Assembly (NCBI RefSeq): GCF_000247605.1
Contig: NC_016894.1
Location: 1,364,001 to 1,428,000 of the forward strand
Origin: Acetobacterium woodii DSM 1030
Lineage (GTDB): Bacteria; Bacillota; Clostridia; Eubacteriales; Eubacteriaceae
Length of the DNA: 64,000 nt
Reading direction: 5' to 3'
Below, in pieces: positions 1-64,000 of the stretch; position 1 is the first letter of the stretch, and each line of letters opens with the position of its first letter. Under the pieces are notes generated by a model. It searched no databases and was not told the DNA's origin. It saw only the letters and a list, made by a program, of their open reading frames with translations. Made by a program: the position numbers and the translations under genes.

Positions 1-1200
1 AAAGCGTATGTTGATAAATCCGGCGACACGATTAATTGGTTGGAAGACCTGGGTGTCGAGTGGTACGGTGCAGTTCGACATTTTCCCGATTCGGAAGCAA
101 CATGGCATTTGCCCAAGCTCAGTAATGGCTCTTTCGGGCACGGAAGCGGAGCTGTTATTATGAAAGCCTTAAAAGACAAGGCAGATGAATTGGGTGTTGA
201 GTTTTTTTTAGAAACGCCTGTTAAGAAACTTATAACCGAAGACGGTGCTGTTGTAGGACTCCAGGCGGTGACTGCTGATGGCGAAGAGATTGAAGAAAGA
301 GGCAAGGCGGTCATAATCGCTACTGGTGGGTTTGGTAGTAATCCACAGATGGTACTTGAAGAAACGGGATATAAACTCTTTGAGACTCTTTACTCTTTTA
401 TGATTCCCGGCATCGACGGAGATGGGATTAGAATGGCTCGAGAAATTGGTGCTGCGAAGGACAATGTCAACATGGAGATGTGTTTCGCATTTACGAAAGT
501 AATGGAATATGAAACGATTGATGCTGTTTGTCGTCAGCCAAATCTACTCGTCAATCTCGACGGCAATCGATTCTTTAATGAATACCAACTCTGTAACACA
601 ACCTACGCCGGAAATGCGATTACCCGTCAGAGAGGGTCCGCTGCTTATGTAATTTTTGATGAATCGTCAAAACGATATTATGAAAAACATGGTTATGACT
701 TTAGAGCTTTGGATGTTACACCCGCTAACATGGACAATTTTGATGCGGAAGTCGAACGTTATACCGAAGAAATAAATGGCAACGATTTTATTGTAGTGGA
801 TTCCATCGAGGAGTTGGCCGAAAAAACTGGTATCGATTATGAAAATCTTTGCGATACGATTGAGGAGTACAATAAATATTGTGACAGTTATGACAAGCTT
901 TACCATAAGGATCCGAAGTACATGCGCCCGATTCGGAAAGGAAAAATATATGCCGGGAAAATAATTCCGATTGCGTTCGGTTCTCTTGGGGGGATTAAGA
1001 TCAACGAGTATTGTGAGGCGGTCAATGCTAATGAGGACATTATGCCGGGACTTTACGCGGCCGGTTCTGATGCGAATTCACTGCACCGGGATAGTTATGC
1101 GTTTGTTCTACCGGGAAACTCCATGGGCTTCGCCATTAACTCGGGTCGAATTGCGGGCGAAAGTGCGGCTGACTATGTCGAATATTTGAAGGAACAATAG
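1..1200 (+). CDS. FAD-dependent fumarate reductase/succinate dehydrogenase-type flavoprotein, 5' partial
   Basis: The reading frame is open from base 1, so the N-terminus with the FAD dinucleotide motif lies outside the window. About 399 codons remain. Seen: the fragment GRIAGESAADYVEY and the segment LPGNSMGFAINSGRIAGE at the C-terminus are typical of the FAD_binding_2 fold, and an internal stretch IIATGGFGSNPQM matches the second FAD contact of flavocytochrome c/fumarate reductase and KstD-like enzymes. Such proteins reduce C=C bonds or act as small-molecule reductases; the substrate cannot be told. No haem or FMN-binding domain is visible in the part present. It lies about 220 bp upstream of a corrinoid protein on the same strand, which hints at a demethylation or methyl-transfer context. 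Confidence 0.8.
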   Translation, partial: KAYVDKSGDTINWLEDLGVEWYGAVRHFPDSEATWHLPKLSNGSFGHGSGAVIMKALKDKADELGVEFFLETPVKKLITEDGAVVGLQAVTADGEEIEERGKAVIIATGGFGSNPQMVLEETGYKLFETLYSFMIPGIDGDGIRMAREIGAAKDNVNMEMCFAFTKVMEYETIDAVCRQPNLLVNLDGNRFFNEYQLCNTTYAGNAITRQRGSAAYVIFDESSKRYYEKHGYDFRALDVTPANMDNFDAEVERYTEEINGNDFIVVDSIEELAEKTGIDYENLCDTIEEYNKYCDSYDKLYHKDPKYMRPIRKGKIYAGKIIPIAFGSLGGIKINEYCEAVNANEDIMPGLYAAGSDANSLHRDSYAFVLPGNSMGFAINSGRIAGESAADYVEYLKEQ

Positions 1201-1421
1201 AATGTAGCTCTTTGACAGTAAAAAGACAGAAAACTCTTATTTTAGTGAAATATAAGGCAAACGGGATCAAAGTTATATTTCTCGTCATTAATGATGCCAT
1301 GATGGGTGAAGACGAATACTGCATGGAATATATTGGCGCCTTTAGAGAAGGTGTTTTTAGAAATTGTTGGCTTTCAAAAAAATACATAGCTCACGAAGTT
1401 AAATCAAAAAAGGAGAAAGTT

Positions 1422-2051
1422 ATGTCAAAAATTGCAGAAGTAAAAGTTTTGGTGGAAACAGGGAAATCGAAAAAAGTAGGCGCCGCTGTACAGGAAGCAC
1501 TGGATGCAGGTGTTGCCGCACAGGAAATTCTTAACGGTATGATTGACTCAATGGGTGTCGTTGGTGAAAAGTTCTCAGCTGGAGAAATCTTTGTACCGGA
1601 AATGCTGATTGCTGCCAAAAGTATGGCAAAAGGGGTAGCGGTTTTAAAACCGCTGATGGCTGGCGATAGCTCGACCTCGCTGGGAACATGTATCATTGGA
1701 ACGGTAGCTGGAGATCTTCATGATATCGGAAAGAATCTGGTTTCAATGATGATTGAAAGTGTCGGATTTACGATGGTGGATCTGGGCGTGGATGTTCCTG
1801 ATGAACGGTTTGTGGAAGCCATTAAAGAAAATGACAATGTCACCCTTGTTGCCTGTTCAGGACTGTTGACCACAACGATGCCGTCTTTAAAAAGTGCCGT
1901 TGAAACTATTAAAGCCAGTGGTTTGACCGACTTTAAGATAATTGTTGGCGGTGCTCCGGTAACATCGGAATTTGCTGCTGAAATAGGTGCCGATGGCTAT
2001 GCGAAAGATGCCGGTAGTGCGGCAGTCAAAGCGAAAGAATTGGTTGGATAA
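1422..2051 (+). CDS. Corrinoid (cobalamin-binding) methyl-carrier protein, MtaC/MtbC/MttC family
   Basis: 209 aa. The start is the ATG at 1422, 5 nt after AGGAG; an upstream extension in the same frame (from 1212) has no ribosome binding site and does not look like protein. Residues 1-85 form the helical cap domain; residues ~88-205 form the B12-binding Rossmann domain with the DLHDIG lower-ligand motif (His coordinates cobalt). Family members accept a methyl group from a substrate-specific methyltransferase and pass it to a second methyltransferase, feeding the Wood-Ljungdahl pathway in acetogens. No MtaB/MttB partner is next to it in the window, so the substrate (methanol, methylamine, O-methyl aromatic, glycine betaine) is unknown. 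Confidence 0.93.
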   Translation: MSKIAEVKVLVETGKSKKVGAAVQEALDAGVAAQEILNGMIDSMGVVGEKFSAGEIFVPEMLIAAKSMAKGVAVLKPLMAGDSSTSLGTCIIGTVAGDLHDIGKNLVSMMIESVGFTMVDLGVDVPDERFVEAIKENDNVTLVACSGLLTTTMPSLKSAVETIKASGLTDFKIIVGGAPVTSEFAAEIGADGYAKDAGSAAVKAKELVG

Positions 2052-2082
2052 GAATTCAATACATCTTAGAAAGGAAAAAAAG

Positions 2083-2280
2083 ATGAAAGCAGGAGTTAAA
2101 GCCGGATTACTTGGCGGAATTATGGGGTTTCTAGGTAGTTTTTTAATAAACTGGCTTCTAATGCCCATTCCGGAAACAGTTTTGGCAAACAGTATTGGTA
2201 ATGGCGTCACCGGACTGGTGAGTGGTTTCTTGGGTGGTTTTATAGGTCTATACGTATATTTGAAAAAAGTTTCTGAGTGA
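2083..2280 (+). CDS. Small two-helix membrane protein downstream of the corrinoid protein
   Basis: 65 aa, ATG at 2083 after AAGGAAAA. Seen: two hydrophobic segments (about residues 5-28 and 38-60), both rich in Gly, ending in a short basic tail. It follows the corrinoid protein after 31 nt and is probably co-transcribed. The first helix is a run of GGIMGFLGSF-type small residues that suggests helix packing. No family recognised. It could be a holin-like or transport accessory peptide, or a membrane anchor for the methyl-transfer proteins; that is guesswork. Confidence 0.6.
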   Translation: MKAGVKAGLLGGIMGFLGSFLINWLLMPIPETVLANSIGNGVTGLVSGFLGGFIGLYVYLKKVSE

Positions 2281-2503
2281 AAACGAAAATAAAGTGAGGT
2301 CAAAAAAGCTTACTTAACTTGAACCTGTAAAGCTAAGGAAATTGAATAAAAAACGTGTGCCCATTGATAATTCCGTTGTAAAGCGATACTGTCAATGGGT
2401 TATATCTATGAAAGGTTACAAAATGAAAATAAAGAAAGAAGAGAATAGATAAGCCGCCCCAAAAAATTCAAAAAAAGTTTATGATGTTATTACGCTGTTT
2501 ACT
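2281..2503. other. Intergenic stretch with one possible hairpin
   Basis: No gene is visible. CCCATTGA (2360-2367) and TCAATGGG (2392-2399) can pair as a weak stem-loop downstream of the small membrane gene and may end its transcript, although there is no T-run directly after it. Confidence 0.3.
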
Positions 2504-2664
2504 TCAAATATGGATCAGATTATTAATGATAAATTCAACTTTACAGCGGTCTAATAGCTGCCGAGTTACATCATATTGTTTATGCGCATGACTAACCATT
2601 TCGTCACTGAGGATTTCCAGCACAATGGCTACTTTCTCATCTGGGGTCTTGTTCGTCGTTTTTT
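2504..2664 (-). pseudogene. Relic of an IS3-type transposase OrfA (helix-turn-helix piece)
   Basis: On the minus strand a short open stretch reads KTPDEKVAIVLEILSDEM and continues to VTRQLLDR. This matches the common start of IS3-family OrfA proteins (T.EEK..IVLEIL.GE...EACRKYGVSRQ). It has no proper start and ends after ~50 codons. It marks an old insertion between the corrinoid genes and the TetR gene. Confidence 0.5.
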
Positions 2665-2718
2665 ATTCATGGGTATAGTATACCTATGAATTGCAATTTG
2701 GGATGGTTTTTTATGAGA

Positions 2719-3390
2719 TCACTCCAGTTCATAAGTGCTCGTTGCCTTTATGCCGTTTAACATGAAATTACTAATCATTTTTTTTGCAAATGCACGCCAT
2801 TCTTCTTTTGAATTATAAACTTTCTGAGGTTTGACAAAGGCTGGGTGTTCAGCAAAAGAAATAATGCCGCCATTGATTATTCGGCAGAGCATCATTGCCG
2901 ATTCAAAATCCAAATTATCGATGTAAATCATCATGAGTTTTGCAAGCATTAATTCTGCTTTGTTATAGACAACCTGAGAAATAGGACCAAGGGAACCTGG
3001 GAAGGAAAAGGGTTCCCAGTATAATAGTTTCATAATATCAGGAGTTGGCAAATCAATGGATGCATGCATTTGTAGTTCGATAAGTTTACAGATTTTGTCC
3101 AATACATTATCTTTGTTTTGGCTGTCGGCACTGTTAATAAAATCTTGCAATTCGTTATAAAGTGGATCATAAAATAAAGAAACCTGCATGGCGGCATAAT
3201 CTAAAACACTGTGATAGAAGGTTTCCTTATTTCCAAAATGAAAATGTATCGTTGCCAGATTAACATCGGCAGAAGATGCAAGCATCCGTGTCGTAGTTCC
3301 ATGATAACCATATATTGCGAAGACTGACATCCCGGTCTGCAATAATTTTTCCTTCGTTGATATGTCTTCAATTATATCGTTAGTGCTCAT
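2719..3390 (-). CDS. TetR/AcrR family transcriptional regulator
   Basis: 223 aa. The ATG (complement 3390) follows AAGGAGTCACG. Residues ~10-57 are the TetR helix-turn-helix, with GYHGTTTRMLASSADVNLAT and IHFHFGNKETFYHSV at the recognition-helix end. The C-terminal ~150 aa is the ligand/dimer domain, not assignable. It is clearly paralogous to the TetR protein at 5706-6371 (shared TRM.A.....N.AT.HFHF.NKE.FY.SV and similar length), and the two flank the LysR/oxidoreductase pair. Its target is not evident; autoregulation is likely. Confidence 0.9.
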   Translation of the reverse strand: MSTNDIIEDISTKEKLLQTGMSVFAIYGYHGTTTRMLASSADVNLATIHFHFGNKETFYHSVLDYAAMQVSLFYDPLYNELQDFINSADSQNKDNVLDKICKLIELQMHASIDLPTPDIMKLLYWEPFSFPGSLGPISQVVYNKAELMLAKLMMIYIDNLDFESAMMLCRIINGGIISFAEHPAFVKPQKVYNSKEEWRAFAKKMISNFMLNGIKATSTYELE

Positions 3391-3541
3391 CGTGACTCCT
3401 TGAACTTTAAGTAATTATTTAGTAACCGGATAAGTATAGCATACCGAAATCAATTTAGTAAAGGAATGGAAAGTATGCGGTGTTAATTTTAGGCCCAAAC
3501 AGCACTTTCGTCTTTCCAGGCGGATAAGTTTTTTATTTTTA

Positions 3542-4447
3542 CTATAAAATATTCTTAATTAGTGTTTTTTGTTTGTAAATTTCTTTGGTAATTGATACGA
3601 ATCCTTTTATCTCAGAACGGGGATTATTTTTATGCCAGGCTATTCCATATGAAATCGAAGCGTCTATTTCCATGGGTATAATTGCAAGCTCTGAATCCTC
3701 TGGGCAGACAAAGTCAGGCATGACGGCAATCCCTAGATGTCCTTTAATCATGGTATAACTGATGAGAGGATGATCAACAAAATAAACGGGGGAAGTCGGA
3801 CATTTTAGCTGAATATCTTTTTGAATCCGGGCCATTTCAGCCGGACATTTCATGGGATCCAGGAGAATCAGAGAATAATCTTTCAGATCATCAATTTTAA
3901 TAATGGATTTGCTAGCTAAGGGATGGTCCTTCAGTGAAACACAGACGAAATGCCCAGTAAAGAGCTCTGCATAAAGTGCGTCTGGATGATCATCAATACT
4001 TTCTTTTACTGCAAAAATCAAATCAAAATTATGATTGGTAAACAGATTTCTTTTCTCTTTATAATCAGCTATTTTTAAGTAGATATGTACATGTGAAAAC
4101 TTATCTTTAAAGGTCCTTAGAATGGCAGGAAGAAGTTTCACTTCGACATTTCCCTCATATCCAATGGATATATTTGATTCAAATGTGTATGCGAATTGCT
4201 TCGCTTTGGCAATCGCAATGTTTGTTTTGGTGAGGACCTCTTTCATGTCATTATAAAAAGAAATACCAGCCGGAGTCAGTTCTACTTTTCGCTTGGTACG
4301 GACGAATAATTTTAATCCAAGTTCATCTTCCAGGGTATTTATCTGATGGGTAACCGTGGGTTGCGTGATAAACAAAAATTCAGCGGTTCTGGAAAAGTTA
4401 AGCGTTTCAGCCAGATGAACAAAACATTCAATTTGTTTAACATGCAT
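3542..4447 (-). CDS. LysR family transcriptional regulator
   Basis: 301 aa, full family length. Residues 1-60 form the winged HTH (LNFSRTAEFLFITQPTVTHQ), followed by the linker helix and a periplasmic-binding-protein-like effector domain to residue ~295. The start follows AGGAGGTCCTG. It faces away from the NmrA-type gene at 4629 with a 181-bp shared control region, the usual arrangement for a LysR activator and its target. In that region the arms GATAACAT (about 4485) and ATGTTATT (about 4523) may belong to its binding site. Confidence 0.92.
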   Translation of the reverse strand: MHVKQIECFVHLAETLNFSRTAEFLFITQPTVTHQINTLEDELGLKLFVRTKRKVELTPAGISFYNDMKEVLTKTNIAIAKAKQFAYTFESNISIGYEGNVEVKLLPAILRTFKDKFSHVHIYLKIADYKEKRNLFTNHNFDLIFAVKESIDDHPDALYAELFTGHFVCVSLKDHPLASKSIIKIDDLKDYSLILLDPMKCPAEMARIQKDIQLKCPTSPVYFVDHPLISYTMIKGHLGIAVMPDFVCPEDSELAIIPMEIDASISYGIAWHKNNPRSEIKGFVSITKEIYKQKTLIKNIL

Positions 4448-4628
4448 GGGACAGGACCTCCTGAATTAATAAGTGTTTTCTATTAATGATAACATATTTC
4501 AATTTCAGTTCCAATCAGAAACATGTTATTATGAAAATAAGTATTGATTATGTAAATGATTCGCGTTGATAAGGTAACCGATTTCATGATTTAGTTAATA
4601 CATTTTAGTAAAAAGAACGGAGAAAAAT

Positions 4629-5594
4629 ATGCGCTATATTGTTACAGGAGCAGACGGACAATTAGGTGGGCGAGTAGCTACCAATATGTTAAAGGAAGTA
4701 TCGGGGGATCAATTAATTTTTACATGCCCGGATCTAAATCGTTTACGACCAGAAAGAACAAAAGTCTGGGAACAACAAGGAGTTACAATAAAAGAGGCAA
4801 ATTATGATAACAAGGCCCAAATGATTGAAGCTTTTAAAGGCGGAGACCGAATTTACATTGTGTCTGGAGTCATCATCGGACCAGAACGGGTACAACAACA
4901 TAAAAATGTAATCGATGCGGCGATTGCAGCGGGAGTTAAACATATCACTTATACCTCCTTCTTTGGTGCGAATCGCCCAGAATACAAACAGTATGTATTG
5001 CCGGATCACACCGCAACCGAAAAATATTTAATCAGCACTGGTGTCGATTATAACATTATGAGAAATAATCTTTATCTGGAAAACTATTTACTTAATTCTG
5101 TTATGATGGCGAACCTGGACAATAATCGTTGGGTCACTACTGCCGGTGATGGGAAGGCGACATTTATTGCCAAAGATGATAGTGGTCGGGTGGCTACAGC
5201 TTTACTGTTGGGCAAAGGTGAGAACAACAAAGGGTATGACGTAACGGGTCAATTGGTCAGTGAACATGAAATTTGCAATATGATCAACGAGATATCCGGT
5301 AAAAATTATGAATATATCACCATGAATGAAGAAGAATATTATGACTATTTAGATTCAATCTATATTCCTCGTACCTCCCACGGAAATTATTCCAAGTCAC
5401 CGGTGCCTTGGTGTGCCAATGATATGGTGACCAATGAATCAGGAATTCGGGATGGTTTAATGGCTTTGGAGACAGATACGGTTGAAACCCTCACTGGGTA
5501 TAAGCCAATGAATCCGAAAGAATTATTAGAAAAATATTCTTTCGTGTGGAAAGAAAATATAACGACCTATTGGGATTTAGGCAAAGTTCAATAA
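4629..5594 (+). CDS. NmrA-like NAD(P)H-binding oxidoreductase (QOR2-type SDR)
   Basis: 321 aa; ATG at 4629 after an ACGGAGAAAAAT site. The N-terminus has the atypical-SDR nucleotide motif VTGADGQLGGRVA; a middle section (VKHITYTSFFGA) matches the NmrA/NAD(P)-dependent quinone reductase family, which lacks the classical YxxxK. Family members sense the NADPH/NADP ratio or reduce quinones and aldehydes. It is divergent from a LysR regulator that probably controls it. The stop is followed by a terminator at ~5638. Confidence 0.85.
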   Translation: MRYIVTGADGQLGGRVATNMLKEVSGDQLIFTCPDLNRLRPERTKVWEQQGVTIKEANYDNKAQMIEAFKGGDRIYIVSGVIIGPERVQQHKNVIDAAIAAGVKHITYTSFFGANRPEYKQYVLPDHTATEKYLISTGVDYNIMRNNLYLENYLLNSVMMANLDNNRWVTTAGDGKATFIAKDDSGRVATALLLGKGENNKGYDVTGQLVSEHEICNMINEISGKNYEYITMNEEEYYDYLDSIYIPRTSHGNYSKSPVPWCANDMVTNESGIRDGLMALETDTVETLTGYKPMNPKELLEKYSFVWKENITTYWDLGKVQ

Positions 5595-5637
5595 GTGAAT
5601 GCTAAATAATGCTACGTGAGCACAGAAAATTTTAGCT

Positions 5638-5682
5638 AAAAAAAATACAGATCTAGTTGTTAAAACAAGGTCTGTATTTTTT
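5638..5682. terminator. Bidirectional rho-independent terminator
   Basis: Arms close to AAAAATACAGA and TCTGTATTTTT flank a short loop, with an A-run on the left and a T-run on the right, between the convergent NmrA gene (+) and TetR gene (-). It can serve both. Confidence 0.75.
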
Positions 5683-5705
5683 TATGAGAAATTTTTAGAA
5701 TGATG

Positions 5706-6371
5706 CTACAAATACCGCTGTTTTTCAGTTGAATAATTAGCGATCGCATTAAGAATAAAATCCCTGGTGCTATCCTTGATAAACGATTTAGAAAAAGCGT
5801 GGGAAACCGGAGACGTGGATAAAAAAGTAGCATGGTCACCATAGGAAACCAGGGCACCATTGATTAATCGCGACAGGACGATAGCTTTTTCAATGGGTAG
5901 GGTGCCATAGTAATGGGTCAATAAAAAAGTCAGGCTATTTTCAGCCTTTTCAAAAATGAGTTGGGTTAGCGGCAGTTCATCGAAGTCGTAAAGTTGTTCC
6001 CTTGAAAGGAGTAAAAAAATGCCAGACTCAGTTTCGTCAAAGGCAATATCCAATTGCAAATCAACAAATTCGCAAATTACTTGCCAAATCAAATCTTTGG
6101 CAAGTACCGGTTCTGATTTTAAATCATCTATTTTTTGCGTGAAATTAGAATATCTAGATTTGATTTGATTTTCAACATGGGCAATCACACTTTTATAAAA
6201 GTTCTCCTTATTTTTAAAATGAAAGTGCATGGTTGCAATATTCATATTTGTAAATTCGGCAATCATCCTGGTGGAAGTGCCCTTATAGCCATATCGTGCA
6301 AAAAGATAAACGCCTGCAGCCAATAGCTTTTCTCGAGATGTTTGTTCTTTGTTAAGTTCACAAGGTATCAT
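5706..6371 (-). CDS. TetR/AcrR family regulator, probable repressor of the molybdenum hydroxylase operon
   Basis: I prefer the ATG at complement 6371 (MIPCELNKEQTSREKLL, 221 aa) over one 14 codons upstream at 6413, because TetR N-tails are short. HTH at residues ~12-60 (GYKGTSTRMIAEFTNMNIAT, then HFHFKNKENFYKSV). It diverges from the hydroxylase operon that starts at 6554. Two palindromes that overlap the operon promoter (6490-6505 and 6512-6533) are natural binding sites. Paralogue of the TetR protein at 2719-3390. Confidence 0.9.
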   Translation of the reverse strand: MIPCELNKEQTSREKLLAAGVYLFARYGYKGTSTRMIAEFTNMNIATMHFHFKNKENFYKSVIAHVENQIKSRYSNFTQKIDDLKSEPVLAKDLIWQVICEFVDLQLDIAFDETESGIFLLLSREQLYDFDELPLTQLIFEKAENSLTFLLTHYYGTLPIEKAIVLSRLINGALVSYGDHATFLSTSPVSHAFSKSFIKDSTRDFILNAIANYSTEKQRYL

Positions 6372-6479
6372 AGAAAAATCCTTAAAATAATATATTTTTT
6401 TTAATTGTATCATTTCTTAAAAAAAAGTACTATATCTTATTTAAATAAACATTGATTAGGAATAACTTTTAAATAGGGC

Positions 6480-6508
6480 TTGACAAAAATTAATCAAATG
6501 ATTAAAAT
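6480..6508 (+). promoter_or_regulatory. Sigma-A promoter of the molybdenum hydroxylase operon
   Basis: A perfect -35 TTGACA (6480-6485), a 17-bp spacer and a -10 TAAAAT (6503-6508), 46 nt before the first start codon. The -10 is covered by the first palindrome. Confidence 0.75.
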
Positions 6509-6533
6509 TTATTTAATCAAACGATTGATTAAA
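6490..6533. promoter_or_regulatory. Tandem palindromic operators (probable TetR sites)
   Basis: Palindrome 1: TTAATCA-AA-TGATTAA at 6490-6505, lying between and over the -35/-10. Palindrome 2: TTTAATCAA-ACGA-TTGATTAAA at 6512-6533, just downstream of the -10. Both carry the same TTAATCA half-site. The position fits repression by the divergent TetR protein (5706-6371). Confidence 0.7.
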
Positions 6534-6553
6534 TTAGTAAATGGAGGAACTGA

Positions 6554-7054
6554 ATGGATACCAAAGATGTAACAATTAATGCAAACGATTTTGAGTACTC
6601 TTTTTCTGTTGGCACAAAATTTGGGCAGTTATCAGCAAGTGAGACATTAGCTGAAACGTTGAGAAACAGATTGGGACTGACAGGTTCAAAGGAAGCTTGC
6701 AACGAAGGTGCTTGTGGCTGTTGCACGGTGATTATTAACGGAAACGCGGTGACCTCATGTATGACATTAACGGTGGACTGTGATGAAAAAAACATTACCA
6801 CCATAGAAGGGCTGGCTAATCCGGAAACTGGAGAACTAGATCCTTTACAACAGGCTTTTCTTGATCGTTATGCATTTCAATGCGGGTACTGTACCCCAGG
6901 TATAATAATGGCTTCCAAAGCATTATTGGACAAAAATCCAACACCAACAGATACTGAAATTAAAGAAGCACTTTCTGGTAATTTCTGCCGATGCATCAGC
7001 CAATATCATGTTATCGAAGCAGTCTCTGATATTGCGAAAGGGGTACAAAAATAA
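6554..7054 (+). CDS. Xanthine dehydrogenase/aldehyde oxidoreductase-family [2Fe-2S] subunit
   Basis: 166 aa; ATG after GGAGGAACTGA. The N-terminal plant-ferredoxin-type domain has C49, C54, C57 and C69 (CNEGACGCC...C); the second, helical [2Fe-2S] domain has CGYC and CRC motifs (FQCGYCTPG, GNFCRCISQYHVIEAV). This is the small electron-transfer subunit of a molybdenum hydroxylase (CoxS/XdhC-type), moving electrons from the Mo centre to FAD. First gene of the operon; its stop overlaps the next start by one base. Confidence 0.95.
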   Translation: MDTKDVTINANDFEYSFSVGTKFGQLSASETLAETLRNRLGLTGSKEACNEGACGCCTVIINGNAVTSCMTLTVDCDEKNITTIEGLANPETGELDPLQQAFLDRYAFQCGYCTPGIIMASKALLDKNPTPTDTEIKEALSGNFCRCISQYHVIEAVSDIAKGVQK

Positions 7055-9348
7055 TGGATCCAAAAGATTACAAATATATTGGAAAAAACGTCCAACGTAA
7101 AGATGCGAAAGATATTGTCACAGGTAAAGCTGTATTTTTAGATGATTTTACATTACCTAAAATGATTTTCGGACGATCATTAAAAAGTCCGTATCCTCAT
7201 GCATTCATTAAAGAAATTGATGTGGAAGAGGCCCGGAATTTAAAGGGTGTTCATGCGGTGTTGACCTATAAAGACGTCAGTCAGGATTATAAAATGGGCT
7301 GGCCGCCACAAAAACCGATTCTAAGTCAAAAGATGTTATATGTCGGGGATACCGTCGCTCTGGTTGCGGCAGAAACAATTGAAATTGCAAACGAAGCTAT
7401 TGACTTAATCAAGGTAGAGTATGAAATTCTTCCGTTTGTACTGGATGGTCTGGAAGCTTTAAAGGATGGAGCACCGCAATTATATGAAGAGTTTGATCAC
7501 AATATTGTGACACCAGGTTATCCACCTTTTCAAAAAGATGGAGCTTTCTGGCATTTGGAAATAGGGGATCTGGAACAAGGCTTTAATGAGTGTGCATTTA
7601 TTGCAGAAGACACGGTTTCTTTTGATAAAAAACCTGCTCCGCTTGCACCAGAACCCCCAGGCGCCATTGCCAGATATGATGGTGACGAGAATTATACAGT
7701 TTGGGCGACATCACAAAGTGGCTACATCTTAAAAATAATAAACTCCTCAGTTATCCCGAATTCTGATTTAACGGTCAAAACATTTAACGTTGGGGGAAGC
7801 TATGGGAATAAACAAAGTCTGACGGTGCCGGTTATGTCGGCAGTGTTATTATCAAAAGTAACGGATCGGCCGGTCCGGTTTTTCCAAACAAAAGTTGAAC
7901 AAATGACAGCTTATGAAACACGTCTAGGGAGTCAGGTAAAAGCCAAAATAGGAATGGATAAAGATGGGATTGTTCGGGCTGTTAAAGCTGACTGGACAGT
8001 TGATACCGGGGCATTCTGTAATGCGACTCAAGGTCAGGTCGGGGTCGGCATTGGTGAGGCTCAACTGGTTATGGCAAAATGTAAAAACTGGGATCTGGAT
8101 ACGAATATTGTCGTTACAAATAAACAACCAGCCGGGATTGTTCGTGGATACGGCGGACAGGAACTAAACAGTTGTTTATCCTTACTAATTGGCCGAACGA
8201 TGAAGGCCGGAAATTTTGACCCGGTTGAGGTATACAAGAAAAATTACGTTTCTGACGGTGACGAATACTTCTGGCGTGACGGACGTAAATGGAAAGCCCA
8301 TTCCATCGACTATACCGAAGCTATCGAAATCTCAGCGGAAAAATTCAAATGGACAGAAAAATGGAAAGGCTGGGGGACACCAACCTGGACATCAGAAGAT
8401 GGCAATATTGTCCGCGGAGTCGGCTGTGGGATCATTGGAAATGCCGATGTCGGAGAGGATAATACCGAAGCCTATGTTCGGGTATCACCTGATTTATTCG
8501 GTTCAAAAGCGCATGTGATCATGCAAACAAATATAACGGAGTCTGGCATGGGGCAACGGAGTAATTTAGCTAAAATGGTCGCTGAAGTCATGAATGTCCC
8601 TTATGAACAAGTTCAGATTACAGATCCCGATACGATGCAAAATCCAACCGGATTTGGTCTTTGTGGTTCCCGGGGTACCATCACCTACGGACGGGCCGTG
8701 AGTAATGCGGCAGTAGATGCCAGAAGACAGTTGTTTGAACTGGCAGAACCTTATTTAGAAGTTCCGCCGGAAGCGATGCAATTAGAAAACTATGGGGTCG
8801 TTACTAAATCAAGACCAGGAAAGTTTGTTTCATGGAAACAATTAATTCCACCGGATTTAACCATCACCGGTTATGGAAAGCACACCGAAAACTTTTCAAC
8901 ACCTAATTTTTTCATGGTATTCCTAGAGGTTGAAGTCAACAAACAAACCGGTCAGGTAAAAGTGGTTCATATGTTAGGGGGCACAGATGCCGGACAAGTC
9001 ATCGATCCAGCCACCCTAGAAATGCAATGTCATGGGGGAATTGGTTCAGCCAGTCTGGATACTGCCCTATTTGAAGAACATATCATCGATCCTGCTACCG
9101 GACGACCGCTCACCTATAATATGCTTGAATATAAATGGCGAACATTTAATGAATTCCCAACATTTGATACCGTGATGCTGAGTTCTCAATTTGATACTTT
9201 TATGTTTAAGGCACTCGGAGTCGGAGAAATCGCAGGAGCTGCAGCTGCCAGTGCAACCATGCAGGCAATCTCCAATGCGATTGGCGTAGAAGTTGCAGAA
9301 TACCCTGCAACGCCAAATGTAATTTTCAAAGCTTTAGGAAAAATGTAA
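7054..9348 (+). CDS. Molybdenum hydroxylase large (molybdopterin-binding) subunit, xanthine dehydrogenase family
   Basis: 764 aa. Residues ~1-130 form the a/b hammerhead domain; the rest binds the molybdopterin cofactor. Visible cofactor segments are FNVGGSYGNKQ, AGIVRGYGGQELN and the C-terminal GVGEIAGAAAASATMQAI, which has the catalytic Glu of the family. These enzymes insert water-derived oxygen into C-H bonds of purines, N-heterocycles or aldehydes. The sequence alone does not give the substrate; the divergent TetR and downstream MFS carrier suggest an imported small molecule. ATG shares one base with the previous stop; the FAD subunit follows after 12 nt. Confidence 0.94.
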   Translation: MDPKDYKYIGKNVQRKDAKDIVTGKAVFLDDFTLPKMIFGRSLKSPYPHAFIKEIDVEEARNLKGVHAVLTYKDVSQDYKMGWPPQKPILSQKMLYVGDTVALVAAETIEIANEAIDLIKVEYEILPFVLDGLEALKDGAPQLYEEFDHNIVTPGYPPFQKDGAFWHLEIGDLEQGFNECAFIAEDTVSFDKKPAPLAPEPPGAIARYDGDENYTVWATSQSGYILKIINSSVIPNSDLTVKTFNVGGSYGNKQSLTVPVMSAVLLSKVTDRPVRFFQTKVEQMTAYETRLGSQVKAKIGMDKDGIVRAVKADWTVDTGAFCNATQGQVGVGIGEAQLVMAKCKNWDLDTNIVVTNKQPAGIVRGYGGQELNSCLSLLIGRTMKAGNFDPVEVYKKNYVSDGDEYFWRDGRKWKAHSIDYTEAIEISAEKFKWTEKWKGWGTPTWTSEDGNIVRGVGCGIIGNADVGEDNTEAYVRVSPDLFGSKAHVIMQTNITESGMGQRSNLAKMVAEVMNVPYEQVQITDPDTMQNPTGFGLCGSRGTITYGRAVSNAAVDARRQLFELAEPYLEVPPEAMQLENYGVVTKSRPGKFVSWKQLIPPDLTITGYGKHTENFSTPNFFMVFLEVEVNKQTGQVKVVHMLGGTDAGQVIDPATLEMQCHGGIGSASLDTALFEEHIIDPATGRPLTYNMLEYKWRTFNEFPTFDTVMLSSQFDTFMFKALGVGEIAGAAAASATMQAISNAIGVEVAEYPATPNVIFKALGKM

Positions 9349-9360
9349 GGAGGCGGACAG

Positions 9361-11736
9361 ATGAAAAATTTTACACACACAAGAGCAGAAAGTTTTAATC
9401 AGGCCAGTGAATATTTGAAAGAATCCACTAAAAGCGTTGTCATAGCAGGCGGAACGGATTTATTGGGACAACTGAAAGATGATATATTAACATCATATCC
9501 CGAAAGAGTGGTTGATTTAAAAAGTATCCCAAGTGCAGATGAGATTAAAGTCGAAGGAAATACCTTGACCATCGGCGCCTTGACAAAACTAATTGACATT
9601 ATCGAATCCGATATGGTTAAGGAAAAAGCACCAATTTTAGTGGAAGCCGCAAAATCAGTGGCAACCCCATTGATTCGGAATATGGGAACCATTGGCGGCA
9701 ATATCTGTCAGGACGTGAGATGCTGGTTCTATCGTTATCCTCACGAAGCCGGTGGTCGTCTGGTTTGTTCACGAAAAGGCGGCGATACTTGTTACGCTTT
9801 ACAAGGGGATAACCGTTACCACTCAATTTTCGGAGGGATGAAGGCCCATCGTTCTCCATGTACTGGTGAATGTCCTGCAGGTACCGATATACCGGCTTAT
9901 ATGGAGCAAATCAGAAAAGGAAATACTGCCGGAGCGGCTCAGATTATTATGGAAGTCAACCCGATGCCGGCAATTACTAGTCGTGTCTGCGCTCATTTCT
10001 GTCAGGATGGTTGTAACAGGGGCTGTCAGGACGAAGATGTGGCAATCGGAAACGTCGAACGATATGTCGGGGATTATATTCTGGAAAACAGTGATTTATA
10101 TTTTAAAACACCAACGACTCCAACTGGAAAATCTGTAGCCATTGTCGGAGCCGGTCCTTCTGGATTATCAGCAGCCTATTACCTGCGCCGGGCTGGTAAT
10201 GACGTTACCATCTATGAGACCAAAAAAGAAGCAGGTGGAATGCTGATGTACGCCATCCCAGCCTACCGACTGCCAAAGGATATTGTCAGAAAGTTTGTCA
10301 GTACTCTGGAAAAAATGGGAATCAATATTATAACTAATACAACTATTGGTAAAGATATTCAAGTATCGAAAATAGAAGAAAAACATGATAGTGTATTTTA
10401 TGCAACCGGGGCTTGGAAACGACCTGTTATTGGAATTGCAGGAGAAGAACTAACCGAGTTTGGGTTGGACTTTTTAATCCAGGTTAATGAATGGATGAAA
10501 GGTAAGGTTGGTTCTGAGGTGTTGGTAACCGGTGGTGGAAACGTCGCTATGGATGTTGCTATCACGGCTAAGCGTCTGGGTGCTAAAAAAGTGACCATGG
10601 CATGCCTGGAATGTGAAAGCGATATGCCAGCCAGCCGGGAAGAAATTGCCAGAGCCAGAGAAGAAGGCGTCATTATTATGCCTTCCTGGGGCCTCAGTAA
10701 AGTCATCGAAGAAAATGGCGTTGTTAAAGGAATGGAACTTAAACGATGTACTTCCACCAGAAATGAAAAAGGCGCCTTTAGTCCTCAATACGATCTTTGT
10801 GAAACCCAGGTAGTCAAGGCTGAAAACATATTAATGGCAGTGGGGCAGCAGGTTGATTTATCATTCTTGGATGAAAAGTATCAGGTTCAGTTAAACCAGC
10901 GCGGTTTAATCGATGTTTCAGATGAAACACAAATGACCTCACGGAAAGGTGTTTTTGCTGGCGGGGATGCCACAACTGGTCCGGCGACTGTTATTAAAGG
11001 GATAGCAAATGGTCATAAAGCCGCTAATGGTATGAATAAATATCTTGGCGTTGTGGAAGCGCATATTTGTCGCAGTATGATCTCTGAAGATGCAGGATTT
11101 ATCACCTTTGATCCAGAAGGTCTGAAAATAAAAACAGCCGCCAAATTAAAAGAAATTCCAGCGGATGAACGTAGCATTGATAAAGAAGATGCATTTAGTC
11201 TGGCTGTAGATGAAGCGCTAAAAGAAGCTAGTCGTTGTATGAACTGTGGGTGTTATGCTGTAAATCCATCGGATATTTCACCAACCTTGATTGGCTTGGA
11301 TGCCAATATTGTAACGAATTTTCGAACCGTTAAGGCGGCAGATTTCTTCTGTGGTAAATTAAAGGTTGAGGATGCTCTGTTAAAAGGGGAAATAGTTACC
11401 AATATCGAAATCCCAATCATTGAGGGTGCTACCATGCACTATGATAAATTCCGATTACGGGATTCTGTGGATTTTGCAATTGTCAGCTTGTCATCGCTTT
11501 TCAGCCTTGAAAATGGTAAATTATCCGGCGTAAAACTAGTCATGGGTGGGGTTGCGCCAGTGCCAGTGAGAGCCACTAAAGTGGAAGGTTATTTAATCGG
11601 TCAAAAAGTAACCGAAGAAGTCGCTGAAAAAGCTGCTGAATTAGCAGTGGAAAATGCGATTATTATGGAAAAAAATGAATACAAGGTTTTAGAATTAAAA
11701 GCACTGGTTAAAAACGCAGTTTTGAGAATGAAATAG
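9361..11736 (+). CDS. Molybdenum hydroxylase FAD subunit with an inserted GltD-like NAD(P)H oxidoreductase module
   Basis: 791 aa, against about 280-300 aa for a normal CoxM/XdhB subunit. Residues 1-~160 are the front of a FAD_binding_5 domain (AGGTDLLGQLKD; IRNMGTIGGNICQDVR). At residue ~163 it switches to a complete glutamate-synthase small-subunit-like module: CTGEC (C167) and CAHFCQDGCNRGC ligands for [4Fe-4S] clusters, VGAGPSG (~263) for FAD, VTGGGNVAMDVA for NAD(P)H and GVFAGGDATTGPATV. At residue ~628 it returns to the hydroxylase subunit at CYAVNPSDISPTLI and ends in the CO_deh_flav_C domain. The insert should give the hydroxylase its own NAD(P)H and Fe-S path, perhaps for bifurcating or ferredoxin-coupled electron transfer (inference). 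Confidence 0.92.
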   Translation: MKNFTHTRAESFNQASEYLKESTKSVVIAGGTDLLGQLKDDILTSYPERVVDLKSIPSADEIKVEGNTLTIGALTKLIDIIESDMVKEKAPILVEAAKSVATPLIRNMGTIGGNICQDVRCWFYRYPHEAGGRLVCSRKGGDTCYALQGDNRYHSIFGGMKAHRSPCTGECPAGTDIPAYMEQIRKGNTAGAAQIIMEVNPMPAITSRVCAHFCQDGCNRGCQDEDVAIGNVERYVGDYILENSDLYFKTPTTPTGKSVAIVGAGPSGLSAAYYLRRAGNDVTIYETKKEAGGMLMYAIPAYRLPKDIVRKFVSTLEKMGINIITNTTIGKDIQVSKIEEKHDSVFYATGAWKRPVIGIAGEELTEFGLDFLIQVNEWMKGKVGSEVLVTGGGNVAMDVAITAKRLGAKKVTMACLECESDMPASREEIARAREEGVIIMPSWGLSKVIEENGVVKGMELKRCTSTRNEKGAFSPQYDLCETQVVKAENILMAVGQQVDLSFLDEKYQVQLNQRGLIDVSDETQMTSRKGVFAGGDATTGPATVIKGIANGHKAANGMNKYLGVVEAHICRSMISEDAGFITFDPEGLKIKTAAKLKEIPADERSIDKEDAFSLAVDEALKEASRCMNCGCYAVNPSDISPTLIGLDANIVTNFRTVKAADFFCGKLKVEDALLKGEIVTNIEIPIIEGATMHYDKFRLRDSVDFAIVSLSSLFSLENGKLSGVKLVMGGVAPVPVRATKVEGYLIGQKVTEEVAEKAAELAVENAIIMEKNEYKVLELKALVKNAVLRMK

Positions 11737-11789
11737 GTTCATATAGCTCATAAGAGTTAAAAAACTTAATACAATATCGGATTAAAAAG

Positions 11790-11824
11790 GCCGTCTGTTC
11801 AGTATGGTTCAGGCGGCAATTTTA
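11790..11824 (+). terminator. Terminator-like hairpin after the hydroxylase genes
   Basis: GCCGTCTG (11790-11797) pairs with CAGGCGGC (11810-11817), with AATTTT after it. It would partly separate the hydroxylase genes from the DUF2798 gene. Confidence 0.55.
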
Positions 11825-11885
11825 AATAACATTGATTCACTTTTCCAGGGAGTTTAAACGCCCTGGTTTTACGAAAGGGGTAAAA

Positions 11886-12266
11886 ATGATTCATCGAAAA
11901 TATTTCGGTTTAGTTGCAGGATTCTTTTTTTCAGTTATTGTATCCTTGGCATTGGCCTTAATTATGACCTATGTCACAACCGGTGGGATTACCTTAATGC
12001 CGGTTGTGATGACATTTATTGAAGCGTTTGTCATCAGTTATATTGCTGCATTAATTATACCAGTTAACAAAATAGGTGGCGGTTTTGCCGCGCGCTTCAA
12101 AGCAGAACCGGAAACTATGAAATTTAATCTCTTATCCAATATACCTATTACCCTGATCCTTGTTTTGATCCTATCTTTTTCATTAACGGCGCTTAATGTT
12201 GGCTTTATAGCCGCATTTTTAATAGCATGGCTCAGCACCGTACCGGTATCTATGGTTGCGGTTTAA
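11886..12266 (+). CDS. DUF2798 family membrane protein, probably truncated by an in-frame stop
   Basis: 126 aa from the ATG at 11886, after GAAAGGGG. Four hydrophobic segments, with two repeats of a ~60-aa unit, match DUF2798 (unknown function). The TAA at 12264-12266 interrupts the last helix region; the same frame continues without a gap for 20 more codons (VVSVIITPLVGKMTNACMKN) to a TAG at 12327, and this tail looks like the normal end of the family. So this is a recent nonsense mutation, a sequence error or a shortened protein. Confidence 0.75.
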   Translation: MIHRKYFGLVAGFFFSVIVSLALALIMTYVTTGGITLMPVVMTFIEAFVISYIAALIIPVNKIGGGFAARFKAEPETMKFNLLSNIPITLILVLILSFSLTALNVGFIAAFLIAWLSTVPVSMVAV

Positions 12267-12329
12267 GTAGTTTCCGTTATCATTACACCTTTGGTTGGAA
12301 AGATGACCAATGCCTGCATGAAAAATTAG
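12267..12329 (+). pseudogene. Detached C-terminal tail of the DUF2798 gene
   Basis: It continues in the same frame as 11886-12266 after a single TAA codon. The hydrophobic content and the closing TNACMKN are like intact DUF2798 proteins. Confidence 0.5.
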
Positions 12330-12396
12330 GATAGTTAAAAAAATAAAATTAAATAGCACATAAAATCAAAGAGTGGAGTGAAATTTAAAATAGAAG

Positions 12397-12428
12397 AGCC
12401 GTCTGCTTTACGGAGTAGTCGGCTTTTT
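12397..12428 (+). terminator. Rho-independent terminator
   Basis: AGCCGTCTGC (12397-12406) pairs with GTAGTCGGCT (12415-12424), allowing G-U pairs, and is followed directly by TTTTT. Confidence 0.7.
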
Positions 12429-12511
12429 GAAAAGAAGAAATAGAATGTTCGGCCTTTTTTTTAAGAACGAATTATAGTTAGTAACAATTCATTGACAAGG
12501 AGGTCGTAATT

Positions 12512-12694
12512 AATGAAAACAGCCATATTTGGGGCCGGTCAGGGTGGAAACGCCTTGATAAAATAGTCAGCAGTTACGGGGTAAAAAAAGCAGTTGACGA
12601 GTATTTGAATGACCAGAATTTATTTTTGATTCCGATCTGTGATTTTCACGGGACGGCTATTTTAGTGAGCCGTAAAAAAAATTACTCGAAATAG
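12512..12694 (+). pseudogene. Remnant of an unidentified gene with frameshift/internal deletion
   Basis: After an AAGGAGGTCG site an ATG opens MKTAIFGAGQGGNALIK, then a stop. In the next frame a coherent tail reads KIVSSYGVKKAVDEYLNDQ and continues to DFHGTAILVSRK before TAG at 12692. A nucleotide-binding start joined to a foreign end suggests an internal deletion. I do not recognise the family. Confidence 0.4.
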
Positions 12695-12736
12695 TATAGA
12701 CAGGTTTTAACTCAACCGCAAAAGGAGTAATGTTAT

Positions 12737-13954
12737 ATGAACGATTTAAAATTCAAAAGAGGTTTATTGGGTGCAATTACGATCTTTTTTTGGGCTGCTC
12801 AATATATCTATTTGCCCTTTCTGACACCGTATCTTTTATCACTTTCGCTATCAGCTACCGCTGTGGGAATCATACTTGGCGCTTACGGATTTACTCAGAT
12901 GATGCTAAGAATTCCGCTGGGAATTGCTGGAGATATAGTACAAAAATATAAGCTATTTATAATAATTGGGGTTTTTCTTGCGGGCATTTCGTCCATAATA
13001 ATAATGCTTTTTACAAAATCAATCATTATCTTAATCATTGCGAATGGCATTTCCGGGATTGCATCGGCAACATGGGTGTCTTTTACGATTCTTTTTTCCT
13101 CATATTATGATGATTCAGATGGACTAAAGGCCATGGGAAAACTAAACATGTTCCTTAATATGGGCGTTCTATTTGCTTATGTTCTGGGAAGTTTGATGAT
13201 TGAAACACTTGGTTTTAATGCGTTGTTAATCACGCGTTTTGTTTTTGGCGTGGTAGGATGTATCCTTTCATTTTTTATCAAACCAGAAACCACTGTAAAA
13301 AAAACCAATGTCAACTGGCAAAGTCTGGCAAGTGTGATGAGGAACAAGAAACTATTAGTAAGTTCTGGATTATGTGCGGTTGCATTTTTGATTTTATATG
13401 CAACCGTATTTTCTTTTACAACCAGTACATTAAAGGAAATAGGAGCAAATGGCTTTCAAATTGGAGTGATTACTTCTTTATTTAGCATTGGTTCCATTTT
13501 GATTTCTTTTATCGGAACAAATGGTGCCAACAAGCTGGGTTCTAAAAATATGATTTGGATATCATTTTTATTGATTGCAGTTTATTGCGCCGGAATTTCC
13601 GTCTCTTCAAGTGTATGGATTTTTTTTCCACTTCAGTTTTTATGTGGCATTGGCGGAGGGATGTTGGCTTCGACATTAATGGGGATGGTAATCAAAAATG
13701 TTGATATGGAAAGAAAATCAACGGCAATGGGTGTATATCAGTCGATTTATGGCGTTGGTATGACACTGGGCCCCATACTCATGGGATTTTTAGTGCAATA
13801 TACATCAAAATTAAGCTCATTTTTATGTATGACATTAATTTCACTGGCATGTATGGTTTTTACCATTGTAAGCTATCAAAGTGTTTTTGGCGTGGCAGTT
13901 GAGAAAAAATTGGATAAAGAAATCCCGTTGCAGACAACCGAAACAAAAGGTTGA
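12737..13954 (+). CDS. Major facilitator superfamily transporter
   Basis: 405 aa with about 12 hydrophobic helices; ATG after AAAGGAGTAATGTTAT. The loop 2-3 region GAYGFTQMMLRIPLGIAGD and the second-half counterpart are typical of MFS drug or metabolite carriers. It lies between the hydroxylase genes and the MoeA-like gene on the same strand, so it probably moves the hydroxylase substrate or product across the membrane (inference from position). No signal for a particular substrate. Confidence 0.88.
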   Translation: MNDLKFKRGLLGAITIFFWAAQYIYLPFLTPYLLSLSLSATAVGIILGAYGFTQMMLRIPLGIAGDIVQKYKLFIIIGVFLAGISSIIIMLFTKSIIILIIANGISGIASATWVSFTILFSSYYDDSDGLKAMGKLNMFLNMGVLFAYVLGSLMIETLGFNALLITRFVFGVVGCILSFFIKPETTVKKTNVNWQSLASVMRNKKLLVSSGLCAVAFLILYATVFSFTTSTLKEIGANGFQIGVITSLFSIGSILISFIGTNGANKLGSKNMIWISFLLIAVYCAGISVSSSVWIFFPLQFLCGIGGGMLASTLMGMVIKNVDMERKSTAMGVYQSIYGVGMTLGPILMGFLVQYTSKLSSFLCMTLISLACMVFTIVSYQSVFGVAVEKKLDKEIPLQTTETKG

Positions 13955-14040
13955 ATATCGCAGCAATAACATAATGCTAAGCAAGAAAAATGATGAATGC
14001 GGTTTTGAAAATAAAATATTTTTATGATAGGGAGAAAACT

Positions 14041-15066
14041 ATGAGACTAATTGAAACAAACAATGCCGTTGGGCATGTACTCTGTCAGGATATTACCCAG
14101 ATCATCAAGGGGGTGACTAAGGATGCGGTGTTCAGAAAAGGCCATACGGTTAAAGCAGAAGACATACCTGTTTTACTTTCCGTAGGAAAAGAAAATCTTT
14201 ACATCTGGGAAAAAGAAGTAGGGATGCTTCATGAAAACGAAGCGGCTGAAATCTTATATGATATTTGTAAAGGCGAAAACATGAGGCCATCAGAAATCAA
14301 AGAAGGTAAAATTGAACTCATCGCTACCTGCGATGGCGTACTAAAAATTGATAAAGAAAAAATGAACCAGATCAATGCTTTGGGTGAGATGATGATCGCT
14401 AGCCGACACGGCAATTTTCCGGTTAAAGCTGGGGATCTTCTGGCCGGAACCCGGGTAATTCCTTTAGTTATTGAAGAAAGCAAAATGAACCGGGCTAAAG
14501 AAGTGAGTGGAGAAGGCTCGATCTTTCAGATTAGACAATACGTGCATAAAAAAGTGGGAATTGTCACAACCGGCAGTGAAGTCTTCCACGGACGGATTGA
14601 AGATACTTTTACACCGATCATAAAGGAAAAGCTGGCCGAATTTGATGCGGAAATCATCGGGCATCTTATTTCTAACGATAATCATGAAATGATTACTCAG
14701 TCCATTTTGACACTACTAGAACAGGGGGCAGACATGGTCATCTGCACCGGGGGCATGAGCGTAGATCCAGATGACCGAACACCTCTGGCCATCAAAAATA
14801 CCGGAGCAAAAATGATTGCGTATGGGGCACCGGTGCTTCCCGGAGCGATGTTCTCATTGGCCTATTACAAAGGCAACATCCCCATTGTAGGTCTTCCCGG
14901 GTGTGTGATGTATGCCAAACGAACCATCTTTGATCTGATTCTACCCCGGATCATGACTGATGAACGGTTGAGAATAGGAGATTTTACCACCTTGGGCCAA
15001 GGCGGACTCTGTCTTTCCTGTGATGTGTGTATATTCCCGAACTGTGGATTTGGAAAAGGCATCTAG
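14041..15066 (+). CDS. MoeA-like molybdopterin-binding protein
   Basis: 341 aa from the ATG at 14041 after GGGAGAAAACT; an upstream in-frame start (13990) lacks a ribosome binding site. The MoCF-binding domain is recognisable at residues ~180-320: KVGIVTTGSEVFHGRIEDTF, DMVICTGGMSVDPDDRTP and GAPVLPGAMFSLAY. The C-terminus CLSCDVCIFPNCGFGKG has four Cys. Such short MoeA-like proteins go with molybdenum hydroxylases in anaerobes and may insert or modify Mo-cofactor for this enzyme. Its place at the end of the hydroxylase cluster supports that. Confidence 0.88.
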   Translation: MRLIETNNAVGHVLCQDITQIIKGVTKDAVFRKGHTVKAEDIPVLLSVGKENLYIWEKEVGMLHENEAAEILYDICKGENMRPSEIKEGKIELIATCDGVLKIDKEKMNQINALGEMMIASRHGNFPVKAGDLLAGTRVIPLVIEESKMNRAKEVSGEGSIFQIRQYVHKKVGIVTTGSEVFHGRIEDTFTPIIKEKLAEFDAEIIGHLISNDNHEMITQSILTLLEQGADMVICTGGMSVDPDDRTPLAIKNTGAKMIAYGAPVLPGAMFSLAYYKGNIPIVGLPGCVMYAKRTIFDLILPRIMTDERLRIGDFTTLGQGGLCLSCDVCIFPNCGFGKGI

Positions 15067-15080
15067 TAGTATTGAACATA

Positions 15081-15242
15081 ATGAAATTTATCCAGGCAAT
15101 CTGTGAACACTTTGAACTGGGACTTGAAAAAATGAAAAAGTCCAGATTTGTGGTTATTCCAAGTCATGCTTAAGGCTATAAATGGCAAGCAGAAACACTA
15201 AAAAAATATGCCACTGAAAACAAAGAAGCTGATTTTTTCTGA
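15081..15242 (+). pseudogene. Possible gene remnant between the MoeA-like and chemoreceptor genes
   Basis: One frame reads MKFIQAICEHFELGLEKM and continues for a dozen residues to a TAA; the same frame then runs on as GYKWQAETLKKYATENKEAD to TGA at 15240. The composition is protein-like, but no family is recognised and there is no ribosome binding site. Confidence 0.25.
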
Positions 15243-15347
15243 TAAAAAAATCGAAACTCATAAAGGAGGGTGTGTAGAAGGAGAAATTAAAATGAAGGTT
15301 GTAATATTCTTAATTTAGTAAAACAATTAGACTGTTAAAGGAGAACT

Positions 15348-17675
15348 ATGAAAAAAAATAAGAGCTTTTTATTTTCGATAATGTTGTCAATGGGGATACC
15401 TATTATTGTAATATTTCTAGCCGTATGTTTGTTGTTTGTGATCAATACTGGATCATATTATGAACATTTATTTGCTAATCAAAACAGCTTGCTTATCATT
15501 AGTGGGTTAGGGTTGACAGGAATTATTTTGACAATAACAGTTGTATCTAAAAAAAACGCCAAAAAAATAACGATTATTCAAGAAATAACTAAAGCCATGC
15601 TAATTGAAAATTATAATGAAATGGCTAGTTTTAAATCCGATACATCAAAAAGTCAATTGGATGAAATTATCGCAATATGTAAAGAAATTGAGGAAAAAAT
15701 CAATATAAATACCAACGATGCAAAACAATTGAGTGTTGGTAAATTTCCTGTTTATCAATCAGATAGAGGTCAACAGGATTCGTTAGATGGTTATGTATCA
15801 TCCATCGGGCATTCGTTTTCAATTCTCAAAACAGAAATAGAGGGAGTATCTGAACAAATTGAAGTTGGAAACTATTCAAAACGTGGATCAGATGTACATC
15901 TGAGTAATGACTTTAATACGATTATCAGCGATGTTAATCGAATCGTAGATGTTTTGGGAGAAAGAATAGAATTTCATCAAACGATACTTGATGCATTACC
16001 ATTCGCAGTTCATGCGATGGATCTTGATATGAACTGGACTTACATGAATAAATCGCTTGAAAGTGCTTTAAAACAGAGAAGTGTAATAGGAAATAGAGAA
16101 TCAGCATTAGGAACGCCGTGCTTCAATGCTCAAAATCCCCTTTGTCAAACGAGTGACTGTGGTATTAGACGTTTAGTTGATCAGGGCAGAAGTGATAGTA
16201 GTTTTAATCTGGGCGGTATGTACGTCAAACTTGATACAGCGGTACTTGTAAACAAAACCGGTAAAGAAATTGGTTTTGTTGAAGTTAATACCGATGTAAC
16301 ATCCTATGCTAGTATTAATGCCTATACAAAAGAAGAAGTTCAGAGATTTGGAAAAAATTTATTGCGTTTAGTAGACGGTGATTTGAATTTTGATCTAAGC
16401 ATCGGAAAAGCCGGGGAACATACCGAAGAAGTCAGTCAGCAATTTATGGAAATAGGAAAAAGTTTAACAGTAGTAAAAGATTCAATTGGAAATCTGATTG
16501 ATGATGTCACCATGATGACGGAATCCGCCATTGATGGAAAACTAGAAGTCCGAGCTGACGAAACTCGTTTTAACGGCGCTTGGAAAGATCTGATCAAGGG
16601 GATGAATCTTACTCTTCAGGAAATTGAAAAACCACTGGTGGAAGTCGGTATGACAATCGAGTCCATGTATAATGGAAATCTGAATGTTGCGATTATCGGA
16701 GCATACAGAGGTGGGTTTGACCAATTAAAACAGCTGATCAATGGGATGATCAAGCAATTGAATGGAATGATTGGAGATATAGCCTATCGAATAGGAGAAT
16801 TGGCAAAGGGGAACCTCAATATCGAAAACGCTCAGAAATACCAGGGTGATTTTGTCAATATCGAAAATGCCTTAAACGGTATTATTGAATCGCTTAATCC
16901 AGTCATGCGGGGCATCTATGATTCGGCTGAACAAGTCAGTTCCGGAACCGATCAGGTCGCAAACGGTAGTCAGAACCTGGCTCAGGGTTCTACCGAACAG
17001 GCCAGTGCTATCCAGGAACTCACTGCTTCGATTACAGAAATAGCCGATCAGACTAAAAATAATGCTGTGGCGGCGAATGAGGCTCAGGAGCTTACATTAG
17101 TCGTGATGGACAATGCAAAAAAAAGCAATGGACATATGAACGCCATGCAGCGGTCCATGGAGGATATTAATGCCTCATCTCAGGATATCTCAAAGATCAT
17201 TAAAGTTATTGATGATATTGCTTTTCAAACCAATATTCTGGCTCTTAATGCAGCAGTAGAAGCAGCCAGAGCTGGCCAGCATGGCAAGGGTTTTGCCGTG
17301 GTTGCCGAGGAAGTGCGAACTCTGGCAGCACGCAGTTCAGATGCCGTTAAAGAAACGACAGAACTCATTGAAGGATCGATCAATAAGGTGAAAACAGGGA
17401 CAAAAATAGCGGATGAAACGGCTGCAGCCCTTACGGATATCGTGGCTGAGATTGAGAAAGTCACCAATCTGGTGAGCAACATTGCAGTGGCATCCAATGA
17501 ACAGGCAACCGGAATTGCTCAGATTAACACTGGCATTGAACAAGTGGCACAGGTCATTTCGCAGAATTCAGCAACTGCCGAAGAAAGTGCCGCCGCCAGT
17601 GAGGAAATGTCAAGTCAGGCGGAATTGTTAAAGGAAAGAATCAATCAGTTCCAATTAAGGAAAGAAGAGATTTGA
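15348..17675 (+). CDS. Methyl-accepting chemotaxis protein with PAS domain
   Basis: 775 aa; ATG after AAAGGAGAACT. Two transmembrane helices lie close together (residues ~12-34 and ~46-66), so there is almost no extracytoplasmic sensor. A PAS domain (~205-320) carries a C258-X7-C266-X4-C271 cluster (CFNAQNPLCQTSDC). HAMP-like repeats follow (~340-510). The C-terminal signalling domain has the hairpin tip KVIDDIAFQTNILALNAAVE and EVRTLAARS, which contact CheA/CheW. It probably senses a cytoplasmic ligand or redox state through the PAS domain. Confidence 0.95.
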   Translation: MKKNKSFLFSIMLSMGIPIIVIFLAVCLLFVINTGSYYEHLFANQNSLLIISGLGLTGIILTITVVSKKNAKKITIIQEITKAMLIENYNEMASFKSDTSKSQLDEIIAICKEIEEKININTNDAKQLSVGKFPVYQSDRGQQDSLDGYVSSIGHSFSILKTEIEGVSEQIEVGNYSKRGSDVHLSNDFNTIISDVNRIVDVLGERIEFHQTILDALPFAVHAMDLDMNWTYMNKSLESALKQRSVIGNRESALGTPCFNAQNPLCQTSDCGIRRLVDQGRSDSSFNLGGMYVKLDTAVLVNKTGKEIGFVEVNTDVTSYASINAYTKEEVQRFGKNLLRLVDGDLNFDLSIGKAGEHTEEVSQQFMEIGKSLTVVKDSIGNLIDDVTMMTESAIDGKLEVRADETRFNGAWKDLIKGMNLTLQEIEKPLVEVGMTIESMYNGNLNVAIIGAYRGGFDQLKQLINGMIKQLNGMIGDIAYRIGELAKGNLNIENAQKYQGDFVNIENALNGIIESLNPVMRGIYDSAEQVSSGTDQVANGSQNLAQGSTEQASAIQELTASITEIADQTKNNAVAANEAQELTLVVMDNAKKSNGHMNAMQRSMEDINASSQDISKIIKVIDDIAFQTNILALNAAVEAARAGQHGKGFAVVAEEVRTLAARSSDAVKETTELIEGSINKVKTGTKIADETAAALTDIVAEIEKVTNLVSNIAVASNEQATGIAQINTGIEQVAQVISQNSATAEESAAASEEMSSQAELLKERINQFQLRKEEI

Positions 17676-17964
17676 TAAAAAGCTCTAGTTTGCATTTGGA
17701 TGTTTGTAGAAATAGTTAGATTTAAAAGTATTAACACAAGCGCTGGGAGATTTAGAAGAAGATCAGGTAAGGATGTATTAAGACTTTGGGGATAGCAAGC
17801 TCCAGAAGAAGACGCTTGGATTGGCGATACTTTTTTTGTGGGCTGTTTCCGAAAAGCCTAGGATGTCAAATAGCCTAGTGATGAATGAATCGGAATGTTA
17901 ATGTATCAATCAGCATAATCGAAAACATTAATTTCAGAACTAGGCTGCTTTCTTGTATTTAAGC
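17676..17964. other. Intergenic stretch, no gene seen
   Basis: Between the chemoreceptor and the MarR promoter only short broken frames are present (for example QALGDLEEDQVRMY, then stop). No terminator or element stands out. Confidence 0.4.
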
Positions 17965-18009
17965 TTGACAAAATTATTAAAAGTGATATTATATGTTAGG
18001 AAACTAACA
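17965..18009 (+). promoter_or_regulatory. MarR-operon promoter with palindromic operator
   Basis: TTGACA at 17965-17970 and a -10 near TATTAT (17987-17992). A perfect palindrome TGTTAG-GAAA-CTAACA lies at 17994-18009, just downstream of the -10 and 17 nt before the marR start. The position is that of a MarR autorepressor site controlling the regulator and the ABC exporter. Confidence 0.75.
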
Positions 18010-18025
18010 ATTATGGAGATGAACA

Positions 18026-18460
18026 ATGAAAGAAAATAAGGAAACTGGTAAAAAAATTATTATATTATCTAATCAAATTAAAAGATCACTGGATCGTGCT
18101 GCTGTTGATTGTGGAATAACAGGAGTTCAATCCCATGTATTGGGAATTTTGGGAGAAGCGCAGGATGAAGAGAAAGATATCTTTCAAAAAGATATTGAAG
18201 AAAAATTCCAGATTCGTCGCTCCTCGGTAACAGGCATTCTGCAACTTATGGAAAAAAAGAAACTAATTTCCAGAGAAAGTGTTCCTTATGACGCCCGGCT
18301 AAAAAAAATTGTTTTGACGCAAGAATCAATGAAATTAAGAGAACATTTACATAATAATATTTGTGAATTTGAAGAAATCCTTGTTAAAGGAGTTTCGGAT
18401 GAGGATTTAGAAACTTTCTTAAGGCTAATAGATATCCTTTCCAAAAACATGAGGCAGTGA
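18026..18460 (+). CDS. MarR family transcriptional regulator
   Basis: 144 aa; ATG after TATGGAGATGAACA. The winged-helix core covers residues ~40-110 (DIEEKFQIRRSSVTGILQLMEKKKLISRE, then a basic wing ARLKKIVLTQE). It heads a likely operon with two ABC exporter subunits; MarR-exporter units of this type commonly respond to antimicrobial compounds. The palindrome at 17994-18009 is the probable operator. Confidence 0.92.
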   Translation: MKENKETGKKIIILSNQIKRSLDRAAVDCGITGVQSHVLGILGEAQDEEKDIFQKDIEEKFQIRRSSVTGILQLMEKKKLISRESVPYDARLKKIVLTQESMKLREHLHNNICEFEEILVKGVSDEDLETFLRLIDILSKNMRQ

Positions 18461-18619
18461 AAAAATTTTACCCAAAAAGTAAGGATCCTTACAGTAAGGA
18501 ACTAAACAATATAATTCCAAACATTAAATTTTGCGTTGATTATTTATCATAAAAGTCAAAATAGATGACGATCGATAGATAATGGATTCAGATAAAGCGA
18601 AATTACTTAGGAGGTATCA

Positions 18620-20356
18620 ATGCTTAAAACATTAGCGTCGCAAATTAAAGAATTTAAAAGAGAATCAATACTTGCTCCTTCTTATGTCATTCTTGAAGTC
18701 ATAATGGAAGTTATTATTCCATTATTAATGGCATCGATTATTGATAACGGAGTGGAAAAGGGGGATGTTTCCCATGTTGTTATTATCGGAGCTTGGATGA
18801 TTTTAATGGCAATGCTTTCCCTTGTATTTGGTATGCTATCAGGAATATATGCTGCAAAAGCAAGTTCAGGATTTGCCAGGAATCTGAGAAAAAAAATGTA
18901 CGAGAATATTCAAATGTTCTCATTTTCAAATATTGATAAATACTCAACAGCAGGCTTAATTACACGGTTGAGTACAGATGTTACAAATGTACAAAATGCA
19001 TATCAGATGATTATACGTATTTGTACCAGAGCTCCGGTGATGTTGATTTCGGCAACGGCGATGGCATTTTATATTAACGGAAGACTGGCATTAATTTTCC
19101 TGGTTGCAATTATATTTTTGGGAATCGTGCTTGCAATCATTACACTAAAGGCATTTCCGGTGTTCAGCCAGGTATTTAAAAAGTATGATGCCCTTAATGC
19201 AAGTGCGCAGGAAAATATCAGCGCCATTCGCGTGGTAAAAGCATATGTGCGGGAAGAACATGAGAGCAAAAAATTTCAAAAGACAAGCGAAAATCTATAT
19301 AAATTGTTCGTTAAAGCCGAAAAAATGCTGGCTCTCAATATGCCGGTGATGCAATTTGTAATGTATACCTGTATTCTTTTGCTATCATGGATGGGTGCAA
19401 AAATGATTGTGGGTGGTTCTCTGACAACTGGTCAATTAATGAGTTTATTTACTTATTGTATTAATATTTTAATGAGCCTGATGTTTATTTCAATGATATT
19501 TGTTATGGTGGCAATGTCTAAAGCTTCAGCAGATCGGATTGCGGAAGTGATAAATGAAATACCGAATTTGGTCAACGGAGAAAATCCGCAGCATCACGTT
19601 TCGGATGGATCGATTCAATTTGAAAATGTCTGTTTCACATATAAAGAAGGCAGCAATAATTATGTATTAAACAATGTTAATTTTTTCGTTAAAGCGGGAG
19701 AAACAATTGGTATTATCGGTGAAACAGGGAGTGCAAAATCATCTCTGGTTCAGTTGATTCCCAGACTTTATGACACGGGACTTGGTGAGGTAAAAGTCGG
19801 CGGCTTGAATGTGAGAAGCTATGATATTGAAGCATTGCGAAATGAAGTGGCCATGGTTTTGCAAAAAAATGTATTGTTTTCTGGTACGATTAAAGAAAAT
19901 ATACGCTGGGGGAATAAAGATGCGACCGATCAGGAAATCCAAAGAGTCTGTGAGTTAGCTCAGGCAGATGAGTTTATTCAAACATTGCCCCAGCAATATG
20001 ATACTTATATTGAGCAAGGTGGAACGAATGTATCAGGTGGACAGAAACAAAGATTATGTATTGCAAGAGCATTACTGAAAAAACCCAAGATATTAATTTT
20101 AGATGATTCCACGAGTGCCGTCGATACAAAAACGGATAGTATGATACGAAGAGCACTTACTGAGGAAATACCGAATACAACAAAAATTATTATCGCCCAG
20201 AGAATCACTTCGGTACAAGATTCAGATAAAATCATCGTGCTGAATAAAGGAGGAGTTGATGCAATGGGAACCCATGAGGAACTGCTGAAAAGTAGTAGCA
20301 TCTATAAAGAAGTCTTCGAATCACAAATGAAGGGAGTTGGTCTGGATGAAAAATAA
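18620..20356 (+). CDS. ABC exporter half-transporter, degenerate-site subunit of a heterodimer
   Basis: 578 aa; ATG after TTAGGAGGTATCA. Six transmembrane helices (residues ~1-310), then the nucleotide-binding domain: Walker A GETGSAKSS (third Gly replaced by Ala), signature VSGGQ, Walker B ILILDDSTSAVD with Asp where the catalytic Glu is expected. These changes mark the non-catalytic site partner of heterodimeric exporters such as BmrCD or TM287/288. It overlaps the next gene by 11 nt. Substrate probably amphipathic drugs or peptides (family knowledge). Confidence 0.93.
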   Translation: MLKTLASQIKEFKRESILAPSYVILEVIMEVIIPLLMASIIDNGVEKGDVSHVVIIGAWMILMAMLSLVFGMLSGIYAAKASSGFARNLRKKMYENIQMFSFSNIDKYSTAGLITRLSTDVTNVQNAYQMIIRICTRAPVMLISATAMAFYINGRLALIFLVAIIFLGIVLAIITLKAFPVFSQVFKKYDALNASAQENISAIRVVKAYVREEHESKKFQKTSENLYKLFVKAEKMLALNMPVMQFVMYTCILLLSWMGAKMIVGGSLTTGQLMSLFTYCINILMSLMFISMIFVMVAMSKASADRIAEVINEIPNLVNGENPQHHVSDGSIQFENVCFTYKEGSNNYVLNNVNFFVKAGETIGIIGETGSAKSSLVQLIPRLYDTGLGEVKVGGLNVRSYDIEALRNEVAMVLQKNVLFSGTIKENIRWGNKDATDQEIQRVCELAQADEFIQTLPQQYDTYIEQGGTNVSGGQKQRLCIARALLKKPKILILDDSTSAVDTKTDSMIRRALTEEIPNTTKIIIAQRITSVQDSDKIIVLNKGGVDAMGTHEELLKSSSIYKEVFESQMKGVGLDEK

Positions 20357-22229
20357 TAAAAGTAAGCTCAACAAGTCCGGGGGCATTATAAAACGATTAT
20401 TCGGATATATTTTTAAATATTATAAAATCCATTGTGTAGCGGTTTTAGCGCTCATTATTATATCATCTTTGGCCAATGTAATTGGGACCCTGTTCATAAA
20501 AAACTTAATTGATGATTACATCCTGCCCTTCGTTAATCAGGGAAATCCTGATTTTACGCCACTTTTAAAGGCACTAATTATTATGGCATGCATTTATTAT
20601 TTGGGTGCACTGGCAACTTGGGGTTATAATCGTATTATGGTAAATGTATCCCAAGGAACTTTGAAAAACATCAGAATTGATTTATTTTCACAAATGGAGA
20701 CATTGCCGATCAAGTATTTTGATACCCATGCACATGGAGATATTATGAGTATTTACACAAACGATACCGATACCCTCAGACAGATGATCAGCCAGAGTCT
20801 GCCCCAATTGGTGTCTTCCGTGATTACTGTTGCCAGTGTATTTATAGCTATGTTGGTATTAAATATTCCGTTAACGATTGTAACCCTCATCATAGTTGGG
20901 ATCATGCTTTTCGCAACAAAAAAAATAGCGGCAAAAAGTGGTAGTCATTTTGTTGATCAACAGCAACGGCTGGGCTCAATCAATGGATTTATTGAAGAAA
21001 TGGTCGAGGGCCAGAAGGTTGTAAAAGTATTTTGTCAGGAACAGGAGAGTTTGAAAGAATTTAATCGGCGCAATGATGAGCTATTTTACAGTGCCGACAA
21101 TGCAAACAAGTATGCTAATATTTTAATGCCGATCATGGCAAATTTGGGAAATATCGGTTACGTCATCACTGCTATTTTCGGATCAATTTTGGCGATTTTT
21201 GCAGTCGGCGGATTTACACTTGGAGGATTGGCATCTTTTCTTCAATTCAATAAGAGCTTTAATCAACCAATTTCACAGATGTCTCAACAGATGAATGCCA
21301 TCGTTATGGCGTTGGCAGGGGCAGATAGAATTTTTAATCTTCTGGATGAAGCTTCCGAGATGGATGACGGCTATGTCGAATTGGTCAATGTGAAGATTTC
21401 AAAAAACGGTAACTTAAGTGAAGCGGTTGAAAGAACGGGATTATGGGCATGGAAACATTATCACAAAGCAAATAATACGACTACCTATACCCAAGTAAAA
21501 GGTAATGTTGTCTTTGATCATGTTGATTTCGGATATAACGATGAAAAAATGATTCTACATGATATTGAGATATATGCAGAACCTGGCGAGAAAATTGCGT
21601 TTGTTGGCGCAACCGGAGCAGGTAAAACAACAATTACGAATTTAATCAACCGTTTTTATGATATTCAGGATGGCAAGATAAGATATGATGGGATTAATAT
21701 CAATAAAATTAAAAAAACGGATTTAAGACGGTCACTTGGAATTGTTCTTCAGGATACATATTTATTTACAGGAACAGTGATGGATAATATACGATTTGGA
21801 AAACTGGATGCGACTGATGAAGAGGTTATTACGGCTGCAAAACTCGCAAACGCACATTATTTCATTCAGCATTTACCGGATGGTTATAATACCATCTTTA
21901 CGGGAGCTGGAGGAAATTTATCACAGGGTCAGCGACAATTGATTGCAATTGCAAGAGCCGCTGTGGCAGATCCGCCGGTATTAATTCTGGATGAAGCTAC
22001 TTCCAGCATTGATACACGTACCGAGAAATTGGTTCAAGAGGGAATGGACCATTTGATGGAAGGACGAACTGTGTTTGTCATTGCACATAGGCTTTCTACA
22101 ATAAAGAATTCTAATGCCATTATGGTAATGGATCAGGGGCGCATTATCGAACGTGGAAACCACGAGAATTTAATGAAGAAAAAAGAAATTTATTATCAAT
22201 TGTATACAGGTGCATTGGAACAGGATTAA
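20346..22229 (+). CDS. ABC exporter half-transporter, catalytic subunit of the heterodimer
   Basis: 627 aa from the ATG at 20346, inside the end of the preceding gene (ribosome binding site GAAGGGAG). Six transmembrane helices, then Walker A GATGAGKTT, signature LSQGQ and Walker B LILDEATSSID with the catalytic Glu. A ~50-aa insertion (residues ~345-395) sits between the membrane part and the NBD. It pairs with the upstream half-transporter. Confidence 0.93.
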   Translation: MKNNKSKLNKSGGIIKRLFGYIFKYYKIHCVAVLALIIISSLANVIGTLFIKNLIDDYILPFVNQGNPDFTPLLKALIIMACIYYLGALATWGYNRIMVNVSQGTLKNIRIDLFSQMETLPIKYFDTHAHGDIMSIYTNDTDTLRQMISQSLPQLVSSVITVASVFIAMLVLNIPLTIVTLIIVGIMLFATKKIAAKSGSHFVDQQQRLGSINGFIEEMVEGQKVVKVFCQEQESLKEFNRRNDELFYSADNANKYANILMPIMANLGNIGYVITAIFGSILAIFAVGGFTLGGLASFLQFNKSFNQPISQMSQQMNAIVMALAGADRIFNLLDEASEMDDGYVELVNVKISKNGNLSEAVERTGLWAWKHYHKANNTTTYTQVKGNVVFDHVDFGYNDEKMILHDIEIYAEPGEKIAFVGATGAGKTTITNLINRFYDIQDGKIRYDGININKIKKTDLRRSLGIVLQDTYLFTGTVMDNIRFGKLDATDEEVITAAKLANAHYFIQHLPDGYNTIFTGAGGNLSQGQRQLIAIARAAVADPPVLILDEATSSIDTRTEKLVQEGMDHLMEGRTVFVIAHRLSTIKNSNAIMVMDQGRIIERGNHENLMKKKEIYYQLYTGALEQD

Positions 22230-22331
22230 CAGGTATATAAGCAAGTCGGAATTACTTTCCACTGTCTGTGAAATCTCCGAAAAGTAAATGCATTTGTATA
22301 TTTATACAATTACGCATATTTAAAAAATACT

Positions 22332-22357
22332 AATCCCCCCAGCTGTGCTGGGGAGAT
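22332..22357 (+). terminator. Strong GC hairpin after the ABC operon
   Basis: CCCCAGC (22337-22343), loop TGT, GCTGGGG (22347-22353), extended by AATC/GATT pairing. No T-run follows, so it may be a transcript-stabilising hairpin rather than an intrinsic terminator. Confidence 0.5.
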
Positions 22358-22674
22358 TAGGGTAAATGGAAGAGGTCATAAAAATCACCATTCCGTCACT
22401 ATTGCTTACGGAACAAATAGTTATAAAAAATGGTGCGTGATTTTTACCATTCAGTTATAATTTTTATAGGAGTATCTATACTACAAAGCAAAGTAGGGGG
22501 AGTCGTAGATTACATCTCGTTCAAAACAGTATAAAAATCAGTGTAAGATCAATCTTTCAAGCACAAATAAGTGGTTCCACGAGACCGCACACTATGAATT
22601 GTTTTAATGTCTGTTAAATTGTGTGATGGCTCAGTCAAAGGTTACTCCATTTTTTACTAAGGAGCTGTTTCACC

Positions 22675-22734
22675 GTGAAAGTTGTTTACCTGATTTGTTG
22701 TGGCATCGATGTCCACAAAAGGCAGTGTAAATAA
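22675..22734 (+). pseudogene. N-terminal relic of an IS110-family transposase
   Basis: A GTG start with AAGGAG ahead of it opens VKVVYLICCGIDVHKRQCK, then stop. CCGIDVHK is the first DEDD catalytic motif of IS110 transposases. The match ends abruptly at AGTGTAAATAATTTTGTG (22724-22741), an 18-bp sequence found again at 43057-43074. Confidence 0.6.
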
Positions 22735-22784
22735 TTTTGTGCTTTCTTGTATGTTTAAATATTATGACGATAGTTTTAAAATAA

Positions 22785-23052
22785 GTTGTCACCTCAAACC
22801 GGTACTGATCGCCTTCACCAAGCAACGGGACAAAGATGTTAGAAAGACTTATAATTAATTTGTATATTAACGCTGGCAACAAGTATCCTAAATTAAGGAT
22901 GACGGCGCCCGAAAGTAAAACAATTAGAAAATTTAAAAAAATAATGTCCTAAATGTGTCTTGCAATGACTATGAAATGTTTTTAATATGCCATTTGACTA
23001 CTGTTTCGTAATCAGTAGGTCGGGGGTTCGATTCCCCCCGCTAGCTCCAGTA
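22785..23052 (+). repeat. Attachment-site arm plus tRNA-Thr(CGU) 3' fragment, copy A
   Basis: The 41-bp core 23012-23052 (TCAGTAGG to CTCCAGTA) contains the T-arm, acceptor strand and CCA of a tRNA; the anticodon-loop bases TTCGTAA (anticodon CGT) precede it. No matching 5' half is present, so this is a fragment. The preceding ~200 bp (from about 22785) is similar to the sequence before copy B (about 30713-30940), including ATTAACGCTGGCAACAAGT and TTTTAATATGCCATTT. It is read as a hybrid attachment site of an integrative element. Confidence 0.75.
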
Positions 23053-23070
23053 AGATATAATATTTTATTT

Positions 23071-23101
23071 AAAGAATGGCATTATATAGCCATTCTTTTT
23101 T
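23071..23101 (+). terminator. Terminator next to att copy A
   Basis: AAAGAATGGC pairs with GCCATTCTTT, with a T-run after it. The same hairpin follows copy C at 39183, so it is probably the native terminator of the tRNA gene duplicated with the 3' end. Confidence 0.7.
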
Positions 23102-23810
23102 GATTTTTTCAAATACAAGCTATTATTTGACCTACTGATTACTAATTTAAATATTTTGTTATGGATGGCTTAAACAAGCCATTAATTTTCAATGTGTCGT
23201 AATTTTTGTCGTAAATATAACGGATGGTAATTGCTTTTTAAATTCTCCTTCGTACTCATCCATTCAACAAAAATTCAAATATATATTTCATCATCAATAA
23301 TTCTTGAATATCATTCAATAGCACTTTAAAAACAATAAATTTTATAAGTATTTATATTTGCAATTTAAGACAAATAAATCGATTTAAAAAACACTTGAAA
23401 TATTTCAAATTTAAGATTAGTATTATTTATAGTTAATGAATAAGATTACATAAACTTTTCTAACAATTTATCTATAAACTTCAGTTTATGAGTATTCCGC
23501 TGATTTAGTGCCCCCGGTGGCTCTGCCACCCCGTAATATCCAGTTTAATTGTTGCGCTAAGAAGTAAGTCAAAAAAACTAATAGGCAAGTATTTAAATTC
23601 ATTGAATATCTATTTGCAAAGAATTTATTTTTTTTATTTTCCAGTGCTTTTTAACTCACTATCCAGAGCTTGTAAATCAAAAATACTTAGATATTAAGAT
23701 ATGCAGATCACTTCAAAAGTATATGTCTGTGATACTGTTGAAGATCTAATAAATCTGATCAACTTTGATAAGTTGCCAAAAATGCAATCTCAAATAATAT
23801 TAATTCGAAG
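23102..23810. other. AT-rich intergenic stretch at the left end of the first insert
   Basis: Very AT-rich, with TGTCGTAA twice around 23190-23215 (possible integrase arm sites). A 63-codon frame from 23701 overlaps the next gene and lacks a ribosome binding site; I do not call it. No other gene seen. Confidence 0.4.
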
Positions 23811-23818
23811 GAGATACT

Positions 23819-26038
23819 ATGATAACAAACACTCGTGGTTCAGAATGGAGAAAATGGGATCTACATATCCATACACCTGCTTCAATCGTTAATAATTATG
23901 GTGGTAACAGTGAAGAAATCTGGAATAAATTTATTGATGCTTTAGAAAATCTGCCAGAAGATGTGAAAGTTATTGGTATAACTGATTATTATTTCATCGA
24001 TGGATACGAAAAAGTTATGCACTACCGAACCCAAGGAAGGTTGAAAAATATTGATAAAATATTTCCTATTCTAGAATTCAGAATTGATACATTTGGAAGT
24101 GGTCATGAGAACAACTTGCAAAAGGTTAATCTTCATATTCTCTTTGATTTAAATGAAACTGATTTGAAAAATGAAATCTGTCGAATTAAAAGTGAATTTA
24201 TAGGCATAATTCCTTTATCAGATTTAGAAGAACATTCTACTAAAATGTTATCAATCGAAAATTTAATTAAAGCTGGTGGTTCTCTGCAAAGTGGATTTTC
24301 TACCGTAATTCCTAGTACAAATAAAGTTTTTGAAATAATAAATAGCCAAGCATGGAGAAATAAAACATTCACATTTATAGGGCACAAAGAATGGAATAAT
24401 CTAGAAAAAAATCAGCAACTTAAACCTATTAAACAAGATTTGTATAATAAAGTAGGGGCATTTTTTTCAGCAAACTATACAAGTGTTAGTAAACACCAAG
24501 CATTATTGAATCAATATTTTAATGATAATAAAAGATTATTGCATTCGGGAGACATTCATGACTTTGAAAAACTACCTTCAATTCAAAGTGATGGTTTAAT
24601 TGATTCATCAAATTATTGCTGCAATACATGGATTAAAGCTGATCCAACGTTTCAAGGTTTAAAACAAATAATTTATGAGCCAACTGAACGTGTGATGATA
24701 CAAGAAGAAAGACCAGAAAGGAAATCCAGTTACCAATTAATTGAGTCTGTAACCTTTGATAATGAAAATATGGGTAAACAAAAATTGTTATTTAATCAAA
24801 ACCTAAATACAATAATTGGTGGTCGTTCTTCTGGAAAATCAATATTATTAGGTTGTATAGCTAAAAAAGCCGGTTTTGACGAAGATATAAAAGCAAATAA
24901 TGAATATAATAAGTTTATAACAAGTGAAATATTCCCAGGGTTTGAAATTAATTGGATGGACAAAAATGATGATCCAAAACGAAAGCTATCATATTTTCAA
25001 CAGTCAAAGATCATTTCGTTATCAAAAGGTTCAAAAGAAATAAATGAAATTATTGAAAAAATCATATGTCTTGATGCTAATATATCTCATAGTTTAAAAT
25101 TATACGAAACAACAGTAACGTCAACTAAAGCACAAATTTATCAGCATATAACTGACTTTATAAGCCTTTCCCAAAAATCTTCAGACTTAAAAAAGACAAA
25201 AGAAAGTTATGGCAGTAAGAAAGGTATTCAAGATGAGATTAATCAAATAACAGAACAAATTGATATTTTAAAAGAAAGTGCCAAATCTTCTATAACAGAA
25301 ACCGAGAAAAATTTATTTAATGACTTACAAGAAAAGCGAAAAGAAATATCTCAAAGGAAAGCTGCATACTTAAATGATATACAAAATTTAACTGCTATAA
25401 AAGAAAACGCCTTTACAAGTGCAATCAATGATTCTTTAAAGAGCATATCTCTAGAAAAACTTAGGAATTATTTATCTACGGAATTGGCAAGCATTTTAAC
25501 AACAGCAAATAACAATTGGCGAAATTTTGTTGAGCAGACTGAAGCAACAATGAATCAAGATTTAAAAAATATGACATCGGAAGATTCGAATATTACTCAA
25601 GACGTAACATATATAAAATGTTATGAATTTTATTCAAAAAACAATCAATATAAAAAATTAGATGAATCTTTAAAAAACGAACAAAAAAAATTGCAATCAA
25701 TTGAAGCAATTGAAAAAGAAATCGAAGCAACTGACTCTTTACGCTGGGAAAAAATAAACTCTGCCGTATCACATCATAATAATTTTTATACTAACTTATT
25801 TTCTACAATTTCAAAAATAAGCTTAGAAAAAGACGATGTGAAAATTAAAGCGAATGTATTATTTGACCTGGAATTGTTTTCGTCAAATATTACAGATAAT
25901 TTCAATCTACGGTCGGGTGATGGTAAGAACTATCTGGATATAAATTTGACTAACGATAATTACAACGGTTATGATCAAATAATTGCGGAAATTGTTAGAA
26001 AAATATTAAAAAAAGAAATTATTCTAAAAAACCACTAG
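23819..26038 (+). CDS. PHP-domain / SMC-like ATPase (TrlF-like), N-terminal 739 aa, continued in another frame
   Basis: ATG after CGAAGGAGATACT. Residues ~10-210 form a PHP-type metal hydrolase (WDLHIHTP and VIGITDYYFIDGYEKV). Residues ~320-345 carry a Walker A, GGRSSGKSILLG, followed by a long Lys/Glu-rich coiled coil (~400-650). This layout matches TrlF-type ATPases related to RecF/SMC proteins and OLD-type defence ATPases. The frame stops at 26038, but Walker B and the D-loop continue in the -1 frame (26113-26550). The junction is a perfect slippery heptamer A_AAA_AAC at 26026-26032. It lies between tRNA fragments with other defence genes. Confidence 0.8.
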   Translation: MITNTRGSEWRKWDLHIHTPASIVNNYGGNSEEIWNKFIDALENLPEDVKVIGITDYYFIDGYEKVMHYRTQGRLKNIDKIFPILEFRIDTFGSGHENNLQKVNLHILFDLNETDLKNEICRIKSEFIGIIPLSDLEEHSTKMLSIENLIKAGGSLQSGFSTVIPSTNKVFEIINSQAWRNKTFTFIGHKEWNNLEKNQQLKPIKQDLYNKVGAFFSANYTSVSKHQALLNQYFNDNKRLLHSGDIHDFEKLPSIQSDGLIDSSNYCCNTWIKADPTFQGLKQIIYEPTERVMIQEERPERKSSYQLIESVTFDNENMGKQKLLFNQNLNTIIGGRSSGKSILLGCIAKKAGFDEDIKANNEYNKFITSEIFPGFEINWMDKNDDPKRKLSYFQQSKIISLSKGSKEINEIIEKIICLDANISHSLKLYETTVTSTKAQIYQHITDFISLSQKSSDLKKTKESYGSKKGIQDEINQITEQIDILKESAKSSITETEKNLFNDLQEKRKEISQRKAAYLNDIQNLTAIKENAFTSAINDSLKSISLEKLRNYLSTELASILTTANNNWRNFVEQTEATMNQDLKNMTSEDSNITQDVTYIKCYEFYSKNNQYKKLDESLKNEQKKLQSIEAIEKEIEATDSLRWEKINSAVSHHNNFYTNLFSTISKISLEKDDVKIKANVLFDLELFSSNITDNFNLRSGDGKNYLDINLTNDNYNGYDQIIAEIVRKILKKEIILKNH
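26026..26032 (+). promoter_or_regulatory. Candidate -1 ribosomal frameshift site
   Basis: A AAA AAC stands in the zero frame as ...CTA AAA AAC CAC TAG. Slipping one base back gives AAA AAA CCA CTA GAA, exactly the frame that continues the ATPase. The stop codon lies one codon after the heptamer. I see no strong downstream stem-loop, so a plain A-run indel remains possible. Confidence 0.4.
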
Positions 26039-26550
26039 AAACAGTTTTAATTGGACTTCTATCCTCAAATTATTTCTATCGCAGTTATAACGTATATTAT
26101 GATAATGATGAATTGACAGAAATGTCTGAAGGAAAACGAGCTTATATAATACTACGATTATTACTAGATTTTAATGAAGATGATTGTCCGATATTAATTG
26201 ACCAACCTGAAGATGACTTGGATAATAGAGCCATATCAGGGCAATTAGTTGAATATTTAAGGAAAAAGAAAAAAGAACGACAAATAATACTTGTAACACA
26301 TAATCCAAATATTGTTGTAGGAGCAGATTCAGAACTTGTGATTGCGGCTAATCAACACGGAATAAACAATAAAAATGATGAAGGCCTAAAATTTGCATAT
26401 ATTGCCGGCAGTTTAGAACACTCAAAAGCAAATGATGGTTCAGATTTCATATTATCATCCCAAGGTATAAGAGAACACGTTTGTGAAATCTTAGAAGGTG
26501 GCGAGAAGGCATTTAACAAACGTGAACAACGATACGGATTTTCTCAATAA
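26032..26550 (+). CDS. C-terminal part of the PHP/SMC-like ATPase, in the -1 frame
   Basis: From the junction the frame reads PLETVLIGLLSSNYFYRSYN, then EMSEGKRAYIILRLLL (ABC-type signature region), CPILIDQPEDDLDNR (Walker B and D-loop) and ILVTHNPNIVVGADSE (H-loop). These are the motifs missing from the upstream frame, so both parts form one ~910-aa ATPase. An internal ATG at 26122 has no ribosome binding site. Without frameshifting the upstream product would lack half of its ATPase site. Confidence 0.75.
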   Translation, partial: PLETVLIGLLSSNYFYRSYNVYYDNDELTEMSEGKRAYIILRLLLDFNEDDCPILIDQPEDDLDNRAISGQLVEYLRKKKKERQIILVTHNPNIVVGADSELVIAANQHGINNKNDEGLKFAYIAGSLEHSKANDGSDFILSSQGIREHVCEILEGGEKAFNKREQRYGFSQ

Positions 26551-26721
26551 TGTATTTATTAAAATTTGACATATAAGTACAAAAACGAAAGTGGATATGC
26601 TACAATTTATTGAACAATAAAATTGTGGGCAGGTATGGAAGGTCAACACATTTTTAGACAAAAGAATAAGCAAATTTAAGAATGCATGCTCTCAAATAAT
26701 TCTGGAGTTAAATAGTTTAAC

Positions 26722-26832
26722 GATGAAGTCAAAAACCAAATGGTACAATTATACTCTAACGGGAAACCCCGAAGTGAAATTGTCAAAGAATATGATTTAC
26801 GGCTCGAATCTCTCAGAGAACCCCATTTGTAA
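26722..26832 (+). pseudogene. Relic of an IS3-family OrfA
   Basis: One frame reads NQMVQLYSNGKPRSEIVKEY, like the first helix-turn-helix of IS3/IS150 OrfA proteins (MV.LY..GK...EI..EYDL), and ends after ~36 codons. Confidence 0.5.
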
Positions 26833-26872
26833 GAACGTGTAATTGAGCTTAATTATGCCGGTAATCTTCAAT

Positions 26873-26930
26873 GCAAATTGTCACCTAAAACCGGTGCGGT
26901 TCGCCTCCACCAAGCAAAGTGACAAAATTT
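26873..26930 (-). repeat. Dispersed repeat related to the att arms
   Basis: TGTCACTTTGCTTGGTGGAG (minus strand) and the following CCGGTTTTAGGTGACA are similar to parts of 22795-22835 and 30713-30765. The ends GTCAC and GTGAC are inverted. It may be an IS end or a copied attachment arm. Confidence 0.45.
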
Positions 26931-27070
26931 CAATGGTTTTAATCAAATTCCCTTGCGTTTCTTAATAATTGTCGTAATACGGTAGGGTACGCCAAGAGCA
27001 CACCATAGTACTGAGCCGTTTTCTTCTTTCCGATTTCGGTTTATGAATAAAGCATTCAGCATATTTACTT

Positions 27071-27105
27071 TCGTACTAATAATGTTTATAATATTAGTAT
27101 GAAAG
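27071..27105. promoter_or_regulatory. AbiE promoter with a large inverted-repeat operator
   Basis: Arms CTTTC-G-TACTAATA (about 27069-27082) and TATTAGTA-T-GAAAG (about 27092-27105) flank a -10 TATAAT at 27087-27092. A repressor bound here would cover the promoter. AbiEi antitoxins are known to repress their own operon by binding inverted repeats, so AbiEi is the likely ligand. Confidence 0.75.
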
Positions 27106-27116
27106 GAAGTGAAATC

Positions 27117-27710
27117 GTGAAACAATATGAACAGCTGGATAAATTGATGGCCGATCATGACGGCATTGTTCAAACTTCGCAGGTTGTTGCCAAAGGAATT
27201 TCTAAACCTGTTTTTTATGATTATATCAAAGAGAAAAAATTGGAACGGGTGGCCCATGGCGTCTATGCTTCAGCGGATGCCTGGATCGATACGCTGTATC
27301 TGGTTCATCTTCGTAGTAAACAAGCTGTCTTTTCTCATGAAACCGCTTTGTTTCTTCATGATTTGACCGACCGAGAACCAGCTCCCTATTCGATTACAGT
27401 TAAGACTGGCTATAATCCCAACCGACTGAAAGCCGATGGAGTCCAGGTTTATACGGTTAAGCCCGAGCTTCATGTAGTAGGCCGCACCATTGCTCAGACG
27501 TCCTTTGGACATACAGTTCCGGTTTATGATATGGAAAGAACCATCTGTGATCTGATCCGCAGTCGCAAAGGGATAGAAATTCAAACCTTTCAAGACGCAA
27601 TAAAGCAATATGTCCGACGCAAAGATAAGAATTTGCGAACATTAATGCAGGATGCATCCCTGTTTCGGGTTGAAAAAATTTTGCGACAATATCTGGAGGT
27701 ACTGTTATGA
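27117..27710 (+). CDS. abiEi: AbiEi-type antitoxin / transcriptional autoregulator
   Basis: 197 aa from the GTG at 27117, 7 nt after AAGGAAG; the ATG at 27099 lies within the operator and is unlikely. Residues ~1-60 form a winged helix (LMADHDGIVQTSQVVAKGIS, KKLERVAHGVYAS), the AbiEi antitoxin N-domain; the C-terminal part (HETALFLHDLTDREP, VYDMERTICDLIRSR) is the AbiEi C-domain. Type IV antitoxins neutralise the AbiEii nucleotidyltransferase without binding it. The stop overlaps the toxin start (ATGA). Confidence 0.9.
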   Translation: MKQYEQLDKLMADHDGIVQTSQVVAKGISKPVFYDYIKEKKLERVAHGVYASADAWIDTLYLVHLRSKQAVFSHETALFLHDLTDREPAPYSITVKTGYNPNRLKADGVQVYTVKPELHVVGRTIAQTSFGHTVPVYDMERTICDLIRSRKGIEIQTFQDAIKQYVRRKDKNLRTLMQDASLFRVEKILRQYLEVLL

Positions 27711-28561
27711 TTAAGACATCAAAACAATTGAAGGATTTGATCCGTAATCTATCAAAAAAGAAAGCAGCGGATGCCCAAATGCTGATGCGACATTATATGA
27801 TGGAACGATTTCTGGAGCGAATTTCTCTTTCTGAGTATAAAGATCAATTCATTTTGAAGGGGGGAATTCTAGTAACGGCGATGATCGGGTTAAACGCAAG
27901 ATCGACCATGGATTTAGATGCAACGGTAAAAGGAATTAATGTGAATGCCGATGACGTTGAGCAGATCGTTGCTTCGATTGCCTCGATTCCCCTGGACGAT
28001 GGTGTATCTTTTTATATCAAGAGCATTGGTGAGATAATGGATGAAGCCGAGTATCCAGGGATCAGGGTTAGTATCGAGACGAAATTTGACGGCGTGATCA
28101 CACCATTTAAGGTGGATATTTCCACAGGTGACATCATTACCCCTAAAGAAATTCGGTATCAACTCAAGCTGATGTTGGAAGAACGTGCAATTGATATCTG
28201 GGCTTACAACCTGGAGACAATTCTGGCTGAAAAGTTGGAAACCATTATTTCCCGCAATACTACCAATACCCGGATGAGAGATTTTTATGACCTCCACAGC
28301 CTGCTTCAATTGTATGGTGAAAACATGAATCCTGCAGTTTTCAATCAGGCACTGATGGCAACTACGAACAAGCGTGGGACAGAGCATTATTTAACCGATA
28401 TGATGTTAATCGTTGATGAAGTGGAAAATAGTAGTGTCATGGAAAATCTTTGGCTGGCTTATCAAAAGAAATTTTCTTATGCATCGGAAATTACATGGAA
28501 GACAATTATGGAATCCGTCCGCAATTGCATGGGGTTGATTAGAATGGAGGGCAGACATTAG
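27707..28561 (+). CDS. abiEii: AbiEii-type nucleotidyltransferase toxin
   Basis: 284 aa. The nucleotidyltransferase core is at FILKGGILVTAMIG followed by ARSTMDLDAT, with the GG...R.T.D.D motif of AbiEii/AbiGII/MenA toxins; a second acidic stretch PFKVDISTGD and WAYNLETILAEKLETI follow. Family members block growth by adding nucleotides to tRNA or other RNA and give phage abortive infection. It overlaps abiEi by 4 nt. Confidence 0.92.
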   Translation: MIKTSKQLKDLIRNLSKKKAADAQMLMRHYMMERFLERISLSEYKDQFILKGGILVTAMIGLNARSTMDLDATVKGINVNADDVEQIVASIASIPLDDGVSFYIKSIGEIMDEAEYPGIRVSIETKFDGVITPFKVDISTGDIITPKEIRYQLKLMLEERAIDIWAYNLETILAEKLETIISRNTTNTRMRDFYDLHSLLQLYGENMNPAVFNQALMATTNKRGTEHYLTDMMLIVDEVENSSVMENLWLAYQKKFSYASEITWKTIMESVRNCMGLIRMEGRH

Positions 28562-29110
28562 TTATTCTATGGCACATTCGTTTTTAAAGTCTAATAAAAG
28601 TGGTAATACATGTACAAGTATAAATATTCGAAAAAAAGACAAAAAAGTGTCGTAAATATGTCACATATCATATAAAGATGTCTTTAATAAGCCATTTACC
28701 TATTCTTAGTGGTCCATTCTGTTTTGTTATCTGTGTGTTGTGTATTGAGTATTCCGACAGTGAAATCCCATCTGCAGAAATACTGTCCCATCATTCACGA
28801 TTATTAAATTAGAGTGGTCTTTTTACTTGAAAGAATAAATGTTACGTTGCATAATAGAGTTAATATATCCGCTTGCGAATTTAAAAGAGGTGATATTAAC
28901 GATGAACGGTGAAAAATACAAGTGATTCTGAATTAATTTACATATTAACTCTGGCAACAAGTGTCCTACATTATTATATGTACAAAAGGCGGGTATGTAA
29001 GCCGTTTTTTAAATTTCCTCACCACATATACAAGCATTCGTCGTAAAAAATGTCGATTTGTTACTGTTATTCATCGTAATATGTGTTAAGATGGATTAGA
29101 ACACGAAAAT
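28562..29110. other. Intergenic stretch with a repeat copy
   Basis: No gene is seen. 28918-28975 resembles the att-arm segment around 30770-30830 (AAGTGATTCT..AATTAATTT, ATATTAAC.CTGGCAACAAGT, CCTACAT). TGTCGTAA-like motifs occur near 28650 and 29040. This suggests old element ends inside the first insert. Confidence 0.45.
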
Positions 29111-29122
29111 GAGGTGAAGAAA

Positions 29123-30349
29123 ATGGAACGATTGGCAATGGAACAGTTAAATAAATGGAAGATAAAGAAAAACAAAAAGCCTCTCATTATTAGAGGGGCA
29201 CGGCAGGTCGGTAAAACCTGGTTGATGAAAAACTTTGGACAGAAAACCTATGATCACGTTGTTTATATCAATTTTGATAATAACCAGCAGATGAAAGATC
29301 TGTTTGAAGCTAATATGAAGATTGAACGAATAATCACAGGCCTGGAACTTTATTCAGGAAATAAGATCGATCCCGAAAATACCCTGCTTATTTTTGATGA
29401 AATACAGGAAGTACCCAAGGCATTGACTGCCTTAAAGTATTTTAATGAAAATGCACCGGAATATCAAATTATCTGTGCAGGATCATTGCTGGGGGTTGCT
29501 TTGCACCAGGGGACATCATTCCCCGTTGGCAAGGTAGAATTTCTTGACCTCTATCCTTTGTCCTTTACAGAATTTATGAAAGCTATGGGAAAAGAGCAAT
29601 TTTTCGAACTCATCGAAAAAGGCGATTATGAGTTGGCAAATACATTTAAACAGGAATACATTGACTTGCTCAAATATTACTATTTTGTTGGTGGGATGCC
29701 GGAAGTCGTCGTCAACTTTGTAAATAATCAGGATTTTAATGAGGCAAGAGAGATACAGAAGAGAATCCTGACTGCCTATGAGCAGGATTTTTCGAAACAT
29801 GCTCCAAATGAAGTGATCCCACGGATTCGGATGTTATGGAATAATATTCCGTCCCAGCTCACTAAAGAAAACAAGAAGTTTATCTATGGTCTGATCAAAG
29901 AAGGGTCACGGGCAAAAGACTATGAAATGGCGATGCTCTGGCTGACAGATTGCGGTCTTGTTCACAAAGTCCAACGGGTAACAACACCGGGACTGCCATT
30001 AAAGGCATATGAAGACTTGAAAGCATTCAAACTGTTCATATTGGACGTTGGTTTACTATCTTGTATGGTTAGACTGAATCAAACAGTTCTGCTTGATGGT
30101 AACGATCTGTTCAAAGAGTTTAAAGGTGCGTTGACAGAGCAATATGTGCTCCAGCAGTTAAAGACGCTGGAGGGCATTGAAACCTATTACTGGACAAATG
30201 ATCGAGGAAGTGCTGAGATTGATTTTCTTGTTGATAATGGAAGCGATGTGTTTCCTATTGAGGTCAAGGCTGAGACCAATTTGAAAGCTAAAAGCTTGAA
30301 AACCTATTATGAAAAATTCAGTCCCAAATATCAATTCGCACCTCGATGA
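29123..30349 (+). CDS. AAA_14 / DUF4143 family ATPase, C-terminus frameshifted
   Basis: 408 aa from the ATG at 29123 after GAGGTGAAGA. AAA domain with Walker A GARQVGKTW (~residue 25) and Walker B LLIFDEIQEVPKAL; the C-terminal DUF4143 domain has AEIDFLVD and FPIEVKAE, a restriction-nuclease-like E..D..EVK pattern. The frame ends at TGA 30347, but the normal tail continues in the -1 frame (IRTSMMDYKKEEWLINLPLW) up to 30432, so one base is missing near 30333 relative to relatives. The function of the family is poorly known; it is common in mobile islands. Confidence 0.88.
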   Translation: MERLAMEQLNKWKIKKNKKPLIIRGARQVGKTWLMKNFGQKTYDHVVYINFDNNQQMKDLFEANMKIERIITGLELYSGNKIDPENTLLIFDEIQEVPKALTALKYFNENAPEYQIICAGSLLGVALHQGTSFPVGKVEFLDLYPLSFTEFMKAMGKEQFFELIEKGDYELANTFKQEYIDLLKYYYFVGGMPEVVVNFVNNQDFNEAREIQKRILTAYEQDFSKHAPNEVIPRIRMLWNNIPSQLTKENKKFIYGLIKEGSRAKDYEMAMLWLTDCGLVHKVQRVTTPGLPLKAYEDLKAFKLFILDVGLLSCMVRLNQTVLLDGNDLFKEFKGALTEQYVLQQLKTLEGIETYYWTNDRGSAEIDFLVDNGSDVFPIEVKAETNLKAKSLKTYYEKFSPKYQFAPR

Positions 30350-30432
30350 TGGATTATAAGAAGGAAGAATGGCTGATTAATTTGCCTTTGTGGGCAATCA
30401 ATACATTGCAAATGAAGTTATCTTATATATAA
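30334..30432 (+). pseudogene. Out-of-frame C-terminal tail of the DUF4143 ATPase
   Basis: RTSMMDYKKEEWLINLPLWA and the following INTLQMKLSYI match the usual end of DUF4143 proteins, in the frame one base back from the main gene. Confidence 0.6.
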
Positions 30433-30626
30433 AGTATGCAAAGTACACAAATGCTGTTGTTGAAAAGATGTTTAATACTATGAAATTAGGTTAATATATA
30501 ATAATTAGGAACTGAGAAGTTTGCCCCTTTTTTTGCCCATTAATCGCAGAGAAAAATGAGCAAAAGCAGATAAAGACAACAAACAAAACGGCGGTATATC
30601 AACAAATGAATAATTTAAACTAATAA

Positions 30627-30673
30627 GGCTACGAACCGGAAGGTCGGGGGTTCCTATCCCCCAGGGCACGCCA
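30627..30673 (+). repeat. 3' fragment of a tRNA-Arg(ACG) gene, degenerate
   Basis: The sequence runs from an anticodon loop CTACGAA through GGTCGGGGGTTC and CCCCC to CACGCCA. There is no 5' half, and the T-loop TTCCTAT departs from the consensus TTCRANY. It looks like the duplicated 3' end left by an element that once used a tRNA-Arg gene. Confidence 0.6.
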
Positions 30674-30712
30674 TATATTTGAACGATTTACTTAGAGCAA
30701 TTATGAAAAGCA

Positions 30713-30981
30713 AATTGGGACTTCGATTCGGTACGGATCGCTTCCACTAGGTAAAGTGACAATGAAGATAAAGTGATTCTTAATTAATTTGTGCATATTA
30801 ACGCTGGCAACAAGTGCCCTACATAAAGGATTACGGCTCTCGAAAGCAAGGCGATTTAGAAATTAAAAAATAATGTCCTAATTGTGTCCTTTTGCAACTA
30901 TTAAATGCTTTTAATATGCCATTTACCTACTGGTTCGTAATCAGTAGGTCGGGGGTTCGATTCCCCCCGCTAGCTCCAGTA
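30713..30981 (+). repeat. Attachment-site arm plus tRNA-Thr(CGU) 3' fragment, copy B
   Basis: The core 30941-30981 is identical over 41 bp to copies A and C; with copy A the identity extends back through TTCGTAA. The ~220 bp before it resembles the arm before copy A. The integrase gene begins 9 bp after the core, on the other strand. Confidence 0.78.
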
Positions 30982-30989
30982 TCAAGTAA

Positions 30990-32177
30990 TTAAGCCCCTT
31001 CTGAGGGCTTTTTATTTTTGCCTTTTTTATTTTGCCCCTTATAGAATTTATCAAGCTTATTTGATGTCATTTTCTTTTGTTTTTCCAACACAGTAGTATA
31101 GGTATTTAAGGTCTCTGAAATATCAGCATGTCCCATCAGCATTTGAACAGTCTTGGGAGCTTCCCCCAGTTCAAAGAGACGTGTCGCATAGGTATGCCTG
31201 AGATCATAAAATCGTTTATTAGCAATTCCACAGGATGCATAAATCTTCTTAATTCGTTTATTCATATTTTGCCGATCTAGGTGAGTACCAATTGAATTAC
31301 TGAAAACAAGAAAGTCACTTTCAACAGGGATTCCATATTTTAAGAACAGTTCTTTTTGATTAGTTTGATATTGCTTTAATTTGGTCAAAATGCCATCAGG
31401 AATGGGAACGAGTCGATTAGCATTTTTTGTTTTTGGTGGTCCAGTCACTCCAATATATTTATTCAAATCTATATCTTTACTGACTTTATAAGCCTTGTTT
31501 ACTCGAATCGTTTTTTCTTCAAAGTCAATATCTTCCCAGATTAGTGCAGAAAGCTCCCCAGGGCGTAAACCGGAATACATGCCCATAAGATAAAGCATCT
31601 CATAATCATCATCTTTAATTGCAATTTCGAACTTCTTTTGTTCCTTGATTGTCAGAGGCCTGACAGTAGGGGTAGGAGTCTTGATTATGGTTCTATCTTC
31701 CGGAATTTTGATAATTTTTGAAAAATCATTTGGGATACGTGAGGTTTCAGCTGCAAAGCGGATCGCAGGCCGTATTATTTTATTAATTCCATTAATCACG
31801 CTGGTTGACACGCCTGCTTTAAAAAGTTTGTTATACCAATCTTGGATCTTCTTTGGAGTCAGAGCTTTAAGCGGATCCTTAGCAACTGGTGAATTTTCAA
31901 TGTAATTTCTGAATTTATTATCATAGGATTCTTTTGTCAATGGCTTTTTATCCACTAAATGGACCTGATAAAGCCAGTATTTGACAAATTCACCAAAGGG
32001 TTGGGTATCGGTTGAAAGATCCCCATCCATTTCTTTTTTTGCTTTTCCAATCTTTTCTTCCATTTCGCTAACACTAGTTGCGTAAATATCTTTTGGCCGA
32101 TTATCTTTATAAAACAGCTGGAAGAAGTAATATTCAGTACCGTTCTTAGTTTTTTTCTTATACGTTTTTCTTGCCAT
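30990..32177 (-). CDS. Tyrosine recombinase (site-specific integrase)
   Basis: 395 aa. Residues ~1-60 are an arm-binding, AP2-like N-domain (YKKKTKNGTEYYFFQLFYKD); ~65-150 the SAM-like core-binding domain; ~175-380 the catalytic domain, with the first Arg in MYSGLRPGELSALIW, DLRHTYATRL, MLMGHADISET and the nucleophile Tyr in NTYTTV. The common FHDLRHT is FYDLRHT here. It ends 9 bp from att copy B and points toward it, as in many tRNA-targeting elements. The last codons lie in the hairpin at 30992-31013. The gene starts one base inside the ImmA/IrrE stop. Confidence 0.95.
   Translation of the reverse strand: MARKTYKKKTKNGTEYYFFQLFYKDNRPKDIYATSVSEMEEKIGKAKKEMDGDLSTDTQPFGEFVKYWLYQVHLVDKKPLTKESYDNKFRNYIENSPVAKDPLKALTPKKIQDWYNKLFKAGVSTSVINGINKIIRPAIRFAAETSRIPNDFSKIIKIPEDRTIIKTPTPTVRPLTIKEQKKFEIAIKDDDYEMLYLMGMYSGLRPGELSALIWEDIDFEEKTIRVNKAYKVSKDIDLNKYIGVTGPPKTKNANRLVPIPDGILTKLKQYQTNQKELFLKYGIPVESDFLVFSNSIGTHLDRQNMNKRIKKIYASCGIANKRFYDLRHTYATRLFELGEAPKTVQMLMGHADISETLNTYTTVLEKQKKMTSNKLDKFYKGQNKKGKNKKPSEGA
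30992..31013 (+). terminator. Hairpin at the att B / integrase junction
   Basis: AAGCCC (30992-30997) pairs with GGGCTT (31005-31010), followed by TTT on the plus strand. It can end plus-strand transcripts crossing the att site, while the minus strand encodes the integrase C-terminus. Confidence 0.6.
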
Positions 32178-32620
32178 TAAAATATCCTCATTTCTTTATT
32201 GCTTAGTTCAGTTATCAATGCTGCTCGTTTTATTATGGATTCAACAGGAACGCCGTATTTTTCAGCGAGATCCCATTCGTTTAATTGCTTCAGATCTCCT
32301 TCAAACATGCTTGGAGGCATAAGGAAATAAGCTGCAAAAGCATTGGCTTGAGCTTCAAATCGACTGGAATGGATGAAAAAATCATGCATAAGAATATGAC
32401 CAAGTTCATGAGCTAGGGAAATTCGGAATTCAGTATCCGGAAGATTGGCTACAAAAAGAGTTTGGTCAAAAACACAAGATTTTCTAAGAGTGGGAATAAT
32501 CACGATATCAAAATAATGATCAATGATTATTTGCTCAATGGCGTAGATGGGTATGGGAAATTCTGAAATATTATTTGACTGCAATGTCTTAAGAGCACAT
32601 TTTTTAATATATTTAAACAT
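32177..32620 (-). CDS. ImmA/IrrE family metallopeptidase
   Basis: 147 aa from the ATG at complement 32620, preceded by AGGAGGTGTT; an upstream start at 32656 is unlikely. The zinc motif HELGH lies in SLAHELGHILMHDF, with QANAFAAYFLMPPSMF after it, as in ImmA and IrrE. These peptidases cleave phage-type or ICE repressors during DNA damage to allow excision. No XRE-type repressor gene is next to it in this element, which is unusual. Co-transcribed with the integrase (1-bp overlap). Confidence 0.9.
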   Translation of the reverse strand: MFKYIKKCALKTLQSNNISEFPIPIYAIEQIIIDHYFDIVIIPTLRKSCVFDQTLFVANLPDTEFRISLAHELGHILMHDFFIHSSRFEAQANAFAAYFLMPPSMFEGDLKQLNEWDLAEKYGVPVESIIKRAALITELSNKEMRIF

Positions 32621-32658
32621 AACACCTCCTAAAAGAACAAGTGTTCTACATGGCAAAA

Positions 32659-32831
32659 TTATAACATAAATATTTAACAGTAAATATAAATCTTAGAGTA
32701 AAATTTTGCTACTTTTAAAATCGTGATAATATAACAAAAACTGATATTATTATAACGTAAATTACAATTTATATTCAATAATGATAAAATTTATAACATA
32801 AATTGACATTATATAACAAATAATGTATAAT
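32659..32831 (+). promoter_or_regulatory. AT-rich divergent control region with TTATAAC iterons and the ATPase promoter
   Basis: A repeated direct motif TTATAACRTAAAT occurs at 32659-32671, 32751-32764 and 32792-32805, with a partial TATATAACAAAT at 32811. A promoter TTGACA (32804-32809) with a 16-bp spacer and TATAAT (32826-32831) drives the ATPase/protease pair; the last iteron overlaps its -35. The iterons are probable repressor sites for the divergent genes. Confidence 0.65.
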
Positions 32832-32855
32832 TGTTTTGAAATATGGAGGAGAAAA

Positions 32856-33953
32856 ATGTATACGGAAATTGTAAAGATAATTGAAGGTGGTATGTCAAAT
32901 GATAAAGAAAAGGTTTTTAATTATGCCACATTATTGGCGGATAATTTAGAAAAAGAAGGGGACGTTAATTTTTCAAAAAAAATCAGAACAGTTCTTTCAA
33001 AAAAAAAGAGTAGTCTAGCTTCGTTAGATAGTCTCAATTCCAAACCAGTTGATCAAGAAAGTCGTATGGATATTATTAATGTTACATATCCTACAAAAGA
33101 GAGTAACGAAATAATATTAAACAAGACAACCAAAAATGAAATAAATGAATTCATTCAAGTCTATAAGCAACGTAATAAACTTATGAAAGCAGGTATGGAA
33201 GTTGGAAATTCTTTACTTCTATATGGCCCACCTGGTTGTGGAAAAACTTCACTTGCTTCTTATATTTCTTATAAAACAGATTTACCATTAGTTGTTGCAC
33301 GTCTTGACTCTTTAATATCTTCATTACTCGGAAGCACGGCTAAAAATATACGAAAAATATTTGAATATGCATCAAAAAATGAGTGTATTCTGTTTTTAGA
33401 TGAATTTGATGTAATTGCAAAACTACGAGATGACAAACATGAAATGGGTGAATTAAAACGAGTGGTCAATAGTCTGATCCAGAATATCGATGAATTCAGT
33501 GAAAATAGTATTTTAATTGCAGCAACAAATCATGAAGAATTGCTCGATAATGCAGTATGGAGAAGATTTTCTTGGATATTGAAACTAGACAAACCGAATC
33601 ATGATGAAATTGTTTTTTTATTAGAAGATTTGCTAAAAAATACCGAAACAAATATTTTAGAAAGCAAAGGAAAAAGAAAAAAAATATCTTTTATAAATGA
33701 GTTGTATGGTTTTAGTCATGCCGACATCAAAAATATAATTAATAAATGTATCAGGAAATCAATAATTAATAATATCAATGAGATTAATAATTGGGATATT
33801 TTAACAGAGGTGTATTTAAGAAAAAACCATGAAATAGAAAATGAAGATAAATTCATTAAATATTTATACATTAATGGGGTGACACAGGAAGAAATTAATA
33901 AGTATTTGAATGTTTCTTTGCGTACTGTACGAGAAGCTACTAAATTAGATTAA
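32856..33953 (+). CDS. ietA: AAA+ ATPase of an IetAS-like defence pair
   Basis: 365 aa from the ATG at 32856 after GGAGGAGAAAA; the upstream frame overlaps the -10 box. Residues ~1-95 form an N-domain; ~95-280 the AAA+ domain with Walker A GPPGCGKTS (~125), Walker B CILFLDEFD (~182), sensor 1 AATN and arginine finger WRRF. The C-terminus (GVTQEEINKYLNVSLRTVRE) looks like a helix-turn-helix. The ATPase + subtilase pair matches the anti-phage system named IetAS. The ATPase may activate or present substrates to the protease (inference). The gene is 20 nt upstream of the protease. Confidence 0.85.
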   Translation: MYTEIVKIIEGGMSNDKEKVFNYATLLADNLEKEGDVNFSKKIRTVLSKKKSSLASLDSLNSKPVDQESRMDIINVTYPTKESNEIILNKTTKNEINEFIQVYKQRNKLMKAGMEVGNSLLLYGPPGCGKTSLASYISYKTDLPLVVARLDSLISSLLGSTAKNIRKIFEYASKNECILFLDEFDVIAKLRDDKHEMGELKRVVNSLIQNIDEFSENSILIAATNHEELLDNAVWRRFSWILKLDKPNHDEIVFLLEDLLKNTETNILESKGKRKKISFINELYGFSHADIKNIINKCIRKSIINNINEINNWDILTEVYLRKNHEIENEDKFIKYLYINGVTQEEINKYLNVSLRTVREATKLD

Positions 33954-33973
33954 ATTTGAAGGGGGATAGATTA

Positions 33974-36304
33974 ATGGTAAAAAGAGAATTGCTTCCAATT
34001 AAGTTTTTTTCAAAAAGAGATAGTGATAGTTTAAGAACTGAAGGTGGGCCGTCTCAAGATCCGAGCTGGATTCTAAATGATGAAAATCTAATTATCAGAT
34101 CTAACATGCTTGATGATAATATGACTGAAATTGATGAATTATTTAATAAGCGTAAAATTGACTATTTACCACTAGTGATCGAAGTTGATATTTTTGAAAA
34201 AGCGATAGCAAAGACGCATAGAAATGCGATAGCAAGCCTGTTTTCAATGAAAAACGGTAGTGAGATTATTGGAATGATTTCAGAAACAAAATTATTGGTA
34301 AAAGTAAACAGTAAAGAACATGCTAGAAAAATCCGTAGTAAAATAAAAGATACAGAAAAATATAAACATGCTTTATCCGCAGTGGAAAATATAGAGCCCT
34401 TTTCACCAATTATCAAAAAAAAGAAAGACGTAAAAACATATAAAATTGTATTGGTAAACTATGAAAATTATGAATTGAATTTATCAGCGGAAAGAAATTT
34501 TGAATTTAGTTGCAATCAAAAAGGGGTCGCTTTTAACAAAACAGTTTATACAGAAGATTTGACTGTTTATAAAATTAAAAATGCGGATCTGGATGTGTTA
34601 TTTGATGATGAAAATATTTCTGAAATCATCTTTGAAATCACACCAATGCCATTTATACACGCTTCATTAGACGCTTTAGAAAGCCCAAACGATTTTCAGA
34701 TACAAGTTCCGGATGATAAAAAAAGTTATCCAATTGTGGGGGTTTTAGATAATGGAATTGAATGTATTCCACATTTAGAACCATGGCTTTTAAAGGATAA
34801 GTATTCTGCTTATCCACCTGATTTAGTTGCAAAAAATCACGGCACAGCTGTTGCCAGTATAATTGTTTATGGAGATGCATTGGAAAATAAAGAACTAACT
34901 GGGAATAGCGGTTGCTTTATTTTTGATGCTACAGTATTTCCTGATCTAACAAAAGAAGATCTTGAAGAAGACGAGCTTGTTGCTAATATAAATGAAGCTA
35001 TTTCGCAGAACTGTTTGAATATCAAAATTTGGAATTTATCAGGTGGATTTCAACAGGAGATTGAAGATGAAAAATTTTCGGATTTTGCTATGGCTTTGGA
35101 TAGTATTCAAGATCGATACGGAGTAGTAATTTGTAAATCAGCTGGTAATTGTAAAAACTTTAAAACTGGTAAACCTAAAGGTAAAATCAATATCGGTGCC
35201 GATTCTGTAAGAGCTTTGACTGTTGGTTCAATAGCCCAATCTAAGGCAGAATCCGATTACTCAGAAATAAACTATCCATCTCCTTTTACCAAAATCGGTA
35301 GAGGGCCTGGCAATATAATTAAACCTGAGTTGGTACATTTTGGAGGAAACGCAGGCAAAAACACTGTCTCGGGAGTAAAAGTAATTAATGTTAATGGTGA
35401 ACTTTCTGAATCTGCGGGAACAAGTTTTGCTACTCCACGAATTGCAGATCTGTTATCTGGATTAGAAAATGAAATTGCCGATGAATTCGATCCATTATTG
35501 GTCAAGGCTTTAGCGATTCACTCATCAAACTATCCTAAAAACGTTAAAATGACTCAAGAAAACAAAGTTAAAGAAATGGGATTCGGCCTGCCAAAGCCAA
35601 TTAATGAAATACTGTATAACAATCCAAATGAAGTAACGCTAATCCTCAAAGATACACTTGAAAAAAGTAAGTTCATTGATATCCTTGATTTTCCAATGCC
35701 TGATTGTTTAGTTTTTGATGGAAAATTTACAGGACAAATTATAGCGACATTAGTTTATAATCCATATTTAAAAACAGCTCAAGCAAATGAATATTGTCAA
35801 TCAAATATTGATATATACATGGGTACTTTTGATGAAAAAACTCAAAGAGATACATCTAAATTCAATGTACTAAATCCAATAGGCAGAAAAGGCTCCCATA
35901 ATTTATTAAATCCGTCATGCTATAGTGCTACAAAGCTAAAAGCAATGAATGACTCTTTCTCAAAATCTGAAAGATTTTTAACGAAGTGTGGAAGTAAATT
36001 CTATCCTATCAAGAAATATGCAGTTGATTTAAAAGATTTGACAGATGGAAATAAAGAAAAATATCTTGGTTCAGGTAGGAAATGGTTTTTGAAAATTGAG
36101 GGATTATATAGAAGTAGTATTGAAGATGAAGCAATAAAAAATAATGAAATATTGAGTCAAGATTTTTGTCTTGTGCTAACAATTAAGCATCCAAACCCTG
36201 ACGTGCCCGTTTATAATGAAGTTGTAAAAGGGCTTGCAGAAAACAATTTCTGGCATCAAAATATTAACTTGCGAAATCAAATCAATGTCGTGTTACATAA
36301 TTAG
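33974..36304 (+). CDS. ietS: Subtilisin-like (S8) serine protease of an IetAS-like defence pair
   Basis: 776 aa from the ATG at 33974 after AAGGGGGATAG. Residues ~1-245 form an N-terminal region without signal peptide, so the protease is cytoplasmic. The S8 catalytic triad is present: Asp259 in VGVLDNGIE, His289 in NHGTAVAS, Ser484 in AGTSFATPRIA, with the oxyanion Asn in CKSAGN. The ~240-aa C-terminal part is not assignable. Together with the upstream AAA+ ATPase it matches IetAS, a known two-gene defence system; on phage attack it probably cuts host or phage proteins (inference). Confidence 0.88.
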   Translation: MVKRELLPIKFFSKRDSDSLRTEGGPSQDPSWILNDENLIIRSNMLDDNMTEIDELFNKRKIDYLPLVIEVDIFEKAIAKTHRNAIASLFSMKNGSEIIGMISETKLLVKVNSKEHARKIRSKIKDTEKYKHALSAVENIEPFSPIIKKKKDVKTYKIVLVNYENYELNLSAERNFEFSCNQKGVAFNKTVYTEDLTVYKIKNADLDVLFDDENISEIIFEITPMPFIHASLDALESPNDFQIQVPDDKKSYPIVGVLDNGIECIPHLEPWLLKDKYSAYPPDLVAKNHGTAVASIIVYGDALENKELTGNSGCFIFDATVFPDLTKEDLEEDELVANINEAISQNCLNIKIWNLSGGFQQEIEDEKFSDFAMALDSIQDRYGVVICKSAGNCKNFKTGKPKGKINIGADSVRALTVGSIAQSKAESDYSEINYPSPFTKIGRGPGNIIKPELVHFGGNAGKNTVSGVKVINVNGELSESAGTSFATPRIADLLSGLENEIADEFDPLLVKALAIHSSNYPKNVKMTQENKVKEMGFGLPKPINEILYNNPNEVTLILKDTLEKSKFIDILDFPMPDCLVFDGKFTGQIIATLVYNPYLKTAQANEYCQSNIDIYMGTFDEKTQRDTSKFNVLNPIGRKGSHNLLNPSCYSATKLKAMNDSFSKSERFLTKCGSKFYPIKKYAVDLKDLTDGNKEKYLGSGRKWFLKIEGLYRSSIEDEAIKNNEILSQDFCLVLTIKHPNPDVPVYNEVVKGLAENNFWHQNINLRNQINVVLHN

Positions 36305-37020
36305 CTATTACTTAAGTCTTTTTCGATAGTTTTAATTGTTTTCTTTTGATTTTCACTTGTTGTCTTCGAGTATTCTTTGCAGGTATAGTAGCTATCTAAA
36401 CTATAAATAGAAAAAAGATTAAAAATCAAAGAAAACATTTCGATTATTCCGTGCATGATTATTAATAGATAAATAAATATAATAAGAAAGCTAGAAATGT
36501 TTTTTATGTTAAGTGATATAAAATTCAAAATATCCGGGTTGGCTGATATGATCGACACAGTAATTTTTATAAATAGGCTTAGTACTAATGTGAAAATATA
36601 GTAAAACAAAACGCCCAAAATATGAATCAAATAATTTTGAAATTTATTATATGGGCCATTTTTTATTGAAGATAACTTCATAATAGTTTTGGGAGTTACA
36701 ATTGCTTGCATTAGTGCAAATCCTGTTAATCCGGCTGCAAAAAAAGCTATGTTCACGCCGATGCTACAATCGACAAATTGAGTAAAAATTAATGAAGTTG
36801 AGTTGCTGATTATGAGAAAACATGTAATCACAATAGAAGGAATAATTATAAATAAATATAAAATCCATAATTCACTTGTGGGTTTTATTTTTTTTAGACC
36901 GTCTATAATCAGTGATGATAATGGCTTGGAATTTTGATCATCAATAACTGCTATTAAATCAAGAAAATCATCAGAAGCGGTTGATGTACTCGTATTTGGA
37001 GACTCATTACTGTTCTTCAT
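36301..37020 (-). CDS. Predicted multi-pass membrane protein, unknown
   Basis: 239 aa from the ATG at complement 37020 (MKNSNESPNTSTSTASDDFL); an earlier start (37056) lies deep in the next gene. An acidic, Ser/Thr-rich N-tail is followed by about four hydrophobic helices (WILYLFIIIPSIVITCFLII; CSIGVNIAFFAAGLTGFALM; YLIHILGVLFYYIFTLVLSL; ISSFLIIFIYLLIIMHGIIE). It converges on the protease gene with stops overlapping by 4 nt, and overlaps the 50-aa gene upstream by 14 nt. I recognise no family. In this setting it may be a membrane effector or accessory of the island. Confidence 0.7.
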   Translation of the reverse strand: MKNSNESPNTSTSTASDDFLDLIAVIDDQNSKPLSSLIIDGLKKIKPTSELWILYLFIIIPSIVITCFLIISNSTSLIFTQFVDCSIGVNIAFFAAGLTGFALMQAIVTPKTIMKLSSIKNGPYNKFQNYLIHILGVLFYYIFTLVLSLFIKITVSIISANPDILNFISLNIKNISSFLIIFIYLLIIMHGIIEMFSLIFNLFSIYSLDSYYTCKEYSKTTSENQKKTIKTIEKDLSNS

Positions 37021-37159
37021 TTTCTTCTGATGTTTTTTCGTTGTATTCTGGATCATTTAGTATTGCCGTAATTATATCGCTAGTGGTTTCATAAGAATCA
37101 TTTATTGGATTTCGATTTCTTTCAGGGGTTATTACTTCATTGAGATTCTTTTTATTCAT
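37007..37159 (-). CDS. Small 50-aa protein upstream of the membrane protein
   Basis: ATG at complement 37159 after a strong AAGGAGAACTT site. The product is polar and acidic (MNKKNLNEVITPERNRNPIN to YNEKTSEENEEQ), with no membrane segment. The stop lies 14 nt inside the next gene, so the two are translationally coupled. No family recognised. Confidence 0.55.
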   Translation of the reverse strand: MNKKNLNEVITPERNRNPINDSYETTSDIITAILNDPEYNEKTSEENEEQ

Positions 37160-37372
37160 AAGTTCTCCTTTAAATTATAAGTACTATTTTCGAATTCGAA
37201 AAATCAGCCAATTTTGGAGTTTCTCATCATCCAAGTTACAACTTTTAACTGTTTAAGAGTATTATATATCAGACTACGTGAAATGAAAACAATATTATTT
37301 ATAGTATAAAGTTGTTTTTCTAATTGACCAAATTTAGTTTTAGTTTTTGATATTTTAAAAAGAGCGTATATT

Positions 37373-37516
37373 TCAGGAAATAGTTTGAATTACACTGGCA
37401 GCTTGCAGTAAATATGGTCCAGCAGCAATCAGAACATCAATTCCTTTATCGGCTATGAATTTGAGACAATTTTCGACTTTTGACTTAAGTCCGTCTTTGT
37501 TTTTTGAAGCAATCAT
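37373..37516 (-). CDS. Doubtful 47-aa open frame
   Basis: An ATG with a weak AAGG site opens MIASKNKDGLKSKVENCLKF, continuing to GIDVLIAAGPYLLQAA. It may be a fragment of a longer gene; it abuts the start of the broken gene on the other strand at 37517. No family recognised. Confidence 0.25.
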   Translation of the reverse strand: MIASKNKDGLKSKVENCLKFIADKGIDVLIAAGPYLLQAASVIQTIS

Positions 37517-37914
37517 TTGCCTTTTAGAGTATTAAATGATTTGCCGATTGAATACGGGAAAAAAAGAAGTATATGTGTAGATCTTGCAGTTATTAGCAAC
37601 GATTTAGAAGATAAAGATGTTCTTCAACGAAAAGGGCAAGCGGAATTCGTTGCGGAGTTTAAATTTGAACCTTCTGAAATGAGAAAAAAAGAAATTTGTA
37701 TACACAAATTGCCTGTTGTAGGATGGAGTGAAGTTTTAGAAGATGCTGAAAGAGTAAAGAGATTTGTCGATAATAGTGTGGTGTAGCAGTTTTAATAGAT
37801 GAATTTGGGAGATTTAAGAACAAAGCCATCAATAATGAAAGTATATGGATTGATTGGGGAAACTACAACTCAGAGAAATATAACATTTCGGTTTTATATG
37901 CCGAATATCAGTAA
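37517..37914 (+). pseudogene. Frameshifted unknown gene, possible nuclease-like protein
   Basis: No good start is present (TTG at 37517 without a ribosome binding site). The first part contains ICVDLAVISND and FVAEFKFEPSEMRKKEICIH, a D...EFK arrangement seen in restriction-type nuclease folds. It stops at 37784; the -1 frame continues with VAVLIDEFGRFKNKAINNES and ISVLYAEYQ to TAA 37912. One base is missing near 37780. Identity uncertain. Confidence 0.4.
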
Positions 37915-37986
37915 GTTTGTTTTATAAGCTAATCTTATTTTTAGAATTTAAAGTCGATTTATCAATGTGAAGGGAAGAGGAGTCAT

Positions 37987-38832
37987 ATGCCGGAATTAGT
38001 TTTAAAAAGTAAAGAAATAGAAGTGCTCTCAGTATCTATTGAAATGAGCGAAAATGATTTTGCCACCATTGAATCAGAAATAACAAATGCAAATGAATAT
38101 TATTAAAAAAAATGTAATGATAATTACGTTGGAAAAATTGAAATAACTGATAACAGAGTAAATATTAAAAATGAAGTAAGATTTAAAGGGGATAAGTCAC
38201 CAGATCTCTGGTTTTCCAAAGAAAAAAGATTGACGAATAACATATGTATCGACGATTTTTTAGCTGATGATTCTATTCAAAATAAAGAAAGAAGAATCAT
38301 TATTGTGTTAGAAAGTCCGCATGTAAATGAGTTTGAGATTGGCGGGAACCCAATCCCTGCTATTGGAGCAACAGGATATGCACTAGAGAATAAATTTTCG
38401 GAAATATTTGATAATTATTTAAAATCGAAAGATTCAGATATTAGATTTGATGATGGTTATTATCACGTTTTTATAATGAATGCTATTGAATACCAGTGTA
38501 GTTTAGGTTTTAGTACATCAAGATATAGAGATATTGTGTTTAAAAGCCTATGGGAACAAAATGAAATTATAGATAGTTTTAGTTCAAGGTTAAGCAAGTA
38601 CAATCCAATAATTACAATTTCATTATGTACAAAAGGAAACAAAACTAATTTTAAGAAAATTGCTTTAGATAGCTTTGATTATTGTAAAGATAAAAAATTA
38701 ACTATGCGGAATATGGTTATTAATGAAATAGTTTCTAATTCTGATTTAAATCAAGAGCATAAAATAATTAGAGGGTGTCACCCGTCAAGCTGGAATCGTA
38801 GGAAAGCATTTAGAAAATTTCAAAAAATTTAA
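37987..38832 (+). CDS. Unknown protein with a uracil-DNA-glycosylase-like look, interrupted by an in-frame stop
   Basis: An ATG after AAGGGAAGAGGAGTCAT opens MPELVLKSKEIEVLSVSIEM; TAA at 38104-38106 interrupts, and the same frame then runs open to 38832. The downstream part (alternative TTG start at 38230, 200 aa) has IIIVLESPHVNEFE, YHVFIMNAIEYQ and GCHPSSWNRRK; the ESPH / NA / HPSSW spacing recalls uracil-DNA-glycosylase-like proteins, but I am not sure. The whole gene would be 281 codons. It ends the cargo of the second insert. Confidence 0.5.
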
Positions 38833-39120
38833 AAATGAATCAAATATCAAAAATTATAAAATTCACCGTAATATTCAATGATCAATGGTGTAATAAAAGT
38901 TTAATGTCTCAATCACCACAGCAATAATAACGGTGTACCTATTAGTGATGGAATAGAGTTTCAGTATCATTCTTCTATCTATATCAGGTGTTCCCCGAAT
39001 TTTAAATTTGCCCCCTATTTTGCCCCTTATTCTTAAAAAACCAAAAAATTAAACAAATCAAAAAACCGCATAATATAGGCATTTGTGAATGCTCTAAAAT
39101 TAAAATAAACATACTTTGAT
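38833..39120. other. Intergenic stretch at the right end of the second insert
   Basis: AT-rich, no gene seen. The segment TTTGCCCCCTATTTTGCCCC (39006-39025) has a counterpart at 30520-30540 (TTGCCCCTTTTTTTGCCC) and at the integrase 3' end, so it may be part of the element ends. Confidence 0.4.
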
Positions 39121-39123
39121 ATT

Positions 39124-39164
39124 TCAGTAGGTCGGGGGTTCGATTCCCCCCGCTAGCTCCAGTA
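39124..39164 (+). repeat. tRNA-Thr(CGU) 3' fragment, copy C (right border)
   Basis: 41 bp identical to 23012-23052 and 30941-30981 (TCAGTAGG to CTCCAGTA). The upstream flank is unlike copies A and B, while the downstream flank with its terminator is like copy A. It marks the right border of the second insert. Confidence 0.78.
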
Positions 39165-39182
39165 AAAAATAATATTATGTTA

Positions 39183-39213
39183 AAAGAATGGCTTAAAATA
39201 GCCATTCTTTTTT
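39183..39213 (+). terminator. Terminator next to att copy C
   Basis: AAAGAATGGC pairs with GCCATTCTTT, followed by TTTTTT; same hairpin as at 23071. Confidence 0.7.
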
Positions 39214-39261
39214 ATTCTTTGATTTTAATCTAGTAAGCGTCAATTGTAGACCACATAGTAG

Positions 39262-39313
39262 AAAAGTTCGAATTATGAGATAATGAAAAAATCATTTCAC
39301 GGTTCGAACTTTT
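39262..39313. repeat. Inverted repeat / possible terminator
   Basis: Perfect 11-bp arms AAAAGTTCGAA (39262-39272) and TTCGAACTTTT (39303-39313), then TTT. It may be the terminator or end of the IS66 relic that follows. Confidence 0.5.
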
Positions 39314-39324
39314 TTAATGCAGGG

Positions 39325-39590
39325 CTATTTTTGCTGATTAGTCAGTACCATGGATTGACGACAAATATCCGGCAGTTGGTCGGACCAGGGAAGAAAAGGT
39401 TCCGGAGCGGTTTCATTTTCACGATCAATAGTTGGCATCTGCTCAAAGAGATAGTTTAAATATTTGTAGGAATTGAGGTCATTGAGTTTGGCATTCTGAA
39501 TAAGACTGAACGCGGTTGCGCCGCTGGCCGTTTTACAGAAAAGAAAGTTTTTTCTGGCGATGACGAAAGGTTTGATCTGCTGTTCGCAGA
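39325..39590 (-). pseudogene. C-terminal fragment of an IS66 transposase
   Basis: The minus strand reads VIARKNFLFCKTASGATAFS, then LNDLNSYKYLNYLFEQMPTI and FLPWSDQLPDICRQ, the conserved end of IS66 TnpC, and stops at 39325. Only the last ~85 codons remain. Confidence 0.7.
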
Positions 39591-39639
39591 GTTATTCTTA
39601 TGTCAGGATAACGGGCTGAAAACAGCATCCGACCATTTA

Positions 39640-39866
39640 CGGTAGGTCGAAAAAACTGGCTCTTCTCAGATACACCCAAAGGAGCTTCTGCCAGTGCTGC
39701 GATTTATAGTCTTGTCGAAACTGCCAAAGCAAATGGGCTGAATGTCTATGCCTATCTTAATCATCTGAAGCTGTACATGCCAGATGCGGATTATCTGAAT
39801 GATTCGGAGGCACTGGAAGAACTGATGCCCTGGTCAGAGCAGATACAGGCGGAATGCAAACTATAA
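39640..39866 (+). pseudogene. C-terminal fragment of a second IS66 transposase
   Basis: The plus strand reads GRKNWLFSDTPKGASASAAI, then TAKANGLNVYAYLNHLKLYM and LMPWSEQIQAEC, again an IS66 TnpC end, stopping at 39864. It lies back to back with the minus-strand fragment; the sequences differ enough to come from two elements. Confidence 0.7.
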
Positions 39867-40035
39867 AGAGATTTATCCAGAATTGGTCTGCTATTAGCTC
39901 CAGTTCTTTTTTATTTTTTGTGGCACCTTGTTATTAAGCGCTTACCAAACTTCGAAAAGGCCTCAGTCATTTTCCATGTATGTTTTGTATGAGAATCTAC
40001 GCTGATAAACCGAGCACCAGGGAATAGGTTGGCAA

Positions 40036-41409
40036 CTATTCTGAAAGATCGGTAGCGGTTCGGATTTCCTGAAGAATTTGTGTCAAGGCATCAAGATCCT
40101 TGAGAGGAACTCCCGAAAGACAGAGGCGGATCGCTCGGGATGGAATATGGGAAGTTGTTAAATCGTGAACAGAATGATTTTGTGAGGGCAAATAACAATC
40201 GGCTGCCGGCATTATATAAATTCCTTGCGGCTTCAGCCTTTCTTCCAAAGCCAGAGCGGTCATTCCAGGTGGTAGTATCATCCATATGAAGATGCCTTCC
40301 TCCGGAACATACCAGAAAAGATCTGGTGGCGCCAAGGACTCCAAAATTCGTCTTGCAAACATTAGCTTTTTTTTATAGATCCGTCGGATCTTAAGATTGT
40401 GCCTAGCATACATCCCGGATTGAATGAAAAGTTGGAGAGCGGCTTGGGGGAGTTGGGATGTATTGAGATCCATGAGTCTTTTGAGTTGCATGATCTCATG
40501 GGATAGGTCCTCAGGTAGAACGGCAACGCCAATACGAATTCCCGGCATGAACGTCTTAGAAAAACTACGAATATGGATAGTACTCTTTTTCGTGTCATAG
40601 TAATGGATAGGAAGAGAGTTCCCTTTCGATCTGAGAGCGGAAAGATAGTCATCTTCTATGATGCGTACGCCATAATATTGGGAGAGGGCTGCAACATGGT
40701 GCTTGGTCTTTTCGTCTAATGAGAAGCCGGTGGGATTCTGATTTCTAGGGATAACGTAGAAAGCTTTGATATCTCCTGACTTAAAGAGGCACTCTAGCTG
40801 ATTTAGGTCATACCCGTCTATTGAACGGGGGATGCCTACCATAGGGATGTCAAGCTGCTTAGCCAGATCAAGAGCTAATCCATAAGTGGGGACCTCGACC
40901 AGTAGTTTGCCTGAACAGTTCTTAAAAAGAGTCTGAAAAGCGATGGCAATGGCTTGTTGAGCGCCAGAAGTGATAAGGATGCGTTCAGACGGGGTGTAGA
41001 TGCCGTCCTTCTCGAAAAATGTTTTCAGTTCTTCACGGAGTGGCGGATGGCAGCCACTGTATTCATAGTAGAACAGCCCGTTTTGATAGCGATCGACGGA
41101 GGTGTTGATTACGTGGGTGAACTCCCTGTACGGGATGAGATTTTCCTCTGGCCTGATAGTTTTAAAGTCTACAGAGTCTCTGGATAGCGTAGGTTCTGCG
41201 TGGTTCCTTATAAGGTAGAAGCCACTGCAGGGGATTGAATAGACTAAATGGGATTCCTCTAATTCTGCGTAGGCCTTGTTGACAGTAATCTTGTTGATGC
41301 CAAGTTTTTCCGCTAATTTTCTACAGCTAGGAAGGCGCTGTCCTTGGCGGATAGTACCATGTTCGATTTCTTTGAGTATGTAGTCGATGACCAATTGCGT
41401 CTTATTCAT
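40036..41409 (-). CDS. MocR-type regulator: GntR helix-turn-helix fused to a class I aminotransferase domain
   Basis: 457 aa; ATG after GGAGGAAAT. Residues 1-75 form the GntR winged helix (LPSCRKLAEKLGINKITVNK). Residues ~95-455 form an aminotransferase fold, with SGAQQAIAIAFQTLF, PRNQNPTGFSLD and the PLP-binding Lys in IRSFSKTFMPGIRIG. MocR proteins use PLP as sensor and typically regulate vitamin B6, GABA or amino-acid genes next to them. Here the partner is the divergent class III aminotransferase at 41731. A MITE-like element lies in the shared control region. Confidence 0.93.
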   Translation of the reverse strand: MNKTQLVIDYILKEIEHGTIRQGQRLPSCRKLAEKLGINKITVNKAYAELEESHLVYSIPCSGFYLIRNHAEPTLSRDSVDFKTIRPEENLIPYREFTHVINTSVDRYQNGLFYYEYSGCHPPLREELKTFFEKDGIYTPSERILITSGAQQAIAIAFQTLFKNCSGKLLVEVPTYGLALDLAKQLDIPMVGIPRSIDGYDLNQLECLFKSGDIKAFYVIPRNQNPTGFSLDEKTKHHVAALSQYYGVRIIEDDYLSALRSKGNSLPIHYYDTKKSTIHIRSFSKTFMPGIRIGVAVLPEDLSHEIMQLKRLMDLNTSQLPQAALQLFIQSGMYARHNLKIRRIYKKKLMFARRILESLAPPDLFWYVPEEGIFIWMILPPGMTALALEERLKPQGIYIMPAADCYLPSQNHSVHDLTTSHIPSRAIRLCLSGVPLKDLDALTQILQEIRTATDLSE

Positions 41410-41432
41410 ATTTCCTCCAAATTATAGAAATG

Positions 41433-41605
41433 TTAGGTAATTGCAAAATTAAAAAACATCAAACAACGGTTGCTTTGGGTGCAGTTTCCACAAACGATTT
41501 CGTAACGTGTAGGCGAACAGTTCATCGAACTGTCCGCCGTACAGTGTAGAAATTGTTTCGTGCGAAACTGGGTCCAAAGCTCATGGCACTTTTGCAATTA
41601 CCTAA
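41433..41605. mobile_element. MITE-like element, 173 bp, with 16-bp inverted ends and 8-bp target duplication
   Basis: Terminal repeats TTAGGTAATTGCAAAA (41433-41448) and TTTTGCAATTACCTAA (41590-41605) are perfect. TAGAAATG stands directly outside both ends (41425-41432 and 41606-41613), an 8-bp target-site duplication. The inside is itself an imperfect palindrome (GCAGTTTC/GAAACTG, GGCGAACAGTTC/GAACTGTCCGCC), so the whole element can fold. No coding capacity. It separates the MocR and aminotransferase promoters. Confidence 0.85.
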
Positions 41606-41730
41606 TAGAAATGTAATTGCGAATTGAACTAGTACAGTTAGCTTATACTGGAATTGCATTATTTAGATATCTATTATAAACTAATCTTATTATAAATCAA
41701 GTAGAGATTTGAATTGAGGAGGCATAGAAG

Positions 41731-42975
41731 ATGAGATTGTTCGTAAGACCGGAGTGGCCTATCACAGCTCTTTGGAGCAGAGGAACAAGGGTAATGACGA
41801 AGGAATATGGTGAGTTGGTGGACATGGAATCGGGATGCTGGGCGGCTGTCCTTGGGCATAACCATCCTGATGTGGTTCGGGTGATCCATGAGCAGGTGGA
41901 TACGTTGTTGCATACCCATCAATTCTTTCAAACAGAGCATCCGGAAAAACTTGTGGAGGAATTGAGTGAGGCAGCGAAACTACCCAGTAAGTACAGTGGC
42001 TCCTTTTTATCTTCGGGAAGTGAAGCAGTATCATTGGCGGTAATGTTGTCTGAGTTACTGACGGGCAAAAGGAAGAAGCTATGCATGAACATCACCTACT
42101 TAGGAGCTTGTAAAGATCTAAGGCACCCAAGAGACAATACGTACTGGGATGATCTTGATGTGACGGGGTGTCTCGGGTGTGGAGAGCTTGGCACAATGGG
42201 ATGTAACAAAAGAAGTGAAATCAATGGAAACACGAAAGATACCAATGAGAGGAACTGTGCAACTTGTGGGCGTTATAACCATTTGAATTTCAGTCAATAC
42301 GCTTCTTTTGTATTTGAACCTGGCAATTCTGGAGGGCTCGTGCTTACGCCACCCGCAAAGCTGGTGACATTCCTTGCGGGAAAAGTGCGGGCAGCAGGTG
42401 GTTTGTTGGTGGTGAACGAGGTTACGACAGGATTCGGACGAACCGGTGAATGGTTTGGGTTCCAACATTATGAGTTTATGAATGACGAATCTAATGCGCC
42501 TGATCTCATTGCTCTTGGTAAAGGCCTTGGCAACGGTTATCCCATCAGTGCCGTCTTGGTGAGGGAGAATCTGGCAATGGCTGCAGAGATGATGGGAATA
42601 AGGTATGTCCAATCCCATATTGACGACCCCCTTGGATGTAGAATTGCCAGGGAGATTATCAAGGTCATGGTGGAAGGAGAGTGGGTGTTAAAAGGACACG
42701 AGACGGGGAAATACATCAGATCAAGACTAATGGACATAGCGGCTAAAAACAAGGAAATCAAGGAAATACATGGAAGAGGTATGATGAACGTGGTCATGTT
42801 GGAGAAGGGAGTTAGTGCCGAGGCAATATTTAAAGGGCTTCTTGGGGCAGGGTACTTTTGTGGTTTCTCAGAGCAACTTGGCTTCATACATCTATATGCA
42901 CCATTGATTATCAGTAAGGAAGAAGTGAATGGTTTCTGCAACGCACTGGAGCAAGTAGTGAATAGGCTGCACTGA
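41731..42975 (+). CDS. Class III (ornithine/GABA-type) aminotransferase with a Cys cluster and altered PLP site
   Basis: 414 aa; ATG after GAGGAGGCATAGAAG. Fold signs: ESGCWAAVLGHNHPDVVRVI, SSGSEAVSLAVML and the PLP Lys in IALGKGLGNGYPISAVLV. Two features depart from the family. The Asp that pairs with the PLP ring nitrogen, in the usual DEVQTGFGRTG, is Asn (VVNEVTTGFGRTG). The region after the substrate loop carries C-x2-C, then a Cys about 8 residues later, and CATC about 20 further, like a metal site. It may be a specialised or non-classical PLP enzyme. Probably regulated by the divergent MocR protein. Confidence 0.85.
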   Translation: MRLFVRPEWPITALWSRGTRVMTKEYGELVDMESGCWAAVLGHNHPDVVRVIHEQVDTLLHTHQFFQTEHPEKLVEELSEAAKLPSKYSGSFLSSGSEAVSLAVMLSELLTGKRKKLCMNITYLGACKDLRHPRDNTYWDDLDVTGCLGCGELGTMGCNKRSEINGNTKDTNERNCATCGRYNHLNFSQYASFVFEPGNSGGLVLTPPAKLVTFLAGKVRAAGGLLVVNEVTTGFGRTGEWFGFQHYEFMNDESNAPDLIALGKGLGNGYPISAVLVRENLAMAAEMMGIRYVQSHIDDPLGCRIAREIIKVMVEGEWVLKGHETGKYIRSRLMDIAAKNKEIKEIHGRGMMNVVMLEKGVSAEAIFKGLLGAGYFCGFSEQLGFIHLYAPLIISKEEVNGFCNALEQVVNRLH

Positions 42976-43260
42976 AATAGACAGTTCTCTTAAGGTCTAG
43001 TATACTTTACATCCGCGATTTTTCCTCAAGCGCTACAATTATGTCATATAGACGGTAGTGTAAATAATTTTGTGTTTTCATGATTTCCAGATTAATGAAA
43101 AATATAAAGTTGAAAAATTGTACTGCGAATTGAAGAGACAAAATTCAATAAATCGGATGAAAAGGGACGAAATAATGAGAAAATAATGGCGTGTTAAAAA
43201 TAAAACGCTGGTTTTTAATCACATAATCACGCTTTGTTTCTCCAGAAAAAAAGAAAAATA
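42976..43260. other. Intergenic stretch with IS end-like sequence
   Basis: AGTGTAAATAATTTTGTG at 43057-43074 repeats exactly the sequence at 22724-22741. It is probably the end of an insertion sequence. The rest shows no gene. Confidence 0.4.
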
Positions 43261-43275
43261 ACGCCGTAGGCGTTA

Positions 43276-43958
43276 AATCCCAGCTTCCGCAGAAGCGGCA
43301 AAAACAATTTCTTCATCGATGAGATCGGTTTGCTTTTGAAAGGTAAAAATCAGACATTGGGTAACGAGATTACCGACTAATCGCGGAATAACCCCCAGAC
43401 GAAGACGAAATGGCCTCATAAGCATAGATTTGCCAATAAAAATTGGTGACGCTTCGAAAAGGGTGTTGTGAGCGAGATGGTGGCATCGGACTTGGCATTC
43501 CGGGTCACCCGGATCAGAAAGGCTTCATCTATGATCTGGGGATCCGAAAAAACCTTAATCCGATTCGGACGAGTCAAGCGACTGAATGACGAAATGACTT
43601 CTGCAGACAGCGCTGTCAGAAACCGCCGCCAGTTGCAAGTTGAGGTATTCAAAAAATGATAATAAGTATTTTTAGACGCCGTAGCTTCCCGATATTTTGA
43701 ATCCAGATAGCGATACAGATTTTTTCCCTGAAACGTTAGGAGTAACAGCAATTCGAAAACTTGGGCAACTTTTATATCCTGTGCTTTACGGATCCCGGAA
43801 GCTCTGAGTAATCCTGCCAGTTTCAATGCCTTAAAAGCTTTTAAAAATGCAATTTTTGTCTGTTCAGATGGGTTGTTTTGGTTTATCATAGTGGTATGCA
43901 CCTTTCCTGTCTGATTTTTGTTAGTTTGCATTTTCATTATATCAGACGTTGGGTGCAT
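43276..43958 (-). pseudogene. IS4-like transposase with internal deletion
   Basis: The N-terminal ~165 codons (complement 43958 to about 43440) read KAFKALKLAGLLRASGIRKA, LLLLLTFQGKNLYRYLDSKY and YYHFLNTSTCNWRRFLTALS, typical of IS4-group transposases. The catalytic middle is missing; a shorter frame continues with RLRLGVIPRLVGNLVTQCLI, the usual C-terminal region, to a stop near 43276. Inactive. Confidence 0.65.
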
Positions 43959-44092
43959 TTTTCTGTCAACTTCTGTTTTTTAGAAGCTACAGAGCGTGTT
44001 GTTGTAAGGTCTCAGCTGAATTTTAGAGCTGGGAAAGTTATCGTAACAATATTACCAGTGCCTTATCCACTGGAAAAATTGATGTGGAAAAA

Positions 44093-44311
44093 ATGAAGGC
44101 AATTATTGGATACAGCGGTACCGATGGTAAGCCGCTTCCATCCGGAGCAGTTTTTCGTTCTGATCACATTCCTAGCATTCAGTCGATAGTCATCCGCATG
44201 GATACGCTGGAAACGTGGGTCGTCGCGTTTAAACCCTCCGGTTCAACTCCCCTTAAGCCAACTTATACCGAGGTTTTTGCTGAGAATCCCTTTGTGACTA
44301 AGCAAAACTAA
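44093..44311 (+). pseudogene. C-terminal fragment of an unrecognised protein
   Basis: A protein-like frame reads back to about 44027 without a start (SALSTGKIDVEKMKAIIGYS) and on to WVVAFKPSGSTPLKPTYTEV before TAA at 44309. It lacks a ribosome binding site and is next to the IS4 relic, so it is probably the tail of a gene cut by that insertion. Family unknown to me. Confidence 0.35.
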
Positions 44312-44464
44312 AACAATCTAGATTAAATAGTTGCGTAGCCCTTTTGCGCAAAGTCAATCGGGATTGTTAGGATAACCAAAGTACCGTAGAAGCGGCCCAC
44401 AGTCCGCCACTTTAATGAAATCGTACTGGTCAATAACCTGGTATCTGTAACTTCTATAAGTACA

Positions 44465-44740
44465 ATGAGATGCAATCGAGTTTGCATCCCTTTTTTGCCC
44501 CTTTACATCTGTGGCACGATGATCAATCTGACCGTTTCCGGAGAGGTTTTTGTGGTCGTCGGAGTGCTCGGGGAAGTGTTTATTATCGTCGTTCTGCTAC
44601 AATTTCTTGATTTGCTGCTGCGCCGGCGCCATCAGTCAAAAAAACCCGCTGATATTGTTGAAAAATCAGATTCCCGGCTATACTACCGCCATTGGAACCT
44701 AATCCAGCGCCGCGACCATTCTCGAGAATCTGGAATGTAG
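44465..44740 (+). CDS. Doubtful small one-helix membrane protein
   Basis: A possible internal start is the ATG at 44519 (MINLTVSGEVFVVVGVLGEV). One long hydrophobic helix, then a basic RRRHQSKKP stretch. The shape recalls the gamma subunit of sodium-pumping decarboxylases, but there is no ribosome binding site and it sits in a degraded region. 44312-44464 shows nothing. Confidence 0.25.
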   Translation: MRCNRVCIPFLPLYICGTMINLTVSGEVFVVVGVLGEVFIIVVLLQFLDLLLRRRHQSKKPADIVEKSDSRLYYRHWNLIQRRDHSRESGM

Positions 44741-44836
44741 GGATTGAAACTCATATGTTCTGGGAAAAAAGCGTTTGATCAAACAAGAAATAATTTGTGC
44801 GATTCAGACAGGCGGAATTAAACAGGAGGAAATAAT

Positions 44837-45721
44837 TTGGATTCTAAAAAACTTAAATATTTTATTGAGGTGAGCCGCCTTAAAAGCTTTTCAAAAGCAG
44901 CACAGGTGTTATATGTTTCGCAAACAGCGGTCAGTCAACAGATCGCGGTACTTGAAAATGAACTGGGGTTTGAACTGCTCCATCGCAATAAAAAAACGGT
45001 CGAACTTACTGTTGCCGGAGAATATTTTTTATATGAAGCAAAGCGGATTATTGCTTTATCTGAAAATGCGGTATCAAAAGCTCAGGACATTGCCAGTGGA
45101 CAGGATGGCATGATAAAAATTGGGTTTTTCAGCATGTTTGATCGTGATGTTATTGCTCCGGTGCTTTCAACGTTTCATCGCAAATATCCTAAAATAAGGC
45201 TTAATATTGTTCAATCCAGTCATAAGGATTTAAAAGCAAATTTACTGAATCATAACTTGGATATCGGATTTTCGTTTCGGATGACATCTGAGGAATTAGA
45301 AGAAAAGGAGGTATATCGCGTCTTCACAAAATTATGTGTCAATAAAGAACACCGGCTTTCGGGAAAATCACTCATCGAAACAGCGGATTTGGAGCACGAG
45401 CAAATTATCGATTTCGTTAAAAACAGTGAACAGATGGAAATCTATGGCGAACATCATAGTTTCGAGCAGCCAAAACCAGTTTATGATGACACTTTTTTAG
45501 TGGAAAGCATGGATGATGCCATCATGCTGGTTTACCAAAACGATGGCATTTGTTTTTTGCCGGAACTTACCGATTTCGTCAACACTGACAAAATTACATT
45601 CATTCCCCAAACAATTGAATCGGTTCCATTTATTGTTAATGCATACTCAATTAAAGATAATCAAAATCCTGTGCTAAAGGTGTTCCTAGAAGAAATCGAC
45701 AATAGCTACGGCCGCAAATAG
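44837..45721 (+). CDS. LysR family transcriptional regulator
   Basis: 294 aa; TTG start at 44837, 8 nt after CAGGAGG; no nearby ATG fits. The winged HTH is at residues 1-60 (KSFSKAAQVLYVSQTAVSQQ); the effector-binding domain follows to the end. It runs in the same direction as the SDR gene at 45898 and probably controls it. Confidence 0.92.
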   Translation: MDSKKLKYFIEVSRLKSFSKAAQVLYVSQTAVSQQIAVLENELGFELLHRNKKTVELTVAGEYFLYEAKRIIALSENAVSKAQDIASGQDGMIKIGFFSMFDRDVIAPVLSTFHRKYPKIRLNIVQSSHKDLKANLLNHNLDIGFSFRMTSEELEEKEVYRVFTKLCVNKEHRLSGKSLIETADLEHEQIIDFVKNSEQMEIYGEHHSFEQPKPVYDDTFLVESMDDAIMLVYQNDGICFLPELTDFVNTDKITFIPQTIESVPFIVNAYSIKDNQNPVLKVFLEEIDNSYGRK

Positions 45722-45897
45722 ACCATGGCCGCGTATCAATTGCCAAAGCATAAGGCGGTTTGCTATAAGTTTTTATTGTTACATAATTGGGTTCCTGTGT
45801 TAGACAATAAATAATACTTCTGATACTGTTAAGGCAATTAATATTGATGTGTTTCAAAATGAATGGAAACAGTCAAGAATTTTGTGAGGTGGATTAT

Positions 45898-46683
45898 ATG
45901 CCAAATGATATTAACGGTAAAGTTGCAGTAATTACAGGAGCGGGTTCGGGTATTGGTCGAATGACGGCCCTTGAACTGGCAGGACTTGGAGCGAAGGTAG
46001 TTGTTGCTGATATGAGTGATGCTGCTGGGGAAGAAAGTGTTAAACTGATTCGCGACAATGGTGGAGAAGCGACATTTATCAAATGTAATGTAACGAGTGA
46101 AGAAAGTGTAAAAAACATGGTTGAAAAAACCGTAGCGCTTTATGGACGTCTTGACTGTGCCTTTAATAATGCCGGAATCGGTCCTGATGGAGTTAAAATA
46201 AAATATGGTCCATTGGTTGATACGGAGGAAGCGGATTGGGATAAAATTATGGCTGTTAACCTGAAGGGCGTATTTCTTTGTTTAAAACATGAAATAAAGC
46301 AGATGTTAAAACAGGAAAAAGGCGGTGCGATTGTGAATACATCCTCAATTGGGGGATTAAAGATGGCCCCTGGTTTCGGGGCCTATGGACCAAGTAAAGC
46401 TGGTGTTGTTGCAGTGAGTCAAACAGCGGCAATTGAAAATGCAAAAGCGGGGATCAGAGTCAATATCGTCTGTCCAGGTCCGATCAGCGATACAGGTCTG
46501 ATGTCAAATACTTTGGCAATGAACCCGAATGAAGCAGATGAACTGCGCGAAAAAGTTATTCCGATGGGTAAACTCGGGACGCCACTGGATGTTGCGCATG
46601 CAGTAGTATGGTTGTTATCTGATATGGCAGGACATACAACCGGTCAGACGTTTTCGGTTGATGGTGGAATGATAATCATGTAA
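45898..46683 (+). CDS. Short-chain dehydrogenase/reductase (classical SDR)
   Basis: 261 aa from the ATG at 45898 after GTGAGGTGGATTAT; an upstream start (45844) is not supported. NAD(P) motif TGAGSGIG, NNAGIG, catalytic Ser in VNTSSIGG, and the active-site Tyr/Lys in YGPSKAG. The C-terminus GQTFSVDGGMIIM is typical of 3-ketoacyl-ACP reductase/glucose dehydrogenase-like SDRs. Substrate unknown; next to a LysR regulator. Confidence 0.93.
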   Translation: MPNDINGKVAVITGAGSGIGRMTALELAGLGAKVVVADMSDAAGEESVKLIRDNGGEATFIKCNVTSEESVKNMVEKTVALYGRLDCAFNNAGIGPDGVKIKYGPLVDTEEADWDKIMAVNLKGVFLCLKHEIKQMLKQEKGGAIVNTSSIGGLKMAPGFGAYGPSKAGVVAVSQTAAIENAKAGIRVNIVCPGPISDTGLMSNTLAMNPNEADELREKVIPMGKLGTPLDVAHAVVWLLSDMAGHTTGQTFSVDGGMIIM

Positions 46684-46750
46684 TTAAATACATGTGTGAA
46701 GAAAAACCGCTGAATCAACTAGTGTAAACAGGCTTTTAGCATTTAATAAA

Positions 46751-46878
46751 TACCGATCAATTGTTAATCTGTTGTATGCACGCAATTCGTCCAGTTACAA
46801 TCAAAGCTGTGGCTAAAAACAGCTTTGATTGTAACTGGACGAATTGAGGCACACAACCTGATCGAACAATTGTCGGTA
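46751..46878. repeat. Dispersed palindromic element H1 with a perfect 28-bp stem
   Basis: The outer ends TACCGATCAATTGTT and AACAATTGTCGGTA are inverted. Inside, positions 46783-46810 and 46819-46846 are perfectly complementary over 28 bp around the loop GGCTAAAA. A second member, inverted, lies at 59699-59829. No coding capacity and no clear target duplication. Confidence 0.8.
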
Positions 46879-46904
46879 CTAAGTTATCTTTTGGGGCAGT
46901 CGGT

Positions 46905-46933
46905 GCCACCCATTTGTTATGGGTGGCTTTTTT
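46905..46933 (+). terminator. Rho-independent terminator after element H1
   Basis: GCCACCC (46905-46911) pairs with GGGTGGC (46921-46927), followed by TTTTTT. It ends SDR transcripts. Confidence 0.85.
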
Positions 46934-47080
46934 GGGTTTACTCTCAAGCGGGATCATCTAAATAAGCAAAAACCTTAATGCATTCTGAACGACGGAAATG
47001 TACAGTTAAAAATAGACAACGCGAGGCGGTATTAAGGATAAGGCTTAAATTAAGAATTTGAATTTTGATACATTCTCCGA

Positions 47081-47722
47081 TTATTTAAGAGTGACATAAT
47101 GATTAAATTTATCAATCTGAATGTTTAACTGATTAAAAAGAGCATCTGATTTAGTCATGATGTTTTCAATTACGTCATCAGGAATTTCAAACAGTTTAAA
47201 AAAATGAGATACCGTAAATTTATAAATTGTTTGGTAAGGAAATTGATCTAATTTATCGAAAATATGATGAGAAATATGTTGTCGCATACCATGAGCAGCG
47301 ATAATAATTAAATCAATTTCATTTTTGGTGAATTTTTTAGGAGTATGCTCGAGACAAGTCTTAATAATTGCAGGAGCTTGAAAATTCAAAGGTTCTCTAC
47401 TAATCTCATAATAAAATCTGCGATAATTATTCACTTCATAATAGGCATACCAAAATATACGTGCTTCTAATGAATAGCGGATTAAGTATTCTTCATTTGG
47501 AAATAAGTCAAGAATAACGTTTCCATGTTGCAGATAAGTACTGCGATAAACGTAAAGACCTAATTCGGCCTTGCTTTTATAATAATGATAAAAGGTTCCC
47601 TTACTCGTTTGTGAACATTTTATTATCTCATCAATTGAGGTGTTGGTGTATCCATTTTGGTAGAAAAGTTCTTCGGCTTCCTGAAAAATTTTAATTTTAT
47701 TGTTATTTTGCAATGGTTTCAT
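47081..47722 (-). CDS. TetR/AcrR family regulator
   Basis: 213 aa. HTH at residues ~10-55 (NGYTNTSIDEIIKCSQTSKG, then TFYHYYKSKAELGLYVY); the C-terminal ligand domain is not assignable. It diverges from the URO-D methyltransferase and carrier genes. The triple palindrome at 47872-47909, with TAGACC/GGTCTA halves like known TetR-family sites (for example NemR boxes), is the probable operator. Confidence 0.9.
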   Translation of the reverse strand: MKPLQNNNKIKIFQEAEELFYQNGYTNTSIDEIIKCSQTSKGTFYHYYKSKAELGLYVYRSTYLQHGNVILDLFPNEEYLIRYSLEARIFWYAYYEVNNYRRFYYEISREPLNFQAPAIIKTCLEHTPKKFTKNEIDLIIIAAHGMRQHISHHIFDKLDQFPYQTIYKFTVSHFFKLFEIPDDVIENIMTKSDALFNQLNIQIDKFNHYVTLK

Positions 47723-47837
47723 AATAATCGCCTTTCATGAGGTGCTTAATAATTAATAGAATGATGTTGTCGTTTATTATAACATTTTTTGAAGAATTAT
47801 ATAGATAAAAAATATAACATTTTTACGAAAAAAACTA

Positions 47838-47909
47838 TTGACAAACGTCTCGTAAAACATTATATTATTACTAGACCACAGTATAGACTGAAGTCTAGAC
47901 CACGGTCTA
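47838..47909 (+). promoter_or_regulatory. Promoter with three overlapping palindromes
   Basis: TTGACA (47838-47843), 17-bp spacer, TATATT (47861-47866). Just downstream, three 14-bp sites at a 12-bp period share their TA ends: TAGACCACAGTATA (47872-47885, imperfect), TAGACTGAAGTCTA (47884-47897) and TAGACCACGGTCTA (47896-47909). Two are perfect dyads. The array covers the transcription start. Confidence 0.8.
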
Positions 47910-48232
47910 AATGTTATTAAGGAAGCGGTAATAGGCATTATCGTCAATAGTGTTAAATATCAAAAAAAGTAGGTGATTTAAGATTCAAATAAAAATTTAT
48001 TAAATGACGATAATAAAGGTTCATCATTTAAACGTTTAAACAAGTTTTCTCATGTAAATTATCGCAATGCAAACGATGCCAAAATGAGAAAAACTGAAGT
48101 TTATTAGCCGGCGGTAATAATGACAACCGAATATCCGAAACAAATCAGTGTTGATGATTTGTTGTTGAGGTTGAATTCGCGATTGTCAAAGTAAAAGAAT
48201 TAGGTGTGCAAATTTAATTTTAGGAGAAAAAA
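47910..48232. other. Long leader before the methyltransferase gene, possible gene relic
   Basis: No complete gene. The last frame before 48215 reads VEFAIVKVKELGVQI and stops, which resembles the tail of a corrinoid protein; it may be the relic of a deleted methyl-carrier gene. Uncertain. Confidence 0.3.
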
Positions 48233-49312
48233 ATGACTAAACCAATATTTAATGAAAAAGAACTGATCCCAACTAAAGAAATTCCATCAATTATGCCAAA
48301 TGGAAATTCTACCCCAATATATGATTTTCCAGTTACGCCCAAAGAAGCTTATAAAAAAACAATGGCGAATGATCCATGTTGGCTGATTACCAACGCCGAA
48401 AGTATTTTTTTTATGCCAAGAATTATACCAGATAATATTGCCAGAGCCTTTGTTTTTGAAAAGAATCGTTTAGCCAGAGAAGAATTTGGTGGAAAAGATA
48501 TGTTTGGCATTGATTGGGAATATATTGAGGTCGCTGGCGGTTCGATGGTTAAGCCAGGATCACCATTGTTAACAGATGCGAATGAATGGTATGAAAAAGT
48601 TGTATGGCCGGATATTGACGCATGGGATTGGGAAGGATCTTCAAAAGCAAATAAAGAATATTTAAATACCGATTCAGCAGTAGTTACATGGATTTTTTCA
48701 GGATTTTACGAAAGATTAATATCATTTATGGATTTCGAAGGTGCAATTTTAGCGATGATTGATGAAGAACAAACCGATGCGGTAAAAGATCTTTTTGATA
48801 AATTAGCGGATTTATACATTAAAATCGTTGATAAATTTGTTGAATATTATGATATTGATATCATCACGGTTCATGATGATTGGGGATCACAAAGAGCACC
48901 ATTTTTTTCGCCTTCCACAGCAATGGAGATGGTTGTCCCATATATGAAGAAATTAACAGACCATATACATTCAAAGGGATTGATTGCTGATTTACATAGT
49001 TGTGGTTGTCTTGAATTACAAGTTCCACAAATTATTGCAGCTGGTTGGGATTCATGGACGCCACAACCAATGAATGATATGAAAAAATTATATAATCAAT
49101 ATGGGGATCAAATTGTATTTGGGATTGTACCGGATAATATTGATCCAAAAGCATCGGAAGAAGATCAACGTCAGGCGGCCAAAGAATGTGTCGAGACATT
49201 TTGCAAACCTGGAAAAGCAACCACAATCAGTGGGTTTGCATCAAGAATGATGCCATTAAAATATCGAGAAGAATTATATAAACAATCGCGATTACATTAT
49301 TGTGGTAAGTAA
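48233..49312 (+). CDS. URO-D family corrinoid methyltransferase (MtaA/CmuA-like fold)
   Basis: 359 aa; ATG after TTAGGAGAAAAAA. It belongs to the uroporphyrinogen-decarboxylase superfamily branch that transfers methyl groups to or from corrinoids: DDWGSQRAPFFSP and ADLHSCGCLELQVPQI, where His and Cys act as zinc ligands. Genuine HemE lacks the HSCG zinc site. In acetogens such proteins demethylate O-methyl or similar compounds with a corrinoid partner; none is adjacent here except a possible relic. Followed after 99 nt by an SLC13 carrier, likely for its substrate. Confidence 0.88.
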   Translation: MTKPIFNEKELIPTKEIPSIMPNGNSTPIYDFPVTPKEAYKKTMANDPCWLITNAESIFFMPRIIPDNIARAFVFEKNRLAREEFGGKDMFGIDWEYIEVAGGSMVKPGSPLLTDANEWYEKVVWPDIDAWDWEGSSKANKEYLNTDSAVVTWIFSGFYERLISFMDFEGAILAMIDEEQTDAVKDLFDKLADLYIKIVDKFVEYYDIDIITVHDDWGSQRAPFFSPSTAMEMVVPYMKKLTDHIHSKGLIADLHSCGCLELQVPQIIAAGWDSWTPQPMNDMKKLYNQYGDQIVFGIVPDNIDPKASEEDQRQAAKECVETFCKPGKATTISGFASRMMPLKYREELYKQSRLHYCGK

Positions 49313-49411
49313 CCGGTAGAGTTGAAGATAGGTTTAGTAATCGTTTTATGAATAAAACATGTTAAATTAAGAAAATCGATATATGAAAAATTAAAAAGGA
49401 GAACTTTACAT

Positions 49412-50875
49412 ATGAAAAAAGTACAAGATGGTAGTACCCGTAATAGACTCTATTTTATTCATGCCGCAATCGCAATCGCAATTATGATCTTCTTCCGCTT
49501 CATCCCACCATTTGGTGAAATGACACCACTAGGGATGGAATTGCTTGGTATTTTTATAGGATTGCTGTGGGCTTGGATTAAGTGCGACATGGTTTGGCCA
49601 AGCGTTCTTGCATTTATGTTTTTAGGGTTTTCCAGCTATACACCGTCAGGGACGGTATCATTATCAGCAGCATTTGGAAATCCACTAATTCAATTGATTA
49701 TTTGGTTATTAGTATTCGCAGCGATTTTAATGGTTTCGGGGATTTCAGAACAAATTGCCCAGCGACTAATTGCATCAAAATATACAAAAGGTCGTCCATG
49801 GGTTCTTAGCATCGTCATACTGGTTGCAGTTTATGTTGGTGCTGCTTTTGGAGCTAATTTGGCCTTAATCTTAATATGTTGGGAATTTGTTAGTACGATT
49901 TCAAAACAAGTGGGTTATGGTAAAGAGGACCGATGGCCTAAAATGATGGTAGTAAGTATTGTCTTTACTTCCTGTATTGGTACCGTTTTAATGCCATTTT
50001 CAGTTGGAGTCGTGGCATCGTTTGGTTATTTAACAGCGGCTTCCGATGGATTGGTTGGCAATTATAATTATTTTAGTTATCTTGTTTTTAGTTTGATCTT
50101 CAGTCTTTCAGTTTTTGCAATCTTTATGTTAATCAATAAGTATATTGTTCGTCCTGATATGAGTAAACTTAAAGAAGTCAACGTTGACATGGGCGAAATT
50201 CCACCTATTAATACAAAACAAAAGCTAGCTGTAGGGGCATTAATTGTATTAGTACTGGTAACCATATTGCCGAGCATACTACCCGCCAATATTCAGGCAT
50301 ACATGAATATGATCGGTACGCCGTTATTAGTTTTAGCAGTTCCAGCATTTATTACAATTTTCAGAGATAAAGAAGGAAAACCCTACTTTACTTTTCAAGA
50401 ACTTGCAGGCAGAGGTGTTTTATGGAATATGATATTTATGGTTGCTGCCGCGATTACGATGGGGGGCGCTATTTCAAGTCCGGAAGCCGGTTTTAATGCA
50501 ACATTTATTTCTGCCTTTATGCCGATTTTATCAGGGATGAGCCCTTATCTGTTTGCATTAGTCATTGTTGTGGTTACGCTTATTTTGACAAATCTAATAA
50601 ACAACGCCGTTGCAGGCGCAATTATGGTACCATTAATGTATTCTTTTTCAACAGCGATTGGTGCAAACCCGTTACTTATTACGGCATTAATTATTTTTGC
50701 CAGTAACGTTGGGTTATTATTACCATGTGCGAGTCCGGTAGGTGCGATGCTAGCCGGTAACAAAGAATGGATGAATCCGATCGATGTGGTTTATTTTTCT
50801 TCATTATATATATTAGCAACAATAATCGCCGTTGCGATTATCGGAATACCCATTGGAAGTTTATTTTTTCAATAA
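49412..50875 (+). CDS. SLC13/DASS family anion:Na+ symporter
   Basis: 487 aa with about 11-12 hydrophobic helices; ATG after AAAAGGAGAACTTTACAT. The second half has NLINNAVAGAIMVPLMYSFS and the closing CASPVGAMLAGNKEWMNP, matching the Asn-Thr/Asn-Pro sodium and carboxylate-binding region of the DASS carriers (di- and tricarboxylates, sulfate). Its place after the methyltransferase suggests import of the organic-acid substrate to be demethylated (inference). Ends before a terminator. Confidence 0.88.
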   Translation: MKKVQDGSTRNRLYFIHAAIAIAIMIFFRFIPPFGEMTPLGMELLGIFIGLLWAWIKCDMVWPSVLAFMFLGFSSYTPSGTVSLSAAFGNPLIQLIIWLLVFAAILMVSGISEQIAQRLIASKYTKGRPWVLSIVILVAVYVGAAFGANLALILICWEFVSTISKQVGYGKEDRWPKMMVVSIVFTSCIGTVLMPFSVGVVASFGYLTAASDGLVGNYNYFSYLVFSLIFSLSVFAIFMLINKYIVRPDMSKLKEVNVDMGEIPPINTKQKLAVGALIVLVLVTILPSILPANIQAYMNMIGTPLLVLAVPAFITIFRDKEGKPYFTFQELAGRGVLWNMIFMVAAAITMGGAISSPEAGFNATFISAFMPILSGMSPYLFALVIVVVTLILTNLINNAVAGAIMVPLMYSFSTAIGANPLLITALIIFASNVGLLLPCASPVGAMLAGNKEWMNPIDVVYFSSLYILATIIAVAIIGIPIGSLFFQ

Positions 50876-50953
50876 AACAGTGCTATTAACAGCAGAAACC
50901 GAATTAATAGTTTGAAGAATTGCTTTCTCTTAAATTTGAATCAAAGTAAAAAA

Positions 50954-51000
50954 GTAATGGTAAGATCCGGTAAAACTAAGGATCGAGCCATTACTTTTTT
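50954..51000. terminator. Rho-independent terminator between convergent genes
   Basis: GTAATGG..AAGATCC (50954-50968) pairs with GGATCGAGCCATTAC (50980-50994), followed by TTTTTT. It serves the carrier gene and, through an A-run on the left, the opposite ABC operon. Confidence 0.8.
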
Positions 51001-51018
51001 ATTAAAACACAAAAGTCG

Positions 51019-52875
51019 TTATAGGGCCAGATTATTAAATTGACTGTTATATAAATCCGCATAAAATGTATCGGCGGCCAGTAGCTCCTGATGGGTTCCT
51101 TTTTCGACGATGGTTCCGTTTTTCATAACCAGAATTAAATCAGCTGATTTGATGGTGGATAACCGATGCGCAATAACAAAGCTGGTTTTTCCTTTCATAC
51201 TCGAAACCATGGCTTGCTGTACTTCCAATTCGGTTTTGGTGTCAACACTGGAAGTTGCTTCATCGAGAATCATCAAGACGGGATTGGCCAGCATCGCCCG
51301 GGCAATGGTTAGCAACTGCATTTGTCCTTGGGAAATGGTTCCTTCGTCATTGGAGATCACCGTATCATAACCAGCGGACAAGGTGCGGATAAAATGGTCA
51401 CATCGAGCTGCTTTGGCAACTTGAATAATGTCTTCTCGGGTGGCATCCATTTTTCCGTAAGCAATGTTTTCAGCAATCGTACCTTTAAAGAGCCAAGTAT
51501 CCTGAAGCACCATGCCTACCATACGGCGAAGCTTGCTTTTAGAAAGATCCTTAATATCAATATTATCAACGGTTATTTTACCGCCGTCAAGTTCATAAAA
51601 TCGCAGTAACAGATTAACCAACGTGGTTTTACCAGCACCTGTAGGCCCGACAATGGCAACCATTTCGTTTGGTCTTACGGTAAAACTGATATCTTCCATT
51701 AATATTTTATCGGGGTGATAACCAAAACGGACGTGTTCAAAAGCCACTGCCCCGTCCGGGGCGGCAATTTGTTTCGGGGTAGTGGTGTCAGGAACTGTTT
51801 CAGCCTCGTCCAGAAATTCAAAAACGCGTTCCGCTGACGCTAAGGCAGCCTGCAGCGAATTAACAAAATAAGAAGATTGGGTAATGGGATCAGAAATCTG
51901 GTTGACATATTGCAAAAAAGCCTGAACCGTCCCAATCGTGATGGTACCTTTAATGGCAAAAAAACCGCCGACAATAGCAGTCGCCACAAAACTCAACTGT
52001 GTTAGAAAACGAATCGCCGGATAGATGGCAAAGATGACGAATTGGGATTTTTTGTTGGCTTGATACTGGCGTTCACTTAATTCACGTTCGGTTTGAATAA
52101 CCTTATCCTGTTGATTAAAGCTTTTAATAATGAGGTTCCCGGTATAATATTCTTCAATTTTTCCATTAAGTTCACCTAAAACCATTTGATTCTCATAAAA
52201 AATAGCCAGCGTTTTCGCGGAAATCCACTTTGTAGCAAAAACACTCAACGACATGGTTGAGATGATCAGCACCGTCATGAACGGACTTTGAGTAAGCATA
52301 ATGACAATACTAAAAATAATGTTACAAATAGCATTAACAAATTGTAACGCCCCGGTTTTTAGTACCTCGGCAATTTTATCGGGATCGTTAGTGGTTCGGC
52401 TTAAAATTTCTCCGGTTTCATTGGCGTCATAATAATGCAAAGGGAGTTTTGTAATTTTTTTACTAATTTGTTCCCGTAATGAAAGAGCAAGCTTTTCGCC
52501 AACACTCGCCATGGTATATTCCTGCAGAAAAGAAAAGATCGCGCCAAACAGATAAGCAATAGCTAACAATAATAGCGGGGACAGCACTATTTTGGCTAAT
52601 GTTTCAAAATTGCCGCCAATTCCGTTGGCACTGATCGCTTGAATAAGCCGATCCAGAGCTTGCCCCATGAAGATGGGGGTGAGGGCAAACAGACCATTAC
52701 TGATTACAGCGGCCAGCAAAATGATTAGTAAAGCACTTTTTTGCTGGCATAAAAGTGCCATTAATCGTTTGGCGGATGCTTTTGAATTTTTAGGGATATC
52801 TTCCATTTCAGTCAAATCGACTGGATCAAATTCTTTTTTATTTTTAGATTGATTTTTTTTTCGTTGTTTCTTCAT
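51019..52875 (-). CDS. ABC exporter half-transporter, catalytic subunit of the second heterodimer
   Basis: 618 aa with a Lys-rich N-tail and six membrane helices. NBD: Walker A GPTGAGKTT, signature ISQGQ, Walker B LMILDEATSSVD with catalytic Glu, H-loop FVIAHRLSTI. Its start overlaps the stop of the preceding half-transporter (ATGA). Organised like the MarR-linked exporter at 18620-22229 but under a MerR regulator. Confidence 0.93.
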   Translation of the reverse strand: MKKQRKKNQSKNKKEFDPVDLTEMEDIPKNSKASAKRLMALLCQQKSALLIILLAAVISNGLFALTPIFMGQALDRLIQAISANGIGGNFETLAKIVLSPLLLLAIAYLFGAIFSFLQEYTMASVGEKLALSLREQISKKITKLPLHYYDANETGEILSRTTNDPDKIAEVLKTGALQFVNAICNIIFSIVIMLTQSPFMTVLIISTMSLSVFATKWISAKTLAIFYENQMVLGELNGKIEEYYTGNLIIKSFNQQDKVIQTERELSERQYQANKKSQFVIFAIYPAIRFLTQLSFVATAIVGGFFAIKGTITIGTVQAFLQYVNQISDPITQSSYFVNSLQAALASAERVFEFLDEAETVPDTTTPKQIAAPDGAVAFEHVRFGYHPDKILMEDISFTVRPNEMVAIVGPTGAGKTTLVNLLLRFYELDGGKITVDNIDIKDLSKSKLRRMVGMVLQDTWLFKGTIAENIAYGKMDATREDIIQVAKAARCDHFIRTLSAGYDTVISNDEGTISQGQMQLLTIARAMLANPVLMILDEATSSVDTKTELEVQQAMVSSMKGKTSFVIAHRLSTIKSADLILVMKNGTIVEKGTHQELLAADTFYADLYNSQFNNLAL

Positions 52876-54611
52876 AGCGTATCCGTTTCCTTTACAGTGA
52901 GTTGCGAAGCCACGATTTCCTGATAAACAGGGCAGTTTTTCATGAGTTGTGAATGTTTGCCGATACCAGCCATTCGGCCGGAATCGAGAACAATGATCTG
53001 ATCGGCATCAATGATGGTGCTAATTCGTTGCGCGATAATAATTACGGTGGCATTCGTCAACTCTTTTTTGAGTGTTTTTCGCAAGGCGGCATCGGTTTTG
53101 AAATCGAGAGCTGAGAAACTATCATCAAAAATATAGATAGGCGCTTTTTTTACCAGTGCCCGGGTAATACATAGGCGTTGTTTTTGGCCACCGGAAAAAT
53201 TAGTTCCGCCCTGAGCAACGACGCTTTCATAACCGGCTTCGCTTTCGTTAATAAAATCATGGGCTTGGGCGATTTTTGCAGCAGCTTCTAATTCTTCCCA
53301 GGATGCTTCGTTGTTGCCCATGCGCAGATTGTCGGCAATGGTGCCGCTAAAAAGAATCGCCTTCTGAGGGACGTAGCTGATTTTTTCCCGCAACTCCTGC
53401 TGCGGCATTTCGCGAATATCGGTACCTTCCAGCGTAATTTGACCACTTGCTACATCATAAAGACGTAACATCAAACCGGCAATAGTACTTTTGCCTGATC
53501 CGGTTCCGCCGATGATAGCAGTGGTTTGGCCCTGTTGACAAGAAAAACTGATGTTTTCCAAAACCGACTCTTCGGCACCATGATAAGAAAAGTTGACCTG
53601 ATCAAATACCAGTTTTTCAGGATTATCAGGAGTTCTTTTAGTGAGTGCTTCTTTTTTATCCAAAATTTCGGGAATCGTATCCAGCACTTCCTGGGTTCGA
53701 TCCAGACAGGCTTTCATTTTTGGCAGCATCACCATCACCATTGAAGACATAATCAGGGTGATCAGCAACAAAATGGTATATTCCGAAACCGCGGTAATAC
53801 CGCCGATTAGAATTTCGCCGTTAAGGACAAGGAAGCTGCCAAACCAGAAGATTGCGATTAAACTGATGCCGATAACCGTCCAGATCAGCGGACTAAACAT
53901 TGCAAAGGTTTTATTTAAGCGAATAACATTATTGGCATATGCTAAAAAAGCATCATTGGTTCGTTTTCTTTCAAATTCGGAATTGTCAAAAGCGCGGATT
54001 ACCCGAACGCCGGTAATGGCTTCCCCCATGATACGGTTAATCGAATCCAGTCGGGTTTGGATCGTTTGAGAGATTGGGCTGGCTTTTTTGAAGATAATAA
54101 AAATAGCCAGCATAAAAATGACCATAACACTAATCGGAATCACTACCAGTGAAGGGTTAACCGCAATTGTCATAATGATAGCAGCGATCGTAATTATCGG
54201 AGCCGGTAGGATCATTTGGGTGAACATAATCACGGTTTGTTGGATCACCGTAATATCGCTGGTTGCTCGGGTGATCATCGAAGCGGTACTGAAGCGATTA
54301 AAATCGCGGATTGACAAGACTTGAGTTTTATCAAAAATCCGATCTCTCAGGTATTTTCCGGAAAGAGCGGCTAAATCGGCACACAAATAGCTAGTCCACA
54401 AAGCAATCAGGGCGGAGATGCCAACGGCTGCCAGCATTTGTAAACCGGATAGGATAATTGCTGACATATCTTTTTTGATGATGCCAACATCAATAATTTT
54501 GGCGACAAAATAAGGAACTGCCAGCGTACTGAATGATTGAATAACCGTTGCGACGATAATGAGCAACAGCAGTCCTTTTTTTTCTTTTAAAAATTGGATT
54601 AAATAGGTCAT
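52872..54611 (-). CDS. ABC exporter half-transporter, degenerate-site subunit of the second heterodimer
   Basis: 579 aa; ATG after GGAGGAACCATAA. Six membrane helices, Walker A GGTGSGKST, signature FSGGQ, Walker B IYIFDDSFSALD with Asp in place of the catalytic Glu, IAQRIST at the H-loop (Gln for His). This is the non-hydrolysing partner of a heterodimer. First gene of the MerR-controlled operon; promoter at 54659-54689. Confidence 0.93.
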   Translation of the reverse strand: MTYLIQFLKEKKGLLLLIIVATVIQSFSTLAVPYFVAKIIDVGIIKKDMSAIILSGLQMLAAVGISALIALWTSYLCADLAALSGKYLRDRIFDKTQVLSIRDFNRFSTASMITRATSDITVIQQTVIMFTQMILPAPIITIAAIIMTIAVNPSLVVIPISVMVIFMLAIFIIFKKASPISQTIQTRLDSINRIMGEAITGVRVIRAFDNSEFERKRTNDAFLAYANNVIRLNKTFAMFSPLIWTVIGISLIAIFWFGSFLVLNGEILIGGITAVSEYTILLLITLIMSSMVMVMLPKMKACLDRTQEVLDTIPEILDKKEALTKRTPDNPEKLVFDQVNFSYHGAEESVLENISFSCQQGQTTAIIGGTGSGKSTIAGLMLRLYDVASGQITLEGTDIREMPQQELREKISYVPQKAILFSGTIADNLRMGNNEASWEELEAAAKIAQAHDFINESEAGYESVVAQGGTNFSGGQKQRLCITRALVKKAPIYIFDDSFSALDFKTDAALRKTLKKELTNATVIIIAQRISTIIDADQIIVLDSGRMAGIGKHSQLMKNCPVYQEIVASQLTVKETDTL

Positions 54612-54658
54612 TTATGGTTCCTCCAGACTTGATATTAGGTGTCAAAACTGCTATAATT

Positions 54659-54689
54659 ATCATAAACTATACAGTAACTGTACAGTCAA
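54659..54689 (-). promoter_or_regulatory. MerR-type promoter with 19-bp spacer
   Basis: On the minus strand, -35 TTGACT (54689-54684) and -10 TATGAT (54664-54659) are 19 bp apart, the long spacing that MerR activators correct. The spacer contains the dyad TACAGT-T-ACTGTA, the expected MerR site. It drives the ABC exporter. Confidence 0.8.
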
Positions 54690-54715
54690 GCATTTTATCT
54701 GTTTGAAAGTGAGCA

Positions 54716-55594
54716 ATGATGAGTTTTAAGGAATATATGAATATCAGTGAATTTGCAAAGATTTCGGGAACCAGCCGAAGAAACTTGCTTTATTATGATG
54801 AGATTGGCTTATTTTCACCAGCAATCGTTAATGAAAAAGGTTATCGTTATTATTCAATCCGGCAGTTTAATACGCTTGATACCATCAACATTCTTAAAAG
54901 TCTGGGAATGCCGCTTAAGGAGATTAAAGCATTTATTGAAACCCGTACGCCGGAACAGGCGATTGAACTTTTTTCCAAGCAGGAGCAGAAAATTCTTTCA
55001 GAAATGAAACGGCTGGCCTATTGCCGCAAAACCTTAAAAACGCGAATTTGGCGAATCAAAGAAGCGCTGACTTTTGAACTCCAGACCCTTTTTCTTCAGG
55101 AGGTCCCGGAGGAGTATTTCCTGGCAACCGAACGGGTTCAATATATGGAAGATAAAACGGCCATGAAGATTTATTTTGATTTTTTTTCAACCCTGAGTGA
55201 ACACCGTCTTGATGTTGGTTATCCGATGTGTAATGTTATCTATCTCGATAGTGATGCGTTTGAAACAGATAAAGATAACCGATATCAGTTGACCCAAAAA
55301 ATAAGTAAAACCAAAGCACAAAAAAATAAGTCAAATGAAATAATTGTTAAACCGGCCGGTTATTATCTTACCGAATACCGATCGGGTTTAGATGTTTATA
55401 CAGCGGATCAATACGAGGTTATTTCACCCCGCATGAAAGCCTATATTGCGGAAAATAACCTCCAGATTCACGGGCCGGTCTGGGAATTTTGGTGGCTGGA
55501 CGATACGGTCACCAAAAATCAGAATGAACATATTTACCAGACGTCAATTCACATCCATCCGGTTAATCCCGATATTCTTTTGAATCAAGAATAA
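54716..55594 (+). CDS. MerR family multidrug-type regulator with GyrI-like ligand domain
   Basis: 292 aa. The N-terminal HTH is at residues ~8-75 (MNISEFAKISGTSRRNLLYY, then ILKSLGMPLKEIKAFI), followed by a dimer helix (~80-120) and a C-terminal ~160-aa ligand domain of the GyrI/BmrR type (EYFLATERVQYME, GPVWEFWWLDD). BmrR-like proteins bind amphipathic drugs and activate exporter genes; the divergent ABC pair is the evident target. No clear ribosome binding site. Confidence 0.9.
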   Translation: MMSFKEYMNISEFAKISGTSRRNLLYYDEIGLFSPAIVNEKGYRYYSIRQFNTLDTINILKSLGMPLKEIKAFIETRTPEQAIELFSKQEQKILSEMKRLAYCRKTLKTRIWRIKEALTFELQTLFLQEVPEEYFLATERVQYMEDKTAMKIYFDFFSTLSEHRLDVGYPMCNVIYLDSDAFETDKDNRYQLTQKISKTKAQKNKSNEIIVKPAGYYLTEYRSGLDVYTADQYEVISPRMKAYIAENNLQIHGPVWEFWWLDDTVTKNQNEHIYQTSIHIHPVNPDILLNQE

Positions 55595-56033
55595 AATGTT
55601 TTTTATCAATTGGTGATGGGGCGGCGATCATTGCACGATGCTTTTTGAAAAGATAAATAAATTTTGATTGGTTGAGCAATGATAGGTCGAACTTATCCTA
55701 AAATGAAGTTTTTTTATAAAAAATCGGATAGAGGATTATTCATTTAAGGATAATGTGACGATTATAATGTTACAATATTTCCATTAAATATAATAAAGTG
55801 AATGATAACCCTATCGACGATGAAACTAATAGTAATAAAGTGAACATTAAAATACGATTGGTGTAATAAATGCACCGGCAATTTCTGGAGGCGAATATGA
55901 ATAATGCATTATCGATGCAAGTGAGCATTAAAATTTATGATATGAGTGACAAAAAAATTGAGGTCTTAAACGCATGGAAATTTTAGTAGACGAGACAAAA
56001 TTTATTTTGACGTTTGATCCATTTGAATCGCGA
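55595..56033. other. Intergenic stretch, one tiny doubtful frame
   Basis: Mostly AT-rich and non-coding. An ATG at 55897 after CTGGAGGCGAAT opens MNNALSMQVSIKIYDMSDKK and ends after 29 codons. It could be a leader peptide or a gene relic. Confidence 0.3.
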
Positions 56034-56065
56034 AAACAACCGATGATGACTATCATCGGTTGTTT
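56034..56065. repeat. Perfect 14-bp stem-loop before the glycosyltransferase gene
   Basis: AAACAACCGATGAT (56034-56047), loop GACT, ATCATCGGTTGTTT (56052-56065). No long T-run follows; it may attenuate or protect the transcript. Confidence 0.6.
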
Positions 56066-56158
56066 AGACGTTATGATGCACCAAAAGGGTGGCGCTTGGC
56101 CGTTATCATCGATCGCACCTTTTTTGATGAGCTGCGGGTTATTTAAAAAGGAGACAAA

Positions 56159-57199
56159 ATGAAAAAGATAACCTTTGTTGTTCCTTGTTATAATTCAGAA
56201 GATTATATGAACCGTTGTATTGATTCACTTTTATATGCCGGGGATGATGCGGAGATCATTATCGTTAATGACGGTTCAAAAGATAAAACGCCTGAAATAG
56301 CTGAGGATTATCGGATAAAATATCCCCATATCATTCGGGTTATCAATAAAGAAAATGGGGGCCATGGTTCTGGGGTAAATGTGGGCTTGGAGCAGGCAAG
56401 CGGGATTTATTTTAAAGTGGTTGATTCCGATGACTGGTTAGACCAACAGGCATTGGAGCGATTAATGTTTAAAATTAGAAATTTTTGTCTGATGAAACAG
56501 CGAGATAATACGTGTGTCATTCCAGACTTATTTATCTGTAATTACGTCTATGACCATTTGTATGAAGAAACCCGTCATGATATTTCTTATAAAAACGCCC
56601 TGGAAGAGGAAAAAATCTGTAAATGGGAGGATATCGGCTATTTTAAACCGTCGCAATATTTACTTATGCATTCTCAGATCTTCCGAACGGAAATTTTAAG
56701 GGAGAGTGGGGTAAAACTTCCCGAGCATACCTTTTATGTTGATAATATTTTTGCTTATCAACCACTCCCCTATGTCAAGCATTTATATTATATGAATATT
56801 GATCTTTATCATTATTTCATTGGTCGGGAGGATCAGTCGGTAAATGAAGACATCATGCTTAATCGGATTGATCAACAAATTCGGGTGACCGAACAAATGC
56901 TGTCCTGTGTAAATTTACAGGTGGTAAAAAAGAAAGAACCAAAACTTGCGTCATATATGTATCGATATCTTTCAATTATCATGTCGATCACAAATATTTT
57001 ATTACTAATGATTAATTCCGAGGAAGCGCGGCTTCAAAAAAATAAATTGTGGAGCGAACTCAAAGAACTCGATCGAAGTCTTTATCTAAAACTGAAATAC
57101 GCATCTATGAGTGGACTGACTAATATGCCCGGTTCTTTGGGGCGCAAAATAACCATTTCCGGTTATCGCGTGGCCCAGAAGATCTACAAATTTAATTGA
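56159..57199 (+). CDS. Family 2 glycosyltransferase
   Basis: 346 aa; ATG after AAAAGGAGACAAA. GT-A fold: ITFVVPCYNSEDYMNRCIDS, NDGSKDKTPEIAED, GHGSGVNVGLEQASG and the metal-binding VVDSDDW at ~90. It transfers a sugar from a nucleotide-sugar donor to a lipid or polysaccharide. With the flippase-like and UDP-galactopyranose mutase genes it forms a probable operon for a cell-surface glycan. Confidence 0.92.
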   Translation: MKKITFVVPCYNSEDYMNRCIDSLLYAGDDAEIIIVNDGSKDKTPEIAEDYRIKYPHIIRVINKENGGHGSGVNVGLEQASGIYFKVVDSDDWLDQQALERLMFKIRNFCLMKQRDNTCVIPDLFICNYVYDHLYEETRHDISYKNALEEEKICKWEDIGYFKPSQYLLMHSQIFRTEILRESGVKLPEHTFYVDNIFAYQPLPYVKHLYYMNIDLYHYFIGREDQSVNEDIMLNRIDQQIRVTEQMLSCVNLQVVKKKEPKLASYMYRYLSIIMSITNILLLMINSEEARLQKNKLWSELKELDRSLYLKLKYASMSGLTNMPGSLGRKITISGYRVAQKIYKFN

Positions 57200-57227
57200 T
57201 GTTTTCAGCTTTAGAAAGGAGGGGCGA

Positions 57228-58277
57228 ATGGCTAAAAAAATAAACAAAAAGCTCCTGAATTTGCTCTTTTTCCTGTTGATTATGGGGCTGACGATTTATG
57301 TGATGCTTAAAGGGAATGACATCGGAGCGATTCTGGGTGCTATTTCCAGTATGAATGTTGGTTATCTGTTTTTGGCCCTTTTGGCGGCCTTGTTTTTTGT
57401 TGTCGCTGAAGGGACCATGATTTGGTATTTAATGCATGGCCGTAGTGGAACAAACAGCATCTTGCGTTGCATTTCCTATTCTTTTGTCGGCTATTTTTAT
57501 TCAGCGCTCACGCCTTCTTCTACCGGGGGACAGCCGATGCAACTTTATTATATGAAAAGAGATGGTAATTCTTTATCCGATAGCTCGGTAGTTTTAATGA
57601 CTTTGGCGGTGTTTAGTCGCTTGGTCATTTCACTAGTTGGGATTTTCCTTCTGATTTTTTGGTATAATCCGTTGGTTTATTATCTACAGAGCTACATGGC
57701 TTTATTTTATTTGGGGTTATTTCTTAATATCGCAACGGTCATCGTTTTACTTGCGGTTATGTTTATTCCGGAGATTATTCGCAAAATCATTCGTTCGGTT
57801 GAACGCTTTCTGGTTGCGATCCATATTCTTAAAATATCGCAAGAACGCCATCTGAAGATTGAAAGTTTTATTGAAGGTTTTCAGGACGCCGTCGTTTTTC
57901 TGACGAAAAACAAAAAGAAAATTTTATTTGTTTTTATCTTTTCATTTATTCAGCGAAGCAGTTTGTATATTCTGACTTATTTTGTCTACCGCGGACTGTC
58001 ATTGAGTGGAACGCCAATGGTCACCGTTATACTGCTTCAAGCCGCGATTTATGTGGCGGTGGAAATGATGCCTCTGCCTGGGGCGCAAGGGATAACCGAA
58101 TTGATGTATTATACGGTCTTCCAGACCGTATTTACGAATGCTTTATTAACGCCATCACTGTTAATTACCCGGGGATTGGATTTCTACTTTTTGGTGATTG
58201 TCAGTTTGATTGTGGTCATTGTCAAATCGTTCCTGGTAAAAAAAACGACGATGTCAATAGAAGTTGAAAAAAGTTAA
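57228..58277 (+). CDS. YbhN/UPF0104 (LPG synthase TM-like) membrane protein
   Basis: 349 aa, about 8 hydrophobic helices; ATG after AAAGGAGGGGCGA. Conserved segment PSSTGGQPMQLYYMKR and LPLPGAQGI-like MPLPGAQGITELMYYTVF are hallmarks of this family, which holds flippase-like and lysyl-lipid synthase membrane domains. The cytosolic LysS-type catalytic domain of MprF is absent, so lipid or glycolipid translocation is more likely than lysylation (inference). Confidence 0.88.
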   Translation: MAKKINKKLLNLLFFLLIMGLTIYVMLKGNDIGAILGAISSMNVGYLFLALLAALFFVVAEGTMIWYLMHGRSGTNSILRCISYSFVGYFYSALTPSSTGGQPMQLYYMKRDGNSLSDSSVVLMTLAVFSRLVISLVGIFLLIFWYNPLVYYLQSYMALFYLGLFLNIATVIVLLAVMFIPEIIRKIIRSVERFLVAIHILKISQERHLKIESFIEGFQDAVVFLTKNKKKILFVFIFSFIQRSSLYILTYFVYRGLSLSGTPMVTVILLQAAIYVAVEMMPLPGAQGITELMYYTVFQTVFTNALLTPSLLITRGLDFYFLVIVSLIVVIVKSFLVKKTTMSIEVEKS

Positions 58278-58463
58278 TCAGCAAGAGGTAAGCGTGGAGC
58301 AGAAAAAACCAACAGATAAGGCGAGGGATGATTGCGGATGGCGCATTCAACTGCTGATCGCCTCATTTACGAGGATCTAAAAAATAGACGAAGGCGATAT
58401 TGCAAGACAGCTGTTTGAGGTTGGTTGTGATGCCCTTGCAAAATTATTAAAGAGGAAAATTAA

Positions 58464-59558
58464 ATGAAAATGAATTATCTCATTGTCGGAGCAGGCTTGG
58501 CCGGACTTACTTTTGCCAATCTGCTGGCACAAAATGAAAATAACAAAATCCTGATCGTCGAAAAACGTCATCATATCGGCGGCAACGCTTATGATAGCTA
58601 TGACGAAAACCATATCCTGATTCATAACTATGGCCCTCATATCTTTCATACCAATAATCAAAAGGTGTGGAATTACCTGAGTCAATTTACCAAATGGCAC
58701 GATTATCAACATCGCGTTTTAAGTTTTGTTGATGGTCAGTTTATTCCGATGCCGATTACCTTAGAAACGATTAATCAGCTGTATAACACGAATCTTTCTC
58801 AGGGGGAGATGGTCGATTTTATTGAAAGCCAAAAAGAAAAAGTGGCACAGATTAAAAGCAGTGAAGATGTGGCATTAAGTAATGCCGGTCGGGATATCTA
58901 TGAAAAATTTTTTATGAACTATACCACCAAACAATGGGGTGTGCCACCGAGTGAATTGGACCCGGCGGTAATATCCAGGATTCCTTTTCGGTTTAACCGC
59001 GACACCCGGTATTTTACCGACCGTTATCAGGGGATTCCTAAAGCGGGTTATACTAAAATGTGTGAGCAGATGATCGACCATCCCAATATTAAGGTGATGC
59101 TCAATACCGATTATAAGGAAATCAAAGCTGCGATTGATTATGATACGATGATCTACACTGGACCGATTGATTATTTTTATGATCATCAATTTGGCAAACT
59201 GAAATATCGAAGTGTTCATTTTGAAATGGAGAATCATGATTGCGAATCTTTTCAGGACACGGCGGTGGTCAATTACCCCAATGATTATGATTTTACCCGA
59301 ATTACCGAATATAAAAAAATGACCGGTCAGAAAGCCTTAAAAACCACGATTATGAAAGAATTTCCCGGTGATGGGGACGAACCTTTTTATCCGTTTCCCA
59401 CTAAAAAATGGCAAGAACTTTATCAGCTCTACAAAGCGAAAGCCGAAACCGAAACAAATGTTATTTTTGCGGGTCGGCTGGCCGAGTATCGGTATTACAA
59501 TATGGATGCTGTTGTTGATCAGGCGATGCAATTATTTGAATCAATGCCACTTAATTGA
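58464..59558 (+). CDS. glf: UDP-galactopyranose mutase
   Basis: 364 aa, the family's usual length; ATG after AAAGAGGAAAATTAA. FAD motif LIVGAGLAGLTFANLL, EKRHHIGGNAYDSYDENHIL, and the conserved GPHIFHTNNQKVWNYLSQF; the end carries FAGRLAEYRYYNMD for FAD. The flavoenzyme converts UDP-galactopyranose to UDP-galactofuranose, the donor for galactofuranose in cell-wall or capsule glycans. Downstream of the glycosyltransferase and flippase-like genes. 58278-58463 shows no gene. Confidence 0.96.
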   Translation: MKMNYLIVGAGLAGLTFANLLAQNENNKILIVEKRHHIGGNAYDSYDENHILIHNYGPHIFHTNNQKVWNYLSQFTKWHDYQHRVLSFVDGQFIPMPITLETINQLYNTNLSQGEMVDFIESQKEKVAQIKSSEDVALSNAGRDIYEKFFMNYTTKQWGVPPSELDPAVISRIPFRFNRDTRYFTDRYQGIPKAGYTKMCEQMIDHPNIKVMLNTDYKEIKAAIDYDTMIYTGPIDYFYDHQFGKLKYRSVHFEMENHDCESFQDTAVVNYPNDYDFTRITEYKKMTGQKALKTTIMKEFPGDGDEPFYPFPTKKWQELYQLYKAKAETETNVIFAGRLAEYRYYNMDAVVDQAMQLFESMPLN

Positions 59559-59698
59559 CTTTAAAAGCTAACAAAGCGTTTAGAGTGGATTAATATGCGG
59601 TTGGTGTTAATAAAACGTTGAATTGATCCCCAAAAGCGCACGGATTGAAGTGACGCATTAGTTAAAAAAGCTGGAATAACGAAATAAAAGATAACGTA

Positions 59699-59829
59699 GT
59701 ACCAACAATTGTTAGATCATGTTGTGTGCCTCAAGGCGAACAGTTGCAATGAAAAGGCTATCTTTAGCCAAAGCTTTGCTGCAACTGTCCGAATTGCGGG
59801 CATGCAACAGATTAACAATTGATCGGTAC
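59699..59829. repeat. Dispersed palindromic element H2, inverted copy of H1
   Basis: The reverse complement starts GTACCGATCAATTGTTAATC and follows element H1 (46751-46878) almost base for base at both ends; the centre differs but is still paired (CAGTTGCA/TGCAACTG and the hairpin GGCTA-TCTT-TAGCC). A change on one arm is often matched on the other, which suggests the fold matters. Confidence 0.8.
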
Positions 59830-59848
59830 GGTCGTTTATTGACAACCT

Positions 59849-59882
59849 ACCGGGTGGATTGAAAAAATCCATCCGGTTTTTT
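59849..59882 (+). terminator. Rho-independent terminator after element H2
   Basis: ACCGGGTGGATT (59849-59860) pairs with AATCCATCCGGT (59866-59877), followed by TTTTTT. Ends the glf transcript. As with H1, the terminator follows the repeat by about 20-30 bp. Confidence 0.85.
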
Positions 59883-60265
59883 GTTTGCTCATTTAATAGA
59901 TGACAGAATAGGTTTTTTGTTCTTGATAAGTAAGACATGAATTTGCAAAGCGATGAGGCGATTAATTATTATTTTGATTGATTTATGATTAGTAAATTGC
60001 TATAATATTATAATGATAATAAATTATTAAAATAGAATAAAAACTTATCGCTTTTAATGAAAATGATTCGTACAAAACAAAGTGCCGGCAGCAATTGATC
60101 TTGATGTACAGGCGATAGTGGTTAATAGGATACACTAAATATCCGATCAGTTGGAGATTGATCTAAAAATTGGTGAAATAGCAACAGCGGTAGCTGATCC
60201 GGTTCGTAAGATTGACGGCATTGTAGCAATAGCGCAAGAAAATTTTTGTTGAAAGGAAGAAAAAT
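59883..60265. other. Leader of the purine-type operon with a possible gene relic
   Basis: From about 60083 one frame reads VPAAIDLDVQAIVVNRIH, a stop, then DQLEIDLKIGEIATAVADPV and KIDGIVAIAQENFC to TGA at 60250. It looks like decayed protein, family unknown. A clear promoter is not identified. Confidence 0.3.
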
Positions 60266-61612
60266 ATGTTACTACTGGGAGAAGGAACCGTTATTACCCG
60301 TGATGCCCGCTGTCCGATCATTAAGCATGGCGGGGTTATTATCGAAGGTTCGGTGATTGCTGAAGTAGGTGATTTTGAAACATTGCAGCAACGATACCCC
60401 GAAGCCGAGCATCTTGATGCCCATGGCGGGGTTATTCATCCGGGACTGATTAATGTCCATCATCATATTTATTCGGCCCTGGCCAGGGGTTTAAGTTTTG
60501 ATAATTATGCGCCCAAGAATTTTTTAGAGATACTGGAAGGCCAATGGTTTCGCATTGATCAAGGATTAAGGAATCAGGAAACCAAGGCTTCGGCGGTGGC
60601 AACCTATCTGGCTTGTATTCAAGCGGGAGTTACGACGATTTTTGATCATCATGCCAGCTATGGCGAGATTGCAGATAGTCTTTCGGTGATTGCTAAAGAA
60701 GCCAAACGATTTGGCGTTCGTTCTTGTTTATGTTATGAAGTCAGTGACCGCAACGGCCGTGCCGCAATGGAAAAAGCGGTGGCTGAAAACTTGCGTTTTG
60801 GAAAAGAAGCCAACAAAGATCCCGATCACCTGGCGGCGATGATGGGACTTCATGCATCTTTTACGCTCAGTGATACGACCCTTGATTACGTTGTAAACAA
60901 AAATAGTGATCAATTAGGTTATCACATTCATGTCGCCGAAGATATTGCCGATTTAGAAGACAGTCAGAAAAAATATGGCTTGCGGACGGTTGAGAGACTC
61001 TATCAAAAGGGTATTCTGGGAGATAAAACGCTGGCCGGACATTGCATTCACATTGATGATGATGAAGTAAAGCGGTTGGCGGAAACAAATACTATGGTTG
61101 TTTTTAATCCCGAAAGCAACATGGGCAATGCTGTCGGCGCTCCAGATGTGTTAAAGTTATATTATAGCAGTGTTTTATTGGGGCTGGGAACCGACGGTTA
61201 TACAAGTGATATGTTTGAATCCTATAAGGCAGCAAATTGTCTGGTCAAACATCAATCTCAGGACCCGAATGCGGGCTGGGGCGAAGTTCCGGAGATGCTG
61301 TTTAATCAGAACCGTAAAATAGCCCAACGGCATTTTGATTTAAGCTTGGGAATATTAAAACCAGGGGCGGCAGCCGATGTGATCGTGATCGATTATGAAC
61401 CACCAACGCCAATGGATGAGACGAATATTAATGGACACCTTTTATTTGGCGTTAATGGTTCCGATGTTGTTACAACAATTTCCGATGGGGTGGTAAGAAT
61501 GAAGGATCGAAAACTTCAGGGAATGAACAAAAAAGACCTTTTAGCCGAAGTCAGAATGACAGCAGACGCTTTCTGGAAAAGACTGAAAAGCCAAAGCGAG
61601 GAAATAATATGA
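60266..61612 (+). CDS. ssnA: SsnA-type amidohydrolase
   Basis: 448 aa; ATG after TTGAAAGGAAGAAAAAT. Amidohydrolase metal-site motifs: HPGLINVHHHIYSALARG, HIHVAED, and GLGTDGYTSD with the catalytic Asp. The full length and the neighbour YgfK match the SsnA family of the yge/ygf/xdh purine-catabolism cluster. The reaction is probably hydrolysis of a purine-derived ring or amidine; not proven. The stop overlaps the ygfK start (ATGA). Confidence 0.9.
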   Translation: MLLLGEGTVITRDARCPIIKHGGVIIEGSVIAEVGDFETLQQRYPEAEHLDAHGGVIHPGLINVHHHIYSALARGLSFDNYAPKNFLEILEGQWFRIDQGLRNQETKASAVATYLACIQAGVTTIFDHHASYGEIADSLSVIAKEAKRFGVRSCLCYEVSDRNGRAAMEKAVAENLRFGKEANKDPDHLAAMMGLHASFTLSDTTLDYVVNKNSDQLGYHIHVAEDIADLEDSQKKYGLRTVERLYQKGILGDKTLAGHCIHIDDDEVKRLAETNTMVVFNPESNMGNAVGAPDVLKLYYSSVLLGLGTDGYTSDMFESYKAANCLVKHQSQDPNAGWGEVPEMLFNQNRKIAQRHFDLSLGILKPGAAADVIVIDYEPPTPMDETNINGHLLFGVNGSDVVTTISDGVVRMKDRKLQGMNKKDLLAEVRMTADAFWKRLKSQSEEII

Positions 61613-63303
61613 GCGATATCATGAATCCGATGCCTTTTGGCATCTTAATGAATCATCTTTTAACCGAATATCAAATGCATGGGACTATTTTTAATGTCAC
61701 TAAAATAGTCAACTGTACGGGAAATCATCAACTGCCGCTAATGGGGAGTAACATTGAAAACGCCATTGGTCCGGCGGCCGGACCACACACTCAACTGGCG
61801 CAAAATATTATTGCCAGTTATGCTGCCGGTGGGCGCTTTTTTGAACTGAAAACAGTGCAACAACTATACGGGGAAGCGTTAGGAATACCACGTCCGTGTA
61901 TTAATTCCCGGGACGAAGCTTACAACGTCGAATGGTCCGCCGAATTTTCTTCGGAAAAAGCAATGGCCGAATACATTAAAGCATGGTATGCCTTAAAACT
62001 GATTAGTAAGGAGTTTGGTCTGGGTGATCCGGAGGCTTTTGTTTTTAATATGAGTGTGGGTTATAATCTCTCCGGAATTAAGTCCCCAGCGATCGACAAT
62101 TTTATTGAAGGTCTAAAAGATGCCAGGCAAACGACTATTTGGCAAGCATGCCAAAAATGGGCTTTAGAAAATATTTCGCGGTTTGAAAATATTGATGAGA
62201 CCTATGTGAAGCAAATAACCAGCCAGGTTAGCCGTTCCGTGACGTTGTCAACCATGCATGGTTGTCCGGCCGATGAAATTGAAGCAATTACCACCCATCT
62301 AATTGAAGCCAAGCAGTTACATACCTGTGTCAAATGTAATCCGACGTTGCTGGGTTATGAAAAGGTTCGAAAAATATTGGATGAAATGGGTTATGACTAT
62401 ATTGAAGTTGATGCGGCGCAATTTGATATCGATCTTAAATTTGACGAGGCCGTTGCGATGCTCACCCGTCTGATTGAAAAAGCCGATAAAGCTGTATTGA
62501 CATTTGGTGTCAAACTGTCCAATACGTTACCGGTAAAAATAAACCGCAACGAACTCCCCGGGGATCAGATGTATATGTCCGGTAAATCATTATTTCCGTT
62601 AACGATCGGCGTTGCGGAAAAAATAGCGCAAGCATTTAATGGAAAACTACCGATTTCTTTTAGCGGCGGTGTTGATAAAAATAATATCAAAGCGATTTTT
62701 GCAGCGGGGATTTGGCCGCTTACCATATGTACCGTTTTATTAAAAGGATTGGGTTTAGATCAAATGGCAGTGATCTCAGAAAAATTAACGGATTTGACTT
62801 CTGTTGACGAGCGGATCACTGATCTCAAGAAGGTGCAGACGATGTTTAGTCAGGTTACAAGTGACGAAAATTACCAAAAAAGTCCTGCAGCCCGTAAAAA
62901 ATATGATCAATCACCAGGTTTTACCGACACACACAACAAAGGCCTTGAATGCCGAAGCTTGTGCAAAAATTGCGTTCGAACTTGTCCCAACAGAGCGAAT
63001 GAAATAGTGCAACTGGCTCAAACAGCGGTCATTGTTCATCTTGATGGCAGCTGCAATGAATGTGGCAACTGCGCTTGCGGTTGCCTTGAGCCTTGTCAGC
63101 CTTACCAGGATCGGTTGACTTTCTTTGAAAATAAATTAGATTTTCAAAACAGTCAGAATCAGGGTTTTTGTAAGATTGATAAGCAGTGGCTGGTGCGATG
63201 GCAGCAGGAAGAAAAGCAGACCGAATTTGACGCAATTCCGGACCCGGTCAAAGTAGTGGTGGATGGCTTTATTAAGCAACACCCATATTACCTGTCATGT
63301 TGA
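61609..63303 (+). CDS. ygfK: YgfK-like flavin/Fe-S oxidoreductase, short form without the GltD-like middle
   Basis: 564 aa, against ~1000 aa for E. coli YgfK. Residues ~1-430 are the dihydroorotate-dehydrogenase-like FMN domain (IENAIGPAAGPHTQLAQNII, STMHGCPADEIEAI, TCVKCNPTLLGYEKV, ISFSGGVDKNNIKAIF). Residues ~445-510 carry two [4Fe-4S] motifs (CRSLCKNCVRTCPNRANE; CNECGNCACGCLEPC). The FAD/NAD(P)H GltD-type part is absent; a GltD-like module is found in the hydroxylase FAD subunit at 9361-11736. In purine-fermenting anaerobes YgfK is an electron-transfer partner of xanthine dehydrogenase-type enzymes. Overlaps ssnA by 4 and the next gene by 7 nt. Confidence 0.9.
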   Translation: MSDIMNPMPFGILMNHLLTEYQMHGTIFNVTKIVNCTGNHQLPLMGSNIENAIGPAAGPHTQLAQNIIASYAAGGRFFELKTVQQLYGEALGIPRPCINSRDEAYNVEWSAEFSSEKAMAEYIKAWYALKLISKEFGLGDPEAFVFNMSVGYNLSGIKSPAIDNFIEGLKDARQTTIWQACQKWALENISRFENIDETYVKQITSQVSRSVTLSTMHGCPADEIEAITTHLIEAKQLHTCVKCNPTLLGYEKVRKILDEMGYDYIEVDAAQFDIDLKFDEAVAMLTRLIEKADKAVLTFGVKLSNTLPVKINRNELPGDQMYMSGKSLFPLTIGVAEKIAQAFNGKLPISFSGGVDKNNIKAIFAAGIWPLTICTVLLKGLGLDQMAVISEKLTDLTSVDERITDLKKVQTMFSQVTSDENYQKSPAARKKYDQSPGFTDTHNKGLECRSLCKNCVRTCPNRANEIVQLAQTAVIVHLDGSCNECGNCACGCLEPCQPYQDRLTFFENKLDFQNSQNQGFCKIDKQWLVRWQQEEKQTEFDAIPDPVKVVVDGFIKQHPYYLSC

Positions 63304-64000
63304 TTATAAAAAAGGGTGATCTGGTTGGCGATCAGATCAGTCATGAAGATATTGCCATTAAAGGAAATAAAATCGTTAAAATCGCGCCGGATATTCAGGC
63401 AACCAAAGATGATACCGTGATTGATGCGTCAAACTGTTATGTTTTTCCCGGGTTTATCGACGCGCATACCCATTTTGCGATGACTAACGCCCTGGCAACC
63501 ACCGCCGATGATTTTAGTACAGGGACAAAAGCAGCAATTTTGGGTGGAACCACCACCGTCATTAATTTTGCGACGCCGCCAGCAAGCGGCTCATTAATTG
63601 AGGGTTTTAACCAGGCACTGGATAAAGCCAGAGATGTATCCAGTTGTAACTACCGCTTTCATATGGAGATTACTCAGTTCGGCGAAAATCTGGAAAGTGA
63701 AATAAAAATGATGAAAGCACTGGGGGTAAGTTCCTATAAAGTGTATCTGGCTTATGCTTTTCGCTTGAATGATGGTGACATCTATCGGACTTTAGCAGCA
63801 GTTAAGCAGGTGGGCGGCGTGCTGGGGGCCCATTGCGAAAATGGTCAGCTCATTGATGTGTTGGTTGAGAAATATCGTAATAAAGGCGCGTTATCGCCAG
63901 CTTCACACCCGTTATGTCATCCGGCGGAAATTGAAGCGGAAGCCATTAATCGTCTGGCCTATATTGGAAAGATGGTTGATTATCCGGTACATGTGGTTCA
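63297..64000 (+). CDS. hydA: Dihydropyrimidinase/hydantoinase-type amidohydrolase, 3' partial
   Basis: ATG at 63297, inside the end of ygfK; the frame is open to the window end (234 codons of the usual ~460). Metal ligands: PGFIDAHTHFAM, the Lys that is carboxylated in SSYKVYLAYAF, and GVLGAHCENGQLI. The family opens cyclic amides (hydantoins, dihydropyrimidines, allantoin-like rings). Together with ssnA and ygfK it repeats the order of the E. coli purine cluster, supporting purine-ring degradation. The substrate is not certain. Confidence 0.9.
   Translation, partial: MLIIKKGDLVGDQISHEDIAIKGNKIVKIAPDIQATKDDTVIDASNCYVFPGFIDAHTHFAMTNALATTADDFSTGTKAAILGGTTTVINFATPPASGSLIEGFNQALDKARDVSSCNYRFHMEITQFGENLESEIKMMKALGVSSYKVYLAYAFRLNDGDIYRTLAAVKQVGGVLGAHCENGQLIDVLVEKYRNKGALSPASHPLCHPAEIEAEAINRLAYIGKMVDYPVHVV

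Follow-up and report, generated by a model that had tools for sequence, protein, structure and literature searches.

The segments stacked at a single tRNA-Thr(CGU) gene of Acetobacterium woodii DSM 1030 most probably accreted there as site-specific elements, with segments B, C and D resembling cis-mobilizable elements (CIMEs) and related to an integrative and conjugative element (ICE), segment A, and with segment E as a separate element. The window, by which we mean the whole stretch of 64,000 nucleotides analysed, begins at position 1364001 of the genome contig (C1, 4,044,777 bases); coordinates are those of the window unless prefixed C1, and the letters A-E denote five tandem segments. A preliminary description had reported three identical tRNA-Thr 3' ends bounding two back-to-back inserts, of which the first is D and the second E. 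The 41-bp copies of the tRNA-Thr(CGU) 3' end proved exact at all three sites (23012, 30941 and 39124, spaced 7929 and 8183 bp apart) and do bound the inserts, but these are only two of the five segments present. A whole-genome search allowing up to three mismatches found six copies of the 38-base core, all exact and on a single strand, and a reversed-pattern control gave 0 matches in this genome and in the 19 genus genomes searched. The three further copies lie upstream, at C1:1272449, 1343476 and 1353458, and the first is inside an intact tRNA-Thr(CGU) (C1:1272411-1272486), so the inserts of the window are the last two of five tandem segments (A, 71.0 kb; B, 10.0 kb; C, 33.6 kb; D, 7.9 kb; E, 8.2 kb) that span 131 kb behind that tRNA. 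The intact gene stands 115 kb upstream of the window's copies and holds the sole copy that ARAGORN calls as a tRNA. The program found no tRNA within the window, in agreement with the earlier statement that none of the three copies there is intact; a single copy in an intact gene is what is expected of the integration target.

Displaced att copy 1 (23005-23052, plus strand) consists of TTCGTAA, the anticodon-loop sequence (23005-23011), followed by the 41-bp 3' end (23012-23052), and copy 2 (30934-30981, plus strand) is likewise TTCGTAA plus the 41-bp 3' end (30941-30981). Copy 3 (39124-39164, plus strand), the right end of E and the array's last copy, is preceded by GATATT, as in G018, G016 and G010 (G-numbers label the Acetobacterium genomes compared; G005 is A. 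paludosum and G015 is A. tundrae). The block common to A-D and the tRNA includes TTCGTAA, with element-side flanks CTACTG(N) and TCAGTAGG, and we infer that crossover occurs at the TTCGTAA block. A terminator-like hairpin stands at the start of every left end (six copies, z -1.9 to -5.2); in the window, hairpins of this kind lie at the left end of D directly after att, with a T run (23071-23098, plus strand, z -3.9), and past the last att copy (39182-39211, plus strand, z -4.4). Given that only one tRNA is intact, that the displaced 3' ends all point the same way and that these hairpins are present, the accretion step may be pictured as an element integrating at tRNA-Thr(CGU) and restoring the tRNA from the 3' half of the incoming copy. 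Every arrival would then add a terminator and shift older elements downstream, with a presumed order of arrival.

The genome has 11 loci that match the integrase family PF00589; those within the array number two, one in A and one in E, and PF00239 has no match anywhere in the array. Judged by its gene content (integrase, relaxase, coupling protein and T4SS genes), A is an ICE. It carries an integrase adjoining the tRNA, a MobA/VirD2-type relaxase, a TraG/VirD4-type coupling protein (T4SS-DNA_transf), a VirB4/TraG-like ATPase (P-loop_TraG), a T2SSE ATPase, a cell-wall hydrolase, a Y-family polymerase and a group II intron reverse transcriptase. A prophage assignment, suggested by a 2698-aa ORF, was dropped when Pfam returned a List_Bact_rpt protein, the relaxase and T4SS genes. 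Among the six A proteins submitted, none had a structural PHROG match, and a candidate lysin (A_1340639) turned out to be a Y-family polymerase.

Segments B, C and D have att-type repeats on both flanks and lack both PF00589 and PF00239, and no conjugation genes were found in the B-D ORFs submitted to Pfam, a set that excluded five C ORFs of 70-144 aa and the AbiE pair of B. B encodes a ChW/YDG surface protein, a DUF4143 protein and AbiEi/ii. C (C1:1353458-1387011), whose right 23 kb occupy positions 1-23011, was assigned from the att copies at both ends and from a Pfam search in which PF00589 was absent; its cargo comprises transposase fragments, a corrinoid protein, URO-D, molybdoenzyme subunits, an MFS protein, a chemoreceptor, MarR and two ABC transporters. 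The ends of B and C are homologous to ICE A, and a deletion junction described below was found in relatives' cassettes, not in B-D themselves. Together, these features of B, C and D fit CIMEs, the mobility of D today being putative. The possibility that C is displaced native chromosome was also considered, and the A-family ends on both of its sides count against it. Two side observations had pointed towards a native C: corrinoid and chemoreceptor genes lie to the right of the last att counted in G003, and corrinoid genes do likewise in G013. C-type cargo is also present in A. tundrae on stretches without att, which counts against the accretion scheme.

Element ends and putative arm sites

Over about 255 bp, B, C and D have right ends of 82% identity, with B and D almost identical. 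That of C (22800-23052) is 82% identical to B and D (256-259 columns) and 92.5% identical to A over the last 67, and the right end of A is 76% identical to B and D over 258. The right end of E is unlike those of A-D. Among left ends, A, B and C have about 150-200 bp in common, D has ~98 bp in common with A-C and the right flank and nothing further except two TGTCGTA sites, and E has only the core in common with A-D. The two TGTCGTA sites of D (23195-23213, plus strand) have a 12-bp period.

Of 36 displaced ends, 22, among them those of A-D, have at -66/-67 a pair of TGTC repeats spaced 11 bp from start to start, and none of 16 tRNA 5' flanks has one; the rows of this comparison are interdependent, as near-copies occur among the cassettes and the tRNA flanks are homologous to one another. 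With end classes defined as the regular-expression class of the core, the pair is present at 19 of 20 type-I ends, 3 of 12 other ends and 0 of 4 E-type ends. In the window the paired putative arm-type sites are TGTCCTAAATGTGTCTTG at the right end of C (22945-22962, plus strand; pair position class -66/-67) and TGTCCTAATTGTGTCCTT at the right end of D (30874-30891, plus strand). Repeats of the form TGTC(G/C)(C/T)A also adjoin the integrases of A and its close relatives, which presumably bind them. Left ends bearing an A-type integrase have three repeats, namely TGTCGCA in A, TGTCGTA in G001 and TGTCCTA in G004 and G014, and among eight more distant integrases of the family at least two TGTCGTA repeats lie beside the gene in three, one in two and none in three. 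TGTCCTA is the right-arm class of B, C and D, and TGTCGCA that of A, a difference owing to which A may not act on B-D.

Gene content of the two defence inserts

The left part of D holds a Ppl/TrlF-like gene (23819-26550, plus strand) that is broken into two ORFs, one of 739 aa (23819-26038) and one of 145 aa (26113-26550). The TrlF-like ATPase of the preliminary description is upheld by the 145-aa part, which matches PADLOC Ppl (2.2e-18), but not as one gene, and the 739-aa part has no Pfam or PADLOC match at E 0.01. The right arm of D (26862-30981, plus strand; 98.2% identical to that of B over 4122 columns) encodes an AbiEi antitoxin-like protein (27099-27710, plus strand; PADLOC AbiEi 1.2e-71; 97% to the B copy), an AbiEii toxin-like nucleotidyltransferase (27707-28561, plus strand; Pfam AbiEii 6e-40, PADLOC 4.6e-99) and an AAA_14-DUF4143 ATPase, the PADLOC candidate PDC-S01 (29114-30349, plus strand; 99% to the B copy over 405 aa). 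Pfam and PADLOC thus confirm the AbiE and DUF4143 genes attributed to this insert. B has the same right arm behind a different left part.

Within D lies a fossil right end (28648-28706, plus strand), in which the arm pair TGTCGTAAATATGTCACA (28648-28665) is followed by ..AAGCCATTTACCTA, showing the usual ..CCATTTACCTA; the core is gone here and intact in G002. The AbiE cassettes of G002, G009 and G006 align to the right arm of D until position 28702, -12 from their own core, and the best core-like match in D between 28501 and 29100 has 22/38 mismatches. The TGTCGTA sites at the left end of D are of the same class as the fossil end. From the coreless fossil end and these left sites, D looks like a fusion product in which a TGTCGTA-class Ppl-AbiE cassette lost the att that separated it from a DUF4143 part whose right end is TGTCCTA-class; such a fusion would explain the mixed arm classes of D. 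The genes of D were not seen as a whole in colinear order without the repeats. Only the AbiE part was found in this way, in contig C64 of G017 (93% over 1848 bp, with no core within the 16.6 kb read), a stretch of a draft genome that may still belong to an array.

Segment E encodes a tyrosine integrase (30990-32177, minus strand; Pfam 3.8e-23), an ImmA-like M78 peptidase (32177-32656, minus strand; Pfam 5.7e-15), the AAA ATPase IetA (32823-33953, plus strand; PADLOC 1.9e-139), the subtilase IetS (33956-36304, plus strand; PADLOC E 0, 1053 bits), a 251-aa ORF without a Pfam or PADLOC family at 0.01 (36301-37056, minus strand) and a 200-aa ORF without a Pfam family (38230-38832, plus strand). 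The integrase, ImmA-like, IetA and IetS genes ascribed to the second insert were therefore all recovered, as was the restriction of the integrase to it, with PF00589 present in E and absent from D. The integrase is 90% identical to those of G018 and G016 and 25% identical to that of A, and the ends of E match those of a 36-kb prophage in G018 that carries the 90% identical integrase. With its own integrase, phage-type ends and IetAS cargo, E stands as a separate element. Phage satellites such as PICIs are small helper-dependent islands at tRNA genes that carry defence cargo, and E is the segment nearest to them, with an integrase, three ORFs without a family and no phage-interference or packaging gene recognised. 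B, C and D differ from PICIs in having no integrase, ICE-type ends and no recognised phage-interference gene.

The preliminary description suggested that D may be a trapped satellite mobilised in trans, for which the neighbouring integrase of E would be the mover. The 41-bp core of the two is identical and no integrase is nearer, yet we regard this as very improbable: E-type ends lack the TGTC pair and have only the core in common with D, and the left end and integrase of E match elements of G018 and G016, that of G018 being the prophage. The integrase of E was accordingly rejected as the mover of D on the mismatch of their ends. Since E has its own integrase and different ends that are common to a relative's prophage, D is not cognate to E. 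The right end of D falls instead in the same family as the 71-kb ICE beside the tRNA, and an integrase-less, fused derivative of ICE-type elements (CIME-like) suits D better than a satellite.

Cassettes in other Acetobacterium genomes

By pattern, one intact tRNA-Thr(CGU) is present in 16 of the 19 genus genomes (A. woodii included), among them all 14 of good quality. In 14 of these 16 the tRNA is followed by an integrase-bearing element, by more att copies or, in G012, by a cassette known from G003 and G006. No empty site was confirmed in the 16. G007 is a candidate: it has one copy, the 6 kb that were read after it show no integrase, and past ~100 bp its DNA matches none of the other fetched regions; in G011 the contig ends about 80 bp past the core. 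T-stems are paired in all 16 intact tRNAs (11 GGGGG/CCCCC and 5 GGCGG/CCGCC) and unpaired positions occur in 5 of 36 displaced copies, a pattern that fits replacement of the tRNA 3' half upon each integration together with drift of the displaced copies.

Complete segments could be counted in 12 genomes, and an integrase is absent from 18 of the 25, ranging in size from 3.2 to 33.6 kb; for these figures PF00589 was searched with Pfam in 9 of the 12 genomes, G013, G017 and G018 give integrase-bearing segments only, and L115 (G003), L117 (G014) and the copies present only in named contigs are left out. The arm pair is present in 12 of the 18. An A-type integrase of at least 74% identity was found in 4 of the 19 genomes, always adjoining the tRNA, so many cassettes are without a close resident mover. 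A bias of integrases towards the tRNA-proximal slot was not significant among complete segments (5/9 vs 2/16, p 0.058), and a value of p 0.0024, which came from hand-picked open segments, was discarded. AbiE as a constant end module was likewise rejected (10/22 arm-paired ends vs 3/14 others, p 0.18). PADLOC matches in the relatives' segments include Gabija GajA/GajB, BovA, LmuA/Avs-like, PDC-M38A and PDC-S01 proteins, as well as Mokosh MkoA/MkoB alongside a methylase (Mokosh-like). In the cargo sample, 10 of 20 proteins, chosen non-randomly, matched at 1e-10, and for two of the cargo segments (in G006 C111 and G004 C19) the part that was read includes no left att. Among viral contigs the core was found in one, with a different end type, and no relative of the integrase of A was confirmed; in plasmids, every match was below 60% identity.

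Several of the relatives' cassettes hold traces of an ICE like A. In G003/G001c77, G005 and G015 the left end of the cassette follows that of A until about the end of the integrase gene of A and resumes ~30 bp on at A position 68988-68989, in the 3' part of the polymerase gene, the match extending over as many as 457 bp. In G002, which has the same junction, the polymerase piece comes after 89 bp and is 65 bp long, and in G004 it begins at 69070. The junction position common to several relatives' cassettes points to an internal deletion of an A-type ICE, and the simplest reading is that at least one cassette lineage arose from such a deletion and was later loaded with cargo. The left end of C resembles the same deletion lineage but has no polymerase piece.

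Near-identical cassettes bounded by the core occur in different species, which implies movement of integrase-less cassettes. One, encoding a phosphoribosyltransferase and AbiE, is 95.5-98.9% identical among G002, G006, G009 and G010, and in five of six pairs the beginning of its shared block falls between -8 and 0 relative to the core; in the sixth, G006/G009, it starts at -86 and both copies stand behind the same kind of end. Another, encoding an FMN reductase and DUF1638, is 98.9-99.9% identical among G003, G006 and G012, with the block starting at -12 in two pairs with unlike left neighbours and at -70 in G003/G012, where both copies stand behind the tRNA. The starts at -86 and -70 are accounted for by the alike left neighbours in those pairs. 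Flank identity is 78-83% for G002/G010 and 74% for G003/G012, the comparison being limited to these pairs, as G006 and G009 yielded no tRNA flank. From these cassettes we infer past movement of cassettes that have no integrase, probably through a cognate ICE acting in trans or carrying them in cis.

An account in which B, C and D are dead remnants of ICEs that arrived one after another and were degraded in place, and nothing integrase-less moves, is rather unlikely. Passive decay would agree with the arm classes of B-D being unlike that of A, with a close A-type integrase in only 4 of 19 genomes, with the dead att inside D and with the AbiE cassette of G010, which is decayed and in which no right att was found. 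It is opposed by the near-identical cassettes, which start at the core behind unlike neighbours in genomes whose flanks, in the two comparable pairs, are 74-83% identical. It is opposed as well by A. paludosum, in which a 6.9-kb integrase-less cassette lies between the tRNA and a cassette with the tRNA-proximal left end of A. tundrae; the match between these two species covers that left end, not the cargo, and their flanks are 97% identical.

Exchange by homologous recombination between arrays, brought together by transformation or large conjugative transfer and acting through common ends rather than site-specifically, appears improbable to us. The ~250 bp that type-I right ends have in common would be sufficient for it, 70-86 bp before the core are common to two pairs, and the 4.1-kb right arm of B and D, at 98%, resembles a duplication or homologous exchange. 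Against this, G010 has the shared block beginning at 0 where the preceding end is E-type, and in G002, after an end of yet another type, it begins at -7/-8; only the short core is common at those boundaries. Homologous recombination may explain part of the cassette sharing, and a 100% identical A. bakii/A. fimetarium pair may be contamination.

For the movement of cassettes by site-specific integration, the proposed scheme takes B, C and D as segments that lack an integrase and carry A-family right ends, with A-family left ends too in B and C. Such cassettes carry defence, toxin-antitoxin, surface or metabolic genes and fuse upon loss of an internal att. The FMN-reductase and AbiE cassettes indeed have an att between them in G006 and are fused without one in G003, and fusion is also apparent inside D. 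We tentatively extend this scheme to an arm-site code, in which the classes TGTCGCA, TGTCGTA and TGTCCTA might decide which ICE integrase moves which cassette. On this reading, the tRNA-Thr(CGU) site of the genus would hold a stack resembling an integron, made up of cassettes without an integrase and in many cases with defence genes, that visiting ICEs may still shuffle between species.

Relation to known tandem arrays

CIMEs are flanked by att sites, are devoid of integration and transfer genes, derive from ICE or IME decay and can be stacked at one site, according to a review that cites the work on ICESt1 of Streptococcus thermophilus (PMC5704250). Segments B-D are like them in their att flanks, lack of an integrase, position beside related integrase-bearing elements and stacking at one site. 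The array described here, known from sequence alone, is unlike them in its tRNA-Thr anticodon-loop core, the defence and toxin-antitoxin cargo of many segments, its arm-site classes and the preponderance of integrase-less segments (18/25). In an account of Dehalococcoides, ssrA islands lie in tandem within 100 kb of one RNA gene and are marked by repeats of its 3' end; 16 have an integration module and 15 have none, the latter being possible cis-mobilizable elements (PMC3146451). Tandem islands at one RNA gene, 3'-end repeats and many members without an integration module are common to both systems, whereas the Dehalococcoides islands involve a serine recombinase, tmRNA and reductive dehalogenase cargo, and the present array a tyrosine recombinase and tRNA-Thr. 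CALIN, or cassette arrays without an integrase, possibly rely on an integrase encoded elsewhere (PMC11389934). The present array resembles such integron cassettes in lacking an integrase in its cassettes and in possibly using a remote one, and is unlike CALIN in that its boundaries are tRNA 3' ends and its cassettes hold several genes each.

A provirus and a metabolic operon have been described in A. wieringae (PMC10134865), and a literature search by title and abstract opening returned no publication on this locus among the matches listed. CIME-type accretion explains B-D well, and the locus is a defence-rich form of known tandem arrays that recurs in the genus. Tandem CIME-type arrays are known from Streptococcus and Dehalococcoides; the present one is a variant with an apparent arm-site code. 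Islands that show no visible mover hold many defence genes. In this case the sequence of a cultured acetogen makes legible the ends, the probable mover family and the putative binding repeats, so that helper-dependent movement of defence cassettes becomes directly testable. A search for integrases only would overlook 18 of the 25 complete segments bounded here.

Array ends and array extent in other Acetobacterium genomes

A segment of genome G010 (C1:3414469-3425998) that lacks an integrase has a left end of type I and a right end of the kind carried by segment E, which has no TGTC pair. This segment was probably produced by fusion across a lost att, the displaced copy of the tRNA-Thr 3' end that bounds segments. 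At the tRNA locus of G007 (C111, L107), the tRNA is followed by a family-type terminator stretch and then by a 970-aa ORF, with no integrase in the 6 kb examined after it, and this locus is possibly an empty site.

Additional displaced copies of att, each differing from the core at 2 positions, were observed in A. fimetarium (G003 C33, near 4.2 kb; L115) and in G014 (C12, L117). Because the A. fimetarium copy lies some 63 kb past the last copy counted there, that array may be longer. An att array of the Acetobacterium type was also seen in JASGMZ010000048.1 (L144, L151), a MAG labelled Bacteroidales that is probably misbinned.

A. fimetarium (G003 C33, L060) and A. bakii contig_80 (G001 C77, L063) share 9.1 kb containing Gabija genes at 100% identity, whereas their flanks are only 72-78% identical, and the shared stretch reflects either recent transfer or contamination.

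Genes and flank of the A. woodii array

In addition to T4SS genes, the 71-kb ICE (segment A) encodes a T2SSE ATPase (G000 C1:1298793-1300145) adjoining an AAA_31 protein (1297961-1298833; L162), a pair that perhaps represents a Tad-like pilus. It also encodes a 2698-aa List_Bact_rpt protein (1304382-1312478) and a 2250-aa SNF2/Eco57I-like protein (1329896-1336648). A frame change near 26.0 kb, where the sequence is rich in A, divides the Ppl/TrlF-like gene of segment D (window 23819-26550). The sequence immediately to the right of the final att copy (window 39232-39586) is similar to an element that occurs several times in G013.

Distant integrases

TGTCGTA repeats, one class of putative integrase arm sites, adjoin the integrase gene at three loci in other genera of the family (L168, L169, and L174). 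These integrases are distant relatives of that of segment A, and two of the three adjoin tRNA-Ala or tRNA-Gly genes.
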